Assembly: GCF_032854445.1 (NCBI RefSeq)
Contig: NC_088297.1
Location: 14,065,335 to 14,129,334 of the forward strand
DNA length: 64,000 nucleotides
Source: Liolophura sinensis
Taxonomy: Eukaryota; Mollusca; Polyplacophora; Chitonida; Chitonidae
Direction: 5' to 3'
Below, piece after piece: positions 1 to 64,000 of this stretch (within the stretch, counting starts at the first letter, position 1; each line of letters opens with the position of its first letter). Both the position numbers and the translations under genes were made by a program. The notes under the pieces are model-generated. The model saw nothing but the letters and a program-made list of their open reading frames with translations. It ran no database searches and was not told where the DNA came from.

Positions 1-519
1 TGTAAACCCTACAATTGAATTTTAAATGGCCTGTAAAAGAACATAACGCTACTTGCACAAGGAAATTGTAATGTGATTCATAGTACGCTAAATAAGAGTC
101 GTACTTGAATGCGGCCTATATAAATGGGAAATGTACCAGTCAGTAACGGTTTCTTGTCATCAACTTAAAAAGAGTTCTAAATTATAATGATTTCACATCT
201 AACAAAATGTCAGAAAAAAGTCCACATCTTTGCAAACCGAGTCGAAAATCGGTACCCATCAGAGTACTTGTACTTAACGTTAATTTTGAGGCGAATGTAA
301 ATACTTAAAAAAGGAGTCGACCCGATTGTAATTTTTGATTGTGACCTACTGTGTCGATTGTAAGTTAAGTCTACCATCATGAACTGGGCTATCTTCAATC
401 AACTTAAGCTAACGATACCTTTGTGCAAGCATCCCTTATTTCGATCCTGCAATGTAGCTTTTTATCCCGGCACAAATCGTGACTTCGCATGAGGGACAGT
501 TTTAAATTTGACAATATAT

Positions 520-760
520 ATACTTGGACAGCAATATAACGAAGGGTCCTGCATATGGCGTGTACATATTTCGCCTTGTTGTTAGATCTTGCGTGTTGTG
601 GGACGATTTCAGTCAACGTCATAAGTTACTACTGCTAAAAGTAATGTCAAGGTTATTCGATCCAACGACTTTTCTCCAAGTTTACAATGAGTATAATTCT
701 CTTGTAAGTAAAATTGGACAGAGCGTACAGAATGTCTGGTGCTCTGCTTCATGATTGTGT
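520..760 (+). pseudogene. Reverse-transcriptase retroelement relic, C-terminal part
   Basis: The plus strand reads a fragment with LDSNITKGPAYGVYIF, then a basic stretch, ending at a stop near 754. The same motif (LDSNIPKACTYGVYTS) follows a YIDD reverse-transcriptase motif at 8.6-8.9 kb in this window, so this is the tail of the same element family. No catalytic domain remains here. The family is a retroelement whose exact class I cannot name. Sequence after the stop (about 760-1080) also matches 9.0-9.36 kb, so the element 3' end is included. Confidence 0.6.
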
Positions 761-919
761 CTAATTCCGCTTAACCCAGGAATAGGGCCTGTATATTCTT
801 CGCGTTGAATTAGATCGCCACGTCGGATATATGAACAACTGCAATTAAAGTGCAACTGTGTTATATATTTTGTTATCGACAACTGATTTTCTAGCATGGT
901 AAACAATTTCAATACTGTT

Positions 920-1138
920 TTCACTCAGTCGCCTAGAACATACCTTGCGTCTTTCCAACATCACTGAAAACTGCTGACTATTTCTCTTTCCATGATTCCG
1001 TCGTATGTTCGTATTTTATATACGTTCTGAGTTCTTTGGTGGTTTGTGTTATACGTCGTTTTGGAAACTGGCCTTGCGATTATTGATCTGGAACGTTCCT
1101 ATTGGTTGACGGCTGGTATACGAATATTTGTTTCAACG
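920..1138 (+). repeat. Left arm of a 0.2-kb inverted repeat (retroelement terminus)
   Basis: About 215 bp that reappears in reverse complement at 1738-1957. Shared pieces include CACTCAGTCGCCT, ACATACCTTGCGTCTTTCC and TTTGGTGGTTTGT. The arm directly follows the reverse-transcriptase relic, and a diverged third copy follows the second relic at 9181-9360. It is therefore part of the element terminus. A shorter direct echo of its first part lies at 1165-1230. Confidence 0.75.
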
Positions 1139-1737
1139 CATTGATTTACAACTTTATCAACAACTAATAAACTAGCTTGGTACACGATTTGGGTGCTAAT
1201 TTCATTCGCCTAGAACATCTTTTGCGTTCAAATTCGCCTCCCTCCTCTTCACCCACCTTGTGCCCCAAAAAGTAAGCGTTATTTCGAAAATCATAATAAG
1301 TATTAATTTATACAAATACCAAAATAATCATTAAATATAGCTGTTATTTCTGATTGATGACTGCTATACGAACGCCTAGATTATAAACATTTAAATATTT
1401 TAATACAATTCATGGCGTTTGATCAAATAATCCCGATATACTATCTTTCGGTGACAATAACATGTGTTATCGATTATAATGAAGGACATTTTGGTGTATT
1501 GCTATCCTGTCTATATCCTAGCTCTATGTATAGTTATAATGCGTAACATCAGAATTGCAGCAATCTCGCTCGTTGTAAAGGCGTTGTAGCCAAAGGCAGT
1601 CGTGGAGGTGATGAGACGGGTGGCGTGACATCACATTGGTACGAGACAAGTAGTCACTAGTGCCGCCACAAAGGTCCAACGAACAGTCCAAGTAAGGGAA
1701 GACCCCCACTCGTCAATCAGCTAGAAATGTATGCGTC

Positions 1738-1957
1738 TAACAAACATTTGTATGTCAACAGTTAACCAGTATGGACGATCCAGGTCAATAATCGCAAGGC
1801 CATTTCCAAAAACGACCTATAATACAAACCACCAAAGATCTAAGAAAGTATATAAAGTACGAAAATAGGACGCACTCATACGAAGAGAAGCAGTCAACAG
1901 TTTTCAATGGTGTTGGAAAGACGCAAGGTATGTTCCAGGCGACTGAGTGAAATCAAA
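1738..1957 (-). repeat. Right arm of the 0.2-kb inverted repeat
   Basis: Reverse complement of the 920-1138 arm, with small mismatches. The 600 bp between the arms (1140-1737) shows no recognisable gene. Inverted terminal repeats next to a reverse-transcriptase relic fit a Penelope-like or DIRS-like architecture, which I could not resolve. Confidence 0.75.
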
Positions 1958-2039
1958 TACCCAACAATTTAATAAATCTGTGAGCTCGCTGAACACGTAT
2001 TGCTTGTTGCAATAAGAAGTGTGTCAACAAGCCCCCATC

Positions 2040-2800
2040 AGTTATCCAGTATACCATCCAGTCAGAGTATCAATCAATTAGTCAGTGAATACATGAACAT
2101 GTCCTTAAGCCAGCTCAGAGGTTGAAAATCTCTCTACCTCGATGGTCAGTTAACTATATCTATCAACTGTCACCCTGGATACCAAAGCTGGTAACCAGCT
2201 TGACCCCACTGGTCAAGAGTTCTACAGTGTCAGCCATCCAGGGACTGGTTCCATAAAGCTTGCTTAGTGTTATCTCTATATTTCATAGCGGTCCATTTCG
2301 TTTAGAGAGTCATTTAATTTAATCAGACTGTCAAACAGCCCACCATTTGACCAGACTTTCAACCAACTCCCTGTCAACCAGTCCGCCCTTTGATCAGCTC
2401 GCCAACCAGCCAACTATTTGTTCAGTCTATCAACCAGTCTATCAATTGATAGTTCTGTCCACCAGTTCACTATTTGATCAGTCCCTCAATTAACTGGCCA
2501 TTTAATCAGATTGTCAAACATCCCGCCATTTGACCAACCAGTCTACCTATGGATCAGCCAGCAAGCCAATAAACTAGGTAACCAGTCTAGTAGCTAACAA
2601 ATCAAACAAACCAGCCTTCTAGCTAACAAATCAAACAAACCAGCCTTCTAGCTAACAAGTCAAACAAACCAGCCCACTGGCTAACAAGTCAAACAAACCA
2701 GCCCACTGGCAAACAAATCGGACAAACTTGCCCACCAGTTAACAGCTCAAACAAACCACCCCAGTAGCAAACCAATCCCTTAACAAGTCAACCAGTTCAG
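2040..2800. repeat. 28-bp minisatellite array, copy 1
   Basis: Degenerate tandem repeat with a 28-bp unit, usually containing a CAACCAGTC-like and a CATTTGATCAG-like segment. A cleaner sub-array at about 2590-2760 (unit with ACCAGCCCACTGGC and AACAAGTC) is also 28 bp. Its edges are fuzzy, and 2040-2330 is only weakly repetitive. It lies just downstream, on the minus strand, of a terminal-exon copy at 3014-3165, the same arrangement as at 4.1-5.9 kb. Confidence 0.8.
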
Positions 2801-2832
2801 TATCTAGTAAAATTAGCAATGCAGCGATAATA

Positions 2833-2838
2833 TTTATT
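2833..2838 (-). promoter_or_regulatory. Candidate poly(A) signal AATAAA for terminal-exon copy 2
   Basis: AATAAA on the minus strand, about 176 bp downstream of the stop codon of the exon copy at 3014-3165. Its position matches the signal downstream of the other copy. Confidence 0.4.
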
Positions 2839-3013
2839 AAAACACTCCCTTTAAGAACAGGAACAGATCAAAATTTTTATACACCTCTTGACTGTATGTA
2901 CTGATAAGTTTTGTCAGTCACTTTCTTTTATTACAATTCATTTTCCTCTCATATGAGTCGCAATCATTCGGATGACTTCACGCTGTCTTCTGTGGAGAAG
3001 TCATTGGGTTGGC

Positions 3014-3165
3014 TCAAGCCTCGAGAGCTGTCCTATAACTACACATGGTCTTGTATCTGGTCAGCGTCGTCCCCTCCACAGGACAATTCACCGTTGAAAA
3101 CCTCCTCAGATAACGCATATCTCCGAAGTTCTGAGTCATTACGACACGCGGATGAGGGCAAGTAA
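3014..3165 (-). pseudogene. Second copy of the terminal coding exon (alternative or relic)
   Basis: Minus-strand reading: acceptor GATCTCAG at 3166-3173, then an open phase-1 frame of 49 codons to a TGA at 3014-3016. It is clearly homologous to the exon at 5676-5851: both share NFGDM, then Y and R, a CP pair, TLTRYK and MC. It stops earlier than that copy and has lost one cysteine (MRY for MCY). It may be an alternative last exon or a non-functional duplicate. An intact acceptor and a downstream poly(A) signal keep it plausible as a real exon. Confidence 0.45.
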
Positions 3166-4084
3166 CTGAGATCTATCCTCAGTATAGCGACGAATGTCAT
3201 ATATGGCATTGTCAGAAACAGAGGTTCAGCCGTCAGCAGTTTAGGTAACTAGTGCCGTCCTTCGACAAAACATGTTTAACTCCATCCAATATGCTACTGT
3301 TTTTTTTTTTTAATAATGATGAGATCACTCGATGTAATGAGTTCTTGCCGTGAAAACTGAGCTTAAGCAGTTTAACATTATGAATTAGAAAAAGTGCTCT
3401 AATTGCATTTTCTGCACACGAAAATCGATTTCCAAAACATCTTTGTGTACCACTTGTGTTGTTACTTGTCACTGGGGCAGTTCTGGTAGCGAGTATGAGT
3501 GATTTTACAGAGAACTGAATATAGGCTACTGGCTACAAGAAATAGAATATGATTCCTGGTATGACAAATGCTAGTTGGCTTCCCTTGCATGGAAGACAAA
3601 CGTCAGGTCTAATGATCGACGTATAAACGCAAGAAGACATATAATGATGAACTGAACGAAATCGGCTAAAACCGGAGTTTGTCAACTTAGGCTAACGATT
3701 CAAATCGCATATTGAATAAGAAACTTGTTTATTTTCCGTAGGTCAATGTTTGTGCCGCCTTGGTAATAACAAACGATAGACGACGTTGCATGGCCGTTAC
3801 GTTCATCAACAATCAAATAAATAATCACCATACCAATATCTGGACCTACAAATCACTTAATCTTTGAACTGAGTAAAGCAACCACGACGATCACATTATT
3901 ATCCTGTAAAGTCCATACGAGGTATTGCCACAAGCAAATAACAGCAAAGCAAATTAGCCTTCAAGTTAATTCTTTGTCACGCCCTCTACCTAACCGACTT
4001 ATCATTCTCAACCAATACACAAACTTATCGGCCATCACACCATTTAAACAATATGTCAAGAAGATAATTAATATGTGGACTATC
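3166..4084. other. Non-coding stretch with intron-like sequence
   Basis: No credible gene. A run of Ts lies at 3300-3312. Pieces at 3205-3245 and 3480-3520 resemble intron sequence at 59.39-59.65 kb and 12.38-12.43 kb (shared GTCAGAAACAG, CAGTTTAGGT and GAGTGA motifs). This suggests that the same duplicated locus extends this far. Confidence 0.4.
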
Positions 4085-5445
4085 CCACTAATCAATTAAT
4101 CTGTCAACCAGTTAATTAGTCTGTCAAACCCTCTACCATTTCATTAATCTGTCAACCATTCCACGGAATAATTAATCTGTCAAACATCCCATCCATTAAG
4201 AAATCTGTCAGCCAGCCAACATTCGATAAGTCTCTCAACCAGTTCAATCTGTCTACCAGCTCACTACTTAATCAGCCTGTCAACCAACCCACCATTTGAT
4301 CAGCGTCTTAACCAGCCCATCAGTTGATGAACCTGTCAAACACCATTTGGTCAGCCTGTCATCAAGCTTAACATTTGAACAGTGTTAACGAGCCCACCCT
4401 TTGTCTGTCCACTAGTCAACCAGTTGATCAGCCTGTCAACCAATCCCCCCCCCCCATTTAATCATTCTGTCAACTAGTCGACCATGTAATCAGGCTGTCA
4501 AACAACCCACCAAGTGGACAGCCTGTTAACTAGTCCACCAAGAGAGCAGTCTGTCAACCAACTTACCATTTGATCAGTGTTAACCAGTCCACCATTTCAC
4601 CAGTTTGTCAACCAGTCCACCCTTTGATCATTCTGTCAACCAGCCAACTATCTGTTCATTTTATCCACCAATCCACCAATTGAAAGTCCTGTCTATCACT
4701 CTACTATTTGATCAGTCCCTCAAACAACCCGTCATTTCATCATTCTGTCAACGAGGACATCATTTTACCAGTTTGTCAGACAGCCCACCTATTGACCAGC
4801 CAGCCCGCAAATTAATCCTTCTGCCAACCGGTCCACCAACTGATTCCCCTCTCAACCAGCCAACTATTTGATCAGTCTGTCTACCAGTCCACCATTTGTT
4901 CCACCTGTTCTCCAGTCCACAACTTGATCTGTCTGTCTACCAGTCCACCATTTGTTCCACCTGTTCTCCAGTCCACCACTTGATCTGTCTGTCTACCAGT
5001 CCACCATTTGTTTAGCATGTCAACCAGTCCACCAAATGATCCACCTGCCAACCAGCCAACTATTTGATCAGTCTATCAGTCCACCATTCCATCTGTCTGT
5101 CTACCAGTCCACCATTTGATCTGTTTGTCTACCAGTCCACCATTTGATCAGACTGTCAACCAGCCAACTATTCGATCAGTCTATTAACTAGTCCACCATT
5201 TGATCGGCTTGTCAATCCGTCAGCAATGTGATAAAACGGACAGCCAGTCCACCATTTGATCAGTCTGTCAACTAGTCCACAATTTCATCAGTCTGACAGC
5301 GAGCCCACCGTCAGCCAAACAGTTAATTAATAAATCAGTTTGTAAACCAGTTAAATAATCTGTCAACCAGCTAACTGGTTAACAATTCTGTCAGCCAGAC
5401 CACCAGTTACCTAAGCTGTCAACAAACAAACAAATTCACTAACCA
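4085..5445. repeat. 28-bp minisatellite array, copy 2
   Basis: About 1.3 kb of imperfect 28-bp units built around AACCAGTCCACCATTTGATC. Near 4880-5010 two adjacent variants alternate as a higher-order unit of about 56 bp (CATTTGTTCCACCTG and ACTTGATCTGTCTG types). A short poly-C run lies near 4447. Open frames inside it are by-products of the repeat. Confidence 0.9.
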
Positions 5446-5520
5446 GTAATAAAGCCAGGGAGTTAATTAATTAAACAGCCGTTCACAAAACAAAAAATAG
5501 TTCAGTTTTTTGTATATCTG

Positions 5521-5526
5521 TTTATT
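5521..5526 (-). promoter_or_regulatory. Candidate poly(A) signal AATAAA for the last exon
   Basis: AATAAA on the minus strand, 150 bp after the TAG stop of the exon at 5676-5851. This fits a short 3' UTR ending just before the minisatellite. Confidence 0.5.
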
Positions 5527-5675
5527 GTTTTACTGTACAAATATATTTTGACAACTATTTCAACTACATGTATTACTTTGTACCTTCTTTCTTTTACTGT
5601 ACATGTTGGTACCGGTCGGTATTAAGCTCTTAAGTGTTGCCGCCCAGAAAAGTGTCGATGGCTGCACACTGTCTG

Positions 5676-5851
5676 CTATGGACAAACCACTGGGTCCGCT
5701 GATGCCTGGACAGGGGTCTTATGACCACACATGACCTTGTACCTGGTCAGCGTCCCACCCCTCGCGGGGCAGTCCAGCGATGAAACATCCCTCATGTAAC
5801 ACATATCCCCGAAGTTCCGTGCAGTTATGAAACCCGAGTACGAGCAAACGA
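5676..5851 (-). CDS. E41: candidate terminal exon, Cys-rich tail
   Basis: Minus strand: acceptor GATCTCAG at 5852-5859, then a phase-1 open frame of 57 codons ending in TAG (5676-5678). The product starts near VCSYSGF and has cysteines in VC, MCY, DCPA, MCG and VCP. It is not the repeated module and I do not recognise the family. The acceptor phase matches every upstream module exon, so it can be spliced to E40 in frame. The stop and a poly(A) signal 150 bp downstream make it the likely 3' end of the gene. A diverged duplicate lies at 3014-3165. Confidence 0.6.
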
Positions 5852-6550
5852 CTGAGATCATACCCTTTCCATAGAGTCGAATGAAGTCACAAAAAGCCGA
5901 ACATCGTATGGTCGCTCCTGGTAAATACAGAGAAAACAGAAAAGAGCATAAGAACTTGTCAGATCAAGTTGACTTATTACAGCAAAAAATATCATTCATT
6001 ATTTATTTCTTTATTTGCTTCTGTGAATGGTATTTAACTGTTTTCTTTCAGATCACGACGGTCAGGTTTATCGGTGAGGGAACCGGAGCGAACCACGAAA
6101 ATTTGACACGTCACTGACAAACCTTTTGATTTGAAAGCTGCATCCAAAAAGGGCGCGGAGTGTTGAAACACGGCGTAAAATTTGTCAAGGGTCATACATT
6201 TGCACCGCACCAATGCTTTAATCGTACGAGTCAGCAAACAAGTTGCCGAGCTGGTCCGTGTTGTATTAAAATATCCATGCACTACCTTATTGCAGCGCAG
6301 CGCCATGTCCAAGGTTTCAGTCATACCTCTTATATCTGTCACAGTTACAGAGGCACCGGAACGATCATTACGTGTTCGTTTTCGCTTTTTACTCCTTTTT
6401 TTTCATGTCATCGCCATGCTAGGGAAGTGTTACCGAATCGAACTCCAACAATGACGCTTACACGCACTACCAATCGGCTACCGCAGTGCCGTTTCCTACT
6501 TTAGCGCTCCTCCTCTCTTTAATAACCATTGGAAGTGCTAAAGAAAACGA
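5852..6550. other. Intron or intergenic sequence, nothing recognised
   Basis: Open frames of 70-114 codons occur on both strands but carry no domain, splice context or counterpart elsewhere in the window. Confidence 0.4.
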
Positions 6551-6782
6551 TTAATTTATTTATTTATTTGATTGGTGTTTTACGCCGTGTTCAAAAGATA
6601 TTTAACTTACACTAGGGAGGCCAACACTATGGTGGAAAAAACTGGGCGGAGCCCAGGGAAACTCAGACCATCCGCAGGCTTATGAGAGACCTTCCCACTT
6701 ACTTAGTGGAAGCTAACATGAGCTGGACGTGAACTCACAGCGATCACATTGGTGAGTCAATGCGCTCGCCCACGTAGGCCCA
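6551..6782 (-). mobile_element. tRNA-derived SINE, degraded
   Basis: Minus-oriented copy. The 3' tail (complement of TTATTTATTTGATTGGTG) is at 6555-6575, the body contains the complement of GGTCTGAGTTTCCC, and the tRNA-like head at 6720-6782 is diverged. The same element occurs at 6.9, 8.2, 10.5, 11.0, 13.9, 14.4 and 63.8 kb. Confidence 0.8.
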
Positions 6783-6877
6783 CAAAATTGTTAACCCGCA
6801 TGAACACCGCGTGCCAGTACAACATCACCGGTACGGTGAGTCCTGACAAACATACTCAACCACATGTATCGAACGGA

Positions 6878-7085
6878 TTTATTCATTTACTAATTGATAT
6901 AACGCTGTTTTATGCTGTACTTAACAATATTTCACCTATACGACGGCGGCCAGCATTATGATTAGAGGAAACCGGGCAGAGCCCGGCGGTATCCCACGGT
7001 GACCTGCATGTTACTGGCAGACGTATGGTCGGACGGGAGGCTAGCATGAACTGGACTTGAACGCATGGATTTATGGGAAATGAAA
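6878..7085 (-). mobile_element. tRNA-derived SINE, truncated at the head
   Basis: Minus-oriented. The body and 3' part are recognisable (CTATACGACGGCGGCCAG and GAGGAAACCGGGCAGAGCC on the plus strand), and the tRNA head ends in unrelated sequence near 7080. It sits 95 bp from another SINE. Confidence 0.75.
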
Positions 7086-7540
7086 CTTTGTTGCTGGAAA
7101 GCATGTAACGCTAATACTGCCATTGGTCGGTTTTCATATACATTTCACGGATGGATTATTAATTATTCTATTCCAAAAAACCCGACAGGTGTACAACTGG
7201 GTCACTAACAACACCACCACCGTTGTGAAAGACCTGATAAGAGACATGGCACCGTTTTGTGTGAATCAAAGTACATGTAGATTAATTCTTTTGCAGATTC
7301 CAAGTTTAAGTTCCTGTAAAATGTTGTGTTCCTGTGAATAAGAGCTGAACAAAAATGGGTGCCGAAATAACAATCCAGAGTCACGAATGCAAAGTTTATC
7401 ACGTTATTACAATTAACTCGATGTCTCTGGATTCAAAGAATTAACCTGTTAAATTTCACAGGATTCTGTTATTTCAGTGATGCTAGGCTGTATGTTGTTA
7501 TTACAGCAGATTATTCTGTTAAATATAACACATATATTCT
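7086..7540. other. Non-coding, nothing recognised
   Basis: AT-rich intron-like sequence between a SINE and exon E40. No gene or repeat supported. Confidence 0.35.
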
Positions 7541-7663
7541 TTTAATTCAGCGTAACCATTATATTAGGCCAACGGGGTATTATGTTGAATGTTTGATTGT
7601 GGACATTATTTGACAAGAATTCTCCTAAATTATCGTCAGTTGTATACATGATGGTCATCTTAC

Positions 7664-7795
7664 CATTGGTCAATTCGTAAATAGTGGGTATCCACTGAGA
7701 AGAGTTCTCGCTGACGTCACAGTGTTCACAGACGTTGTCAGGGTTCACCGTTCCATCCTCGTAGCACACGCCATTAATAGAGCATCTCCCTTGGG
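7664..7795 (-). CDS. E40: Cys-rich module exon, divergent form (44 residues)
   Basis: Acceptor TTGTATTCAG and donor GTAAGA flank a 132-bp phase 1-1 exon. The module reads GRCSINGVCYEDGTVNPDN, then a VCEHC segment and SSQW, giving C-x5-C-x11-C-x2-C. It is the version closest to the short C..INGVCY..G..N....C..C...S..W motif seen in many extracellular multidomain animal proteins (from memory, no named Pfam assigned). It carries a 10-residue extension before the donor. It is the penultimate exon, upstream of E41. Confidence 0.7.
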
Positions 7796-7904
7796 CTGAA
7801 TACAAAGATATCTTGAAATGACTGTCAAAGCGAACACGTTTGTTAAATGAATGAGTAAATGCTTGTGCTCTTAAGTGGCACTTAACAATTTTTCAGTCAT
7901 GTGA

Positions 7905-8060
7905 TCACACGACACCCCACCCAGTCACATTATACTGACACTGGACCAACCAGTTCTGTTTATCAGTGCTGAGTGCCAAAAGAGGCAGCAACTAATACCA
8001 TTTTCTAAAGTATCTGGTATGACCAGAAACGGGTTTGGATGCTTTAATCCCCGAAGTGCC
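7905..8060. repeat. Dispersed repeat fragment (CCCAGTCACATTATACTGAC family)
   Basis: Shares CACCCAGTCACA-TATA-TGACAC, CCAACC-GT-CTGTTT and a final TTGATCCC-like box with 10015-10165. A third fragment (GAGGCAGCAACAAGTACC) is at 62573-62650. Three diverged fragments in one window indicate an old interspersed repeat of unknown class. Confidence 0.55.
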
Positions 8061-8174
8061 CCACGATCGTCTGTAAAGACTTGCATTGATCATCAAACAA
8101 ACGAGTTCTTATTCAGCATGCACCTTCACAGCATTAAGCATATTCTTATCATTGATGTCGACCGTAGATAAAAG

Positions 8175-8436
8175 GTTTTTTTTTTGATTGGTGTTTTACG
8201 CCGTACTCAAGAATATTTCACTTATACGACGGCGGCCAGATATTATGGTGGGTGGAAACTGGGCAGAACGCGGGGGAAACCCACGACCATCCGCAGGTAG
8301 CTGACAGACCTTCCCACATACGGCCGGAGAGAAAGCCAGCATGAGCTGGACTTGAACTCACAGCGACCGCATTTGTGAGAGGCTCCTGGGTCAATACGCT
8401 GCGCTAGCGCGCTGACCAACTGAGCCACGGAGGCCC
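8175..8436 (-). mobile_element. Full-length tRNA-derived SINE
   Basis: Minus strand, from a tRNA-like head with an A box (GTGGCTCAGTTGG) and a B box (GAGTTCAAGTCC) to a tail ending in a poly(A) run (T-run 8175-8184 on the plus strand). Flanked by a 12-bp target-site duplication with one mismatch: CGTAGATAAAAG at 8163-8174 and CGTAGAGAAAAG at 8437-8448. Confidence 0.92.
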
Positions 8437-8589
8437 CGTAGAGAAAAGACGATATTATTACGTGATAACCTCAACTACCTTCTACAATAGCATATAAATA
8501 AATTTCAAAGTAACGAAGACTTACTATGCCTGTTCTCACATGAATACGACTATATGCAGAAACTATTAGGGAGTAATCTTCCAATCTTT

Positions 8590-9360
8590 CTCATTCACTA
8601 AACGGTATATTGATGATCTGCTGACTATAAACAATCCATATATAGCAAAGGTCGTGGAAGATATTTAACCACCTTCGCTTCAGACTCTTCAGATGGCACA
8701 TCTTATCTGGGCCTATATTTGCATAAAGACCAAAACAGTTTCCTCTCTCGCAAACTGTGTGAGAAGAGGGATGGTTTCAGTTTTGACATTGTAAATTGTC
8801 CTTACTTGGACAGCAATATACCGAAGGCGTGTACATATGGCGTGTACACATCTCACCTTCTTGCATTTGTTAGATTTACAATGTCAATCAACGTTACAAG
8901 TTATTACTGCAAAAACTAGTCTGTCAAAGTTATTCCATCAAACACCGTCACTCCAAGTTTCTTAAGTTTACACTGAGTATAATTCTCTTGTAAGTAAATA
9001 TGGACAGCGCGTTCGGAGTCTCTGGCGTTCTGCTTCATGATTGTGTCTAATTCCGCTTAACCCGGAGCTAGGAACCATATATTCATCGTGTCGAATTAGA
9101 TCGCCACATTGGATATATGCACTGCTGTAAATTATCAAAACGCAGCTGAGATACATATTTTGTTATCGACCATTGATATTCTAGCATGGTCCGCGGTTTG
9201 AGTGCTGATTTCGCTCAGTGACCTAGAGCATAGTTTCCTACATCACAGAAAGCCGTTGACCGCTTCTCTTTGTGTGATTCCGTCCTGTTTTCGTACTTTG
9301 TATACTTTTTTAGTTCTTTGGTTCTTTTGTGTTAAATGCCGCTGGGAATTGCCCTTGATG
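8590..9360 (+). pseudogene. Reverse-transcriptase retroelement relic with YIDD motif
   Basis: A plus-strand reading shows KRYIDDLLTINNPYI (reverse-transcriptase motif C, catalytic DD), then after a stop and frameshift SYLGLYLHKDQN, FDIVNCPYLDSNIP and YGVYTSHLL. A terminal segment at 9040-9360 matches the one at 780-1080. Upstream catalytic motifs are missing, so the copy is 5'-truncated and dead. I know this architecture from unclassified invertebrate reverse-transcriptase proteins, and the class is uncertain. Confidence 0.7.
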
Positions 9361-9396
9361 TCATGATGTTCCCAACAAAAGTCACTTTAAATGTGC

Positions 9397-9540
9397 ATAT
9401 ATTATATTATATTATATTATATTATATTATATTATATTATATTATATTATATTATATTATATTATATTATATTATATTATATTATATTTATTATATTATA
9501 TTATATTATATTATATTATATTATATTATATTATATTATA
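9397..9540. repeat. Pentanucleotide microsatellite (TTATA)n
   Basis: About 28 copies of TTATA with a single interruption near 9487. Apparent open frames of YYIIL repeats are artefacts of the 5-bp unit. Confidence 0.98.
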
Positions 9541-10014
9541 TCAATCCATTTGATTGTTATTTTTACCCTTTCATTTCCTCACCAACCTACTCAACATTAT
9601 TATTTATACACCACCCATGTCATTTGCGTATACATGATCACAGGAATCTGGGCACGCTTTCTCTAAACCAAAACTAATGTTCAGCAAAGTACTGAAGTCC
9701 GTAACTTTTTGCTTAATTCCAAAATGGATTGTTTGCTGAGATGACTTAGGACAAACACTTCACACAAGTATGGTTTTATGTCATTTAGGCAAAACACTTT
9801 CACTTGAGCAAGAGAACTTAAGAAGTTTCCAGAAACCTAACCCAGAACACTATGTAATGTAACACTGACAAAAACCAGCATTTGTAACAATGTTTAAGTC
9901 TTATGACGAGGAGGAATCATTAGGTATGCGTGCTAATATTGTGTCTTGTGGCAAGGTGAGTCCATGCTGCCAAAATGCTGCCGCAATGCACTGACGTACA
10001 AAGACACCATACAT
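9541..10014. other. Non-coding, nothing recognised
   Basis: AT-rich sequence after the microsatellite, without splice-framed open frames or repeats I can place. Confidence 0.35.
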
Positions 10015-10165
10015 GATACCGAGCCACCCAGTCACACTATATTGACACCGAGCCAACCGGTCCTGTTTCTTTGCTCTAGCATCTCTGTCCTATGCACCAA
10101 AGCAGCACGTGTCATTTAGTAAAGCCTATGTTTGATCCCAGGATTCCCGACTTCGAGACGGTGGC
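10015..10165. repeat. Dispersed repeat fragment, second copy
   Basis: Same family as 7905-8060. It begins with ACCCAGTCACACTATATTGA and ends in the TTTGATCCCAGGATTCCCGA region. It abuts exon E39 by 80 bp. Confidence 0.55.
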
Positions 10166-10244
10166 TCTAAGCATTGAGCAAATTCGTACCGAAACGCTAA
10201 AGCATAGCTCAGAAACAGGTTATGAGAATTATTGGAGTGCTTAC

Positions 10245-10355
10245 TGTTGAGAGTGAAGCTTGTCGTACTGCTTCCACTGATGCATTGTTTACAGTTGTCA
10301 TTTGGATCCTCGGCTCCTTCGCCATAACAGTTGTTATTCACAACGCAATTATTCT
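10245..10355 (-). CDS. E39: Cys-rich module exon (37 residues)
   Basis: A 111-bp phase 1-1 exon between acceptor ACTTTTCAG and donor GTAAGC. It reads NNCVVNNNCYGEGAEDPND, then NCKQC and STTSFTLN. All four cysteines are in the standard spacing. It combines the VVNN start of the B-type exon E1 with the second cysteine of type A, so it looks like an intermediate or ancestral form. Confidence 0.72.
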
Positions 10356-10535
10356 CTGAAAAGTGAAAGTATTAGCCGAAAAAGTTACAAATATGGATAC
10401 AGTGAGTGTTTTGAATAGGTTTAGCTAAAAAAAAATTAAAACACAGAATGAGCCAACCCAAGGAGTTAGCGACTAGTCGCACATACCAGAAATTATAACG
10501 ACTTGACAGTTTAGTGTAGCCATTATTTAATCAGA

Positions 10536-10802
10536 TTTTATTTTGATTTAATTGGTGTTTTACGCAGTACTCAAGAATATTTCACTTATACGACGGCGGC
10601 CAGCATTATGGTGGGAGGAAACCGGGCAGAGCCCGGGGGGAAACCCACGACCATCCACAGGTTGCTGTCGGACCTTCCCACTTACGGCCGGAGAGGAAGC
10701 CAGCATGAGCTGGACTTTGAACTCACAGCGACCGCATTGGTGAGAGGCTTCTGGGTCATTACGCTGCGCTAGCGCGCTAACCGACTGAGCCACGGAGGCC
10801 CC
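10536..10802 (-). mobile_element. Full-length tRNA-derived SINE with perfect 12-bp TSD
   Basis: Head with A box TGGCTCAGTCGG and B box GAGTTCAAAGTCC on the minus strand, body with GGGCTCTGCCCGG, tail GGTGTTTTACGC complement. Target-site duplication TATTTAATCAGA at 10524-10535 and 10803-10814 is exact, so this is one of the younger insertions in the window. Confidence 0.95.
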
Positions 10803-10959
10803 TATTTAATCAGACATCGCGCGCTCGTGTGACTCGAGTCCTCAAGATAACTATTAGCCGAAGATTGAACAGATGCTTTTTCGCTAGTCCCTAGTATTTT
10901 CACTCCGCTGTAATCGTAACATATCCCTCACACAAGTGCGCATCTCATCTCAAATTGTC

Positions 10960-11098
10960 CCAAAGCACAGCAACCTGCGGATGGTCGTGGGTTTCTCCCG
11001 GGCTCTGCCAGATATCCTCCCACCATAATGCTGGCTGCAGTTATATAAGTAAAATATTCTTGAGCATGGCGTAAAACACCAATCAAATAAATATAAAA
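10960..11098 (+). mobile_element. SINE 3' fragment inserted in a B-type exon relic
   Basis: Plus-oriented 3' half of the SINE (CAACCTGCGGATGGTCGTGG to ACACCAATCAAATAAATA). Its tail runs directly into the B-exon relic at 11099-11150. The same junction recurs at 14.58 kb, so insertion preceded the block duplication. Confidence 0.85.
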
Positions 11099-11150
11099 TG
11101 AATAATTTGTAGGAAGCATTTGGAGTCACATCTCCATCATCATAAGGCAA
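11099..11150 (-). pseudogene. B-type module exon relic, cut by a SINE
   Basis: The minus strand reads LPYDDGDVTPNASYKLF, aligning to the YDDGD...N..CK.C core of E1, then breaks into SINE sequence. The first and third cysteines are lost. Confidence 0.65.
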
Positions 11151-11677
11151 GTTCTTTCCTAATCTTTATACGTATTGTGTCTCTATTGAGCCCACAGAAC
11201 ACGGTCACAAATACAATTGGTACACAGAGTCAAACCAAAATACTAAGTAAATGCCAGCAGTACATTTTCACTCTCCAACCGCCACGATGACAGCTGCTAA
11301 ATCACCTCCGTTTTTTCATTTGTATCGGAAAACACCAATTAATCATTTTCTAACGAGGGCAAGGGAATTTACAGCTGGCGTTTTTGTTTTTCTTCTTATT
11401 GCTTTTCTTCTTTCTAGCGTTTTTTTTTTCGTACCCAGGGGAGTCAAGGCCGTATGTTTCCGATTGACTAGAGCTCGGCTAAGCATCAAGGTGACTTGTC
11501 CTACAAGCATAGGTTCAACCACAGAGACGCACAGGGTCCAAATCAACTATAATACTTAAAGTAAAGAGTTGAGCTACAGAGACACGCATGGCCTGTTTTC
11601 ACTACAAAACTGCAGTCAAATTACTAACAAATTCACATTTCAACAATTCACAATTTATTGTTCTACGAAGTACTCAC

Positions 11678-11788
11678 GCAACAGAGTAAACTCAGTTGTG
11701 CTGGTCTCAGACACACATTGCATACAAGGCACACCTGGCTGCGAATCCCCATCATCATAGCACACGTTGTCGATAAGGCATTTGTTCT
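11678..11788 (-). CDS. E38: module exon, TTEF subtype
   Basis: A 111-bp phase 1-1 exon, acceptor TTTTTTGCCCAG, donor GTGAGT. It reads NKCLIDNVCYDDGDSQPG, then PCMQC, SETSTTEFTLL. The subtype (SETSTTEF, donor after CTGTTGC) is shared with E37, E35 and E34 and differs from the SGTSTSEF subtype of the main array. It is a block duplicate of E35 at an offset of 4,554 bp. Confidence 0.8.
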
Positions 11789-12584
11789 CTGGGCAAAAAA
11801 CACATCATCATCAAAGTTAACATGCAAACCGATTTTCTAATTTAACAACACCATGTGTCTTGTCGTCAACGACACTGCAACAATGAATAACAAAAGGAGA
11901 AAACACCTCAAATGGCTAATAAGTTTTACGCAATTAAAGTGTTTTCTACCAAGAACAATCTTGTAGAAGCCCAAAATATTATAATCGTTTAGAGGAAAAC
12001 AGAAAATTTTATCCTCATTAGGAAATCCACAGAGTCTCAAAGGATTGATGTTCACGAGTAAACCTAAAGTGCAGTAGTGACATGTTCATATTTTAACAAT
12101 GTTAAAGTGCCGAGTCCAGCCACAGAAACCGACATAATACATGTACATGTCAAACTGCCGTGACATCATACAGCTACAAGAGATAAAATAAAATTCATTT
12201 ATTACCGTTCTCTTACACTAACATTTGAAAACCGTTTCGAACTCCGTCAAACATACTGGACTCAAACATACTGATTATGATGACACTCTGAGGCAATCAA
12301 GTCCCCGGGAAGAAAACAACATTGTTGATTTTAGCTTCATGATTTAGAAAAAAAGACCGCAATAATATCGAGCGAGAAGTGTTAGGCAGTTTTGATAGTG
12401 AGCATGAATGAGTTTTGCATAGAGAGCAAGTCACAGAAAAGTTAATACAAATAGACTGATACTTTAAGTAAAGAGTTGAGCTACAGAGGCGCGCCTGGCC
12501 TGTATTTACTCGAAAAGGGCAGTCAAATTACTAACAAATTCACATTTCAACAATTCACAATTTATTGTTTTACGAAGTACTCAC

Positions 12585-12695
12585 GCAACAGAGTAAACTC
12601 AGTTGTGCTGGTCTCAGACACACATTGCATACAAGGCACACCTGGCTGCGAATCCCCATCATCATAGCACACGTTGTCGATAAAACATTTGTTCC
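12585..12695 (-). CDS. E37: module exon, TTEF subtype
   Basis: 111 bp, phase 1-1, acceptor TTTTGCCCAG then GGAAC, donor GTGAGT. It has the E38 module core, 907 bp upstream of E38, and pairs with E34 at an offset of 4,556 bp. All four cysteines are intact. Confidence 0.8.
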
Positions 12696-12699
12696 CTGG

Positions 12700-13330
12700 G
12701 CAAAAAACACCATCATCAAAGTTAACATGCAAACCAGTTTTCCAATTAAACAACACCATGTGTCTTGCCGTCAACGACACTGCACCAATGAATAACAAAC
12801 GGTGAAAACACTTCAAATGGCTAATAAGTTTTAGACAATTAAAGTGTTTTCTGCCAAGAAGAATCTGTAGGATCCTAGATATATAGTAAAATCATTACAT
12901 CGTCTTTTTGAATGAGCAAGGCCTCTTTAACCTATACTTAAGTGTGAGAAAGAAAAAGTACCACGAGTACTGAAACAGGCTTGTGTCATAGCAAGACTCT
13001 GTGACGTACAATCTTTTAAATGCCCAAATCATTATAAACGTTTAGAGGAAAACAGAAAGACGATGTAAAATTATATTCTACCTGGAAATACACTCTATAT
13101 TTGCGTCAGTAACTGCAGTTTTTTTGGTGAACTTTACTTATGTTGTGTGTTATGTGATAAAATGCCTGTTTTAGTGCCAGATAAATGTAGGTCCGAGGTC
13201 ACTGGCGTCAAACTTTATTAACATTACGCCATAATCAACATTACGCTTTTGGATCCACATCTCCACCATCAAAAATGATGTTAATGAATCTTAATTCATT
13301 CTATGACAATAAATTCTTAATAATGCCAAC
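12700..13330. other. Intron with a B-type exon relic at 13255-13310
   Basis: Mostly intron sequence related to other spacers (a CACGAGTACT segment near 12960, shared with 60565). At 13255-13310 the minus strand keeps an INIIFDGGDVDPKA relic of type B with no cysteine and no splice sites. Confidence 0.5.
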
Positions 13331-13593
13331 ATATACCTGCTTCGGATTCAGTGGAGAAAGGACACACATCAACATTTTTGTGAGAAGGATTTTCTACGAG
13401 TTGAAGTAAAACGACAATACTATGGTTTTCGATGCAAAAAATCCAAACTAAGCAAGCAGCTTATCGGCCACAATTACTTAAAGTTTACAGTCGAGCCACA
13501 AAGACCTGCAGAGTACATATTCACCAGTAAGCTGCAAACTCATTACTGACAAATTTGCATTTTAACATGTTAATGTTTTTTTAAATTTCTCAC

Positions 13594-13707
13594 CTACGAG
13601 AGTAAACTCAGTCGTGCTGGTTAATGGGAAACAGCGCAGACAAATCACATCACCAGACAGTGGCGACCCGTGAGAATAGCACACGTTGTCGATAACACAC
13701 CAGCTCG
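13594..13707 (-). CDS. E36: divergent module exon (38 residues)
   Basis: 114-bp phase 1-1 exon, acceptor TTCTGTTTAG, donor GTGAGA. It reads SWCVIDNVCYSHGSPLSGD, then ICLRC, LTSTTEFTLV. One residue is inserted between Cys2 and Cys3 (x12 instead of x11). Both ends are intact, so it looks functional and is an old, independently diverged copy. Confidence 0.72.
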
Positions 13708-13934
13708 CTAAACAGAAATATAATATAGCATTTAACTTAGCATGCAAAAGACTCTCTCAGTTCAGCAAAGGTAACAAGATATTTACCTTGTCGTCAACGA
13801 CAGTGCAGCTTTCACCAGTTAACGCAGAAAACACCTAAAATGGCTAATAAGTTTTGGACTATTGAAATGTTTGCTACCAAGAATAATCTATAGCCGACTG
13901 GACACATGCTGATATTACTGGAGTTCGTTCTTAA

Positions 13935-14157
13935 ATAAATTGATTTATTTGAGTGATGTTTTATGCCATACTTAAGAATGTTTCCCTTATACGACGGCGG
14001 TCAGCGATGTGATGTGAGGAAACCGGCGGGAGCCCGGGAAAAACCCACGCCAATCCGCAGTTTCCTGACACACCTTCCCACGTACGTCCGGTGAGGAAAC
14101 CAGCATGAGTTGAACTTAGAGGCTCCATTGGTGAGAGGTTACTAGGTCATTACGAAC
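13935..14157 (-). mobile_element. tRNA-derived SINE, degraded
   Basis: Minus-oriented. CTTATACGACGGCGGTCAG, GAGGAAACCGGCGGGAGCCC and the TGAGAGGTTACTAGGTCATT part of the head are visible on the plus strand. The A box is lost. Confidence 0.8.
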
Positions 14158-14352
14158 TTTTCCCAAAGAAAAAGTACCATCTGTACTAAAATAGCTGGGT
14201 ATCATTGGTAAACCCCGTGAACATATTTTACAAGCCAATATCTTGATAAACGTTTAGAAGAAACACCAAAATCAAGAATGCATCAAGAGAACGAGGATGC
14301 AAATGAATATTGTAAATACCGTATAATATTCTTCACATCATTTCTCGCTACT

Positions 14353-14585
14353 GCAGCGTAATGAACCAGGAGCCTCACCAACGCGGTCTCTGTGAGTTTA
14401 AGTCCAGCTCATGCTGGCTTCCTCTCCGGCCGTACGTGGGAATGTCCCTCAGCAACCTGCGGATGGTCGTGGGTCTCTCCCGGGCTCTGCCCGCTGTCCT
14501 CCTACCATAATGCCGGCCGCCCTCATATAAGTGAAATATTCTTGAGCATGGCGTAAAACACCAATCAAATAAATATAAAATTAAT
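14353..14585 (+). mobile_element. SINE with shortened head, inserted in a B-type exon relic
   Basis: Plus-oriented copy from GTAATGAACCAGGAGCC through CCTCTCCGGCCGTACGTGGG to the AATCAAATAAATA tail. It is a longer version of the 10960-11098 fragment at the homologous site. Confidence 0.88.
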
Positions 14586-14640
14586 AATTTGTAGAAAGCA
14601 TTTGGAGTCACATCCCCAATCATCATAACGGAAGTTATTT
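14586..14640 (-). pseudogene. B-type module exon relic, cut by a SINE (second copy)
   Basis: Minus strand matches 11099-11150 (GATGTGACTCCAAATGCTT) but with a frameshift in the DDG segment. It breaks at the same base into SINE sequence. Confidence 0.6.
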
Positions 14641-15626
14641 TCTAATCTTCATACGTATTGTGTCTCTATTGAGCCCACAGAACACGGTCACAACTGCAAT
14701 TGGTAAACAGTCAAACCAAGATATAAAGAAAATTCCAGCAATACACTTTCACTCTCCAACCGCCATCATCACAGCTGCTAAATCACCTCTGTTATTTCAT
14801 TTGTATTGAAAAACACCAATTAATCATTTTATGGGCAAAAAACACATCATCATCAAAGTTAACATGCAAACCGATTTCCTAATTTAACAACACCATGTAA
14901 CTTGTCGTCAACGACACTGCAACAATGAATAACAAAAGGAGAAAACACCTCAAATGGCTAATAAGTTTAGACAATTAAAGTGTTTTCTACCAAGAACAAT
15001 CTTGTAGAAGCCCAAAATATTATAATCGTTTAGAGGAAAACAGAAAATTTTATCCTAATTAAGAAAGACACCGAGACTCACAGGATTCATGTTCACGAGT
15101 AAACCTAAAGTGCAGTAGTGACAAGTTCATATTTTAACAATGTTAAAGTACCGCGTCCAGCCACGGAGACCAACATAATACATGTACATGTCAAGCTGCC
15201 GTTACATTATACAGCTACAAGAGATAAAATCAAATTCATTTATTACCGTTCTCTTACACTAACATTTGAAAATCGTTTCCAACTCCGTCAAACATACTGG
15301 ATTCAAACATACTGATTATGATGCACTCTGAGACAATCAAGTCCCCGGGAAGAAAACAACATTGTTGAGTTTAGCTTCATGATTTAGAAAAAAAGACCGC
15401 AATCATATCGAGCTAGAAGTGTTAGGCAGTTTTGATAGTGAGCACGAATGAGTTTTGCATAGAGAGCAAGTCACAGACAGGTTAATACAAAAAGACTTTG
15501 ATACTTTACGTAAAGAGTGGAGCCACAAGGATGCGCCTGGCTTGTATTCAAAACAAAACTGCAGTAAAATTACTAACAAGTTCACATTTCAACATTTTAC
15601 AATTTATTATTTTACGAAGTACTTAC
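14641..15626. other. Third copy of the 11-12.5 kb block, module exon deleted
   Basis: Intron sequence parallels 11,150-12,500 and 15,700-17,000, but at about 14,830 it jumps from CAATTAATCATTTT to ATGGGCAAAAAACAC. This removes the sequence equivalent to 11,355-11,790, which includes the module exon. Confidence 0.65.
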
Positions 15627-15652
15627 GCAACAGAGTAAACTCAGTTGTGCTG
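15627..15652 (-). pseudogene. Truncated module exon joined to a B-type relic
   Basis: Only the last 26 bp of a TTEF-type exon remain next to a GTAAGT donor. At about 15,652 the sequence switches to the B relic (AATAATTTGTAGCAAGC, running to about 15,705) exactly where the SINE abuts it at 11.1 and 14.6 kb. It is a deletion or unequal-exchange scar. Confidence 0.75.
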
Positions 15653-16231
15653 AATAATTTGTAGCAAGCATTTGGAGTCACATCCCCGTTCATCATAACG
15701 GAAGTTCTTTGCTAATCTTCATACGTATTGTGTCTCTATTGAGCCCACAGAACACGGTCACAAATGCAATTGGTACACAGAGTCAAACCAAGATAGTAAG
15801 TAAATTCCAGCAGTACATTTTCACTCTCCAACCGCCACGATGACAGCTGCTAAATCACCTCTGTTTTTTCATTTGTATCGGAAAACACCCATTAATAATT
15901 TTCTAACGAGGGCAAGGGAATTTACAGCTGGCGTTATTATTTTTCTTCTGATCGCTTTTCTTCTTTCTAGCGTTTTGTTTTTTCGTATCCAGGGGAGTCA
16001 AGGCCGTATGTTAGGGATTGACTGGAGCCCGACTAAGCATCAAGGTGACTTGTCCTACAAGCATAGGTTCAACCACAGAGACACACAGGGTCCAAATCAA
16101 CTATAATACTTAAAGTAAAGAGTTGAGCTACAGAGACACGCACGGCCTGTATTCACTACAAAATTGCAGTCAAATTACTAATAAATTCACATTTCAACAA
16201 TTCACAATTTATTGTTTTACGAAGTACTCAC

Positions 16232-16342
16232 GCAACAGAGTAAACTCGGTTGTGCTGGTCTCAGACACACATTGCATACAAGGCACACCTGGCTGCGAAT
16301 CCCCATCATCATAGCACACGTCCTCGATAAGGCATTTGTTCT
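16232..16342 (-). CDS. E35: module exon, TTEF subtype
   Basis: 111 bp, phase 1-1, acceptor TTTTTTGCCCAG, donor GTGAGT. The DNVC segment is EDVC here. It is otherwise the same module as E38, of which it is the block duplicate. Confidence 0.8.
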
Positions 16343-17140
16343 CTGGGCAAAAAACACATCATCATCAAAGCTAACATGCAATCCGATTTCCTAATTTAAC
16401 AACACCATGATGTGTCCTGTCGTCAACGACACTGCAACAATGAATAACAAAAGGAGAAAACACCTCAAATGGCTAATAAGTTTAGACAACTAAAGTGTTT
16501 TCTACCAAGAACAATCTTGTAGAAGCCCAAAATATTATAATCGTTCAGAGGAAAACAGAAAATTTTATCCTAATTAAGAAAGACACCGAGACTCACAGGA
16601 TTCATGTTCACGAGTATACCTAAAGTGCAGTAGTGACAAGTTCATATTTTAACAATGTTAAAGTACCGCGTCCAGCCACAGAAACCGACATAATACATGT
16701 ACATGTCAAGATGCCGTTACATTATACAGCTACAAGAGATAAAATAAAAATCATTTATTACCGTTCTCTTACACTAACATTTGAAAACCGTTTTGAACCC
16801 CGTCAAACATACTGGACTCAATCATACTGATTATGATGACACTCTGAGGCAATCAAGTCCCCGGGAAGAAAACAACATTGTTGAGTTTAGCTTCATGATT
16901 TAGAAAAAAAGACCGCAATCATATCGAGCGAGAAGTGTTAGGCAGTTTTGATAGTGAGCACGAATGAGTTTTGCATAGAGAGCAAGTCACAGACAGGTTA
17001 ATACAAATAGACTGATACTTTAAGTAAAGAGTTGGGCTACGGAGGCTCGCCTGGCCTGTATTTACTCCAAAAGGGCAGTCAAATTACTAACAAATTCACA
17101 TTTCAACTGTTCACAATTTATTATTTTACGAAGTACTCAC

Positions 17141-17251
17141 GCAACAGAGTAAACTCAGTTGTGCTGGTCTCAGACACACATTGCATACAAGGCACAGCTG
17201 GCTGCGAATCCCCATCATCATAGCACACGTTGTCGATAAAACATTTGTTTT
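17141..17251 (-). CDS. E34: module exon, TTEF subtype
   Basis: 111 bp, phase 1-1, acceptor TTTTGCCCAG followed by AAAAC, donor GTGAGT. GVPC reads AVPC (complement of CACAGCTGG). It is the block duplicate of E37. Confidence 0.8.
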
Positions 17252-17691
17252 CTGGGCAAAAAAACACATCATCATCAAAGTTAACATGCAATCCGATTTC
17301 CTAATTTAACAACACCATGTGCCTTGTCGTCAACGACACTGCAACAATGAATAACAAAAGGAGAAAACACCTCAAATGGCTAATAAGTTTTAGACAATTA
17401 AAGTGTTTTCTACCAAGACGAATAGGATCCTAGATGTATAGTAAAATCATTGGATCGTCTTTTTAAATGAGCAAGGCGGCTTTAAAGACGAGTTATAGGG
17501 AATTAAAGGGGACGGGGGTGCTACAAATATTTTTAACCTAATTAAGCAAGCAGCGAATATGTGAACAGTCTTAAACAAAGGGTCCAGCCACTCAGACGAT
17601 CAAGATCCACAATCAACTGTAAATTAAAAGTTAGATACTGACAAGTTCGCATTTTAACAAGCTTAGCTTTATTCTTTTGAAAAGTACTCAC

Positions 17692-17802
17692 CTAAGAAAG
17701 TAAACTCAGACGTGCTGGTCCCAGACACACATTGCATACAAGGCACACCTGGCTGCGATTCCCCATCATCATAGCACACGTTGTCAATAAGACATTTGTT
17801 TT
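17692..17802 (-). CDS. E33: module exon, first of the TSEF subtype
   Basis: 111 bp, phase 1-1, acceptor GTCCAG then AAAAC, donor GTGAGT. It reads KC before the first Cys module segment, GESQPG, and ends SGTSTSEFTFL. It is the 3'-most (in transcript order) copy of the main-array subtype and lies 80 bp from the Penelope-like insertion. Confidence 0.8.
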   Translation of the reverse strand, partial: KTNVLLTTCAMMMGNRSQVCLVCNVCLGPARLSLLS

Positions 17803-17933
17803 CTGGACAAAAACATATTAGCATCAAAGTTAACATAAAGAAGACTGTATTCTTTTTAAAGTCAACAACATAATGGTTCTTATACTGGACAGGGCATTGC
17901 TTATGGATTTACAACTTCTTGGTTTATTGTCAC

Positions 17934-17969
17934 GACGTTTCGATGCAGGTGCTAGCATCGTTATCAAGT
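17934..17969 (-). ncRNA. Hammerhead-like hairpin in the left terminus
   Basis: Minus-strand order: TTGATAAC, stem GATGC, 8-nt loop, GCATC, then GAAACGTC. The GAAA box follows a perfect 5-bp stem II. The CUGAUGA box is changed to UUGAUAA. Penelope-like elements are known to carry hammerhead motifs in their terminal repeats. Activity is doubtful. Confidence 0.35.
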
Positions 17970-19308
17970 GAATGACTTCATTAATGACATCGAAGAAGGC
18001 CAACAATAATTAGCACCCCCTGGCCATATTGACTACCTCCGTCGCCAAATTGCAGCCCTTCTACACAAAGCCCGACCACAACACAGCAACCTGACTAAAG
18101 AAGAAAGTAGAGCACTGACTGAATTGAAGAAAGACAAATCCATAGTCGTAGCACCAGCCGATTAAGGAAAAGCCACTGCCATTCTCGACAGATCAACATT
18201 TAATAAACTAGTTGATAATCTACTAGGAGACTCGACCACATACCAAAAAAGTAAGACCCACCCCATCAATAAATTTGGCCGATGGCACCGTTTAGAACCT
18301 CAACCAACTCAAAACCAGTGGAGAGATCACTTTCGATACACAAAAGAAGTTAACTGTATAACACCTCTGTGTGACCATCAAAATACCCTGTGAAAGCAAG
18401 ACTTTTAGTATGCCCCAAGAGAACAGTCTTCTACAGCACTGCCCAGTACCTTAGGAGACTCCTAGCACCTTGGTCCAAAGCAGCGCATTCCTTTATCAAT
18501 GATTCAGCCGACTTCCGCAACAAAATACGACAGATAGAAGTACCCTGCCAACTTGTTAGCTATGACGTTGTCGACTTATTCACTAACGTCCCAACCAGCT
18601 ATTGAAGTGATCAAAGAAAAAATAACGGTCTCACCACCAGAAACATCCCTATCCCCAGAAAGCATCATACGACTGCTAGACAGCTGTTTGTCCGTAACCT
18701 ACTTTACATCGGGTGACGCAATTTACGAGCAGATCCACGGGCTCCTCATGGGATTCCCGTTATCACCAATAAGGTTGATGACATCTTCGTCGCTCTCCAC
18801 CAAAACGATGATCCTACAGCACTACCTGAGTACCTCAACTCACAACATCATCGCATCAAATACACTATGGAAACAGAGAAAGATGAACAAATACCTTTCT
18901 TAGACGTAAATGTGAAGAGGACAAACGATGGCAACAAAACTACAGTATATCAAAAGCCTACCCACTCCGACCTGTATATTCACTACAAGTGCCACCACCC
19001 ACCCAAGATTAAAACTGGCATCATCTTCACCCTCACCAAGAGAGCTAAACAGATCTGTAACAACAAGCCGGATGAGGAGATTCAACATCTACGTAATGTC
19101 TTCACCCACCTAAATGAATACCCAACCCAAAAAGTCAACAAGACAATCCGGAATGCCTTACAACCTACTACCAGGCTGAGGGTTCTTGGCGAGTGCCCTG
19201 GGATAATAGTTAACCTCCCATACATTGGCCCTTCTGCAATTGTCTACAGGTATAGAAGCAGTGTAAGCCTACCAGGCCTAACAACAATGAAAAAAATAAA
19301 TAAATCAC

Positions 19309-19342
19309 TTGATAACGATGCTAGTATCTGCATCAAAACGTC
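19309..19342 (+). ncRNA. Hammerhead-like hairpin in the right terminus
   Basis: Plus-strand counterpart: TTGATAAC, GATGC, loop, GCATC, AAAACGTC. The GAAA box has decayed to AAAA, so this copy is less likely to be active than the left one. Confidence 0.3.
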
Positions 19343-19393
19343 GTGACAATAAACCAAAAAGCTGTAAATCTATAAGCAATGCCTTGTCCAGTG

Positions 19394-20100
19394 TACTTCC
19401 ATGCCCAACCTTTAAATGCCACTAAAACATATAATGGCTCTTGCCATGGAGAACGCAGAATTGAATAACGAACGTACAAAACACAATTTGCAGGATCCAT
19501 CTGGATCCGCATCGCAATTATCATAAATGATGTCGTGAATGAATATTAATGCATAACCTGCCTGTATTCAGGCCGAAGCATAGATTCATGAACGCCACTA
19601 TTTCATAGAACCAAGTCAATGCATTAACCCGACAGGAAATGTTCTCCTTTCGCCATCATGCTGGTTGCGCCTTTACCGCTATAGTCCTTTCTGTTGGAGG
19701 ATGTTCAGTCTAGGATGGCAATTTTCCAATGATGGCCCACAGAGCCTGGACATTTACTGGTGGTTTTTTGTTCTGATTCTTATCTCCGTACCGAGAATCT
19801 GCATGAACGTGTGTTTCGTACCGAGTAGAGACGCGATACTGATAAGGATTTCTGTGTGTGTCTGTTGGAGCAGGTGGGTGTGTGGGTAGGGATGGGATTA
19901 GGATAATCGGTACGACTTAAAGCTAAAAAAAATTTTCGAGACCAAGACGAAAATGCTTGATATGTGTTATCCCAATGAAAAAAGCAGCTAAATTGTCACT
20001 AATACCAAGAGTACTTAAGCCACAGAGACGTGCAGGATTTATGTTCAATGGTAAAGTACAAGTTAGGCACTCACAAGTTCGCATTTTAACAATCTTAGCC
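19394..20100. other. Degraded array unit: B relic and spacer remains
   Basis: At 19490-19540 the minus strand keeps a B-type relic (DIIYD, DADPDGSCKLC). At 19690-19880 the plus strand resembles the spacer that in other units reads SGDKARIKIR. No intact exon. Confidence 0.5.
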
Positions 20101-20185
20101 CTACTCTTATTAAAAACACTCACCTAAGAAAGTATCAAAGAAAAGTATTACAAATCTTCATTTTACTATTATATAAAGTACTCAC

Positions 20186-20296
20186 CTAAGAAAGTAAACT
20201 CAGACGTGCTGGTCCCAGACACACATTGCATACAAGGCACACCTGGCTGCGACTCCCCATCATCATAGCACACGTTGTCAATAAGACATGTGTTCT
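20186..20296 (-). CDS. E32: module exon
   Basis: First unit after the Penelope-like insertion. QPG form, T before Cys1, acceptor CGTCCAG. A 70-bp partial duplication of the donor side (20116-20185) precedes it. Confidence 0.82.
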   Translation of the reverse strand, partial: RTHVLLTTCAMMMGSRSQVCLVCNVCLGPARLSLLS

Positions 20297-21406
20297 CTGG
20301 ACGCAAACGTATTAGCATCAAAGTTAACATGTAAATGACTCTCTCAATTCAATGAAGAAAGCAAAATCATGTGTTTTTTGGAATCACGGTGCAGACTTCA
20401 ACAAGAAGTGCAGAAAACAAATAAAACGGCCAATAGGTGTAAGACCCTTACAGTATGTGTGTCAACAGGAACAATCCACAGGTGCCCGGATATAAACTCG
20501 AATCAGTGTTTCGTGATCTTGAATGAGAAGCGCAGGAAAATCGATCCTTAAGTGTCACAGAGAAACGTCGGATTGACGCCACTAGCGACAAACATTATGA
20601 CCATGGTCCGCAAACTTACAATGCATTTAAATACATTTAATTTAGAAAAAAAATAAAACTTCTGGAAAAGATGTTTTCATACAATTGTTTCTTTATAATG
20701 TGTCTCCTGTTTTTTATTTCATCGTGTTCTTTCTTCCCTTTAACAATAAGGGAAGATTCACACAATATTCTTGCTTGAAGGTAAAATCAGAAAAGCAGTT
20801 TACATTGCCACAAAATTTGCACGAGGCATTTCCACCCACATCTCCATCATCAAAAATAATGTTGTTACTGAATTTTCATGGATATTCAGTCTCTACCCAG
20901 ACCAAAGTACACGGTAATAAATGCAAACAGCAAACAGGATTAAAACCAAGGCATTGACCACAGCGGTCTTGTTCTAACATTCACGTCATGCTGTTTGTGA
21001 CATGGTCGTAGTTGTCTCCCCTGTATCCACAAACTTGCATTCTAGGATCGTAATGTCCTAATGACGGCTAATTAATCATGGAAATTTACCGCTGGCCTTC
21101 ATTTTTTGTTCCGTCCTTCGTATCCAGACCAGTCATGAATGTCTTTTGTGAAATAAGTGGAGACAAGGCACGCATCAAGATTCGATTGGGTGGCACTCGC
21201 TACCATTTCAAGTGAAGCAATAATAACATAGACTTTGAGAAGAAAAGTATATTTTATCTTAACTAAGCGAGCACCGTATTTGTGCTTCACGCTAAAAGTA
21301 TAGACTCGAGTCCCACACATGCACAATTTTTAAGTAAAGTTAAAGAGCACTAATGACAACTTTACATTTTACAAATCTTAATTTTAATATTATAAAAAGT
21401 ACTCAC

Positions 21407-21517
21407 CTAAGAAAGTAAACTCAGACGTGCTGGTCCCAGACACACATTGCATACAAGGCACACCTGACTGCGACTCCCCATCATCATAGCACACGTTGTC
21501 AATAAGACATGTGTTCT
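21407..21517 (-). CDS. E31: module exon
   Basis: QSG form, T before Cys1, acceptor CGTGCAG. 1,221 bp from E32. Confidence 0.82.
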   Translation of the reverse strand, partial: RTHVLLTTCAMMMGSRSQVCLVCNVCLGPARLSLLS

Positions 21518-22632
21518 CTGCACGCAAACGTATTAGCATCAAAGTTAACATGTAAATGACTCTATCAATTCAACGAAGAAAGCAAAATCATGTGTTTTTT
21601 TGGAATCACGGTGCAGACTTCAACAACAAGTGCAGAAAACAAATAAAATGGCCAAAAGGTGTAAGACCCTTACAGTATGTGTGTCAACAGGAACAATCCA
21701 CAGGTGCCCGGATATAAACTCGAATCAGTGTTTCGTGATCTTAAATGAGAAGCGCAGGAAAATCGTTCCTTAAGTGTCACAGAGAAACGTCGGTTTGACG
21801 CCACTAGCGACAAACATTATGACCATGGTCCGCAAACTTACAATGTAATCATTTAAATACATTTAATTTAGAAAAAAATAAAACATCTGGAAAAGATATT
21901 TTTATACAGTTGTTTCTTTTTAATCTGTCTTCTGTTGTTTATTTCATCCTGTTCTTTCTTTCCCTTTAACAATAAGGGAAGATTCACACAATATTCTTCG
22001 TTGAAGGAAAAATCAGACAAGCAGTTTACATTGCCACAAAATCTCCACGAGGCATTTCCACCCACTTCTCCATCATGAAAAATAATGTTGTTACTGAATC
22101 TTCATGGATCTCCAGTCTCTACCCAGACCAAAGTACACGGTAATAAATGCAAACAGCAAACAGGATTAAAACAAGGGCATTGACCACAGCGGTCTTGTTC
22201 TAAGATTCACGTCATGCTGTTTGTGACATGGTCGTAGTTCTCTCCCCTGTATCCACCAACTTGCATTCTAGGATCGTAATGTCCTAATGACGGCTAATTA
22301 ATCATGGAAATTTACCGCTGGCCTTCATTTTTTGTTCCGTCCTTCGTATCCAGACCAGTCATGAATGTCTTTTGTGAAATAAGTGGAGACAAGGCACGCA
22401 TCAAGATTCGATTGGGTGGCACTCGCTACCATTTCAAGTGAAGCAATAATAACATAGACTTTGAGAAGAAAAGTATATTTTATCTTAACTAAGCGAGCAT
22501 TGTTTTTGTGCTTCACGCTAAAAGTATAGACTCGAGCCCCACACATGCACAATTTTTAAGTAAAGTTAAAGCGCACTAATGACAACTTTACATTTTACAA
22601 CTCTTCATTTTACTATTACAAAAAGTACTCAC

Positions 22633-22743
22633 CTAAGAAAGTAAACTCAGACGTGCTGGTCCCAGACACACATTGCATACAAGGCACACCTGACTGCGAC
22701 TCCCCATCATCATAGCACACGTTGTCAATAAGACATGTGTTCT
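22633..22743 (-). CDS. E30: module exon
   Basis: QSG form, T before Cys1. Start of a two-unit block repeated at +2,373 bp. Confidence 0.82.
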   Translation of the reverse strand, partial: RTHVLLTTCAMMMGSRSQVCLVCNVCLGPARLSLLS

Positions 22744-23844
22744 CTGCACGCAAACGTATTAGCATCAAAGTTAACATGTAAATGACTCTCTCAATTCAAC
22801 GAAGTAAGCAAAATCATGTGTTTTTTGGAATGACGCTGCAGACTTTAACAAGAAATGCAGAAAACAAATAAAATGGCCGAAAGGTGTAAGACCCTTACAG
22901 TATGTGTGTCAACAGGAACAATCCACAGGTGCCCGGATATAAACTCGAATCAGTGTTTCGTGATCTTGAATGAGAAGCGCAGGAAAATCGATCCTTAAGT
23001 GTCACAGAGAAACGTCGGATTGACGCCACTAGCGACAAACATTATGACCATGGTCCGCAAACTTACAATGCATTTAAATACATTTAATTTTGAAAAAAAT
23101 AAAACTTCTGGAAAAGATGTTTTCATACAATTGTTTCTTTTTAATGTGTCTCCTGTTATTAATTTCATCCTGTTCTTTCTTTCCCTTTAACAATAAGGGA
23201 AGATTCACGCAATATTCTTGCTTGAAGGCAAAATCAGACAAGCAGTTTACATTGCATAAAGAAGAAGTTCCACCCACATCTCCATCATCAAAAATAATGT
23301 TGTTACTGAATCTTGATGGGTCTTCAGTCTCTACCCAGCCCAAAGCACACGGTATTACATGCAAACAGCAAACAGGATTAAAACCAAGGCATTGACCACA
23401 GCGGTCTTGTTCTAAGATTCAGGTCATGCTGTTTGTGACATGGTCGTAGTTGTCTCCCCTGTATCCACAAACTTGCATTCTAGGATCGTAATGTCCTAAT
23501 GACGGCTAATTGATCATGGAAATTTACCGCTGGCCTTCAATTTTTGTTCCGTCATTCGTATCCAGACCAGTCATAAATGTCTTTTGTGAAATAAGTGGAG
23601 ACAAGGCACGCATCAAGATTCGTGTGGGCGGCACTCACCAACATTTTCAGTAAAGCAATAATAGCATAGGCTTTGAGAAGAAAAGTATATTTTATCTTAA
23701 CTAATCGAGCACCGAATTTGTGCTTCATGCTGAATATATAGACTCGAGCCCCATACATGCACAATTTTTAAGTAAAGTTAAAGCGCACTAATGACAACTT
23801 TACATTTTACAAATCTTCATTTTACTATTATAAAAAGTACTCAC

Positions 23845-23955
23845 CTAAGAAAGTAAACTCAGACGTGCTGGTCCCAGACACACATTGCATACAAGGCACA
23901 CCTGGCTGCGACTCCCCATCATCATAGCACACGTTGTCAATAAGACATGTGTTCT
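23845..23955 (-). CDS. E29: module exon
   Basis: QPG form, T before Cys1. Partner of E27 in the 2,373-bp block duplication. Confidence 0.82.
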   Translation of the reverse strand, partial: RTHVLLTTCAMMMGSRSQVCLVCNVCLGPARLSLLS

Positions 23956-25005
23956 CTGCACGCAAACGTATTAGCATCAAAGTTAACATGTAAATGACTC
24001 TCTCAATTCAAAGAAGAAAACAAAATCATGTGTTTTTTGGAATGACGCTGCAGACTTGAACAAGAAGTGCAGAAAACAAATAAAATGGCCAAAAGGTGTA
24101 AGACCCTTACAGTATGTGTGTCAACAGAAAGAATCCACAGGTGCCCGGATATAAACTCGAATCAGTGTTTCGTGATCTTGAATGAGAAGCACAGGAAAAT
24201 CGATACTTAAGTGTCACAGAGAAGCGTCAGTTTGACGCCACTAGCGACAAAAATTATGACCATGGTCTGCAAACTTACAATGCAATCATTTAAATACATT
24301 TAATTTAGACAAAAAAATCATCTGGAAAAGCTATTTTCATACAGTTATTTTTTTAATCTGTCTTTCTTGTTTATTTTATCCTGTTCTTTCCTTTCCTTTA
24401 ACAATGAGGGAAGATTCACACAATATTCTTGCTTGAAGGTAAAATCAGACAAGTAGTTTACATTGCATGAAGAAGCATTTCCACCCACTTCTCCATCATC
24501 AAAAATAATGTTGTTACTAAATCTTGATGGGTCTCCAGTCTCTACCCAGCCCAAAGTACACGATTATATATGCAAACAAGATTAAAACCAAGGCATTGAC
24601 CACAGCGGTCTTGTTTTAAGATTCACGTCATGCTGTTTGTGACATGGTCGTAGTTGTCTCTCCTGTATCCACAAACTTGCATTCTAGGATCGTAATGTCC
24701 TAATGACGGCTAATTGATCATGGAAATTTACAGCTGGCCGTCTTTTGTGAAATAAGTGGAGACAAGGCACGCATCAAGATTCGATTGGGTGGCACTCGCT
24801 ACCATTTCAAGTGAAGCAATAATAACATAGACTTTGAGAAGAAAAGTATATTTTATCTTAACTAAGCGAGCATTGTTTTTGTGCTTCACGCTAAAAGTAT
24901 AGACTCGAGTCCCACACATGCACAATTTTTAAGTAAAGTTAAAGCGCACTAACGACAACTTTACATTTTACAACTCTTCATTTTACTATTACAAAAAGTA
25001 CTCAC

Positions 25006-25116
25006 CTAAGAAAGTAAACTCAGACGTGCTGGTCCCAGACACACATTGCATACAAGACACACCTGACTGCGACTCCCCATCATCATAGCACACGTTGTCA
25101 ATAAGACATGTGTTCT
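25006..25116 (-). CDS. E28: module exon
   Basis: QSG form, T before Cys1. GVPC reads GVSC (complement of CAAGACACACC). Partner of E30. Confidence 0.82.
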   Translation of the reverse strand, partial: RTHVLLTTCAMMMGSRSQVCLVCNVCLGPARLSLLS

Positions 25117-26217
25117 CTGCACGCAAACGTATTAGCATCAAAGTTAACATGTAAATGACTCTCTCAATTCAACGAAGTAAGCAAAATCATGTGTTTTTTG
25201 GAATGACGCTGCAGACTTTAACAAGAAATGCAGAAAACAAATAAAATGGCCGAAAGGTGTAAGACCCTTACAGTATGTGTGTCAACAGGAACAATCCACA
25301 GGTGCCCTGATATAAACTCGAATCAGTGTTTCGTGATCTTGAATGAGAAGCGCAGGAAAATCGATCCTTAAGTGTCACAGAGAAACGTCGGATTGACGCC
25401 ACTAGCGACAAACATTATGACCATGGTCCGCAAACTTACAATGCATTTAAATACATTTAATTTTGAAAAAAATAAAACTTCTGGAAAAGATGTTTTCATA
25501 CAATTGTTTCTTTTTAATGTGTCTCCTGTTATTAATTTCATCCTGTTCTTTCTTTCCCTTTAACAATAAGGGAAGATTCACGCAATATTCTTGCTTGAAG
25601 GCAAAATCAGAAAAGCAGTTTACATTGCATAAAGAAGAAGTTCCACCCACATCTCCATCATCAAAAATAATGTTGTTACTGAATCTTGATGGGTCTTCAG
25701 TCTCTACCCAGCCCAAAGCACACGGTATTACATGCAAACAGCAAACAGGATTAAAGCCAAGGCATTGACCACAGCGGTCTTGTTCTAAGATTCAGGTCAT
25801 GCTGTTTGTGACATGGTCGTAGTTGTCTCCCCTGTATCCACAAACTTGCATTCTAGGATCGTAATGTCCTAATGACGGCTAATTGATCATGGAAATTTAC
25901 CGCTGGCCTTCAATTTTTGTTCCGTCATTCGTATCCAGACCAGTCATAAATGTCTTTTGTGAAATAAGTGGAGACAAGGCACGCATCAAGATTCGTGTGG
26001 GCGGCACTCACCAACATTTTCAGTAAAGCAATAATAGCATAGGCTTTGAGAAGAAAAGTATATTTTATCTTAACTAATCGAGCACAGAATTTGTGCTTCA
26101 TGCTGAATATATAGACTCGAGCCCCATACATGCACAATTTTTAAGTAAAGTTAAAGCGCACTAATGACAACTTTACATTTTACAAATCTTCATTTTACTA
26201 TTATAAAAAGTACTCAC

Positions 26218-26328
26218 CTAAGAAAGTAAACTCAGACGTGCTGGTCCCAGACACACATTGCATACAAGGCACACCTGGCTGCGACTCCCCATCATCATAG
26301 CACACGTTGTCAATAAGACATGTGTTCT
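26218..26328 (-). CDS. E27: module exon
   Basis: QPG form, T before Cys1. Its spacer matches that of E29 almost base for base. Confidence 0.82.
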   Translation of the reverse strand, partial: RTHVLLTTCAMMMGSRSQVCLVCNVCLGPARLSLLS

Positions 26329-27378
26329 CTGCACGCAAACGTATTAGCATCAAAGTTAACATGTAAATGACTCTCTCAATTCAAAGAAGAAAACAAAATC
26401 ATGTGTTTTTTGGAATGACGCTGCAGACTTGAACAACAAGTGCAGAAAACAAATAAAATGGCCAAAAGGTGTAAGACCCTTACAGTATGTGTGTCAACAG
26501 AAAGAATCCACAGGTGCCCGGATATAAACTCGAATCAGTGTTTCGTGATCTTGAATGAGAAGCACAGGAAAATCGATCCTTAAGTGTCACAGAGAAGCGT
26601 CAGTTTGACGCCACTAGCGACAAAAATTATGACCATGGTCTGCAAACTTACAATGCAATCATTTAAATACATTTAATTTAGACAAAAAAATCATCTGGAA
26701 AAGCTATTTTCATACAGTTATTTTTTTAATCTGTCTTTCTTGTTTATTTTATCCTGTTCTTTCCTTTCCTTTAACAATGAGGGAAGATTCACACAATATT
26801 CTTGCTTGAAGGTAAAATCAGACAAGTAGTTTACATTGCATGAAGAAGCATTTCCACCCACTTCTCCATCATCAAAAATAATGTTGTTACTAAATCTTGA
26901 TGGGTCTCCAGTCTCTACCCAGCCCAAAGTACACGATTATATATGCAAACAAGATTAAAACCAAGGCATTGACCACAGCGGTCTTGTTTTAAGATTCACG
27001 TCATGCTGTTTGTGACATGGTCGTAGTTGTCTCTCCTGTATCCACAAACTTGCATTCTAGGATCGTAATGTCCTAATGACGGCTAATTGATCATGGAAAT
27101 TTACAGCTGGCCGTCTTTTGTGAAATAAGTGGAGACAAGGCACGCATTAAGATTCGTTTGGGTGGCACTCGCTACCATTACAAGTGAAGCAATAATAACA
27201 TAGACTTTGAGAAGAAAAGTATATTTTATTTTAACTAAGCGAGCATTGTTTTTGTGCTTTATGCTGAATATATAGACTCGAGCCCCACACATGCACAATT
27301 TTTAAGTAAAGTTAAAGCGCACTAATGACAACTTTACATTTTACAACTCTTCATTTTACTATTATAAAAAGTACTCAC

Positions 27379-27489
27379 CTAAGAAAGTAAACTCAGACGT
27401 GCTGGTCCCAGACACACATTGCATACAAGGCACACCTGGCTGCGACTCCCCATCATCATAACACACGTCGTCAATAAGACATGTGTTCT
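27379..27489 (-). CDS. E26: module exon
   Basis: QPG form, T before Cys1, acceptor CGTCCAG. DNVC reads DDVC. Confidence 0.82.
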   Translation of the reverse strand, partial: RTHVLLTTCVMMMGSRSQVCLVCNVCLGPARLSLLS

Positions 27490-28605
27490 CTGGACGCAAA
27501 CGTATTAGCATCAAAGTTAACATGTAAATCACGCTCTCAATTCAACGAAGAAAGCAAAATCATGTGTTTTTTGGAATGACGCTGCAGACTTGAACAAGAA
27601 GTGCAGAAAACAAATAAAATGGCCAATAGGTGTAAGACCCTTACAGTATGTGTGTCAACAGAAAGAATCCACAGGTGCCCGGATATAAACTCGAATCAGT
27701 GCTTCGTGATCTTTAATGAGAAGCGCAGGAAAATCGTTCCTTAACTGTCACAGAGAAACGTCGGTTTGACGCCACTAGCGACAAACATTATGACCATGGT
27801 CCACAAATTTACAATGCAATCATTTAAATACATTTAATTTAGAAAAAAAAAAAATATCTGGAAAAGCTATTTTCATACAGTTGTTTCTTTATAATTTATC
27901 TTTTGTTGTTTATTTCATCCTGTTCTTTCTCTCCCTTTAACAATAATGAAAGAATCAAACAATATTCTTGCTTGAAGGAAAAATCAGACAAGGAGTTTAC
28001 ATTGCCACAAAATTTGCAGGAGGCATTTTCACCGACATCTCCATCATCAAAAAAATAATGTTGTTACCGAATCTTAATGGGTCTCCAGACTCTACCCAGC
28101 CCAAAGTACACGGTAATAAATGCAAACAGCAAACAGGATTAAAACCAAGGCATTGACCACAGCGGTCATGTTCTAAGATTCACGTCATGCTGTTTGTCAC
28201 ATGGTCGTAGTTGTCTCCCCTGTATCCACAAACTTGCATTCTAGGATCGTAATGTCCTAATGACGGCTAATTGATCATCCAAAATTACCGATAGCCTTCA
28301 TTTTTTGTTCCGTCCTTCGTATCCAGACCAGTCATGAATGTCTTTTGTGAAATAAGTGGAGACAAGGCACGCATCAAGATTCGTTTGGGTGGCACTCGCT
28401 ACCATTTCAAGTGAAGCAAAAATAACATAGACTTTGAGAAGAAAATTATATTTTTTTTTAACTAATCGAGCACCGTATTTGTGCTTCACGCTGAATATAT
28501 AGACTCGAGCCCCACACATGCACAATTATTAAGTAAAGTTAAAGCGCACTGATGGCAACTTTACAATTTACAAATCTTCATTTTACTATTATAAAAAGTA
28601 CTCAC

Positions 28606-28716
28606 CTAAGAAAGTAAACTCAGACGTGCTGGTCCCAGACACACATTGCATACAAGGCACACCTGACTGCGACTCCCCATCATCATAGCACACGTTGTCA
28701 ATAAGACATGTGTTCT
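28606..28716 (-). CDS. E25: module exon
   Basis: QSG form, T before Cys1. The intron upstream in the transcript (plus-strand 28,717-29,917) holds a 158-bp internal duplication. Confidence 0.82.
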   Translation of the reverse strand, partial: RTHVLLTTCAMMMGSRSQVCLVCNVCLGPARLSLLS

Positions 28717-28926
28717 CTGCACGCAAACGTATTATCATCAAAGTTAACATGTAAATGACTCTCTCAATTCAACGAAGAAAGCAAAATCATGTGTTTTTTG
28801 GAATTATGGTGCACACTTCAACAAGAAGTGTAAAAAACAAACAAAATGGCCAAAAGGTGTATGTGTGTCAACAGAAAGAATCCACAGGTGCCCGGATATA
28901 AACTCGAATCAGTGCTTCGTGATCTT

Positions 28927-29242
28927 GAATGAGAAGCGCAGGAAAATCGATCCTTAAGTGTCACAGAGAAACGTCGGTTTGACGCCACTAGCGACAAACA
29001 TTATGACCATGGTCCGCAAACTTACCATGCAATCATTTAAATAAATTTAATTTAGAAGAAAAATAAAACATTTGGAAAAGATTTGAATGAGAAGCGCAGG
29101 AAAATCGATCCTTAAGTGTCACAGAGAAACGTCGGTTTGACGCCACTAGCGACAAACATTATGGCCATGCTCCGCAAACTTTCAATGCAATCATTTAAAT
29201 ACATTTAATTTAGACAAAAAAATCATCTGGAAAAGCTATTTT
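28927..29242. repeat. 158-bp direct duplication within one unit
   Basis: 28927-29084 is repeated at 29085-29242 (both begin TTGAATGAGAAGCGCAGG), with later differences. It explains the longest unit in the array (1,312 bp between E25 and E24). Confidence 0.85.
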
Positions 29243-29917
29243 CATACAGTTATTTTTTTAATCTGTCTTTCTTGTTTATTTCATCCTGTTCTTTCTTTCC
29301 CTTTAACAAAAAAGGAAGATTCAAACAATATTCTTGCTTGAAGGAAAAATCAAACAAGCAATTTACATTCCATGAAGAAGCATTTCCACCCACATCTCCA
29401 TCATTAAAAAAAATGTTGTTACTGAATCTTGATGGGTCTCCAGTCTCTACCCAGCCCAAAGTACATGGTAATACATGCAAAAAGCAAACAGGATTAAAAC
29501 CAAGGCATTGACCACAACGGTCTTGTTCTAAGATTCACATCATGCTGTTTGTGACATGGTCGTAGTTGTCTCCCCTGTATCCACAAACTTGCATTCTAGG
29601 ATCGTAATGTTCTAATGACGGCTAATTGATCATGGAAATTTACCGCTGGCAGTCTTTTGTGAAATAAGTGGAGAGAAGGCACGCATCAAGATTCGTTTGG
29701 GTGGCACTCGCTACCATTTCAAGTGAAGCACTAATAACATAGACTTTGACAAGAAAAGTATATTTTATTTTAACTAAGCGAGCATTGTTTTTGTGCTTTA
29801 TGCTAAAAGTATAGACACGAGCCCCACACATGCACAATTTTTAAGTAAAGTTAAAGCGCACTAATGACAACTTTACATTTTACAACTCTTCATTTTACTA
29901 TTATAAAAAGTACTCAC

Positions 29918-30028
29918 CTAAGAAAGTAAACTCAGACGTGCTGGTCCCAGACACACATTGCATACAAGGCACATCTGACTGCGACTCCCCATCATCATAG
30001 CACACGTCGTCAATAAGACATTCGTTCT
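29918..30028 (-). CDS. E24: module exon, most divergent central copy
   Basis: QSD instead of QSG, DDVC instead of DNVC, and E before Cys1 (complement of ATTCGTTCT). Cysteines and splice sites intact. Confidence 0.82.
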   Translation of the reverse strand, partial: RTNVLLTTCAMMMGSRSQMCLVCNVCLGPARLSLLS

Positions 30029-31140
30029 CTGGACGCAAACGTATTAGCATCAAAGTTAACATGTAAATGACTCTCTCAATTCAACAAAGAAAGCAAAATC
30101 ATGTGTTTTTTGGAATGATGGTGCAGACTTGAACAAGAAGTGCAGAAAACAAATAAAATGGCCAATAGGTGTAAGACCCTTACAGTATGTGTGTCAACAG
30201 GAACAATCCACAGGTGCCCGGATATAAACTCGAATCAGTGTTTCGTGATCTTGAATGAGAAGCGCAGGAAAATCGATCCTTAACTGTCACAGAGAAACGT
30301 CGGATTGACGTCAATAGCGACAAACATTTTGACCATGCTCCGCAAACTTACAAAGCATTTAAATACATTTAATTTAGAAAAAAAAATAAAACATCTGGAA
30401 AAGATGTTTTCATACAATTGTTTCTTTTTAATGTGTCTTCTGTTGTTTATTTCATCCTGTTCTTTCTCTCCCTTTAAAAATAAGGGAAGATTCACACAAT
30501 ATTCTTCCTTGAAGGAAAAATCAGACAAGCAGTTTACATTGCCACAAAATCTGCACGAAGCATTTCCACCCACTTCTCCATCATCAAAAATAATGTTGTT
30601 ACTGAATCTTGATGGATCTCTAGTCTCTACCCAGCCCAAAGTACACGGTAATACATGCAAAAAGCAAACAGGATTAAAACCAAGGCATTGACCACAGCGG
30701 TCTTGTTCTAAGATTCACGTCATGCTGTTTGTCACATGGTCGTAGTTGTCTCCCCTGTATCCACAAACTTGCATTCTAGGATCGTAATGTCCTAATGACG
30801 GTTAATTAATCATGGAAATTTACCGCTGGCCTTCATTTTTTGTTCCGTCATTCGTATCCAGACCAGTCATGACTGTCTTTTGTGAAATAGGTGGAGACAA
30901 GGCACGCATCAAGATTCGTGTGGGTGGCACTCTGTACCATTTCAAGTGAAGCAATAGTAACATAGACTTTGACAAGAAAAGTATATTTTATCTTAACTCA
31001 GCGTGCACCGTTTTTGTGCTTCACGCTGAAAGTATAGACTCGAGTACCACACATGCACAATTTTTAAGTAAAGTTAAAGCGCACTAATGACAACTTTACA
31101 TTTTACAAATCTTAATTTTACTATTATAAAAAGTACTCAC

Positions 31141-31251
31141 CTAAGAAAGTAAACTCAGACGTGCTGGTCCCAGACACACATTGCATACAAGGCACACCTG
31201 ACTGCGACTCCCCATCATCATAGCACACGTTGTCAATAAGACATGTGTTCT
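31141..31251 (-). CDS. E23: module exon
   Basis: QSG form, T before Cys1, acceptor CGTGCAG. Confidence 0.82.
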   Translation of the reverse strand, partial: RTHVLLTTCAMMMGSRSQVCLVCNVCLGPARLSLLS

Positions 31252-32319
31252 CTGCACGCAAACGTATTAGCATCAAAGTTAACATGTAAATGACTCTCTC
31301 AATTCAACAAAGAAAGCAAAATCATGTGTTTTTTGGAATCACGGTGCAGACTTGAACAACAGGTGCAGAAAACAAATAAAAATGGCCAATAGGTGTAAGA
31401 CCCTTACAGTATGTGTGTCAACAGAAAGAATCCATAGGTGCCCGGATATAAACTCGAATTAGTGCTTCGTGATCTTGAATGAGTAGCACAAGAAAATCAA
31501 TCCTTAACTGTCACAGAGAAATGTCGGTTTGACGCCACTAGCGACAAACATTATGACCATGGTCCACAAACTTACAATGCAATCATTTAAATACATTTAA
31601 TTTAGACAAAAAAAATCATCTGGAAAAGCTATTTTCATACTGTAATTTTTTAAATCTGTCTATCTTGTTTATTTCATCCTGTTCCTTATTTCCCTTTAAC
31701 AATAAGGGAAGATTCACATAATATTCTTGCTTGAAGGTAAAATCAGACAAGCAGTTTACATTGCCACAAAATTTGCACCAAGCATTTCCACCCACATCTC
31801 CATCATCAAAAATAATGTTGTTACTGAATCTTGATGGGTATCCAGTCTCTACCCAGCCCAAAGTACACGGTAATACATGAAAACAGCAAACAGGATTAAA
31901 ACCAAGGCATTGACCACAACGGTCTTGTTCTAAGATTCACGTCATGCTGTTTGTGACATGGTCGTAGTTGTCTCTCCTGTATCCACAAACTTGCATTCTA
32001 GGATCGTAATGTCCTAATGACGGCTAATTGATCATGGAAATTTACCGCTGGCCGTCTTTTGTGAAATAAGTGGAGACAAGGCACGCATCAAGATTCGTTT
32101 GGGTGGCACTCGCTACCATTTCAAGTGAAGCAATAATAACATAAACTTTGAGAAGAAAAGTATATTTTATCTTAACTAAGCGAGCACCGCTTTTGTGCTT
32201 TATGCTGAAAGTATACACTCGAGCCCCATACAAGCACAATTTTTAAGTAAACTTTAGGCCCACTAACAACAACTTTACAATTTATAATTCTTCATTTTAC
32301 TATTATAAAATGTACTCAC

Positions 32320-32430
32320 CTAAGAAAGTAAACTCAGACGTGCTGGTCCCAGACACACATTGCATACAAGGCACACCTGACTGCGACTCCCCATCATCAT
32401 AGCACACGTTGTCAATAAGACATTTGTTCT
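32320..32430 (-). CDS. E22: module exon
   Basis: QSG form with K before Cys1 but acceptor CGTGCAG. This recombines the two common acceptor-side haplotypes. Confidence 0.82.
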   Translation of the reverse strand, partial: RTNVLLTTCAMMMGSRSQVCLVCNVCLGPARLSLLS

Positions 32431-33488
32431 CTGCACGCAAACGTATTAGCATCAAAGTTAACATGTAAATGACTCTCTCAATTCAACAAAGAAAGCAAAA
32501 ATCATGTGTTTTTTGGAATCACGGTGCAAACTTGAACAAGAAGTGCAGAAAACAAATAAAATGGCCAATAGGTGTAAGACCCTTACAGTATGTGTGTCAA
32601 CAGAAAGAATCTACAGATGCCCGGATATAAACTCGAATCAGTGCTTCGTGATCTTGAATGAGAAGCACAGGAAAATCGATCCTTAAGTGTCACAGAGAAA
32701 CGTCGGTTTGACGCCACTAACCACAAACATTATGACCATGGTCCGCAAACTTACAATGTAATCATTTAAATACATTTAATTTAGACAAAAAAATCATCTG
32801 GAAAAGCTATTTTCATACAGTTATTTTTTTAATCTGTCTTTCTTGTTTATTTCATCCTGTTCTTTCTTTCCCTTTAAAAATAAGGGAAGATTCACAATAT
32901 ATTCTTGCTTGAAAAAAAAATCAGACAAGCAGTTTACATTGCATGAAGAAGCATTTCCACCCACATCTCCATCATCAAAAATAATGTTGTTACGGAATCT
33001 TGATGGGTCTCCAGTCTCTACCAAGCCCAAAGTACATGGTAATACATGCAAACAGCAAACAGGATTAAAACCAAGGCATTGACCACAACGGTCTTGTTCT
33101 AAGATTCACGTCATGCTGTTTGTGACATGGTCGTAGTTGTCTCCCCTGTATCCACAAACTTGCATTCTAGGATCGTAATGTCCTAATGACGGCTAATTGA
33201 TAATGGAAATTTACCGCTGGCCGTCTTTTGTGAAATAAGTGGAGATAAGGCACGCATTAAGATTCGTTTGGGTGGCACTCGCTACCATTTCAAGTGAAGA
33301 AATAATAACATACACTTTGAGAAGAAAAGTATATTTTATCTTAACTAAGCGAGCATTGTTTTTGTGCTTTATGCTGAAAGTATAGACTCGAGCCCCACAC
33401 ATGCACAATTTTTAAGTAAAGTTAAAGCGCACTAATGACAACTTTACATTTTACAACTCTTCATTTTACTATTATAAAAAGTACTCAC

Positions 33489-33599
33489 CTAAGAAAGTAA
33501 ACTCAGACGTGCTGGTCCCAGACACACATTGCATACAAGGCACACCTGACTGCGACTCCCCATCATCATAGCACACGTTGTCAATAAGACATTTGTTCT
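33489..33599 (-). CDS. E21: module exon
   Basis: QSG form, K before Cys1, acceptor CGTCCAG. Confidence 0.82.
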   Translation of the reverse strand, partial: RTNVLLTTCAMMMGSRSQVCLVCNVCLGPARLSLLS

Positions 33600-34707
33600 C
33601 TGGACGCAAACGTATTAGCATCAAAGTTAACATGTAAATGACTCTCTCAATTCAAAAAAGAAAGCAAAATCATGTGTTTTTGGAATGATGGTGCAGACTT
33701 AAACAAGAAGTGCAGAAAACAAAAAAAAGGCCTAAAGGTGTAAGACCCTTACAGTATGTGTGTCAACAGGAACAATCCACAGGTGCCCTGATATAAACTC
33801 AAATCAGTGTTTCGTGATCTTGAATGAGAAGCACAGGAAAATCGATCCTTAAGTGTCACAGAGAAACGTCGGATTGACGCCACTAGCGACAAACATTATG
33901 ACCATGGTCCACAAATTTACAATGCAGTGATTTAAATACATTTAGTTTACAAAAAAAAAACATCTGGAAAAGATATTTTCATACAGTTGTTTCTTTTTAA
34001 TCTGTCTTTCTTGTTTATTTCATCCTGTTCTTTCTTTCCCTTTAACAATAAGGGAAGATTTACACAATATTCTTGCTTGAAGGTAAAATCAGACAAGCAG
34101 TTTACATTGCCACAAAATTTGCACGAAGCATTTCCAAACACATCTCCATCATCAAAAATAATGCTGTTACTGAATCTTCATGGATCTCCAGTCTCTACCC
34201 AGCCCAAAGTACACGGTAATACATACAAACAGCAAACAGGGCTAAAACCGAGGCATTCACCACAGCTGTATTGTTCTAAGATTTACGTTATGCTGTTTGT
34301 GACATGGTCGTAGTTGTCTCTCCTGTATCCACAAACTTGCATTCTAGGATCGTAATGTCCTAATGACGGCTAACTGATCATCCAAAATTACCGATAGCCT
34401 TCAGTTTTTGTTCCGTCATTCGTATCCAGACCAGTCATGAATGTCTTTTGTGAAATAAGTGGAGACAAGGCATGCATTAAGATTCGTTTGGGTGGCACTC
34501 GCTACCATTTCAAGTGAAGCAATAATAACATTGAATTTGAGAAGAAATTATATTTTATTTTAACTAATCGAGCACCGTATTTGTGCTTCACGCTTAATAT
34601 ATAGACTCGAGCCCCACACATGCACAATTTTCAAGTAAAGTTAAAGCGCACTAATGACAACTTTACATTTTACAAATCTTTATTTTACTATTATAAAAAG
34701 TACTCAC

Positions 34708-34818
34708 CTAAGAAAGTAAACTCAGACGTGCTGGTCCCAGACACACATTGCATACAAGGCACACCTGACTGCGACTCCCCATCATCATAGCACACGTTGT
34801 CAATAAGACATGTGTTCT
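34708..34818 (-). CDS. E20: module exon
   Basis: QSG form, T before Cys1, acceptor CGTGCAG. Confidence 0.82.
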   Translation of the reverse strand, partial: RTHVLLTTCAMMMGSRSQVCLVCNVCLGPARLSLLS

Positions 34819-35933
34819 CTGCACGCAAACGTATTAGCATCAAAGTTAACATGTAAATGACTCTCTCAATTCAACAAAGAAAGCAAAATCATGTGTTTTT
34901 TGGAATGACGGTGTAGACTTCAACAAGAAGTGTAGAAAACAAATAAAATGGACGAAACGTGAAAGACCCTTACAGTATGTGTGTCAACAGGAAGAATTCA
35001 CAGGTGCCCGGATATAAACTCGAATCAGTGCTTAGTGATCTTGAATGAGAAGCACAGGAAAATCGATCCTGAACTGTCACAGACAAACGTCGGTTTGACG
35101 CCACTAGCGACAAACATTATCACCATGGTCCACGAATTTACAATGCAGTCATTTAAATACATTTAATTTAGAAAAAAAATAAAACTTCTGGAAAAGATAT
35201 TTTCATACGATTGTTTCTTTATAATGTGTCATTTGTTGTTTATTTCATCCTGTTCTTTCTTTCCCTTTAACAATAATGGAAGATTCAAACAATATTCTTG
35301 CTTGAAGGTAAAATCAGACAAGCAGTTTACATTGCCACAAAATCTGCACGAAGCATTTCCACCGACATCTCCATCATCAAAAATAATGTTGTTACTGAAT
35401 CTTGATGGGTCTCCAGTCTCTACCCAGCATAAAGTACACGGTAATACATGCAAACAGAAAACAGGATTAAAATAAAGGCATTGACCACAGCGGTCTTGTT
35501 CTAACATTCACGTCATGCTGTTTGTGACATGGTCGTACATGTCTCCACTGTATCCACAAACTTGCATTCTAGGATCGTAATGTCCTAATGACGGCTAATT
35601 AATCATGGAAATTTACCGCTGGCCTTCATTTTTTGTTCCGTCATTCGTATCCAGACCAGTCATGAATGTCTTTTGTGAAATAAGTGGAGACAAGGCACGC
35701 ATCAAGATTCGTTTGGGTGGCACTCGCTACCATTTCAAGTGAAGCAATAATAACATACACTTTGAGAAGAAAAGTATATTTTATCTTAACTAAGCGAGCA
35801 CCGTTTTTGTGCTTCACGCTGAATACATAGACTCGAGCCCCACACATGCACAATTTTCAAGTAAAGTTAAAGCGCACTAATGACAACTTTTCAGTTTACA
35901 AATCTTAATCTTACTATTATAAAAAGTACTCAC

Positions 35934-36044
35934 CTAAGAAAGTAAACTCAGACGTGCTGGTCCCAGACACACATTGCATACAAGGCACACCTGGCTGCGA
36001 CTCCCCATCATCATAGCACACGTTGTCAATAAGACATGTGTTCT
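35934..36044 (-). CDS. E19: module exon
   Basis: QPG form, T before Cys1. First of the series spaced exactly 1,226 bp. Confidence 0.82.
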   Translation of the reverse strand, partial: RTHVLLTTCAMMMGSRSQVCLVCNVCLGPARLSLLS

Positions 36045-37159
36045 CTGCACGCAAACGTATTAGCATCAAAGTTAACATGTAAATGACTCTCTCATTTCAA
36101 CGAAGAAAGCAAAATCATGTGTTTTTTGGAATGACGGTGCAGACTTGAACAAGAACTGCAGAAAACAAATAAAATGGCCAAAAGGTGTAAGAACCTGAGA
36201 GTATGTGTGTCAACAGAAAGAATCCACAGGTGCCCGGATATAAACTCGAATCAGTGCTTCGTGATCTTGAATGAGAAGCGCAGGAAAATCGATCCTTAAC
36301 TGTCACAGAGAAACGTCGGTTTAACGCCACTAGCGACAAACATTATCACCATGCTCCACAAATTTACAATGCAGTCATTTAAATACATTTAATTTAGAAA
36401 AAAAATAAAACTTCTGGAAAAGATATTTTGATACAATTGTTTCTTTTTAATTTGTCTTCTGTCGTTTATTTCATCCTGTTTTTACTTTCCCTTTAACAAT
36501 AAGGGAAGATTCACACAATATTCTTGCTTGAAGGTAAAATCAGACAAGCAGTTTACATTGCCACAAAATTTGCACGAAGCATTCCCACCGACATCTCCAT
36601 CATCAAAAATAATGTTGTTACTGAATCTTGATGGCTCTCCAGTCTCTACCCAGCCCAAAGTACACGGTAATACATACAAACAGCAAACAGGACTAAAACA
36701 AAGGCATTGACCACAACGGTCTTGTTCTTACATTCACGTCATGCTGTTTGTGACATGGTCGTAGTTGTCTAAACTGTATCCACAAGCATGAATTCTAGGA
36801 TCGTAATGTCCTAATGACGGCTAATTGATTATTCAAATTTACCGCTGGCCTTCATTTTTTGTTCCGTCCTTCGTATCCAGACCAGTCATAAATGAATTTT
36901 GTGAAATAAGTGGAGACAAGGCACGCATTAAGATTCGTTTGGGTGGCACTCGCTACCATTTCAAGTGAAGCAATAATAACATACACTTTGAGAAGAAAAG
37001 TATATTTTATCTTAACTAAACGAGCACCGTTTTTGTGTTTCACGCTGAAAGTATAAACTCGAGCCCCACACATGCACAATTTTTAAGTAAAGTTAAAGCG
37101 CACTAATGACAACTTTACATTTTACAACTCCTCATTTTACTATTATAAAAAGTACTCAC

Positions 37160-37270
37160 CTAAGAAAGTAAACTCAGACGTGCTGGTCCCAGACACACAT
37201 TGCATACAAGGCACACCTGACTGCGACTCCCCATCATCATAGCACACGTTGTCAATAAGACATTTGTTCT
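37160..37270 (-). CDS. E18: module exon
   Basis: QSG form, K before Cys1, acceptor CGTCCAG. In the 1,226-bp series. Confidence 0.82.
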   Translation of the reverse strand, partial: RTNVLLTTCAMMMGSRSQVCLVCNVCLGPARLSLLS

Positions 37271-38385
37271 CTGGACGCAAACGTATTAGCATCAAAGTTA
37301 ACATGTAAATGACTCTCTCAATTCAACAAAGAAAGCAAAATCATGTGTTTTTTGGAATCACGGTGCAGACTTGAACAAGAACTGCAGAAAACAAATAAAA
37401 TGGCCAAAAGGTGTAAGAACCTGAGAGTATGTGTGTCAACAGAAAGAATCCACAGGTGCCCGGATATAAACTCGAATCAGTGCTTCGTGATCTTGAATGA
37501 GAAGCGCAGGAAAATCGATCCTTAACTGTCACAGAGAAACGTCGGTTTAACGCCACTAGCGACAAACATTATCACCATGCTCCACAAATTTACAATGCAG
37601 TCATTTAAATACATTTAATTTAGAAAAAAAATAAAACTTCTGGAAAAGATATTTTGATACAATTGTTTCTTTTTAATTTGTCTTCTGTCGTTTATTTCAT
37701 CCTGTTTTTACTTTCCCTTTAACAATAAGGGAAGATTCACACAATATTCTTGCTTGAAGGTAAAATCAGACAAGCAGTTTACATTGCCACAAAATTTGCA
37801 CGAAGCATTCCCACCGACATCTCCATCATCAAAAATAATGTTGTTACTGAATCTTGATGGGTCTCCAGTCTCTACCCAGCCCAAAGTACACGGTAATACA
37901 TGCAAACAGCAAACAGGACTAAAACCAAGGCATTGACCACAACGGTCTTGTTCTTACATTCACGTCATGCTGTTTGTGACATGGTCGTAGTTGTCTAAAC
38001 TGTATCCACAAGCATGAATTCTAGGATCGTAATGTCCTAATGACGGCTAATTGATTATTCAAATTTACCGCTGGCCTTCATTTTTTGTTCCGTCCTTCGT
38101 ATCCAGACCAGTCATAAATGACTTTTGCGAAATAAGTGGAGACAAGGCACGCATTAAGATTCGTTTGGGTGGCACTCGCTACCATTTCAAGTGAAGCAAT
38201 AATAACATACACTTTGAGAAGAAAAGTATATTTTATCTTAACTAAACGAGCACCGTTTTTGTGTTTCACGCTGAAAGTATAAACTCGAGCCCCACACATG
38301 CACAATTTTTAAGTAAAGTTAAAGCGCACTAATGACAACTTTACATTTTACAACTCTTCATTTTACTATTATAAAAAGTACTCAC

Positions 38386-38496
38386 CTAAGAAAGTAAACT
38401 CAGACGTTCTGGTCCCAGACACACATTGCATACAAGGGACACCTGACTGCGACTCCCCATCATCATAGCACACGTTGTCAATAAAACATTTGTTCT
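38386..38496 (-). CDS. E17: module exon
   Basis: QSG form, K before Cys1, CFID instead of CLID, TRTS instead of TSTS, and a silent GTG to GTC change. In the 1,226-bp series. Confidence 0.82.
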   Translation of the reverse strand, partial: RTNVLLTTCAMMMGSRSQVSLVCNVCLGPERLSLLS

Positions 38497-39611
38497 CTGG
38501 ACGCAAACGTATTAGCATCAAAGTTAACATGTAAATGACTCTCTCAATTCAACGAAGAAAGCAAAATCATGTGTTTTTTGGAATCACGGTGCAGACTTGA
38601 ACAAGAACTGCAGAAAACAAATAAAATGGCCAAAAGGTGTAAGAACCTGAGAGTATGTGTGTCAACAGAAAGAATCCACAGGTGCCCGGATATAAACTCG
38701 AATCAGTGCTTCGTGATCTTGAATGAGAAGCGCAGGAAAATCGATCCTTAACTGTCACAGAGAAACGTCGGTTTAACGCCACTAGCGACAAACATTATCA
38801 CCATGCTCCACAAATTTACAATGCAGTCATTTAAATACATTTAATTTAGAAAAAAAATAAAACTTCTGGAAAAGATATTTTGATACAATTGTTTCTTTTT
38901 AATTTGTCTTCTGTCGTTTATTTCATCCTGTTTTTACTTTCCCTTTAACAATAAGGGAAGATTCACACAATATTCTTGCTTGAAGGTAAAATCAGACAAG
39001 CAGTTTACATTGCCACAAAATTTGCACGAAGCATTCCCACCGACATCTCCATCATCAAAAATAATGTTGTTACTGAATCTTGATGGGTCTCCAGTCTCTA
39101 CCCAGCCCAAAGTACACGGTAATACATGCAAACAGCAAACAGGACTAAAACCAAGGCATTGACCACAACGGTCTTGTTCTTACATTCACGTCATGCTGTT
39201 TGTGACATGGTCGTAGTTGTCTAAACTGTATCCACAAGCATGAATTCTAGGATCGTAATGTCCTAATGACGGCTAATTGATTATTCAAATTTACCGCTGG
39301 CCTTCATTTTTTGTTCCGTCCTTCGTATCCAGACCAGTCATAAATGACTTTTGCGAAATAAGTGGAGACAAGGCACGCATTAAGATTCGTTTGGGTGGCA
39401 CTCGCTACCATTTCAAGTGAAGCAATAATAACATACACTTTGAGAAGAAAAGTATATTTTATCTTAACTAAACGAGCACCGTTTTTGTGTTTCACGCTGA
39501 AAGTATAAACTCGAGCCCCACACATGCACAATTTTTAAGTAAAGTTAAAGCGCACTAATGACAACTTTACATTTTACAACTCTTCATTTTACTATTATAA
39601 AAAGTACTCAC

Positions 39612-39722
39612 CTAAGAAAGTAAACTCAGACGTGCTGGTCCCAGACACACATTGCATACAAGGGACACCTGACTGCGACTCCCCATCATCATAGCACACG
39701 TTGTCAATAAAACATTTGTTCT
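39612..39722 (-). CDS. E16: module exon
   Basis: Shares CFID and the silent GTC with E17 but keeps TSTS. In the 1,226-bp series. Confidence 0.82.
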   Translation of the reverse strand, partial: RTNVLLTTCAMMMGSRSQVSLVCNVCLGPARLSLLS

Positions 39723-40837
39723 CTGGACGCAAACGTATTAGCATCAAAGTTAACATGTAAATGACTCTCTCAATTCAACGAAGAAAGCAAAATCATGTGT
39801 TTTTTGGAATGACGGTGCAGACTTGAACAAGAACTGCAGAAAACAAATAAAATGGCCAAAAGGTGTAAGAACCTGAGAGTATGTGTGTCAACAGAAAGAA
39901 TCCACAGGTGCCCGGATATAAACTCGAATCAGTGCTTCGTGATCTTGAATGAGAAGCGCAGGAAAATCGATCCTTAATTGTCACAGAGAAACGTCGGTTT
40001 AACGCCACTAGCGACAAACATTATCACCATGCTCCACAAATTTACAATGCAGTCATTTAAATACATTTAATTTAGAAAAAAAATAAAACTTCTGGAAAAG
40101 ATATTTTGATACAATTGTTTCTTTTTAATTTGTCTTCTGTCGTTTATTTCATCCTGTTCTTTCTTTCCCTTTAACAATAAGGGAAGATTCACACAATATT
40201 CTTGCTTGAAGGTAAAATCAGACAAGCAGTTTACATTGCCACAAAATTTGCACGAAGCATTCCCACCGACATCTCCATCATCAAAAATAATGTTGTTACT
40301 GAATCTTGATGGGTCTCCAGTCTCTACCCAGCCCAAAGTACACGGTAATACATGCAAACAGCAAACAGGACTAAAATCAAGGCATTGACCACAACGGTCT
40401 TGTTCTTACATTCACGTCATGCTGTTTGTGACATGGTCGTAGTTGTCTAAACTGTATCCACAATCATGAATTCTAGGATCGTAATGTCCTAATGACGGCT
40501 AATTGATTATTCAAATTTACCGCTGGCCTTCATTTTTTGTTCCGTCCTTCGTATCCAGACCAGTCATAAATGACTTTTGCGAAATAAGTGGAGACAAGGC
40601 ACGAATTAAGATTCGTTTGGGTGGCACTCGCTACCATTTCAAGTGAGGCAATAATAACATAGACTTTGAGAAGAAAAGTATATTTTATCTTAACTAAGCG
40701 AGCAGCGTTTTTGTGTTTTACGCTGAAAGTATAGACTCGAGCCCCACACATGCACAATTTTTAAGTAAAGTTAAAGCGCACTAATGACAACTTTACATTT
40801 TACAAATCTTCATTTTACTAATATAAAAAGTACTCAC

Positions 40838-40948
40838 CTAAGAAAGTAAACTCAGACGTGCTGGCCCCAGACACACATTGCATACAAGGCACATCTGGCT
40901 GCGACTCCCCATCATCATAGCACACGTTGTCAATAAGACATGTGTTCT
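40838..40948 (-). CDS. E15: module exon
   Basis: QPD instead of QPG, GASTS instead of GTSTS, T before Cys1. Partner of E12 at +3,623 bp. Confidence 0.82.
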   Translation of the reverse strand, partial: RTHVLLTTCAMMMGSRSQMCLVCNVCLGPARLSLLS

Positions 40949-42019
40949 CTGCACGCAAACGCATTAGCATCAAAGTTAACATGTAAATGACTCTCTCAAT
41001 TCAACAAAGAAAACAAAATTATGTGTTTTTTGGAATGACAGTGCAGGCTTGAACAAGAACTGCAGAAAACAAATAAAATGGTCAAAAGGTGTAAGACCCT
41101 TCCAGTATGTGTGTCAACAGAAAGAATCCACAGGTGCCCGGATATAAACTCGAATCAGTGCTTCCTGATCTTGAATGAGAAGCACAGGAAAATCGATCCT
41201 TAACTGTCACAGAGAAACGTCGGTTTGACGTCAATAACGACAAACATTTTGACCATGGTCTGCAAACTTACAATGCAATCATTTAAATACATTTAATTTA
41301 GAAAAAAATAAAATATCTAGAAAATTTGTTTTCATACATTTGTTTCTTTTTAATGTGTTTTCTGTTTTTCATTTCATCCTGTTCTTTCTTTCCCTTTAAC
41401 AATAAGGGAAGATTCACAAAATATTCTTGCTTGAAGGTAAAATCAGACAAGCAGTTTACATTGCCACAAAATTTGCACGAAGCATTTCCACCCACATCTC
41501 CATCATCAAAAATAATGTTGTTACTGAATCTTGATGGGTATCCCGTCTCTACCCAGCCCAAAGTACACGGTATTACATGCAAACAGCAAACAGGATTAAA
41601 ACCAAGGCATTGACCACAACGGTCTTGTTCTAATATTCACGTCAAGTTGTTTATGACATGGTCGTAGTTGTCTCGCCTGTATCCACAAACTTGCATTCTA
41701 GGATCGTAATGTCCTAATGACGGCTAATTGATCATGGAAATTTACCGCTGGCCGTCTTTTGTAAAATAAGTGGAGACAAGGCACGCATCAAGATTCGTGT
41801 GGGTGGCACTCGCTACCATTTCAAGTGAAGCAATAATAACATACACTTTGAAAAGAAAAGTATATTTTATCTTAACTAAGCGAGCACCGTTTTTGTTCTT
41901 TATGCTGAAAGTATACACTTTAGCCCCACACATGCACAATTTTGAAGTAAATTTTAAGCCCACTAACAACAACTTTACAATTTATAATTCTTCATTTTAC
42001 TATTATAAAAAGTACTCAC

Positions 42020-42130
42020 CTAAGAAAGTAAACTCAGACGTGCTGGTCCCAGACACACATTGCATACAAGGCACACCTGACTGCGACTCCCCATCATCAT
42101 AGCACACGTTGTCAATAAGACATTTGTTCT
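42020..42130 (-). CDS. E14: module exon
   Basis: QSG form, K before Cys1, acceptor CGTCCAG. Partner of E11 at +3,623 bp. Confidence 0.82.
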   Translation of the reverse strand, partial: RTNVLLTTCAMMMGSRSQVCLVCNVCLGPARLSLLS

Positions 42131-43244
42131 CTGGACGCAAACGTATTAGCATCAAAGTTAACATGTAAATGACTCTCTCAATTCAACGAAGAAAGCAAAA
42201 TCATGTATTTTTTGGAATGACGGTGCAAACTTGAACAAGAAGTGCAGGAAACAAATAAAATGGCCAATAGGTGTAAGACCCTTACAGTATGTGTGTCAAC
42301 AGAAAGAATCCACAGGTGCCCGGATATAAACTCGAATCAGTGCTTCGTGATCTTGAATGAGAAGCGCAGGAAAATCGATCCTTAACTGTCACAGAGAAAC
42401 GTCGGTTTGACGCCACTAACCACAAACATTATGACCATGGTCCGCAAACTCACAATGCAATCATTTAAATACATTTAATTTAGAAAAAAATAAAACATCT
42501 GAAAAAGATATTTTTATACAGTTGTTTCTTTTTAATCTCTCTTCTGTTGTTTATTTCATCCTGTTCTTTCTTTCCCTTTAACAATAAGGGAAGATTCACA
42601 CAATATTCTTGCTTGAAGGAAAAATCAGACAAGCAGTTTACATTGCCACAAAATCTGCACGAAGCATTTCCACCCACATCTCCATCATCAAAAATAATGT
42701 TGTTACTGAGCCTTGATGGGTCTGCAGTCTCTACCCAGCCCAAAGTACACGGTAATACATGCAAACAGCAAACAGGATTAAAACCAAGGCATTGACCACA
42801 GCGGTCTTGTTCTAAGATTCACGTCATGCTGTTTGTGACATGATCGTAGTTGTCTAAACTGTATCCAGAAACTTGCATTCTAGGATCGTAATGTCCTAAT
42901 GACGGCTAATTGATCATGGAAATATACCGCTGGCCTTCACTTTTTGTTCCGTCCTTCGTATCCAGACCAGTCATGAATGTCTTTTGTGAAATAAGTGGAG
43001 ACAAGGCACGCATCAAGATTTTTTTGGGTGGCACTCGCTACCATTTGAAGTTAAGCAATAATAACATAGACTTTGACAAGAAAAGTATATTTTATTTTAA
43101 CTAACCGAGCACCGATTTTGTGTTTTACACTAAAAGTATAGACTCGAGCCCCACACATGCACAATTTTTAAGTAAAGTTAAAGCGCACTAATGACAACTT
43201 TACATTTTACAAATCTTCATTTTACTATTATAAAAAGTACTCAC

Positions 43245-43355
43245 CTAAGAAAGTAAACTCAGACGTGCTGGTCCCAGACACACATTGCATACAAGGCACA
43301 CCTGACTGCGACTCCCCATCATCATAGCACACGTTGTCAATAAGACATTTGTTCT
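43245..43355 (-). CDS. E13: module exon
   Basis: QSG form, K before Cys1, acceptor CGTCCAG. Partner of E10 at +3,605 bp. Confidence 0.82.
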   Translation of the reverse strand, partial: RTNVLLTTCAMMMGSRSQVCLVCNVCLGPARLSLLS

Positions 43356-44460
43356 CTGGACGCAAACGTATTAGCATCAAAGTTAACATGTAAATGACTC
43401 TCTCAATTCAACGAAGAAAGCAAAATCATGTGTTTTTTGGAATGACGGTGCAAACTTAAACAAGAAGTGCAGAAAACAAATAAAATGGCCAAAAGGTGTA
43501 AGACCCTTACAGTATGTGTGTCAACAGAAAGAATCCACAGGTGCCCGAATATAAACTCGAATTAGTGTTTCGTGATCTTGAATGAGAAGCCAAGGAAATT
43601 CGATCCTTAAGTGTCACAGAGAAACGTCGGTTTGACGCCACTAGCGACAAACATTATGACCATGGTCCACAAACTTACAATGCATTTAAATACTTTTAAT
43701 TTAAAAAAAAAAAATTCTGGAAAAGATGTTTTCATACAGTTGTTTCTTTTTAATGTGTCTCCTGTTTTTTATTTCATTCTGTTCTTTCTTTCCCTTTAAC
43801 AATAAGGGAAGATTCACACAATATTCTTGCTTGAAGGTAAAATCAGACAAGCAGTTTAAATTGCCACAAAATTTGCCCGAAGCATTTCCACCCACTTCTC
43901 CATCATCAAAAATAATGTTGTTACTGAATCTTCATGGATCTCCAGTCTCTACCCAGCCCAAAGTACACGGTAATACATGCAAACAGCAAACAGGATTAAA
44001 ACCAAGGCATTGACCACAGCGGTCTTGTTCTAAGATTCACGTCATGCTGTTTGTGACATGGTCGTAGTTGTCTAAACTGTATCCACAAACTTGCATTCTA
44101 GGATCGTAATGTCCTAATAACGGCTAATTGATTATTCAAATTTACCGCTGGCCTTCATTTTTTGTTCCGTCCTTCGTATCCAGACCAGTCATAAATGACT
44201 TTTGAAATATGTGGAGACAAGGCACGCATTAAGATTCGTGTGGGTGGCACTCGCTACCATTTCAAGTGAAGCAATAATAACATACACTTTGAGAAGAAAA
44301 GTATATTTTATCTTAACTAAGCGAGCACCGTTTTTGTGTTTCACGCTGAAAGTATAGACTCGAGTCCCACACATGCACAATTTTTAAGTAAAGTTAAAGC
44401 GCACTAATGACAACTTTACATTTTACAAATCTTAATTTTACTATTATAAAAAGTACTCAC

Positions 44461-44571
44461 CTAAGAAAGTAAACTCAGACGTGCTGGTCCCAGACACGCA
44501 TTGCATACAAGGCACATCTGGCTGCGACTCCCCATCATCATAGCACACGTTGTCAATAAGACATGTGTTCT
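44461..44571 (-). CDS. E12: module exon
   Basis: QPD form like E15, T before Cys1, one silent TGT to TGC change in Cys4. Confidence 0.82.
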   Translation of the reverse strand, partial: RTHVLLTTCAMMMGSRSQMCLVCNACLGPARLSLLS

Positions 44572-45642
44572 CTGCACGCAAACGTATTAGTATCAAAGTT
44601 AACATGTAATTGACTCTCTCAATTCAACAAAGAAAACAAAATTATGTGTTTTTTGGAATGACGAAGCACGCTTGAACAAGAAGTGCAGAAAACAAATAAA
44701 ATGGCCAAAAGGTGTAAGACCCTTACAGTATGTGTGTCAACAGGAAGAATCCACAGGTGCCCGAATATAAACTCGAATCAGTGCTTCGTGATCTTGAATG
44801 AGAAGCGCAGGAAAATCGGTCCTTAAGTGTCACAGAGAAACGTCGGTTTGACGTCAATAGCGACAAACATTTTTACCATAGTCCGCAAACTTACAATGCA
44901 ATCATTCAAATACATTTAATTTAGAAAAAAATAAAACATCTGGAAAAGATGTTTTCATACATTTGTTTCTTTTTAATGTGTTTTCTGTTTTTCATTTCCT
45001 CCTGTTCTTTCCTTCCCTTTAACAACAAGGGAAGATTCACAATATATTCTTGCTTGAAGGTAAAATCAGACAAGCAGTTTACATTGCCACAAAATTTGCA
45101 CCAAGCATTTCCACCCACATCTCCATCATTAAAAATAATGTTGTTACTGAATCTTGATGGGTATCCAGTCTCTACCCAGCCCAAAGTACACGGTAATACA
45201 TGCAAACAGCAAACAGGATTAAAACCAAGGCATTGACCACAACGGTCTTGTTCTAATATTCACGTCATGTTGTTTGTGACATGGTCGTAGTTGTCTCCCC
45301 TGTATCCACAAACTTGCATTCTAGGATCGTAATGTCCTAATGACGGCTAATTGATTATGGAAATTTACCGCTGGCCGTCTTTTGTGAAATAAGTGGAGAC
45401 AAGGCACACATCAAGATTCGTTTGGGTGTTACTCGCTACCATTTCAAGTGAAGCAATAATAACATACACTTTGAGAAGAAAAGTATATTTTATCTTAACT
45501 AAGCAAGCACCGTTTTTGTTCTTTATGCTGAAAGTATACACTCGGGGACCACACATGCACAATTTTGAAGTAAACTTTAAGCCCACTAACAACAACTTTA
45601 TAGTTTATAATTCTTCATTTTACTATTATAAAATGTACTCAC

Positions 45643-45753
45643 CTAAGAAAGTAAACTCAGACGTGCTGGTCCCAGACACACATTGCATACAAGGCACACC
45701 TGACTGCGACTCCCCATCATCATAGCACACGTTGTCAATAAGACATTTGTTCT
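45643..45753 (-). CDS. E11: module exon
   Basis: QSG form, K before Cys1 with acceptor CGTGCAG (recombinant haplotype). Partner of E8 at +3,568 bp. Confidence 0.82.
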   Translation of the reverse strand, partial: RTNVLLTTCAMMMGSRSQVCLVCNVCLGPARLSLLS

Positions 45754-46849
45754 CTGCACGCAAACGTATTAGCATCAAAGTTAACATGTAAATGACTCTC
45801 TCAATTCAACGAAGAAAGCAAAATCATGTGTTTTTTGGAATGACAGTGCAAACTTGAACAAAAAGTGCAGGAAACAAATAAAATGGCCAATAGGTGTAAG
45901 ACCCTTACAGTATGTGTGTCAACAGAAAGAATCCACAGGTGCCCGGATATAAACTCGAATCAGTGCTTCGTGATCTTGAATGAGAAGCACAGGAAAATCG
46001 GTCCTTAAGTGTCACAGAGAAACGTCGATTTGACGCCACTAACCACAAACATTATGACCATGGTCCGCAAACTTACATTTAATTTAGAAAAAAATAAAAC
46101 ATCTGGAAAAGATATTTTTATACAGTTGTTTCTTTTTAATCTCTCTTCTGTTGTTTATTTCATCCTGTTCTTTCTTTCCCTTTAACAATAAGGGGAAGAT
46201 TCACACAATATTCTTGCTTGAAGGAAAAATCAGACAAGCAGTTTACATTGCCACAAAATTTGTACGAAGCATTTCCACCCACATCTCCATCATCAAAAAT
46301 AATGTTGTTACTGAACCTTGATGGGTCTTCAGTCTCTACCCAGCCCAAAGTACACGGTTATACATGCAAACAGGAAACAGGATTAAAACCAAGGCATTGA
46401 CCACAGCGGTCTTGTTCTAATATTCACGACTTGCTGTTTGTGACATGATCGTAGTTGTCTAAACTGTATCCACAAACTTGCATTCTAGGATCGTAATGTC
46501 CTAATGATGGCTAATTGATCATGGAAATTTACCGCTGGCCTTCATTTTTTGTTCCGTCCTTCCCATCCAGACCAGTCATAAATGACTTTTGTGAAATAAG
46601 TGGAGACAAGGCACGCATCAAGATTCGTGTGGGTGGCACTCACCAACATTTTCAGTAAAGCAATAAGAGCATTGGCTTTGAGAAGAAAAGTATATTTTAT
46701 CTTACCTAAGCGAGCACCGTTTTTGTGCTTCACGCTGAATATATAGACTCGAGCTCCACACATGCACAATTTTTAAGTAAAGTTAAAGCGCACTAATGAC
46801 AACTTTACATTTTACAACTCTTCATTTTACTATTATAAAAAGTACTCAC

Positions 46850-46960
46850 CTAAGAAAGTAAACTCAGACGTGCTGGTCCCAGACACACATTGCATACAAG
46901 GCACACCTGGCTGCGACTCCCCATCATCATAGCACACGTTGTCAATAAGACATTTGTTCT
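46850..46960 (-). CDS. E10: module exon
   Basis: QPG form, K before Cys1, acceptor CGTCCAG. Partner of E7 at +3,567 bp. Confidence 0.82.
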   Translation of the reverse strand, partial: RTNVLLTTCAMMMGSRSQVCLVCNVCLGPARLSLLS

Positions 46961-48076
46961 CTGGACGCAAACGTATTAGCATCAAATTTAACATGTAAAT
47001 GACTCTCTCAATTCAACGAAGAAAGCTAAATCATGTGTTTTTTGGAATGACGGTGCAGACTTCAACAAGAAGTGCAGAAAACAAATAAAATGGCCAAAAG
47101 GTGTAAGACCCTTACAGTATGTGTGTCAACAGGAACAATCCACAGGTGCCCGGATGTAAACTCGAATCAATGCATCGTGATCTTGAATGAGAAGCGCAGG
47201 AAAATCGATCCTTACGTGTCACAGAGAAACGTCGGATTGACGCCACTAGCGACAAACATTATCACCATGGTCCGCAAACTTACAATGCAATCATTTAAGT
47301 AGATTTAATTTAGAAAAACAAATAAAACATCTGGAAAAGATATTTTTATACAGTTTTTTTTTTTTAATGTGTCTTCTGTTGTTTATTTCATTCTGTTCTT
47401 TCTTTCCCTTTAACAATAAGGGAAGATTCACACAATATTCTTCCTTGAAGGAAAAATCAGACAAGCAGTTTACATTGCCATAAAATTTGCACGAAGCATT
47501 TCCACCCACTTCTCCATTAAGAAAAAAAATGTTGTTACTGAATCTTGATGGGTCTCCAGTCTCTACCCAGCCCAAAGTACACGGTAAAATATGCAAACAG
47601 CAAACAGGATTAAAACCAAGGCATTGACCACAACGGTCTTGTTCTAAGATTCACGTCATGCTGTTTGTGACATGGTCGTAGTTGTCTCTCCTGTATCCAG
47701 AAACTTGAATTCTAGGATCGTAATGTCCTAATGACGGCTAATTGATCATGGAAATTTACCGCTGGCCATCAATTTTTGTTCCGTCCTTCGTATCCAGACC
47801 AGTCATAAATGACTTTTGTGAAATAAGTGGAGACAAGGCACGCATCAAGATTCGTCTAGGTGGCACTCACCAACATTTTCAGTAAAGCAATAATAGCATA
47901 GGCTTTGAGAAGAAAAGTATATTTTATCTTAACTAAGCGAGCACCGTTTTTGTGCTTTACGCTGAATATATAGACTCGAGCCCCACACATGCACAATTTT
48001 TAAGTAAACTTTAAGCCCACTAACGAGAACTTTACAATTTACAAATTATCATTTTAATATTATAAAAAGTACTCAC

Positions 48077-48187
48077 CTAAGAAAGTAAACTCAGACGTGC
48101 TGGTCCCAGACACACATTGCATACAAGGCACACCTGACTGCGACTCCCCATCATCATAGCACACGTTGTCAATAAGACATGTGTTCT
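48077..48187 (-). CDS. E9: module exon
   Basis: QSG form, T before Cys1. Partner of E6 at +3,568 bp. Confidence 0.82.
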   Translation of the reverse strand, partial: RTHVLLTTCAMMMGSRSQVCLVCNVCLGPARLSLLS

Positions 48188-49210
48188 CTGCACGCAAACG
48201 TATTAGCATCAAAGTTAACATGAAAATGACTCTCTCAATTCAACGAAGAAAGCAAAATCATGTGTTTTTTGGAATGACGGTGCAGACTATAACAAGAAGT
48301 GCAGAAAACAAATAAAATGGCCAATAGGTGTAAGACCCTTACAGTATGTGTGTCAACAGAAAGAATCCACAGGTGCCCGGATATAAACTCGAATCAGTGC
48401 TTCCTGATCTTGAATGAGAAGCACAGGAAAATCGATACTTAAGTGTCACAGAGAAACGTCGTGTTGACGCCAATAGCGACAAACATTATGACCATGCTCC
48501 GCAAACTTACAATGTAATCATTTAAATACATTTAATTTAGACAAAAAAATCATCTGGAAAAGAGATTTTCATACAGTTATTTTTTTGATCTGTCTTTCTT
48601 GTTTATTTCATCCTGTTCTTTCCTTTCCTTTAACAATAAGGGAAGATTCACACAATATTCTTGCTTGAAGGTAAAATCAGACAAGCAGTTTACATTGCAT
48701 GAAGAAGCATTTCCACCCACATCTCCATCATCAAAAATAATGTTGTTACTGAATCTTGATGGGTCTCCAGTCTCTACCCAGCCCAAAGTACACGGTAATA
48801 CATGCAAACAGGATTAAAACCAAGGCTTTGACCACAACGGTCTTGTTCTAAGATTCACGACATGCTGTTTGTAACAAGGTCGTAGTTGTCTCCCGGGTCC
48901 AGAAACTTGCATTCTAGGATCGTAATGTCCTAATGAGGGCTAATTGATCATGGAAATTTACCGCTGGCCGTCTTTTGTGAAATAAGTGGAGACAAGGCAC
49001 GCAGTAAGATTCGTTTGGGTGGCACTCGCTACCATTTCAAGTGAAGAAAATTATATTTTATCTTAAGTAAGCGAGCATTGTTTTTGTTCTTTATGCTGAA
49101 AGTATAGACTCGAGCCCCACACATGCACAATTTTTAAGTAAAGTTAAAGCGCACTAATGACAACTTTACATTTTACAACTCTTCATTTTACTATTATAAA
49201 AAGTACTCAC

Positions 49211-49321
49211 CTAAGAAAGTAAACTCAGACGTGCTGGTCCCAGACACACATTGCATACAAGGCACACCTGACTGCGACTCCCCATCATCATAGCACACGT
49301 TGTCAATAAGACATTTGTTCT
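49211..49321 (-). CDS. E8: module exon
   Basis: QSG form, K before Cys1. The unit between E9 and E8 is the shortest (1,134 bp). Confidence 0.82.
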   Translation of the reverse strand, partial: RTNVLLTTCAMMMGSRSQVCLVCNVCLGPARLSLLS

Positions 49322-50416
49322 CTGGACGCAAACGTATTAGCATCAAAGTTAACATGTAAATGACTCTCTCAATTCAACGAAGGAAGCAAAATCATGTGTT
49401 TTTTGGAATCACGGTGCAGACTTGAACAAGAACTGCAGGAAACAAATAAAATGGCCAATAGGTGTAAGACCCTTACAGTATGTGTGTCAACAGAAAAAAT
49501 CCACAGGTGCCCGGATATAAACTCGAATCAGTGCTTCGTGATCTTGAATGAGAAGCACAGGAAAATCGATCCTTAAGTGTCACAGAGAAACGTCGATTTG
49601 ACGCCACTAACCACAAACATTATGACCATGGTCCGCAAACTTACATTTAATTTAGAAAAAAATAAAACATCTGGAAAAGATATTTTTATACAGTTGTTTC
49701 TTTTTAATCTCTCTTCTGTTGTTTATTTCATCCTGTTTTTTCTTTCCCTTTAACAATAAGGGAAGATTCACACAATATTCTTGCTTGAAGGAAAAATCAG
49801 ACAAGCAGTTTACATTGCCACAAAATTTGTACGAAGCATTTCCACCCACATCTCCATCATCAAAAATAATGTTGTTACTGAACCTTGATGGGTCTTCAGT
49901 CTCTACCTAGCCCAAAGTACACGGTTATACATGCAAACAGCAAACAGGACTAAAACCAAGGCATTGACCACAGCGGTCTTGTTCTAATATTCACGTCTTG
50001 CTGTTTGTGACATGATCGTAGTTGTCTAAACTGTATCCAGAAACTTGCATTCTAGGATCGTAATGTCCTAATGATGGCTAATTGATCATGGAAATTTACC
50101 GCTGGCCTTCATTTTTTGTTCCGTCCTTCCCATCCAGACCAGTCATAAATGACTTTTGTGAAATAAGTGGAGACAAGGCACGCATCAAGATTCGTGTGGG
50201 TGGCACTCACCAACATTTTCAGTAAAGCAATAAGAGCATTGGCTTTGAGAAGAAAAGTATATTTTATCTTACCTAAGCGAGCACCGTTTTTGTGCTTCAC
50301 GCTGAATATATAGACTCGAGCTCCACACATGCACAATTTTCAAGTAAAGTTAAAGCGCACTAATGACAACTTTACATTTTACAAATCTTCATTTTACTAT
50401 TATAAAAAGTACTCAC

Positions 50417-50527
50417 CTAAGAAAGTAAACTCAGACGTGCTGGTCCCAGACACACATTGCATACAAGGCACACCTGGCTGCGACTCCCCATCATCATAGC
50501 ACACGTTGTCAATAAGACATTTGTTCT
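50417..50527 (-). CDS. E7: module exon
   Basis: QPG form, K before Cys1. Spacer nearly identical to that of E10. Confidence 0.82.
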   Translation of the reverse strand, partial: RTNVLLTTCAMMMGSRSQVCLVCNVCLGPARLSLLS

Positions 50528-51644
50528 CTGGACGCAAACGTATTAGCATCAAATTTAACATGTAAATGACTCTCTCAATTCAACGAAGAAAGCTAAATCA
50601 TGTGTTTTTTGGAATGACGGTGCAGACTTCAACAAGAAGTGCAGAAAACAAATAAAATGGCCAAAAGGTGTAAGACCCTTACAGTATGTGTGTCAACAGG
50701 AACAATCCACAGGTGCCCGGATGTAAACTCGAATCAATGCTTCGTGATCTTGAATGAGAAGCGCAGGAAAATCGATCCTTAAGTGTCACAGAGAAACGTC
50801 GGATTGACGCCACTAGCGACAAACATTATCACCATGGTCCGCAAACTTACAATGCAATCATTTAAGTAGATTTAATTTAGAAAAACAAATAAAACATCTG
50901 GAAAAGATATTTTTATACAGTTTTTTTTTTTTTAATGTGTCTTCTGTTGTTTATTTCATTCTGTTCTTTCTTTCCCTTTAACAATAAGGGAAGATTCACA
51001 CAATATTCTTCCTTGAAGGAAAAATCAGACAAGCAGTTTACATTGCCATAAAATTTGCACGAAGCATTTCCACCCACTTCTCCATTAAGAAAAAAAATGT
51101 TGTTACTGAATCTTGATGGGTCTCCAGTCTCTACCCAGCCCAAAGTACACGGTAAAATATGCAAACAGCAAACAGGATTAAAACAAAGGCATTGACCACA
51201 GCGGTCTTGTTCTAAGATTCACGTCATGCTGTTTGTGACATGGTCGTAGTTGTCTCTCCTGTATCCAGAAACTTGAATTCTAGGATCGTAATGTCCTAAT
51301 GACGGCTAATTGATCATGGAAATTTACCGCTGGCCTTCAATTTTTGTTCCGTCCTTCGTATCCAGACCAGTCATAAATGACTTTTGTGAAATAAGTGGAG
51401 ACAAGGCACGCATCAAGATTCGTCTAGGTGGCACTCACCAACATTTTCAGTAAAGCAATAATAGCATAGGCTTTGAGAAGAAAAGTATATTTTATCTTAA
51501 CTAAGCGAGCACCGTTTTTGTGCTTTACGCTGAATATATAGACTCGAGCCCCACACATGCACAATTTTTAAGTAAACTTTAAGCCCACTAACGAGAACTT
51601 TACAATTTACAAATTATCATTTTAATATTATAAAAAGTACTCAC

Positions 51645-51755
51645 CTAAGAAAGTAAACTCAGACGTGCTGGTCCCAGACACACATTGCATACAAGGCACA
51701 CCTGACTGCGACTCCCCATCATCATAGCACACGTTGTCAATAAGACATGTGTTCT
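51645..51755 (-). CDS. E6: module exon
   Basis: QSG form, T before Cys1. Spacer nearly identical to that of E9. Confidence 0.82.
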   Translation of the reverse strand, partial: RTHVLLTTCAMMMGSRSQVCLVCNVCLGPARLSLLS

Positions 51756-52848
51756 CTGCACGCAAACGTATTAGCATCAAAGTTAACATGAAAATGACTC
51801 TCTCAATTCAACGAAGAAAGCAAAATCATGTGTTTTTTGGAATGACGGTGCAGACTATAACAAGAAGTGCAGAAAACAAATAAAATGGCCAATAGGTGTA
51901 AGACCCTTACAGTATGTGTGTCAACAGAAAGAATCCACAGGTGCCCGGATATAAACTCGAATCAGTGCTTCCTGATCTTGAATGAGAAGCACAGGAAAAT
52001 CGATACTTAAGTGTCACAGAGAAACGTCGTGTTGACGCCAATAGCGACAAACATTATGACCATGCTCCGCAAACTTACAATGTAATCATTTAAATACATT
52101 TAATTTAGACAAAAAAATCATCTGGAAAAGAGATTTTCATACAGTTATTTTTTTGATCTGTCTTTCTTGTTTATTTCATCCTGTTCTTTCCTTTCCTTTA
52201 ACAATAAGGGAAGATTCACACAATATTCTTGCTTGAAGGTAAAATCAGACAAGCAGTTTACATTGCATGAAGAAGCATTTCCACCCACATCTCCATCATC
52301 AAAAATAATGTTGTTACTGAATCTTGATGGGTCTCCAGTCTCTACCCAGCATAAAGTACATGGTTATACATGCAAAAAGGATTAAAATAAAGGCATTGAC
52401 CACAGCGGTGTTGTTCTAAGATTCACGTCATGCTGTTTGTGACATGGTCGTAGTTGTCTCCCCTGTATCCACAAACTTGCATTCTAGGATCGTAATGTCC
52501 TAATGACGGCTAATTGATCATGGAAATTTACGGCTGGCCTTTATTTTTTCTTCCGTCATTCGAATCCAGACCAGTCATGAATGTCTTTTGTGAAATAAGT
52601 GGAGACAAGGCACGCATCAAGATGCGTGTGGGTGGCACTCACCAACATTTCCAGTAAAGCAATAATAGCATAGACTTTGAGAGGAAAAGTATATTTTATC
52701 TTAACTAAGTGAGCACCGTATTTGTGTTTCACGCTGAAAGTATAGACTCGAGCCCCACACATGCACAATTTTTAAGTAAACTTTAAGCCCACTAACGACA
52801 ACTTTACAATTTGCAAATCTTCATTTTACTATTTTACAAAGTACTCAC

Positions 52849-52959
52849 CTAAGAAAGTAAACTCAGACGTGCTGGTCCCAGACACACATTGCATACAAGG
52901 CACACCTGACTGCGACTCCCCATCATCATAGCACACGTTGTCAATAAGACATGTGTTGT
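52849..52959 (-). CDS. E5: module exon
   Basis: QSG form, T before Cys1. The first exon bases are ACAAC instead of AGAAC, changing the split codon. Shared only with E4, 1,204 bp away. Confidence 0.82.
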   Translation of the reverse strand, partial: TTHVLLTTCAMMMGSRSQVCLVCNVCLGPARLSLLS

Positions 52960-54052
52960 CTGGACGCAAACGTATTAGCATCAAAGTTAACATGTAAATG
53001 ACTCTCTCAATTCAACGAAGAAAGCAAAATCATGTGTTTTTTGGAATGACGGTGCAGACTATAACAAGAAGAGCAGAAAACAAATAAAATGGCCAATAGG
53101 TGTAAGACCCTTACAGTATGTGTGTCAACAGAAAGAATCCACAGGTGCCCGGATATAAACTCGAATCAGTGCTTCCTGATCTTGAATGAGAAGCACAGGA
53201 AAATCGATACTTAAGTGTCACAGAGAAACGTCGTGTTGACGCCAATAGCGACAAACATTATGACCATGCTCCGCAAACTTACAATGTAATCATTTAAATA
53301 CATTTAATTTAGACAAAAATATCATCTGGAAAAGAGATTTTCATACAGTTATTTTTTTGATCTGTCTTTCTTGTTTATTTCATCCTGTTCTTTCCTTTCC
53401 TTTAACAATAAGGGAAGATTCACACAATATTCTTGCTTGAAGGTAAAATCAGACAAGCAGTTTACATTGCATGAAGAAGCATTTCCACCCACATCTCCAT
53501 CATCAAAAATAATGTTGTTACTGAATCTTGATGGGTCTCCAGTCTCTACCCAGCATAAAGTACATGGTTATACATGCAAAAAGGATTAAAATAAAGGCAT
53601 TGACCACAGCGGTGTTGTTCTAAGATTCACGTCATGCTGTTTGTGACATGGTCGTAGTTGTCTCCCCTGTATCCACAAACTTGCATTCTAGGATCGTAAT
53701 GTCCTAATGATGGCTAATTGATCATGGAAATTTACGGCTGGCCTTTATTTTTTCTTCCGTCATTCGAATCCAGACCAGTCATGAATGTCTTTTGTGAAAT
53801 AAGTGGAGACAAGGCACGCATCAAGATGCGTGTGGGTGGCACTCACCAACATTTCCAGTAAAGCAATAATAGCATAGACTTTGAGAGGAAAAGTATATTT
53901 TATCTTAACTAAGTGAGCACCGTATTTGTGTTTCACGCTGAAAGTATAGACTCGAGCCCCACACATGCACAATTTTTAAGTAAACTTTAAGCCCACTAAC
54001 GACAACTTTACAATTTGCAAATCTTCATTTTACTATTTTACAAAGTACTCAC

Positions 54053-54163
54053 CTAAGAAAGTAAACTCAGACGTGCTGGTCCCAGACACACATTGCATAC
54101 AAGGCACACCTGACTGCGACTCCCCATCATCATAGCACACGTTGTCAATAAGACATGTGTTGT
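54053..54163 (-). CDS. E4: module exon
   Basis: Same variants as E5. The two units are almost identical across 1,204 bp, one of the youngest duplications. Confidence 0.82.
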   Translation of the reverse strand, partial: TTHVLLTTCAMMMGSRSQVCLVCNVCLGPARLSLLS

Positions 54164-55274
54164 CTGGACGCAAACGTATTAGCATCAAAGTTAACATGTA
54201 AATGACTCTCTCAATTCAATGAAGAAAGAAAAATCATGTGTTTTTTGGAATGACGGTGCAGACTTGAACAAGAAGTGCAGAAAACAAATAAAATGGCCAA
54301 TAGGTGTAAGACCCTTACAGTATGTGTGTCAAAAGAAAGAATCCACAGGTGCCCGGATATAAACTCGAATCAGTGTTTCAGATCTTGAATGAGAAGCGCA
54401 GGAAAATCGATTTTTAAGTGTCACAGAGAAACGTCGGTTTGACGCCAATAGCGACAAACATTATGACCATGGTCCGCAAACTTACAATGCAATCATTTAA
54501 ATACATTTAATTTAGAAAAAAATAAAACATCTGGAAAAGGTGTTTTCATAAAGTTGTTTCTTTTCAATGTGTCTTCTGTTTTTTATTTCATTCTGTTCTT
54601 TCTATCCCTTTAACAATAAGGAAAATTCACACATTATCTTGCTTGAAGGAAAAGTCAGACAAACAGTTTACATTGCCACCAAATTTGCACCAAGCATTTC
54701 CACCCACATCTCCATCATCAAAAATAATGTTGTTACTGAATCTTGATGGGTCTCCAGTCTCTACCCAGCCCAAAGTACACGGTAATAAATGCAAACAGCA
54801 AACAAGATTAAAACCAAGGCATTCACCACAGCGGTCTTGTTCTAAGATTCACGTCATGCTGTTTGTGACATGGTCGTAGTTGTCTCTCCTGTATCCACAA
54901 ACTTGCATTCTAGGATCGTAATGTCCTAATGACGGCTAATTGATCATGGAAATTTACCGCTGGCCTTTATTTTTTGTTCCGTCCTTCGAATCCAGACCAG
55001 TCATGAATGTCTTTTGTGAAATAAGTGGAGACAAGGCACGCATTAAGATTCGTGTGGGTGGCACTCTCCAACATTTCCAGTAAAGCAATAATAGCATAGA
55101 CTTTGAGAAGAAAAGTATATTTTATCTTAACTAAGCGAGCATTGTTTTTGTGTTTCACACTGAAAGTATAGACTCGAGCCCCACACATGCACAATTTTTA
55201 AGTAAACTTTAAGCCCACTAATGACAACCTTACAATTTGCAAATCTTCATTTTACTATTTTACAAAGTACTCAC

Positions 55275-55385
55275 CTAAGAAAGTAAACTCAGACGTGCTG
55301 GTCCCAGACACACATTGCATACAAGGCACACCTGACTGCGACTCCCCATCATCATAGCACACGTTGTCAATAAGACATTTGTTCT
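55275..55385 (-). CDS. E3: module exon
   Basis: QSG form, K before Cys1 with acceptor CGTGCAG. Last copy of the homogeneous array. Confidence 0.82.
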   Translation of the reverse strand, partial: RTNVLLTTCAMMMGSRSQVCLVCNVCLGPARLSLLS

Positions 55386-56404
55386 CTGCACGCCAACGTA
55401 TTAGCATCAAAGTTAACATGTAAATGACTCTCTCAATTCAACGAAGAAAGCAAAATCATGTGTTTTTTGGAATGACGGTGCAGACTATAACAAGAAGAGC
55501 AGAAAACAAATAAAATGGCCAATAGGTGTAAGACCCTTACAGTATGTGTGTCAACAGAAAGAATCCACAGGTGCCCGGATATAAACTCAAATCAGTGCTT
55601 CGTGATCTTGAATGAGAAGCACAGGAAAATCGATCCTTAAGTGTCACAGAGAAACGTCGGTTTGACGCCAATAGCATTATGACCATGGTCCGCAAACTTA
55701 CAATGCAATCATTTAAATACATTTAATTTAGACAAAAAAAATCAACTGGAAAAGCTATTTTCATACAGTTATTTTTTTAATCTGTCTTTCTTGTTTATTT
55801 CATCCTGTTCTTTCTTTCCCTTTAACAATAAGGGAAGATTCACACAATATTCTTGCTTGAAGGTAAAATCAGACAAGCAGTTTACATTGCATGAAGAAGC
55901 ATTTCCACCCACATCTCCATCATCAAAAATAATGTTGTTACTGAATCTTGATGGGTCTCCAGTCTCTACCCACCCCAAAGCACACGGTAATACGTGCAAA
56001 CAGCAAACAGGATTAAAACCAAGGCATTGACCACAGCGGCCTTGTTCTAAGACTGTCGTCATGCTACTTGCGACATGATCGTAGTTGTCTCCCCTGTATC
56101 CACAAACTTGCATTCTAGGATCGTAATGTCCTAATGACGGCTAATTGATCATGGAAATTTACGGCTGGCCTTCACTTTTTGTGCCGTCCTTTGTATCCAG
56201 ACCAGTCATGAATGTCTTTGTGAAATAAGTGGAGACAAGGCACGCATCAAGATTCGGTTGGGTGGCACTCGCCACCATATTCAGTAAAGCAATAATAACA
56301 GACTTTGAGAAGAAAAGTATATTTTATCTTAACTAAGCGAGCATTGTTTTTGTGTTTCACACTGAAAGTATAGACTCGAGCCCCACAGATGCACAATTTT
56401 CAAG

Positions 56405-57300
56405 TAAACTTAAATCGCACTAACGATAACACAAGCATATTAGCATCAAAGTTAACATGAAAAATTCTCTCTCAATTCAAACAAGGCGCAAAAAACCATG
56501 TTTCCAGAATAACAGTGCAAACAATAAACTGAAAAAGCACCTAAAATGGTTAATCAGGCCTTTAAAGTGTGTGTGTTAAGAGGTGTCTGGATGGAAAACT
56601 AGTTTAAACAGTTCGTGATCTTGAATGAGAAGCACAGGAAAATCGATCCGTAAGTGTCACAAAGAAAAAAGTCGCTCGGACAAGAAAAACCTAAGACATC
56701 TGCAAACGTTTCTTTTTTCAGATATGGCTTTTTTTGTCTTTCTCCTGTTGTATATTTCATCCTGTCCTGTCTTACCCGTAAACAATGAGGGAAAATTCAC
56801 ACAATACTCGCATTGGATGGTACAAGCAAGGCAAGATGTTTACACTGTTCCATAATTTTCAGGAATAATTTGGATCCACATATCCGGCATAAAAATGATG
56901 TTGTTAATAACCCTTGATGAGCATTCTGCCTGTATCCATCCCAAAGAACGCGGTCATGAATACAACCAACGAGCAAAATTAAAGCCAAGGCATTGACCAC
57001 AGCGGTAAAATTATATTCTCCTACTCCTAACATTCTCCTACGTCATGCTGCTTGCGACATGATCGCAGCTGTCGCCCCTATATCCAAAAACTTGTTGTTG
57101 CGAAATGTGTGGAGACAAGACACGCATCAAGATTCCTGTGGGTGGCACTTACTACCATTTCAAGTGAAGCACAAATACCATAGACTTCCAGAAGAAAAGT
57201 ATATTTTATATTTGTGATTTACACTAGAAGTACAGACTTCAGCCACACAGATGCAATAACAAGTTCACATTTTAACAATCGTAACTATTATAAACGGTAC
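56405..57300 (-). pseudogene. Decayed array unit that lost its A exon; B relic with leader-like frame
   Basis: At about 56,430 the sequence jumps from the donor-side intron (GCACTAACGATAAC) to the acceptor-side intron (CATATTAGCATCAAAG), deleting the whole A exon. The B relic at 56,840-56,930 has no cysteines. Next to it, 56,950-57,033 reads a hydrophobic stretch from a Met (FTAVVNALALILLVGC), which resembles a signal peptide but has no good donor. Confidence 0.6.
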
Positions 57301-57304
57301 TCAC

Positions 57305-57415
57305 CTAAGAAAGTAAACGCAGAGGTGCTGGTCCCAGACACACATTGCATACAAGGCACACCTGACTGCGACTCCCCATCGTCATAACACACGTTGTCGA
57401 TAAGACATTTGTTCT
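57305..57415 (-). CDS. E2: module exon, edge copy
   Basis: QSG form, K before Cys1, TSAF instead of TSEF. Donor GTGAGT and acceptor GTCCAG intact. 2,030 bp from E3 because one unit between them lacks its A exon. Confidence 0.8.
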   Translation of the reverse strand, partial: RTNVLSTTCVMTMGSRSQVCLVCNVCLGPAPLRLLS

Positions 57416-57444
57416 CTGGACACAAACATATTAGCATCAAAGTT

Positions 57445-57730
57445 TACATCGCTACATAATTAGCGGGAAGCACTTGGACCCACAGATCCAACATCGTGAA
57501 AGACGTTGTCAATGAATCTTGATAAGTAGCCTGTCAGTATTTAGCCCAAAGCACATAATTCAACTGTGAGTGCAATAGGCACAGAGAATCAAAACTAGAG
57601 CAATAACAACTGGGGTAAACTTTAATTCTCCATCTGCCAGCATTCAATTTTCGACAGTCTCTGTTGTTGTCTCCCTGGTATCCAGAAACGTGCATTCCAG
57701 GATCGTAATTTCCAAAAATGGTGGCCAACA
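57445..57730 (-). pseudogene. B-type relic with stop, plus leader-like segment
   Basis: 57,450-57,510 reads FIDNVFHDVGSVGPSASR then a stop and LCSDVN. Just upstream on the minus strand, 57,560-57,650 reads Met then FTPVVIALVLILCAYC, homologous to the leader-like segment of the previous unit. Confidence 0.55.
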
Positions 57731-58023
57731 GAGCATGGACATTTACAGCTGAAGTTATTACTTTAGTTCTATTCTACGAGCCGATGTCACTCCACACTGT
57801 GCGCTTCGGACTGAGTCGAGACGGAACAGACATTAGGATTGCCGTGGCAGGGACAAGGTACAATTTAAATCGGTACGAAAACTGAATGGATTTCCAGCAA
57901 AAAAATTTCTTTTTGTACCAATTAAGCAACCAGTGAAGTTTAGACCAATGACATCAGTAAGTTAGAAGTGGGAGTACTGACAAATTCACATTTCAACGAT
58001 CTTCACTATTTTAATATTAGACT

Positions 58024-58072
58024 GTGGTTGTCCCTATAGTATAGCATACGTTGTTGACAAAACGTGTTAGCT
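58024..58072 (-). pseudogene. A-type module exon relic, 5' half only
   Basis: Acceptor TTTTCAG followed by about 48 bp matching the start of a module exon (CAACAACGTATGCTATAC for GACAACGTGTGCTATGAT), with a frameshift. The second half and donor are deleted. Confidence 0.6.
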
Positions 58073-58840
58073 GAAAAGAAATATATTATAGCATTATATG
58101 CAAAAGACTCTCTCAGTTCAATAAAGGCAACAAACTGACGTACACTGTCGAGAACGACAGTGCAACATTGAATAATAAAAACCTACAAAAACGCCTCAAA
58201 TGGCTGATAAGTTTTGGACGTTTAAAGTGTGTACTAACGAGAAGAATCTAAAGGTGCCTGGATATATACTAGTATTACTGAATAGTGTTCTTGAATGAGT
58301 AGCGCTGCTAAGTCTATACGAACGTGCTTGAAAGAGCACGTACCATGAGTACTAAACAGTGCGTGTGTAATTGTTAAATTCCGTACTGGACATTTTTATG
58401 AGCCAATATCTTGAAAAAGTAAAGACAAAAATAACAAAAAAATCCCTATATTGATAAAATGTTTAGAAGAAAACACCAAAATGAAGAATGCATCAAGAAA
58501 ACGAGGATGCAAATGAATGTGAAATATCTTTTAATGTTCTTCATAGCTTTTCTCACCCAAATTTCAATACAACTTTACGTTAGTGTCTGCAGTTTTTGTG
58601 ATTTTTTCTTATGTAAACTGTTACTGTGCATGAAACAGCGAATCTTACACAAAATACTTGTTTCGGTGTTAGAAGAAAGTTGATCAATGCCAAAATAATG
58701 TCATAACGCCAAAATTTACAATTCAAACATTTACCTGCATTTAGTTTAAGGAATATTCCTAAAACGTCCGGCTATTTTGAGATGAAGTTGTCATTATCGT
58801 TTCTTTAAACATCATTAGAAAATTCACCGATACTGACGTA
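58073..58840. other. Old intron-like spacer
   Basis: Related to 14,240-14,340 and to the array spacers (GCATCAAG..AACGAGGATGCAAATGAAT at 58,488-58,520). No gene supported. The plus-strand frame starting MNVKYLLMFFIAFL is leader-like but isolated. Confidence 0.4.
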
Positions 58841-58844
58841 TGAG

Positions 58845-58930
58845 GGTAAAACTTAGACGAGCTGTTCACACTGCTGCATAATTTGCAGGAAGCATTTGCT
58901 TTCACATCTCCATCCATAACTTATCGACGA
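58845..58930 (-). pseudogene. B-type module exon relic with cysteines kept
   Basis: Reads GDVKANASCKLCSSVNSSSK, closer to E1 than the array B copies, but lacks the first cysteine and both splice sites. Confidence 0.65.
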
Positions 58931-59815
58931 TATTCAGCTCTGTAGTTTCAGTCATTCTGAGTACCAAACTTGTTTTCCATCAGTGACACCTAACATAGCA
59001 AGCTCTATATATTCGTAAGATGGGTGTCCAATTGACTACAACGAAGATGCACTTATAATGCCTATTTCTAATTCATACTATTAAAATCCAAAAGCTTGTT
59101 TTCGACACATTTCCTCGTAGATGTCATAATTATTCAAAAGCAACTGGCATGCTAAACATAAAGTGTAGACTAACTGTAGAAAGCAGTGCCCCATGCAATT
59201 AGAACAAACTCCACGCAGTAACAAATCACGCACAGCTGTCTCTACGAACGGTCTGCGTTGTTTCTTTTATAGCAAAATTTCTTCACATCGTACTCTGAAG
59301 TCAAACTGTCGCGAGGTCATATAGCTACAAAAGTTAAAATGAATTCATTCATTAGAGTGCTCTTACACTAAAACGTCAAAATAGTTTCAAACATGGCAGT
59401 GTCAGAAACAGGGTACATAGTAAAGTCGATCACAGTTTAGGTGATCAAACATACTGGGCTCCATTACCTAGCATGCCATTAAATAATTAGGATGTCATCT
59501 GAGGCAATCGAATCTTTGAATCGAAAACAACATCACCGAGTTTAGCTTTATAATTTAGAGAAAAAGTATGCAATAATACAGACAGCATCTGTATATCAGT
59601 GCGTAGAGCTAGTGATGTTATTTTCAATTATGGTAATGTGTACGAATGATTACGACAAAGAGCAAGATATAGACATGTTAATACAAACAGGCCACCAATA
59701 CTAAAAGTAAAGAGTTGAGTGACAGAGACGGGTGTGGCCTATATTCACTACAAAACTGCCGTGAAATTACTATAAACAAATTTACATTTCAAAAATTTAT
59801 CATTTTAAGAAGTAC
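58931..59815. other. Intron-like sequence, nothing recognised
   Basis: Contains segments shared with 12.2-12.5 kb and 16.7-17.0 kb introns (for example TTAGCTT-ATGATTTAGA-like at 59,540 and AAAGTAAAGAGTTGAG at 59,704). This confirms it as an old unit of the same locus. Confidence 0.4.
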
Positions 59816-59819
59816 TCAC

Positions 59820-59910
59820 GCAACAGAGTAAACTCGGTTGTGCTGGTCTCAGACACACATGCCATACAAGGCACACCTGGCTGCGATTCCCCATCATCAT
59901 AGCACACGTC
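59820..59910 (-). pseudogene. TTEF-type module exon, 5' truncated
   Basis: Donor GTGAGT and the last 91 bp of a module exon are intact (DVCYDDGESQPGVPC, MACVSETSTTEF). At 59,911 the sequence changes, removing the first cysteine. By chance or selection the new flank ends in TTACTAACCTGAG, so an AG sits at the junction in phase 1. A shortened exon could still splice. Confidence 0.6.
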
Positions 59911-61030
59911 TCAGGTTAGTAATAACAACAAGACCGCGAACGACTGTGCAAAACTCACCAACGAAGAAAACGGCTGGAATGTGTAATAATTTTGGACTCA
60001 TACAGCGTGTGTTTACGCCATTAATCGCTTGTAACGGCCTCACTATTTTCCGAAGCTCTAATTTCTCCCTCAGGAAAGTATGGCAGCCGGGCTTTCCTAA
60101 ACTGATTCGTCTGGCAGATTAGGTAATCAGGCTATGTCTGCACAATTCGTGCTCCCTCCCATCGCCAAACACAGGAGTCGTTTATTATGTAACACTAATG
60201 CAACCGTTTTAATGTGAGAAAGACCTCATACATGCACATTCCTTGATAACAAAGCCTTATCTTACCAAGGATTTTATTCGGCCTGCCTTCACACCAAAAT
60301 GTGTAGTTGCCTCAACATAACATCGAGTCATATACTTGAATGATTAGCGTTGTACTAAATACTGAATAGTGATACAGAATCTATCCTAATAGGCTCGTGT
60401 GAGAGGTATACAAATTAAGGCTATGCCTTGCCTAAACTGAATTTTAGGTATAGTTCATTTATTCAAGCGTGACCAAGGCGGCAACATTTAACCCAGGAAA
60501 CTCTATCTCCAATCTCAGCCAATCAGTGTCCATTCCGCATCCCTTTAGGGGTGAAAAGGAGAAAGTACCACGAGTACTAAAACAGCTGTGTGTCATTGCT
60601 AAACTCCACGAGGCGCAATCTGTTAGAGGCCTTTATGATGATAAACTTTCTAACATTAACATGAAGTAGGCATCAATAGAATGATCATAAACTTATATTA
60701 AACTTGTAAATACTTCTAGTATTCCTGACGTCTTCACCCGATACACCTTTAATTTCAACTTCTGCATTTGACATGAACGTTACTCACTTATTAAGTGGCG
60801 CTTTACAAGAAAAAGCAAATCTGACTTTGAATACCTGTTTTAATATCAGAGAAAAGTCGGTCTGATGTCACTGGCTATAAACATTATCAGGATTATCAGC
60901 ATTTAACTCCAAAAAAAAAAACAAAACCAAATCTGAACCATATTGTCACAGTATTTTAAGATACAATCTTACGGTTTTTTCTGCTGATATTTACTGCATT
61001 TTACTTCATGATGGGAAAATTCGTGCCATA
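59911..61030. other. Intron-like sequence, nothing recognised
   Basis: Contains a CACGAGTACT segment shared with 12.96 kb. Open frames at 59,838-60,122 and 60,469-60,669 have no recognisable content. Confidence 0.35.
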
Positions 61031-61037
61031 TACTCAC

Positions 61038-61145
61038 TCATGAGACTAAACTCAGTCCAACTGTTTACACTGTTACATTCTTTGCAGTCATCATTTGGAT
61101 CCATATCTCCATCGTCATAAGTGATGTTGTTCACGACACATTTGC
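61038..61145 (-). CDS. E1: intact B-type module exon (36 residues)
   Basis: 108-bp phase 1-1 exon, acceptor TTGTTCATCAG with a pyrimidine tract, donor GTGAGT. Reads KCVVNNITYDDGDMDPNDD, then CKEC, NSWTEFSLM. Cys2 of the A pattern is Thr here, leaving three cysteines. It is the only B-type copy with both splice sites intact and is the best template for the 30 decayed B copies. It is the 5'-most exon I can support; upstream exons must lie beyond the window or be unrecognised. Confidence 0.7.
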
Positions 61146-61149
61146 CTGA

Positions 61150-61985
61150 TGAACAAGGGGAAACAAATCATTACGATCCACTAATAATTTGTTTAGATAT
61201 CTTAAAGGTGGAGAAAACATGAAATTTACATGAAGTTCAGATGATAATGTGCGAAAAGTTAGTTGTAAATCTGGTCGTCAATATATTTTCGATTTCTTTT
61301 TCGGAGAGAAAGACACTTAAAAAGTAATTTTCTCATGGTGCATATTCGGGACCACCTCTTGGTATATGTTATATTTGTGTAATGATGTTATAAATGAGGA
61401 TGTAATACTTGTTTAATAAACATATTTGCACTAAAAGTTGGTCCTCTCAGTTAACAAATGTATTCATCGTGGAAATTGATCATATTTATTTCCAAATATA
61501 TTTATAAACATTATCATAATTCACATTAAATGCATGTCCTTATATATAAACAATGAATTTGCATTCAAATAAATTCGTAGAAATGCAGTCTCATTTAGAA
61601 AACTATTATACTATATAGACGTTACACATACCAAGAGGTTGTTTCAAATATCCACCATTCAAAAATATTTTGAAGTACCGTTTCCTCCTGAATAACATAT
61701 ATTTGCACTAGAATTTGAATCTTTTCAGGTAAGAAATGTGTTCAGCCTGGAATTTGATAATATTTATATTTTAATATATTCATAAAAACATCATAATTCT
61801 GCTAGATGAAATGCATGTCTTTGGATATAAACAACAAATTTACATTCAAATAAATTTCCATCACATTCTTATTTATAACATTTTTATACAAAGACGATAT
61901 ATACCAAGAGATAGTCCCAAATATCAACCATACAAAAATATTTTCGAATACCCTTTTCTTCTGAAAACTGTGTAGCCATCTTCAG
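61150..61985. other. AT-rich non-coding stretch with internal duplication
   Basis: Two related segments at about 61,430-61,620 and 61,700-61,880 share TTTGCACTA, AAATGCATGTC and TTACATTCAAATAAAT-like pieces. It is an old direct duplication of about 270 bp. No gene. Confidence 0.5.
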
Positions 61986-62004
61986 AAATGTACTATACAG
62001 AAAC

Positions 62005-62555
62005 AAATGTATGTATGGATGTATGCGAGTATGTATGGATGTATGCGAGTATGTATGGATGTATGTGAGTATGTATTGATGTATGTGAGTATGTATGGAT
62101 GTATGTGAGTATGTATGGATGTATGCGAGTATGTATTGATGTATGTGAGTATGTATTGATGTATGTGAGTATGTATGGATGTATGCGAGTATGTATTGAT
62201 GTATGCGAGTATGTATGGATGTATGTGAGTATGTATGGATGTATGTGAGTATGTATGGATGTATGTGAGTATGTATGGATGTATGCGAGTATGTATGGAT
62301 GTATGTGAGTATGTATGGATGTATGTGAGTATGTATGGATGTATGTCAGTATGTATGGATGTATGCGAGTATGTATGGATGTATGTGAGTATGTATGGAT
62401 GTATGCGAGTATGCATGGATGTATGCGAGTATGTATGGATGTACGTGAGTATGTAAGGATGTACGTGAGTATGTATGGATGTATGTGAGTATGTATGGAT
62501 GTATGTGAGTATGTATGGATGTACGTGAGTATGTATGGATGTATGCGAGTATGTA
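62005..62555. repeat. 20-bp minisatellite, about 27 copies
   Basis: Unit GAGTATGTATGGATGTATGY with scattered one-base variants (TGTAT to TGTAC, GGAT to TGAT). The unit lacks stop codons in most frames on both strands, producing long spurious open frames (HTYIHTYSH on minus, CMDVCEYVW on plus). Confidence 0.97.
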
Positions 62556-62564
62556 TGTATACTT

Positions 62565-62655
62565 GTGGTTAACGCGAGGCAGCAACAAGTACCATTTTTA
62601 AAGTCTTTGCTATGACCCGGTCCAGGTTTGATCGCGGGTCTCTCGGCATGAGGGA
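62565..62655. repeat. Dispersed repeat fragment, third copy
   Basis: GAGGCAGCAACAAGTACCAT and CCGGTCCAGGTTTGATCGC match the family at 7.9 and 10.0 kb. It directly abuts the 20-bp minisatellite. Confidence 0.55.
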
Positions 62656-62659
62656 AACT

Positions 62660-63330
62660 ATGGGCATGCATTGGAAGTTAACTCTATTGTGATTTTTCAT
62701 TTAAAAAAATTGACTGGTCGCAATTTGTTTTTTGTTTGTTTGTTTGAGGTTTTTTTTGCTTGTTTTTTTTTTGGCGTACAATTCATTGTTTGTGGGATTC
62801 TAACAAGGCATTGATTGTTGAGTTTATTTCAGAATTTCAATATCTTAACCGCATCCTTCATCCTCGTCATGAAAAATCGGGTACAACATTACGGTGTGGT
62901 AGGTAATTAAAGGGCTTTGTTTGCGACGTACAAGGACTTTACCACTGAAATTCGGCCTGCCACATCGATTTCGATGTATTTCTCCACATCGTACCTATTT
63001 ATTACGCTACATCTCCCGTATATTTTGTATAGTCATTTATTGACAAGAGACTGTGAATTATATAGCTTTTTTTCCTTTGCACGCTCTTGTGGAAATGATC
63101 CCTGCCATTTTAATGAGCAAGACAATTATATCGTAAAATGATCAAAGATGAGAGGGAATGGATACTGGAGGTTTTGCCAACAAAACACTGAGAATTATAT
63201 TAGATCAGTGACGTTTAGAAACTTGCTATTACCAAAATTGCAAGTATCCGGGGTTTTTTTCTTTTTGTTTTTTCAACAATCATGATTAGGACCCACAGCA
63301 AGTTCTACACATCAGCACAGAAAGTGTCAA
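62660..63330. other. Non-coding, nothing recognised
   Basis: T-rich sequence with homopolymer runs near 62,750-62,775. No gene or repeat supported. Confidence 0.35.
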
Positions 63331-63334
63331 TTCC

Positions 63335-63725
63335 TCTTACATCCACCAAAATAAACAAAGGGTTTTTTAATTTAAGATTCACGTACACTAGAAGGCAACA
63401 AAAGGTCTTTGAATGTTAGACTCATATCCACCAGAAGGCAAACAAAGGGGTTTCTGAATTTTAAACTCCCATACTCCAGGAGACAACAAAGGGGTTTTGA
63501 ATTTTAGACTCACTTCCACCAGGAGAGAACAAAGGGATTTAGAATGTTAGACTTACATTCACCAGAAGGCAACAAAGGGATTTTGAATTTTAAACTCAAA
63601 TCCACCAGATGACAACAAAGGCGTTTTGCATTTTAGATTCACAACCACCAGAAGGCAACAAAGGGTCTTTGAATTTTCGATTTGCATACAGCAGAAGCCA
63701 ACAAAACTTTTTTGAATTTCAGACA
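63335..63725. repeat. 43-bp tandem repeat, about nine imperfect copies
   Basis: Unit of 43-44 bp with CACCAGAAGGCAACAAAGGG and TTTTGAATTTTAGACTC as its two conserved halves. Copies diverge by several bases each, so the array is old. The minus-strand open frame over it is a by-product. Confidence 0.9.
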
Positions 63726-63782
63726 CGCAGCTGCTAATGTTCAGAATATGACACCGTAGAGAGAGGAACCTCATCGAGGAAC

Positions 63783-63942
63783 CTGGCATCCTCTCCGGCC
63801 GTACGTGGGAATGTCTGCTAGCAACCTGTGGATGGTCGTGGGTTTCCCCCGAGCTCTGCACAGTGTCCTCCCACCATCATGCTGGCCCCATCGTATAAGT
63901 GAAATATTCTTCAGTACGGTGTCAAATAAATAAATAAATAAC
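63783..63942 (+). mobile_element. tRNA-derived SINE, 5'-truncated
   Basis: Plus-oriented body and tail (CCTCTCCGGCCGTACGTGGG, TGGATGGTCGTGGGTTTCCC, then AAATAAATAAATAAAT). The tRNA head is missing. Confidence 0.85.
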
Positions 63943-64000
63943 ATCATAGAGGAACCTTATTTGACAATGTTTGCCAAAAGCTTAAGAATTCCCGAGAATA

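Follow-up and report, generated by a model that had tools for sequence, protein, structure and literature searches.

The array of 32 near-identical exons described here likely forms the central part of a single gene encoding a long, acidic, disulphide-rich secreted protein, probably an extracellular filament that is longer or shorter according to the number of its modules. The array occupies positions 17692-57415, on the minus strand, of the window, that is, of the whole stretch of 64,000 nucleotides from the chiton Liolophura sinensis that was analysed. The gene model extends over ~80 kb: it starts upstream of the window with a putative signal-peptide exon, ends with a stop codon at 5676, and predicts a precursor of 1,804 residues with 183 cysteines, a pI of 4.05 and 42 modules in a continuous frame. 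In order, it comprises the putative signal-peptide exon (phase 1 at its end), the N-terminal exons a and b, a first module (m1, phase 0-1), the phase 1-1 modules and a cysteine-rich terminal exon, all of which would be spliced into one mRNA and joined into one product. The 42 modules, two of which lack one cysteine, lie between exons a and b on one side and a conserved C-terminal domain on the other. The signal-peptide exon was chosen by its hydrophobicity, its phase and its likeness to the corresponding exon of the paralogues, and its donor scores 7/9; it emerged once the region of the second gene was added and looser limits were used, earlier scans having given no convincing exon.

A preliminary description of the locus had raised the possibility of a giant repetitive secreted protein. 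As a gene model, this has good support: its parts join in matching phases, and its end exons have homologues in two paralogues. Its figure of about 39 modules accounts for the 32 exons of the array (A type) plus seven downstream flanking exons but falls short of the gene-model total of 42. Those beyond the 39 are a C'-type exon inside the window (61038-61145, minus strand), which is 108 bp long and in phase 1-1, with intact splice sites and without Cys2, and two further modules upstream of it, outside the window.

The A-type exons, each of 111 bp and in phase 1-1, start on the minus strand (each running a further 110 positions) at 17692, 20186, 21407, 22633, 23845, 25006, 26218, 27379, 28606, 29918, 31141, 32320, 33489, 34708, 35934, 37160, 38386, 39612, 40838, 42020, 43245, 44461, 45643, 46850, 48077, 49211, 50417, 51645, 52849, 54053, 55275 and 57305. 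Their number, length, strand and extent agree exactly with the preliminary description, the outermost exons lying at 17692-17802 and 57305-57415, and what it said of splice sites, phase and cysteine spacing was borne out as well. A GTGAGT donor and an AG acceptor are present in 32/32, eight nucleotides precede and 103 follow the first base of the Cys1 codon in every copy, and all 32 encode C-x5-C-x11-C-x2-C, with no stop, frameshift or lost cysteine (0/32). At the DNA level the copies fall into 14 distinct sequences, which encode 13 distinct peptides; the four commonest peptides occur 8, 7, 4 and 3 times. Over six frames, the cysteine motif occurs 38 times in the window, against an average of 0.025 and at most 1 in 40 mononucleotide shuffles of it.

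Downstream of the array, again on the minus strand, lie B-type module exons of 111 bp at 17141-17251, 16232-16342, 12585-12695 and 11678-11788, and a divergent module exon (E, 114 bp, phase 1-1) at 13594-13707. They are followed by a C-type exon (10245-10355, 111 bp), with counterparts at L022:3456 and L038:4149 by position and likeness, and by the last, D-type module exon (7664-7795, 132 bp), which contains a tryptophan and has counterparts at L022:806, L016:8331 and L038:1864. The terminal coding exon (5676-5917, minus strand) carries the stop codon and encodes the conserved cysteine-rich C-terminal domain; it is 62% identical to the copy in L016 and 59% identical to that in L022. About 150 bp past the stop codon, an AATAAA hexamer (5521-5526, minus strand) is a possible poly(A) signal, and a decayed second copy of the terminal exon, with internal stops, lies at 2993-3178 on the same strand. 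Scanning the window for Rfam families and tRNAs gave no match. The terminal coding exon and the decayed second module discussed below are additions to the preliminary account.

Variation among the repeat units shows that the A exons are constrained relative to the introns. Alignment covered 29 of the 31 repeat intervals, the excluded ones being of 2,494 bp (with a transposon) and 2,030 bp; a broken reverse-transcriptase-like element sits inside the array. Across the aligned units, the A exon is open in 29/29, varies at 13 of 111 columns and has a diversity of 0.019. For comparison, 1,002 windows of 111 columns were taken from the introns: every one is closed in at least one of the 29 units and has at least 27 variable columns, and their minimum diversity is 0.046; mean divergence in the introns of the array is 7.4%. 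Because synonymous and nonsynonymous sites are equally depleted within the array (3 changes over 23.3 sites and 10 over 86.7 sites, respectively; p = 1; piN/piS 0.77), this comparison establishes constraint at the level of the exon but not protein-level selection within the array.

An internal control for the live A exon is provided by a decayed C'-type module, which is found about 575-655 bp past every A exon start in the repeat units; the example at 20770-20870 (minus strand) has lost its Cys1 codon and its donor. The relic was detected by blastn (E<=0.01) in 27/29 units, and the donor is missing at the homologous place in 29/29. Its variation is neutral-like, as in the intron (35 of 90 columns variable vs 382 of 1,046 intron columns in the 29 aligned units). 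Since the losses are identical in 29/29 aligned units, the decay predates amplification; the ancestral repeat would have carried two modules, one of which decayed before the survivor was amplified to 32. Three further relics lie upstream of the array on the minus strand: a B-like module that has lost its 5' part and acceptor (59800-59915), a C'-like module (58825-58920; HMM E 2.1e-4) and a weak A-like match (58010-58070; HMM E 0.09).

Two neighbouring paralogues, referred to as genes 2 and 3, have homologous end exons, between which other units have been amplified, of four modules per ~2.75 kb in one and five modules per 3,209 bp in the other; the unit of the window array is one module per 1.2 kb. 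Homologous 5' exons occur in both in the same order, and each has a putative signal-peptide exon that is in phase 1. The window gene and gene 3 both have exons a and b, m1, phase 1-1 modules, the C and D modules and the terminal exon; the reading of gene 2 covered a, b, m1, an array and a terminal exon at C3:13719748, all of which it has. A reading of arrays 2 and 3 as one giant gene was rejected, since both have N-terminal exons of their own and a terminal exon follows each. In the genome, matches to the terminal exon that lack a stop number 11. Two units of array 3 differ from each other at 25 of 3,209 bp, against an average of 7.4% in the window introns, and the arrays are therefore of different ages.

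Between the window gene and gene 3, the end exons are constrained (dN 0.456 and dS 1.237 for exon a; dN 0.433 and dS 1.145 for exon b). Between genes 2 and 3, dN/dS is below 1 in modules a and b, while dN exceeds dS in modules c (0.262 and 0.206) and d (0.209 and 0.164), on 3 to 5 synonymous differences in each module. The excess in c and d is as compatible with a fast-changing binding surface as with a structural filament.

The preliminary description knew of no named family with this layout, and the results for the parts scanned agree: Pfam matches stayed below every cut-off, and PDB sequence searches found no credible solved structure (best E 0.23). The sub-threshold Pfam matches included DUF6085 (17.3 bits, exon b), PSI (13.2 bits) and the von Willebrand factor type C domain (VWC, PF00093), the last reaching 13.2 and 11.3 bits with two strings of paralogue modules joined together, against a curated cut-off of 27.6 bits; none of the single modules (0/18 and 0/29) matched it. 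The module resembles VWC as a small disulphide module with a C-x2-C pair, but it has four cysteines in 37 residues, whereas a VWC domain has about ten. No kringle, EGF-like or VWD match was found by Pfam in the parts scanned; an EGF-like domain has six cysteines and the A module four. Two stop-to-stop pieces of the window were uninformative in a Pfam scan that also covered the decayed terminal exon. A known-domain identity for the parts scanned was accordingly rejected, all Pfam and PDB matches being sub-threshold or meaningless. In VWDE-type proteins, a stretch may be similar to exon b ('GWLVSVSND...YD..C..C') and a C-x5-CY...C-x2-C...W module after it. VWDE is described as having a von Willebrand domain and EGF repeats (PMC9117669).

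Titles and abstract openings in the open PMC literature contained no recognisable description of the module or the gene family. Both the family and its parallel arrays seem to be new, although the kind of gene is already known from the kringle IV type 2 repeats of human LPA and from SmPoMuc of Schistosoma mansoni. As a gene model, the window gene has the layout of an exon VNTR of this kind, with tandem near-identical units in one gene and in-frame symmetric exons. Every LPA unit adds in-frame disulphide-bonded kringles. LPA, which encodes apolipoprotein(a), resembles the window gene in that genomic units are repeated in tandem within a single gene whose product is secreted (predicted to be so here); for LPA, unit number is reported to give many protein isoforms (PMC6314250, PMC11201333). 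It differs in its kringle domain, its 5.6-kb unit and a copy number established as varying between people; the chiton locus has a 37-residue four-cysteine module and three paralogues with different units. SmPoMuc, as reported, shares genomic repeats of about 1 kb with one short in-frame exon each, a clustered family and a signal peptide, which is putative here (PMC2576457). By the same account, its exon is of 27 bp and encodes a 9-residue mucin repeat, with ~20 genomic copies at most and microsatellites between repeats, whereas the window gene has a 111-bp exon, four cysteines and 32 copies.

A single product containing every module is not the only way to read this layout. All A exons are symmetric and their splice sites near-identical, so that skipping would be frame-neutral, and the array might supply alternative or mutually exclusive exons, with few A exons per transcript and isoforms of varied length. 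The SmPoMuc report offers a parallel in transcripts with 1 to 100 copies of exon 2 from genes that hold at most about 20 (PMC2576457). We consider this unlikely for the window gene; merely 13 peptides come from the 32 exons, and choice among them would alter length more than content. A different function, compatible with the preferred gene model, would be that of a rapidly evolving secreted defence, reproductive or interacting family, in which the cysteine scaffold is fixed, surfaces diversify between paralogues and module number adds avidity. The excess of dN over dS in modules c and d, with cysteines, frame and splice sites kept, would suit such a role, as would the clustering and recent amplification of the paralogues; given the few synonymous differences per module, the ratios below 1 in modules a and b and the homogeneity of the 32 A copies, which lack diversification, we regard it as possible but somewhat doubtful.

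The relics upstream of the array and within the repeats, the decayed second terminal exon and the broken reverse-transcriptase-like element could also mark a selfish or passive tandem repeat in a gene that is functionless by now. Such a remnant is very improbable, as no A exon has lost its frame, a splice site or a cysteine despite 7.4% intron divergence, and the pattern expected of relaxation is visible in the decayed module of those same units, unlike the A exon. It is most improbable that the copy number, taken as 32 from one assembly, is an artefact: units 38488 and 39714 differ by ~0.1% in their introns and one of them could be spurious, but no pair among the 29 aligned units has identical introns, most pairs are several per cent apart, and unit lengths vary.

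Under the favoured explanation, a long secreted protein built from the whole array, the product would be an extended extracellular filament that belongs to a matrix, mucus, adhesive or coat and is anchored at both conserved ends. Because the module exons are symmetric, crossing-over between mispaired repeats would add or remove whole modules with the frame kept, and unequal crossing-over may thus set module number and, hence, filament length. In the two sister genes, units of four and five modules would have been amplified between homologous end exons. The array also contains recent block duplications, in which units 46952 and 48179 match 50519 and 51747, units 23947 and 25108 match 26320 and 27481, and a duplicated run of four units spans 37262-40940. 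Together with the symmetry of the exons, these make isoforms differing in module number, and individuals differing in copy number, plausible.

To our knowledge, few genes change their coding length by whole exons, and they are known chiefly from medicine (LPA) and parasites (SmPoMuc). The locus described here also contributes an uncatalogued disulphide module of 37 residues, together with a C-terminal domain that is conserved. Within one assembled genome, it presents three sister genes with homologous ends in which different units were amplified at different times, and the decayed partner module in each repeat is a built-in neutral control; parallel arrays with such a control make the drivers and limits of exon-array growth directly testable. 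More tentatively, this clustered family may have repeatedly evolved length-coded extracellular proteins, in which conserved ends enclose different symmetric disulphide-module units amplified at different times. Length would then be a fast, heritable and frame-safe trait that differs between individuals, with whole-module exchange as its raw material and the cysteine scaffold as the main fixed element.

The array of A-type module exons is real. A six-frame motif search together with exact exon extraction recovered 32 exons of 111 bp on the minus strand at 17692-57415, as the preliminary description had claimed, and the features ascribed there to each exon were found in every one: an AG acceptor, a GTGAGT donor, phase 1-1 (8 nt precede the first base of the first cysteine codon and 103 nt come after that point) and four cysteines spaced C-x5-C-x11-C-x2-C. 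The 32 exons fall into 14 different DNA sequences that encode 13 peptides, and none contains a stop or frameshift. The exact cysteine motif occurs 38 times in the six frames of the window, compared with a mean of 0.025 in 40 mononucleotide shuffles. Of the 31 intervals between A exons, 29 measure 1,134-1,312 bp; the two outliers are 2,494 bp long, with an inserted transposon, and 2,030 bp. Judged from its sequence, the array is probably functional, within a full-length predicted gene model. Between A exons 17692 and 20186 lies a broken retroelement (17901-19375) with 71-bp terminal inverted repeats that are 91.5% identical; its VDDIF motif is presumably reverse-transcriptase-like, and its longest piece gave no Pfam match to a retroelement domain.

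On the 3' side of the array, the predicted gene continues on the minus strand with four B-type exons and one divergent exon (13594-13707), a C-type exon (10245-10355) and a 132-bp D-type exon with a tryptophan (7664-7795), all in phase 1-1, followed by a terminal exon (5917-5676) that is entered in phase 1 and has a stop at its end; an AATAAA lies beyond it at 5526-5521, minus strand. Upstream of the array is a splice-intact, minus-strand C'-type exon missing its second cysteine (61038-61145), separated from the array by three decayed modules, of which one matches weakly. The 5' exons beyond the window were taken from the 609-Mb assembly, in stretches designated L010 and L011: a c-type module that has lost its third cysteine (L010:220-110), module m1 (L010:2327-2216, phase 0-1), exon b (L010:4263-4015, phase 0-0), exon a (L011:246-80, phase 1-0) and a putative signal-peptide exon ending in phase 1 (L011:2217-2145). 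The last was chosen by hydrophobicity, phase and likeness to the corresponding exons of two paralogues ('...SWILFVVSVWMKPVNG' and '...SWILYVVSVWMKQVNG'; window gene, '...ICWFVGILTISTKFVNG'). Splicing in silico yields a single open frame of 1,804 residues and 42 modules, with 183 cysteines, a mass of 195 kDa and a pI of 4.05.

C'-type modules without the second cysteine, and thus with an odd cysteine number, are present in three copies grouped by likeness and position (window 61038-61145, L022:4268 and L016:6203); a free cysteine could cross-link chains. Minisatellites with 20-54 bp units lie past the terminal exon (2580-2777 and 4146-5423) and in the intron upstream of 61145 (62009-62557 and 63339-63724), and a ~70-bp repeat was found by reading in the intron after exon b (L010 ~2560-3700). 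A SINE-like element, whose window copies look molluscan, has eight matches in the window, with 81-97% identity to a core transcribed by eye (6566-6661, 6906-6989, 8183-8280, 10546-10642, 10991-11088, 13947-14044, 14473-14570 and 63842-63926), and similar copies lie in L010 upstream of exon b.

Comparison of 29 aligned repeat units revealed a mean intron difference of 7.4% (0.09-10.4%), against 1.9% in the exon. Not one of 1,002 intron windows, each 111 columns wide, was open in all 29 units, while the A exon was open in 29 of 29; the intron-window minima for variable columns (27) and diversity (0.046) exceeded the exon values of 13 and 0.019. The units also contain a second, decayed module, ~575-655 bp past the A-exon start, which matches the live C'-type exon at E<=0.01 in 27 units; in the remaining two the E value is 0.4. 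Because it has neither the Cys1 codon nor a donor at the corresponding position in any of the 29 units, its loss predates amplification. Its variability (35/90 columns) is comparable to that of introns (382/1,046) and 9 of the 29 units have gaps within it, although a reading frame remains open across the examples inspected. Thus, maintained and relaxed modules adjoin in the same repeats. Within the array, 3 synonymous changes in 23.3 sites and 10 nonsynonymous changes in 86.7 do not differ in rate (29 units, p = 1), and both classes are depleted relative to intron (p = 0.026 and 5e-7, respectively); all 32 exons together show 8 synonymous and 11 nonsynonymous events, and piN/piS is 0.77. Constraint acts on the A exon as such, and this equal depletion does not separate out amino-acid selection within the array.

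Nearest-neighbor relationships among units reveal block duplications, with units 46952 and 48179 pairing with 50519 and 51747, and 23947 and 25108 with 26320 and 27481; unit 52951 also pairs with 54155, and units 37262-40940 form a run. Such a trace would be expected of unequal crossing-over or other recombination between repeats, either of which may have acted, and the symmetric phase renders every such change frame-neutral.

Related genes extend well beyond the window. The A module, used to query the genome, gave at least 110 hits with E<=0.001 among the 150 of 156 candidates that were scored; 109 lie at 13.69-15.06 Mb on C3, the sequence on which the window occupies 14065335-14129334, and one lies on C1. 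In gene 3 (C3 ~13.775-13.834 Mb), the array is preceded by a putative signal-peptide exon, exons a and b and m1, and followed by C, D and a terminal exon. The array unit of 3,209 bp holds five module exons, and its a-type module is present in 11 copies of 97-100% identity, which implies ~11 units and would give about 55 modules. Gene 2 (~13.720-13.754 Mb; terminal exon at 13719748) has the same 5' exons and four-module units of ~2.74-2.76 kb, with five full a-type copies and one split by a frameshift (L025:7575-7630, C3 ~13733600); being a symmetric exon, the latter could be skipped, or it could be an assembly error. Arrays 2 and 3 were read in part (L025-L027, L037 and L038), and the modules listed from L025-L027 share the 8/103 boundaries (111 bp, phase 1-1), apart from the m1 exon and three exceptions in L025, namely a truncated copy and both halves of the frameshifted one. 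Array ages differ: two adjacent array-3 units differ by 0.8% (25 differences in 3,209 bp) and the one pair of array-2 units compared by 3.7% (96.3% identical), against the 7.4% mean of the window introns. In a midpoint-rooted tree of 71 exons, short sequences of 111 bp, A and B exons adjoin d-type modules of genes 2 and 3, suggesting that amplification in the window gene drew essentially on a single ancestral module type.

Shorter or partial members occur in L022, L016 (opposite strand) and L021 (C1). Searching the genome for the terminal exon gave 12 matches at E<=1. One is a decayed copy inside the window; the other 11 are stop-free, and of these C3 carries six, C1 four and C13 one (weakest E 0.02). 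The more distant members are at C1:93.017-93.372 Mb, with four terminal-exon matches, two scoring identically 107 kb apart, and module matches at 93.15-93.27 Mb, and at C13:15881619, with one terminal-exon match.

Cysteine content, the pI, the putative signal peptide, the long run of near-identical modules and the conserved ends make a secreted structural filament the probable product. Comparison of the window gene with gene 3 indicates constraint on the end exons (dN/dS values of 0.433/1.145 for exon b and 0.456/1.237 for exon a). For the terminal exon, the values are 0.292/0.564 for window versus L022, 0.263/0.486 for window versus L016 and 0.224/0.253 for L016 versus L022. The closer pair, genes 2 and 3, gave 0.037/0.087 for exon b and 0.082/0.086 for exon a, and dN was also below dS in modules a (0.098/0.295) and b (0.143/0.192). 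In modules c (0.262/0.206) and d (0.209/0.164), dN exceeded dS, on few synonymous changes, which leaves room for the main functional rival to a filament, a rapidly diversifying interaction surface; the pooled ratio was 0.77.

Exon b together with a module may resemble VWDE-type proteins. No scanned part of the gene or family reached the Pfam cut-off, and PDB sequences contained no credible relative of the parts searched, in agreement with the earlier statement that no named family is known to have this exact layout. In its layout, the array works as do human LPA kringle IV-2 (PMC6314250, PMC11201333) and SmPoMuc, which has ~1-kb genomic repeats, each with one 27-bp exon, in ~20 copies at most (PMC2576457); membership of either protein family was rejected, the likeness being of layout only. 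The family looks new, with an array layout of a known kind. Its most unusual point lies outside the window, in neighboring paralogues that have homologous ends and arrays of different composition.
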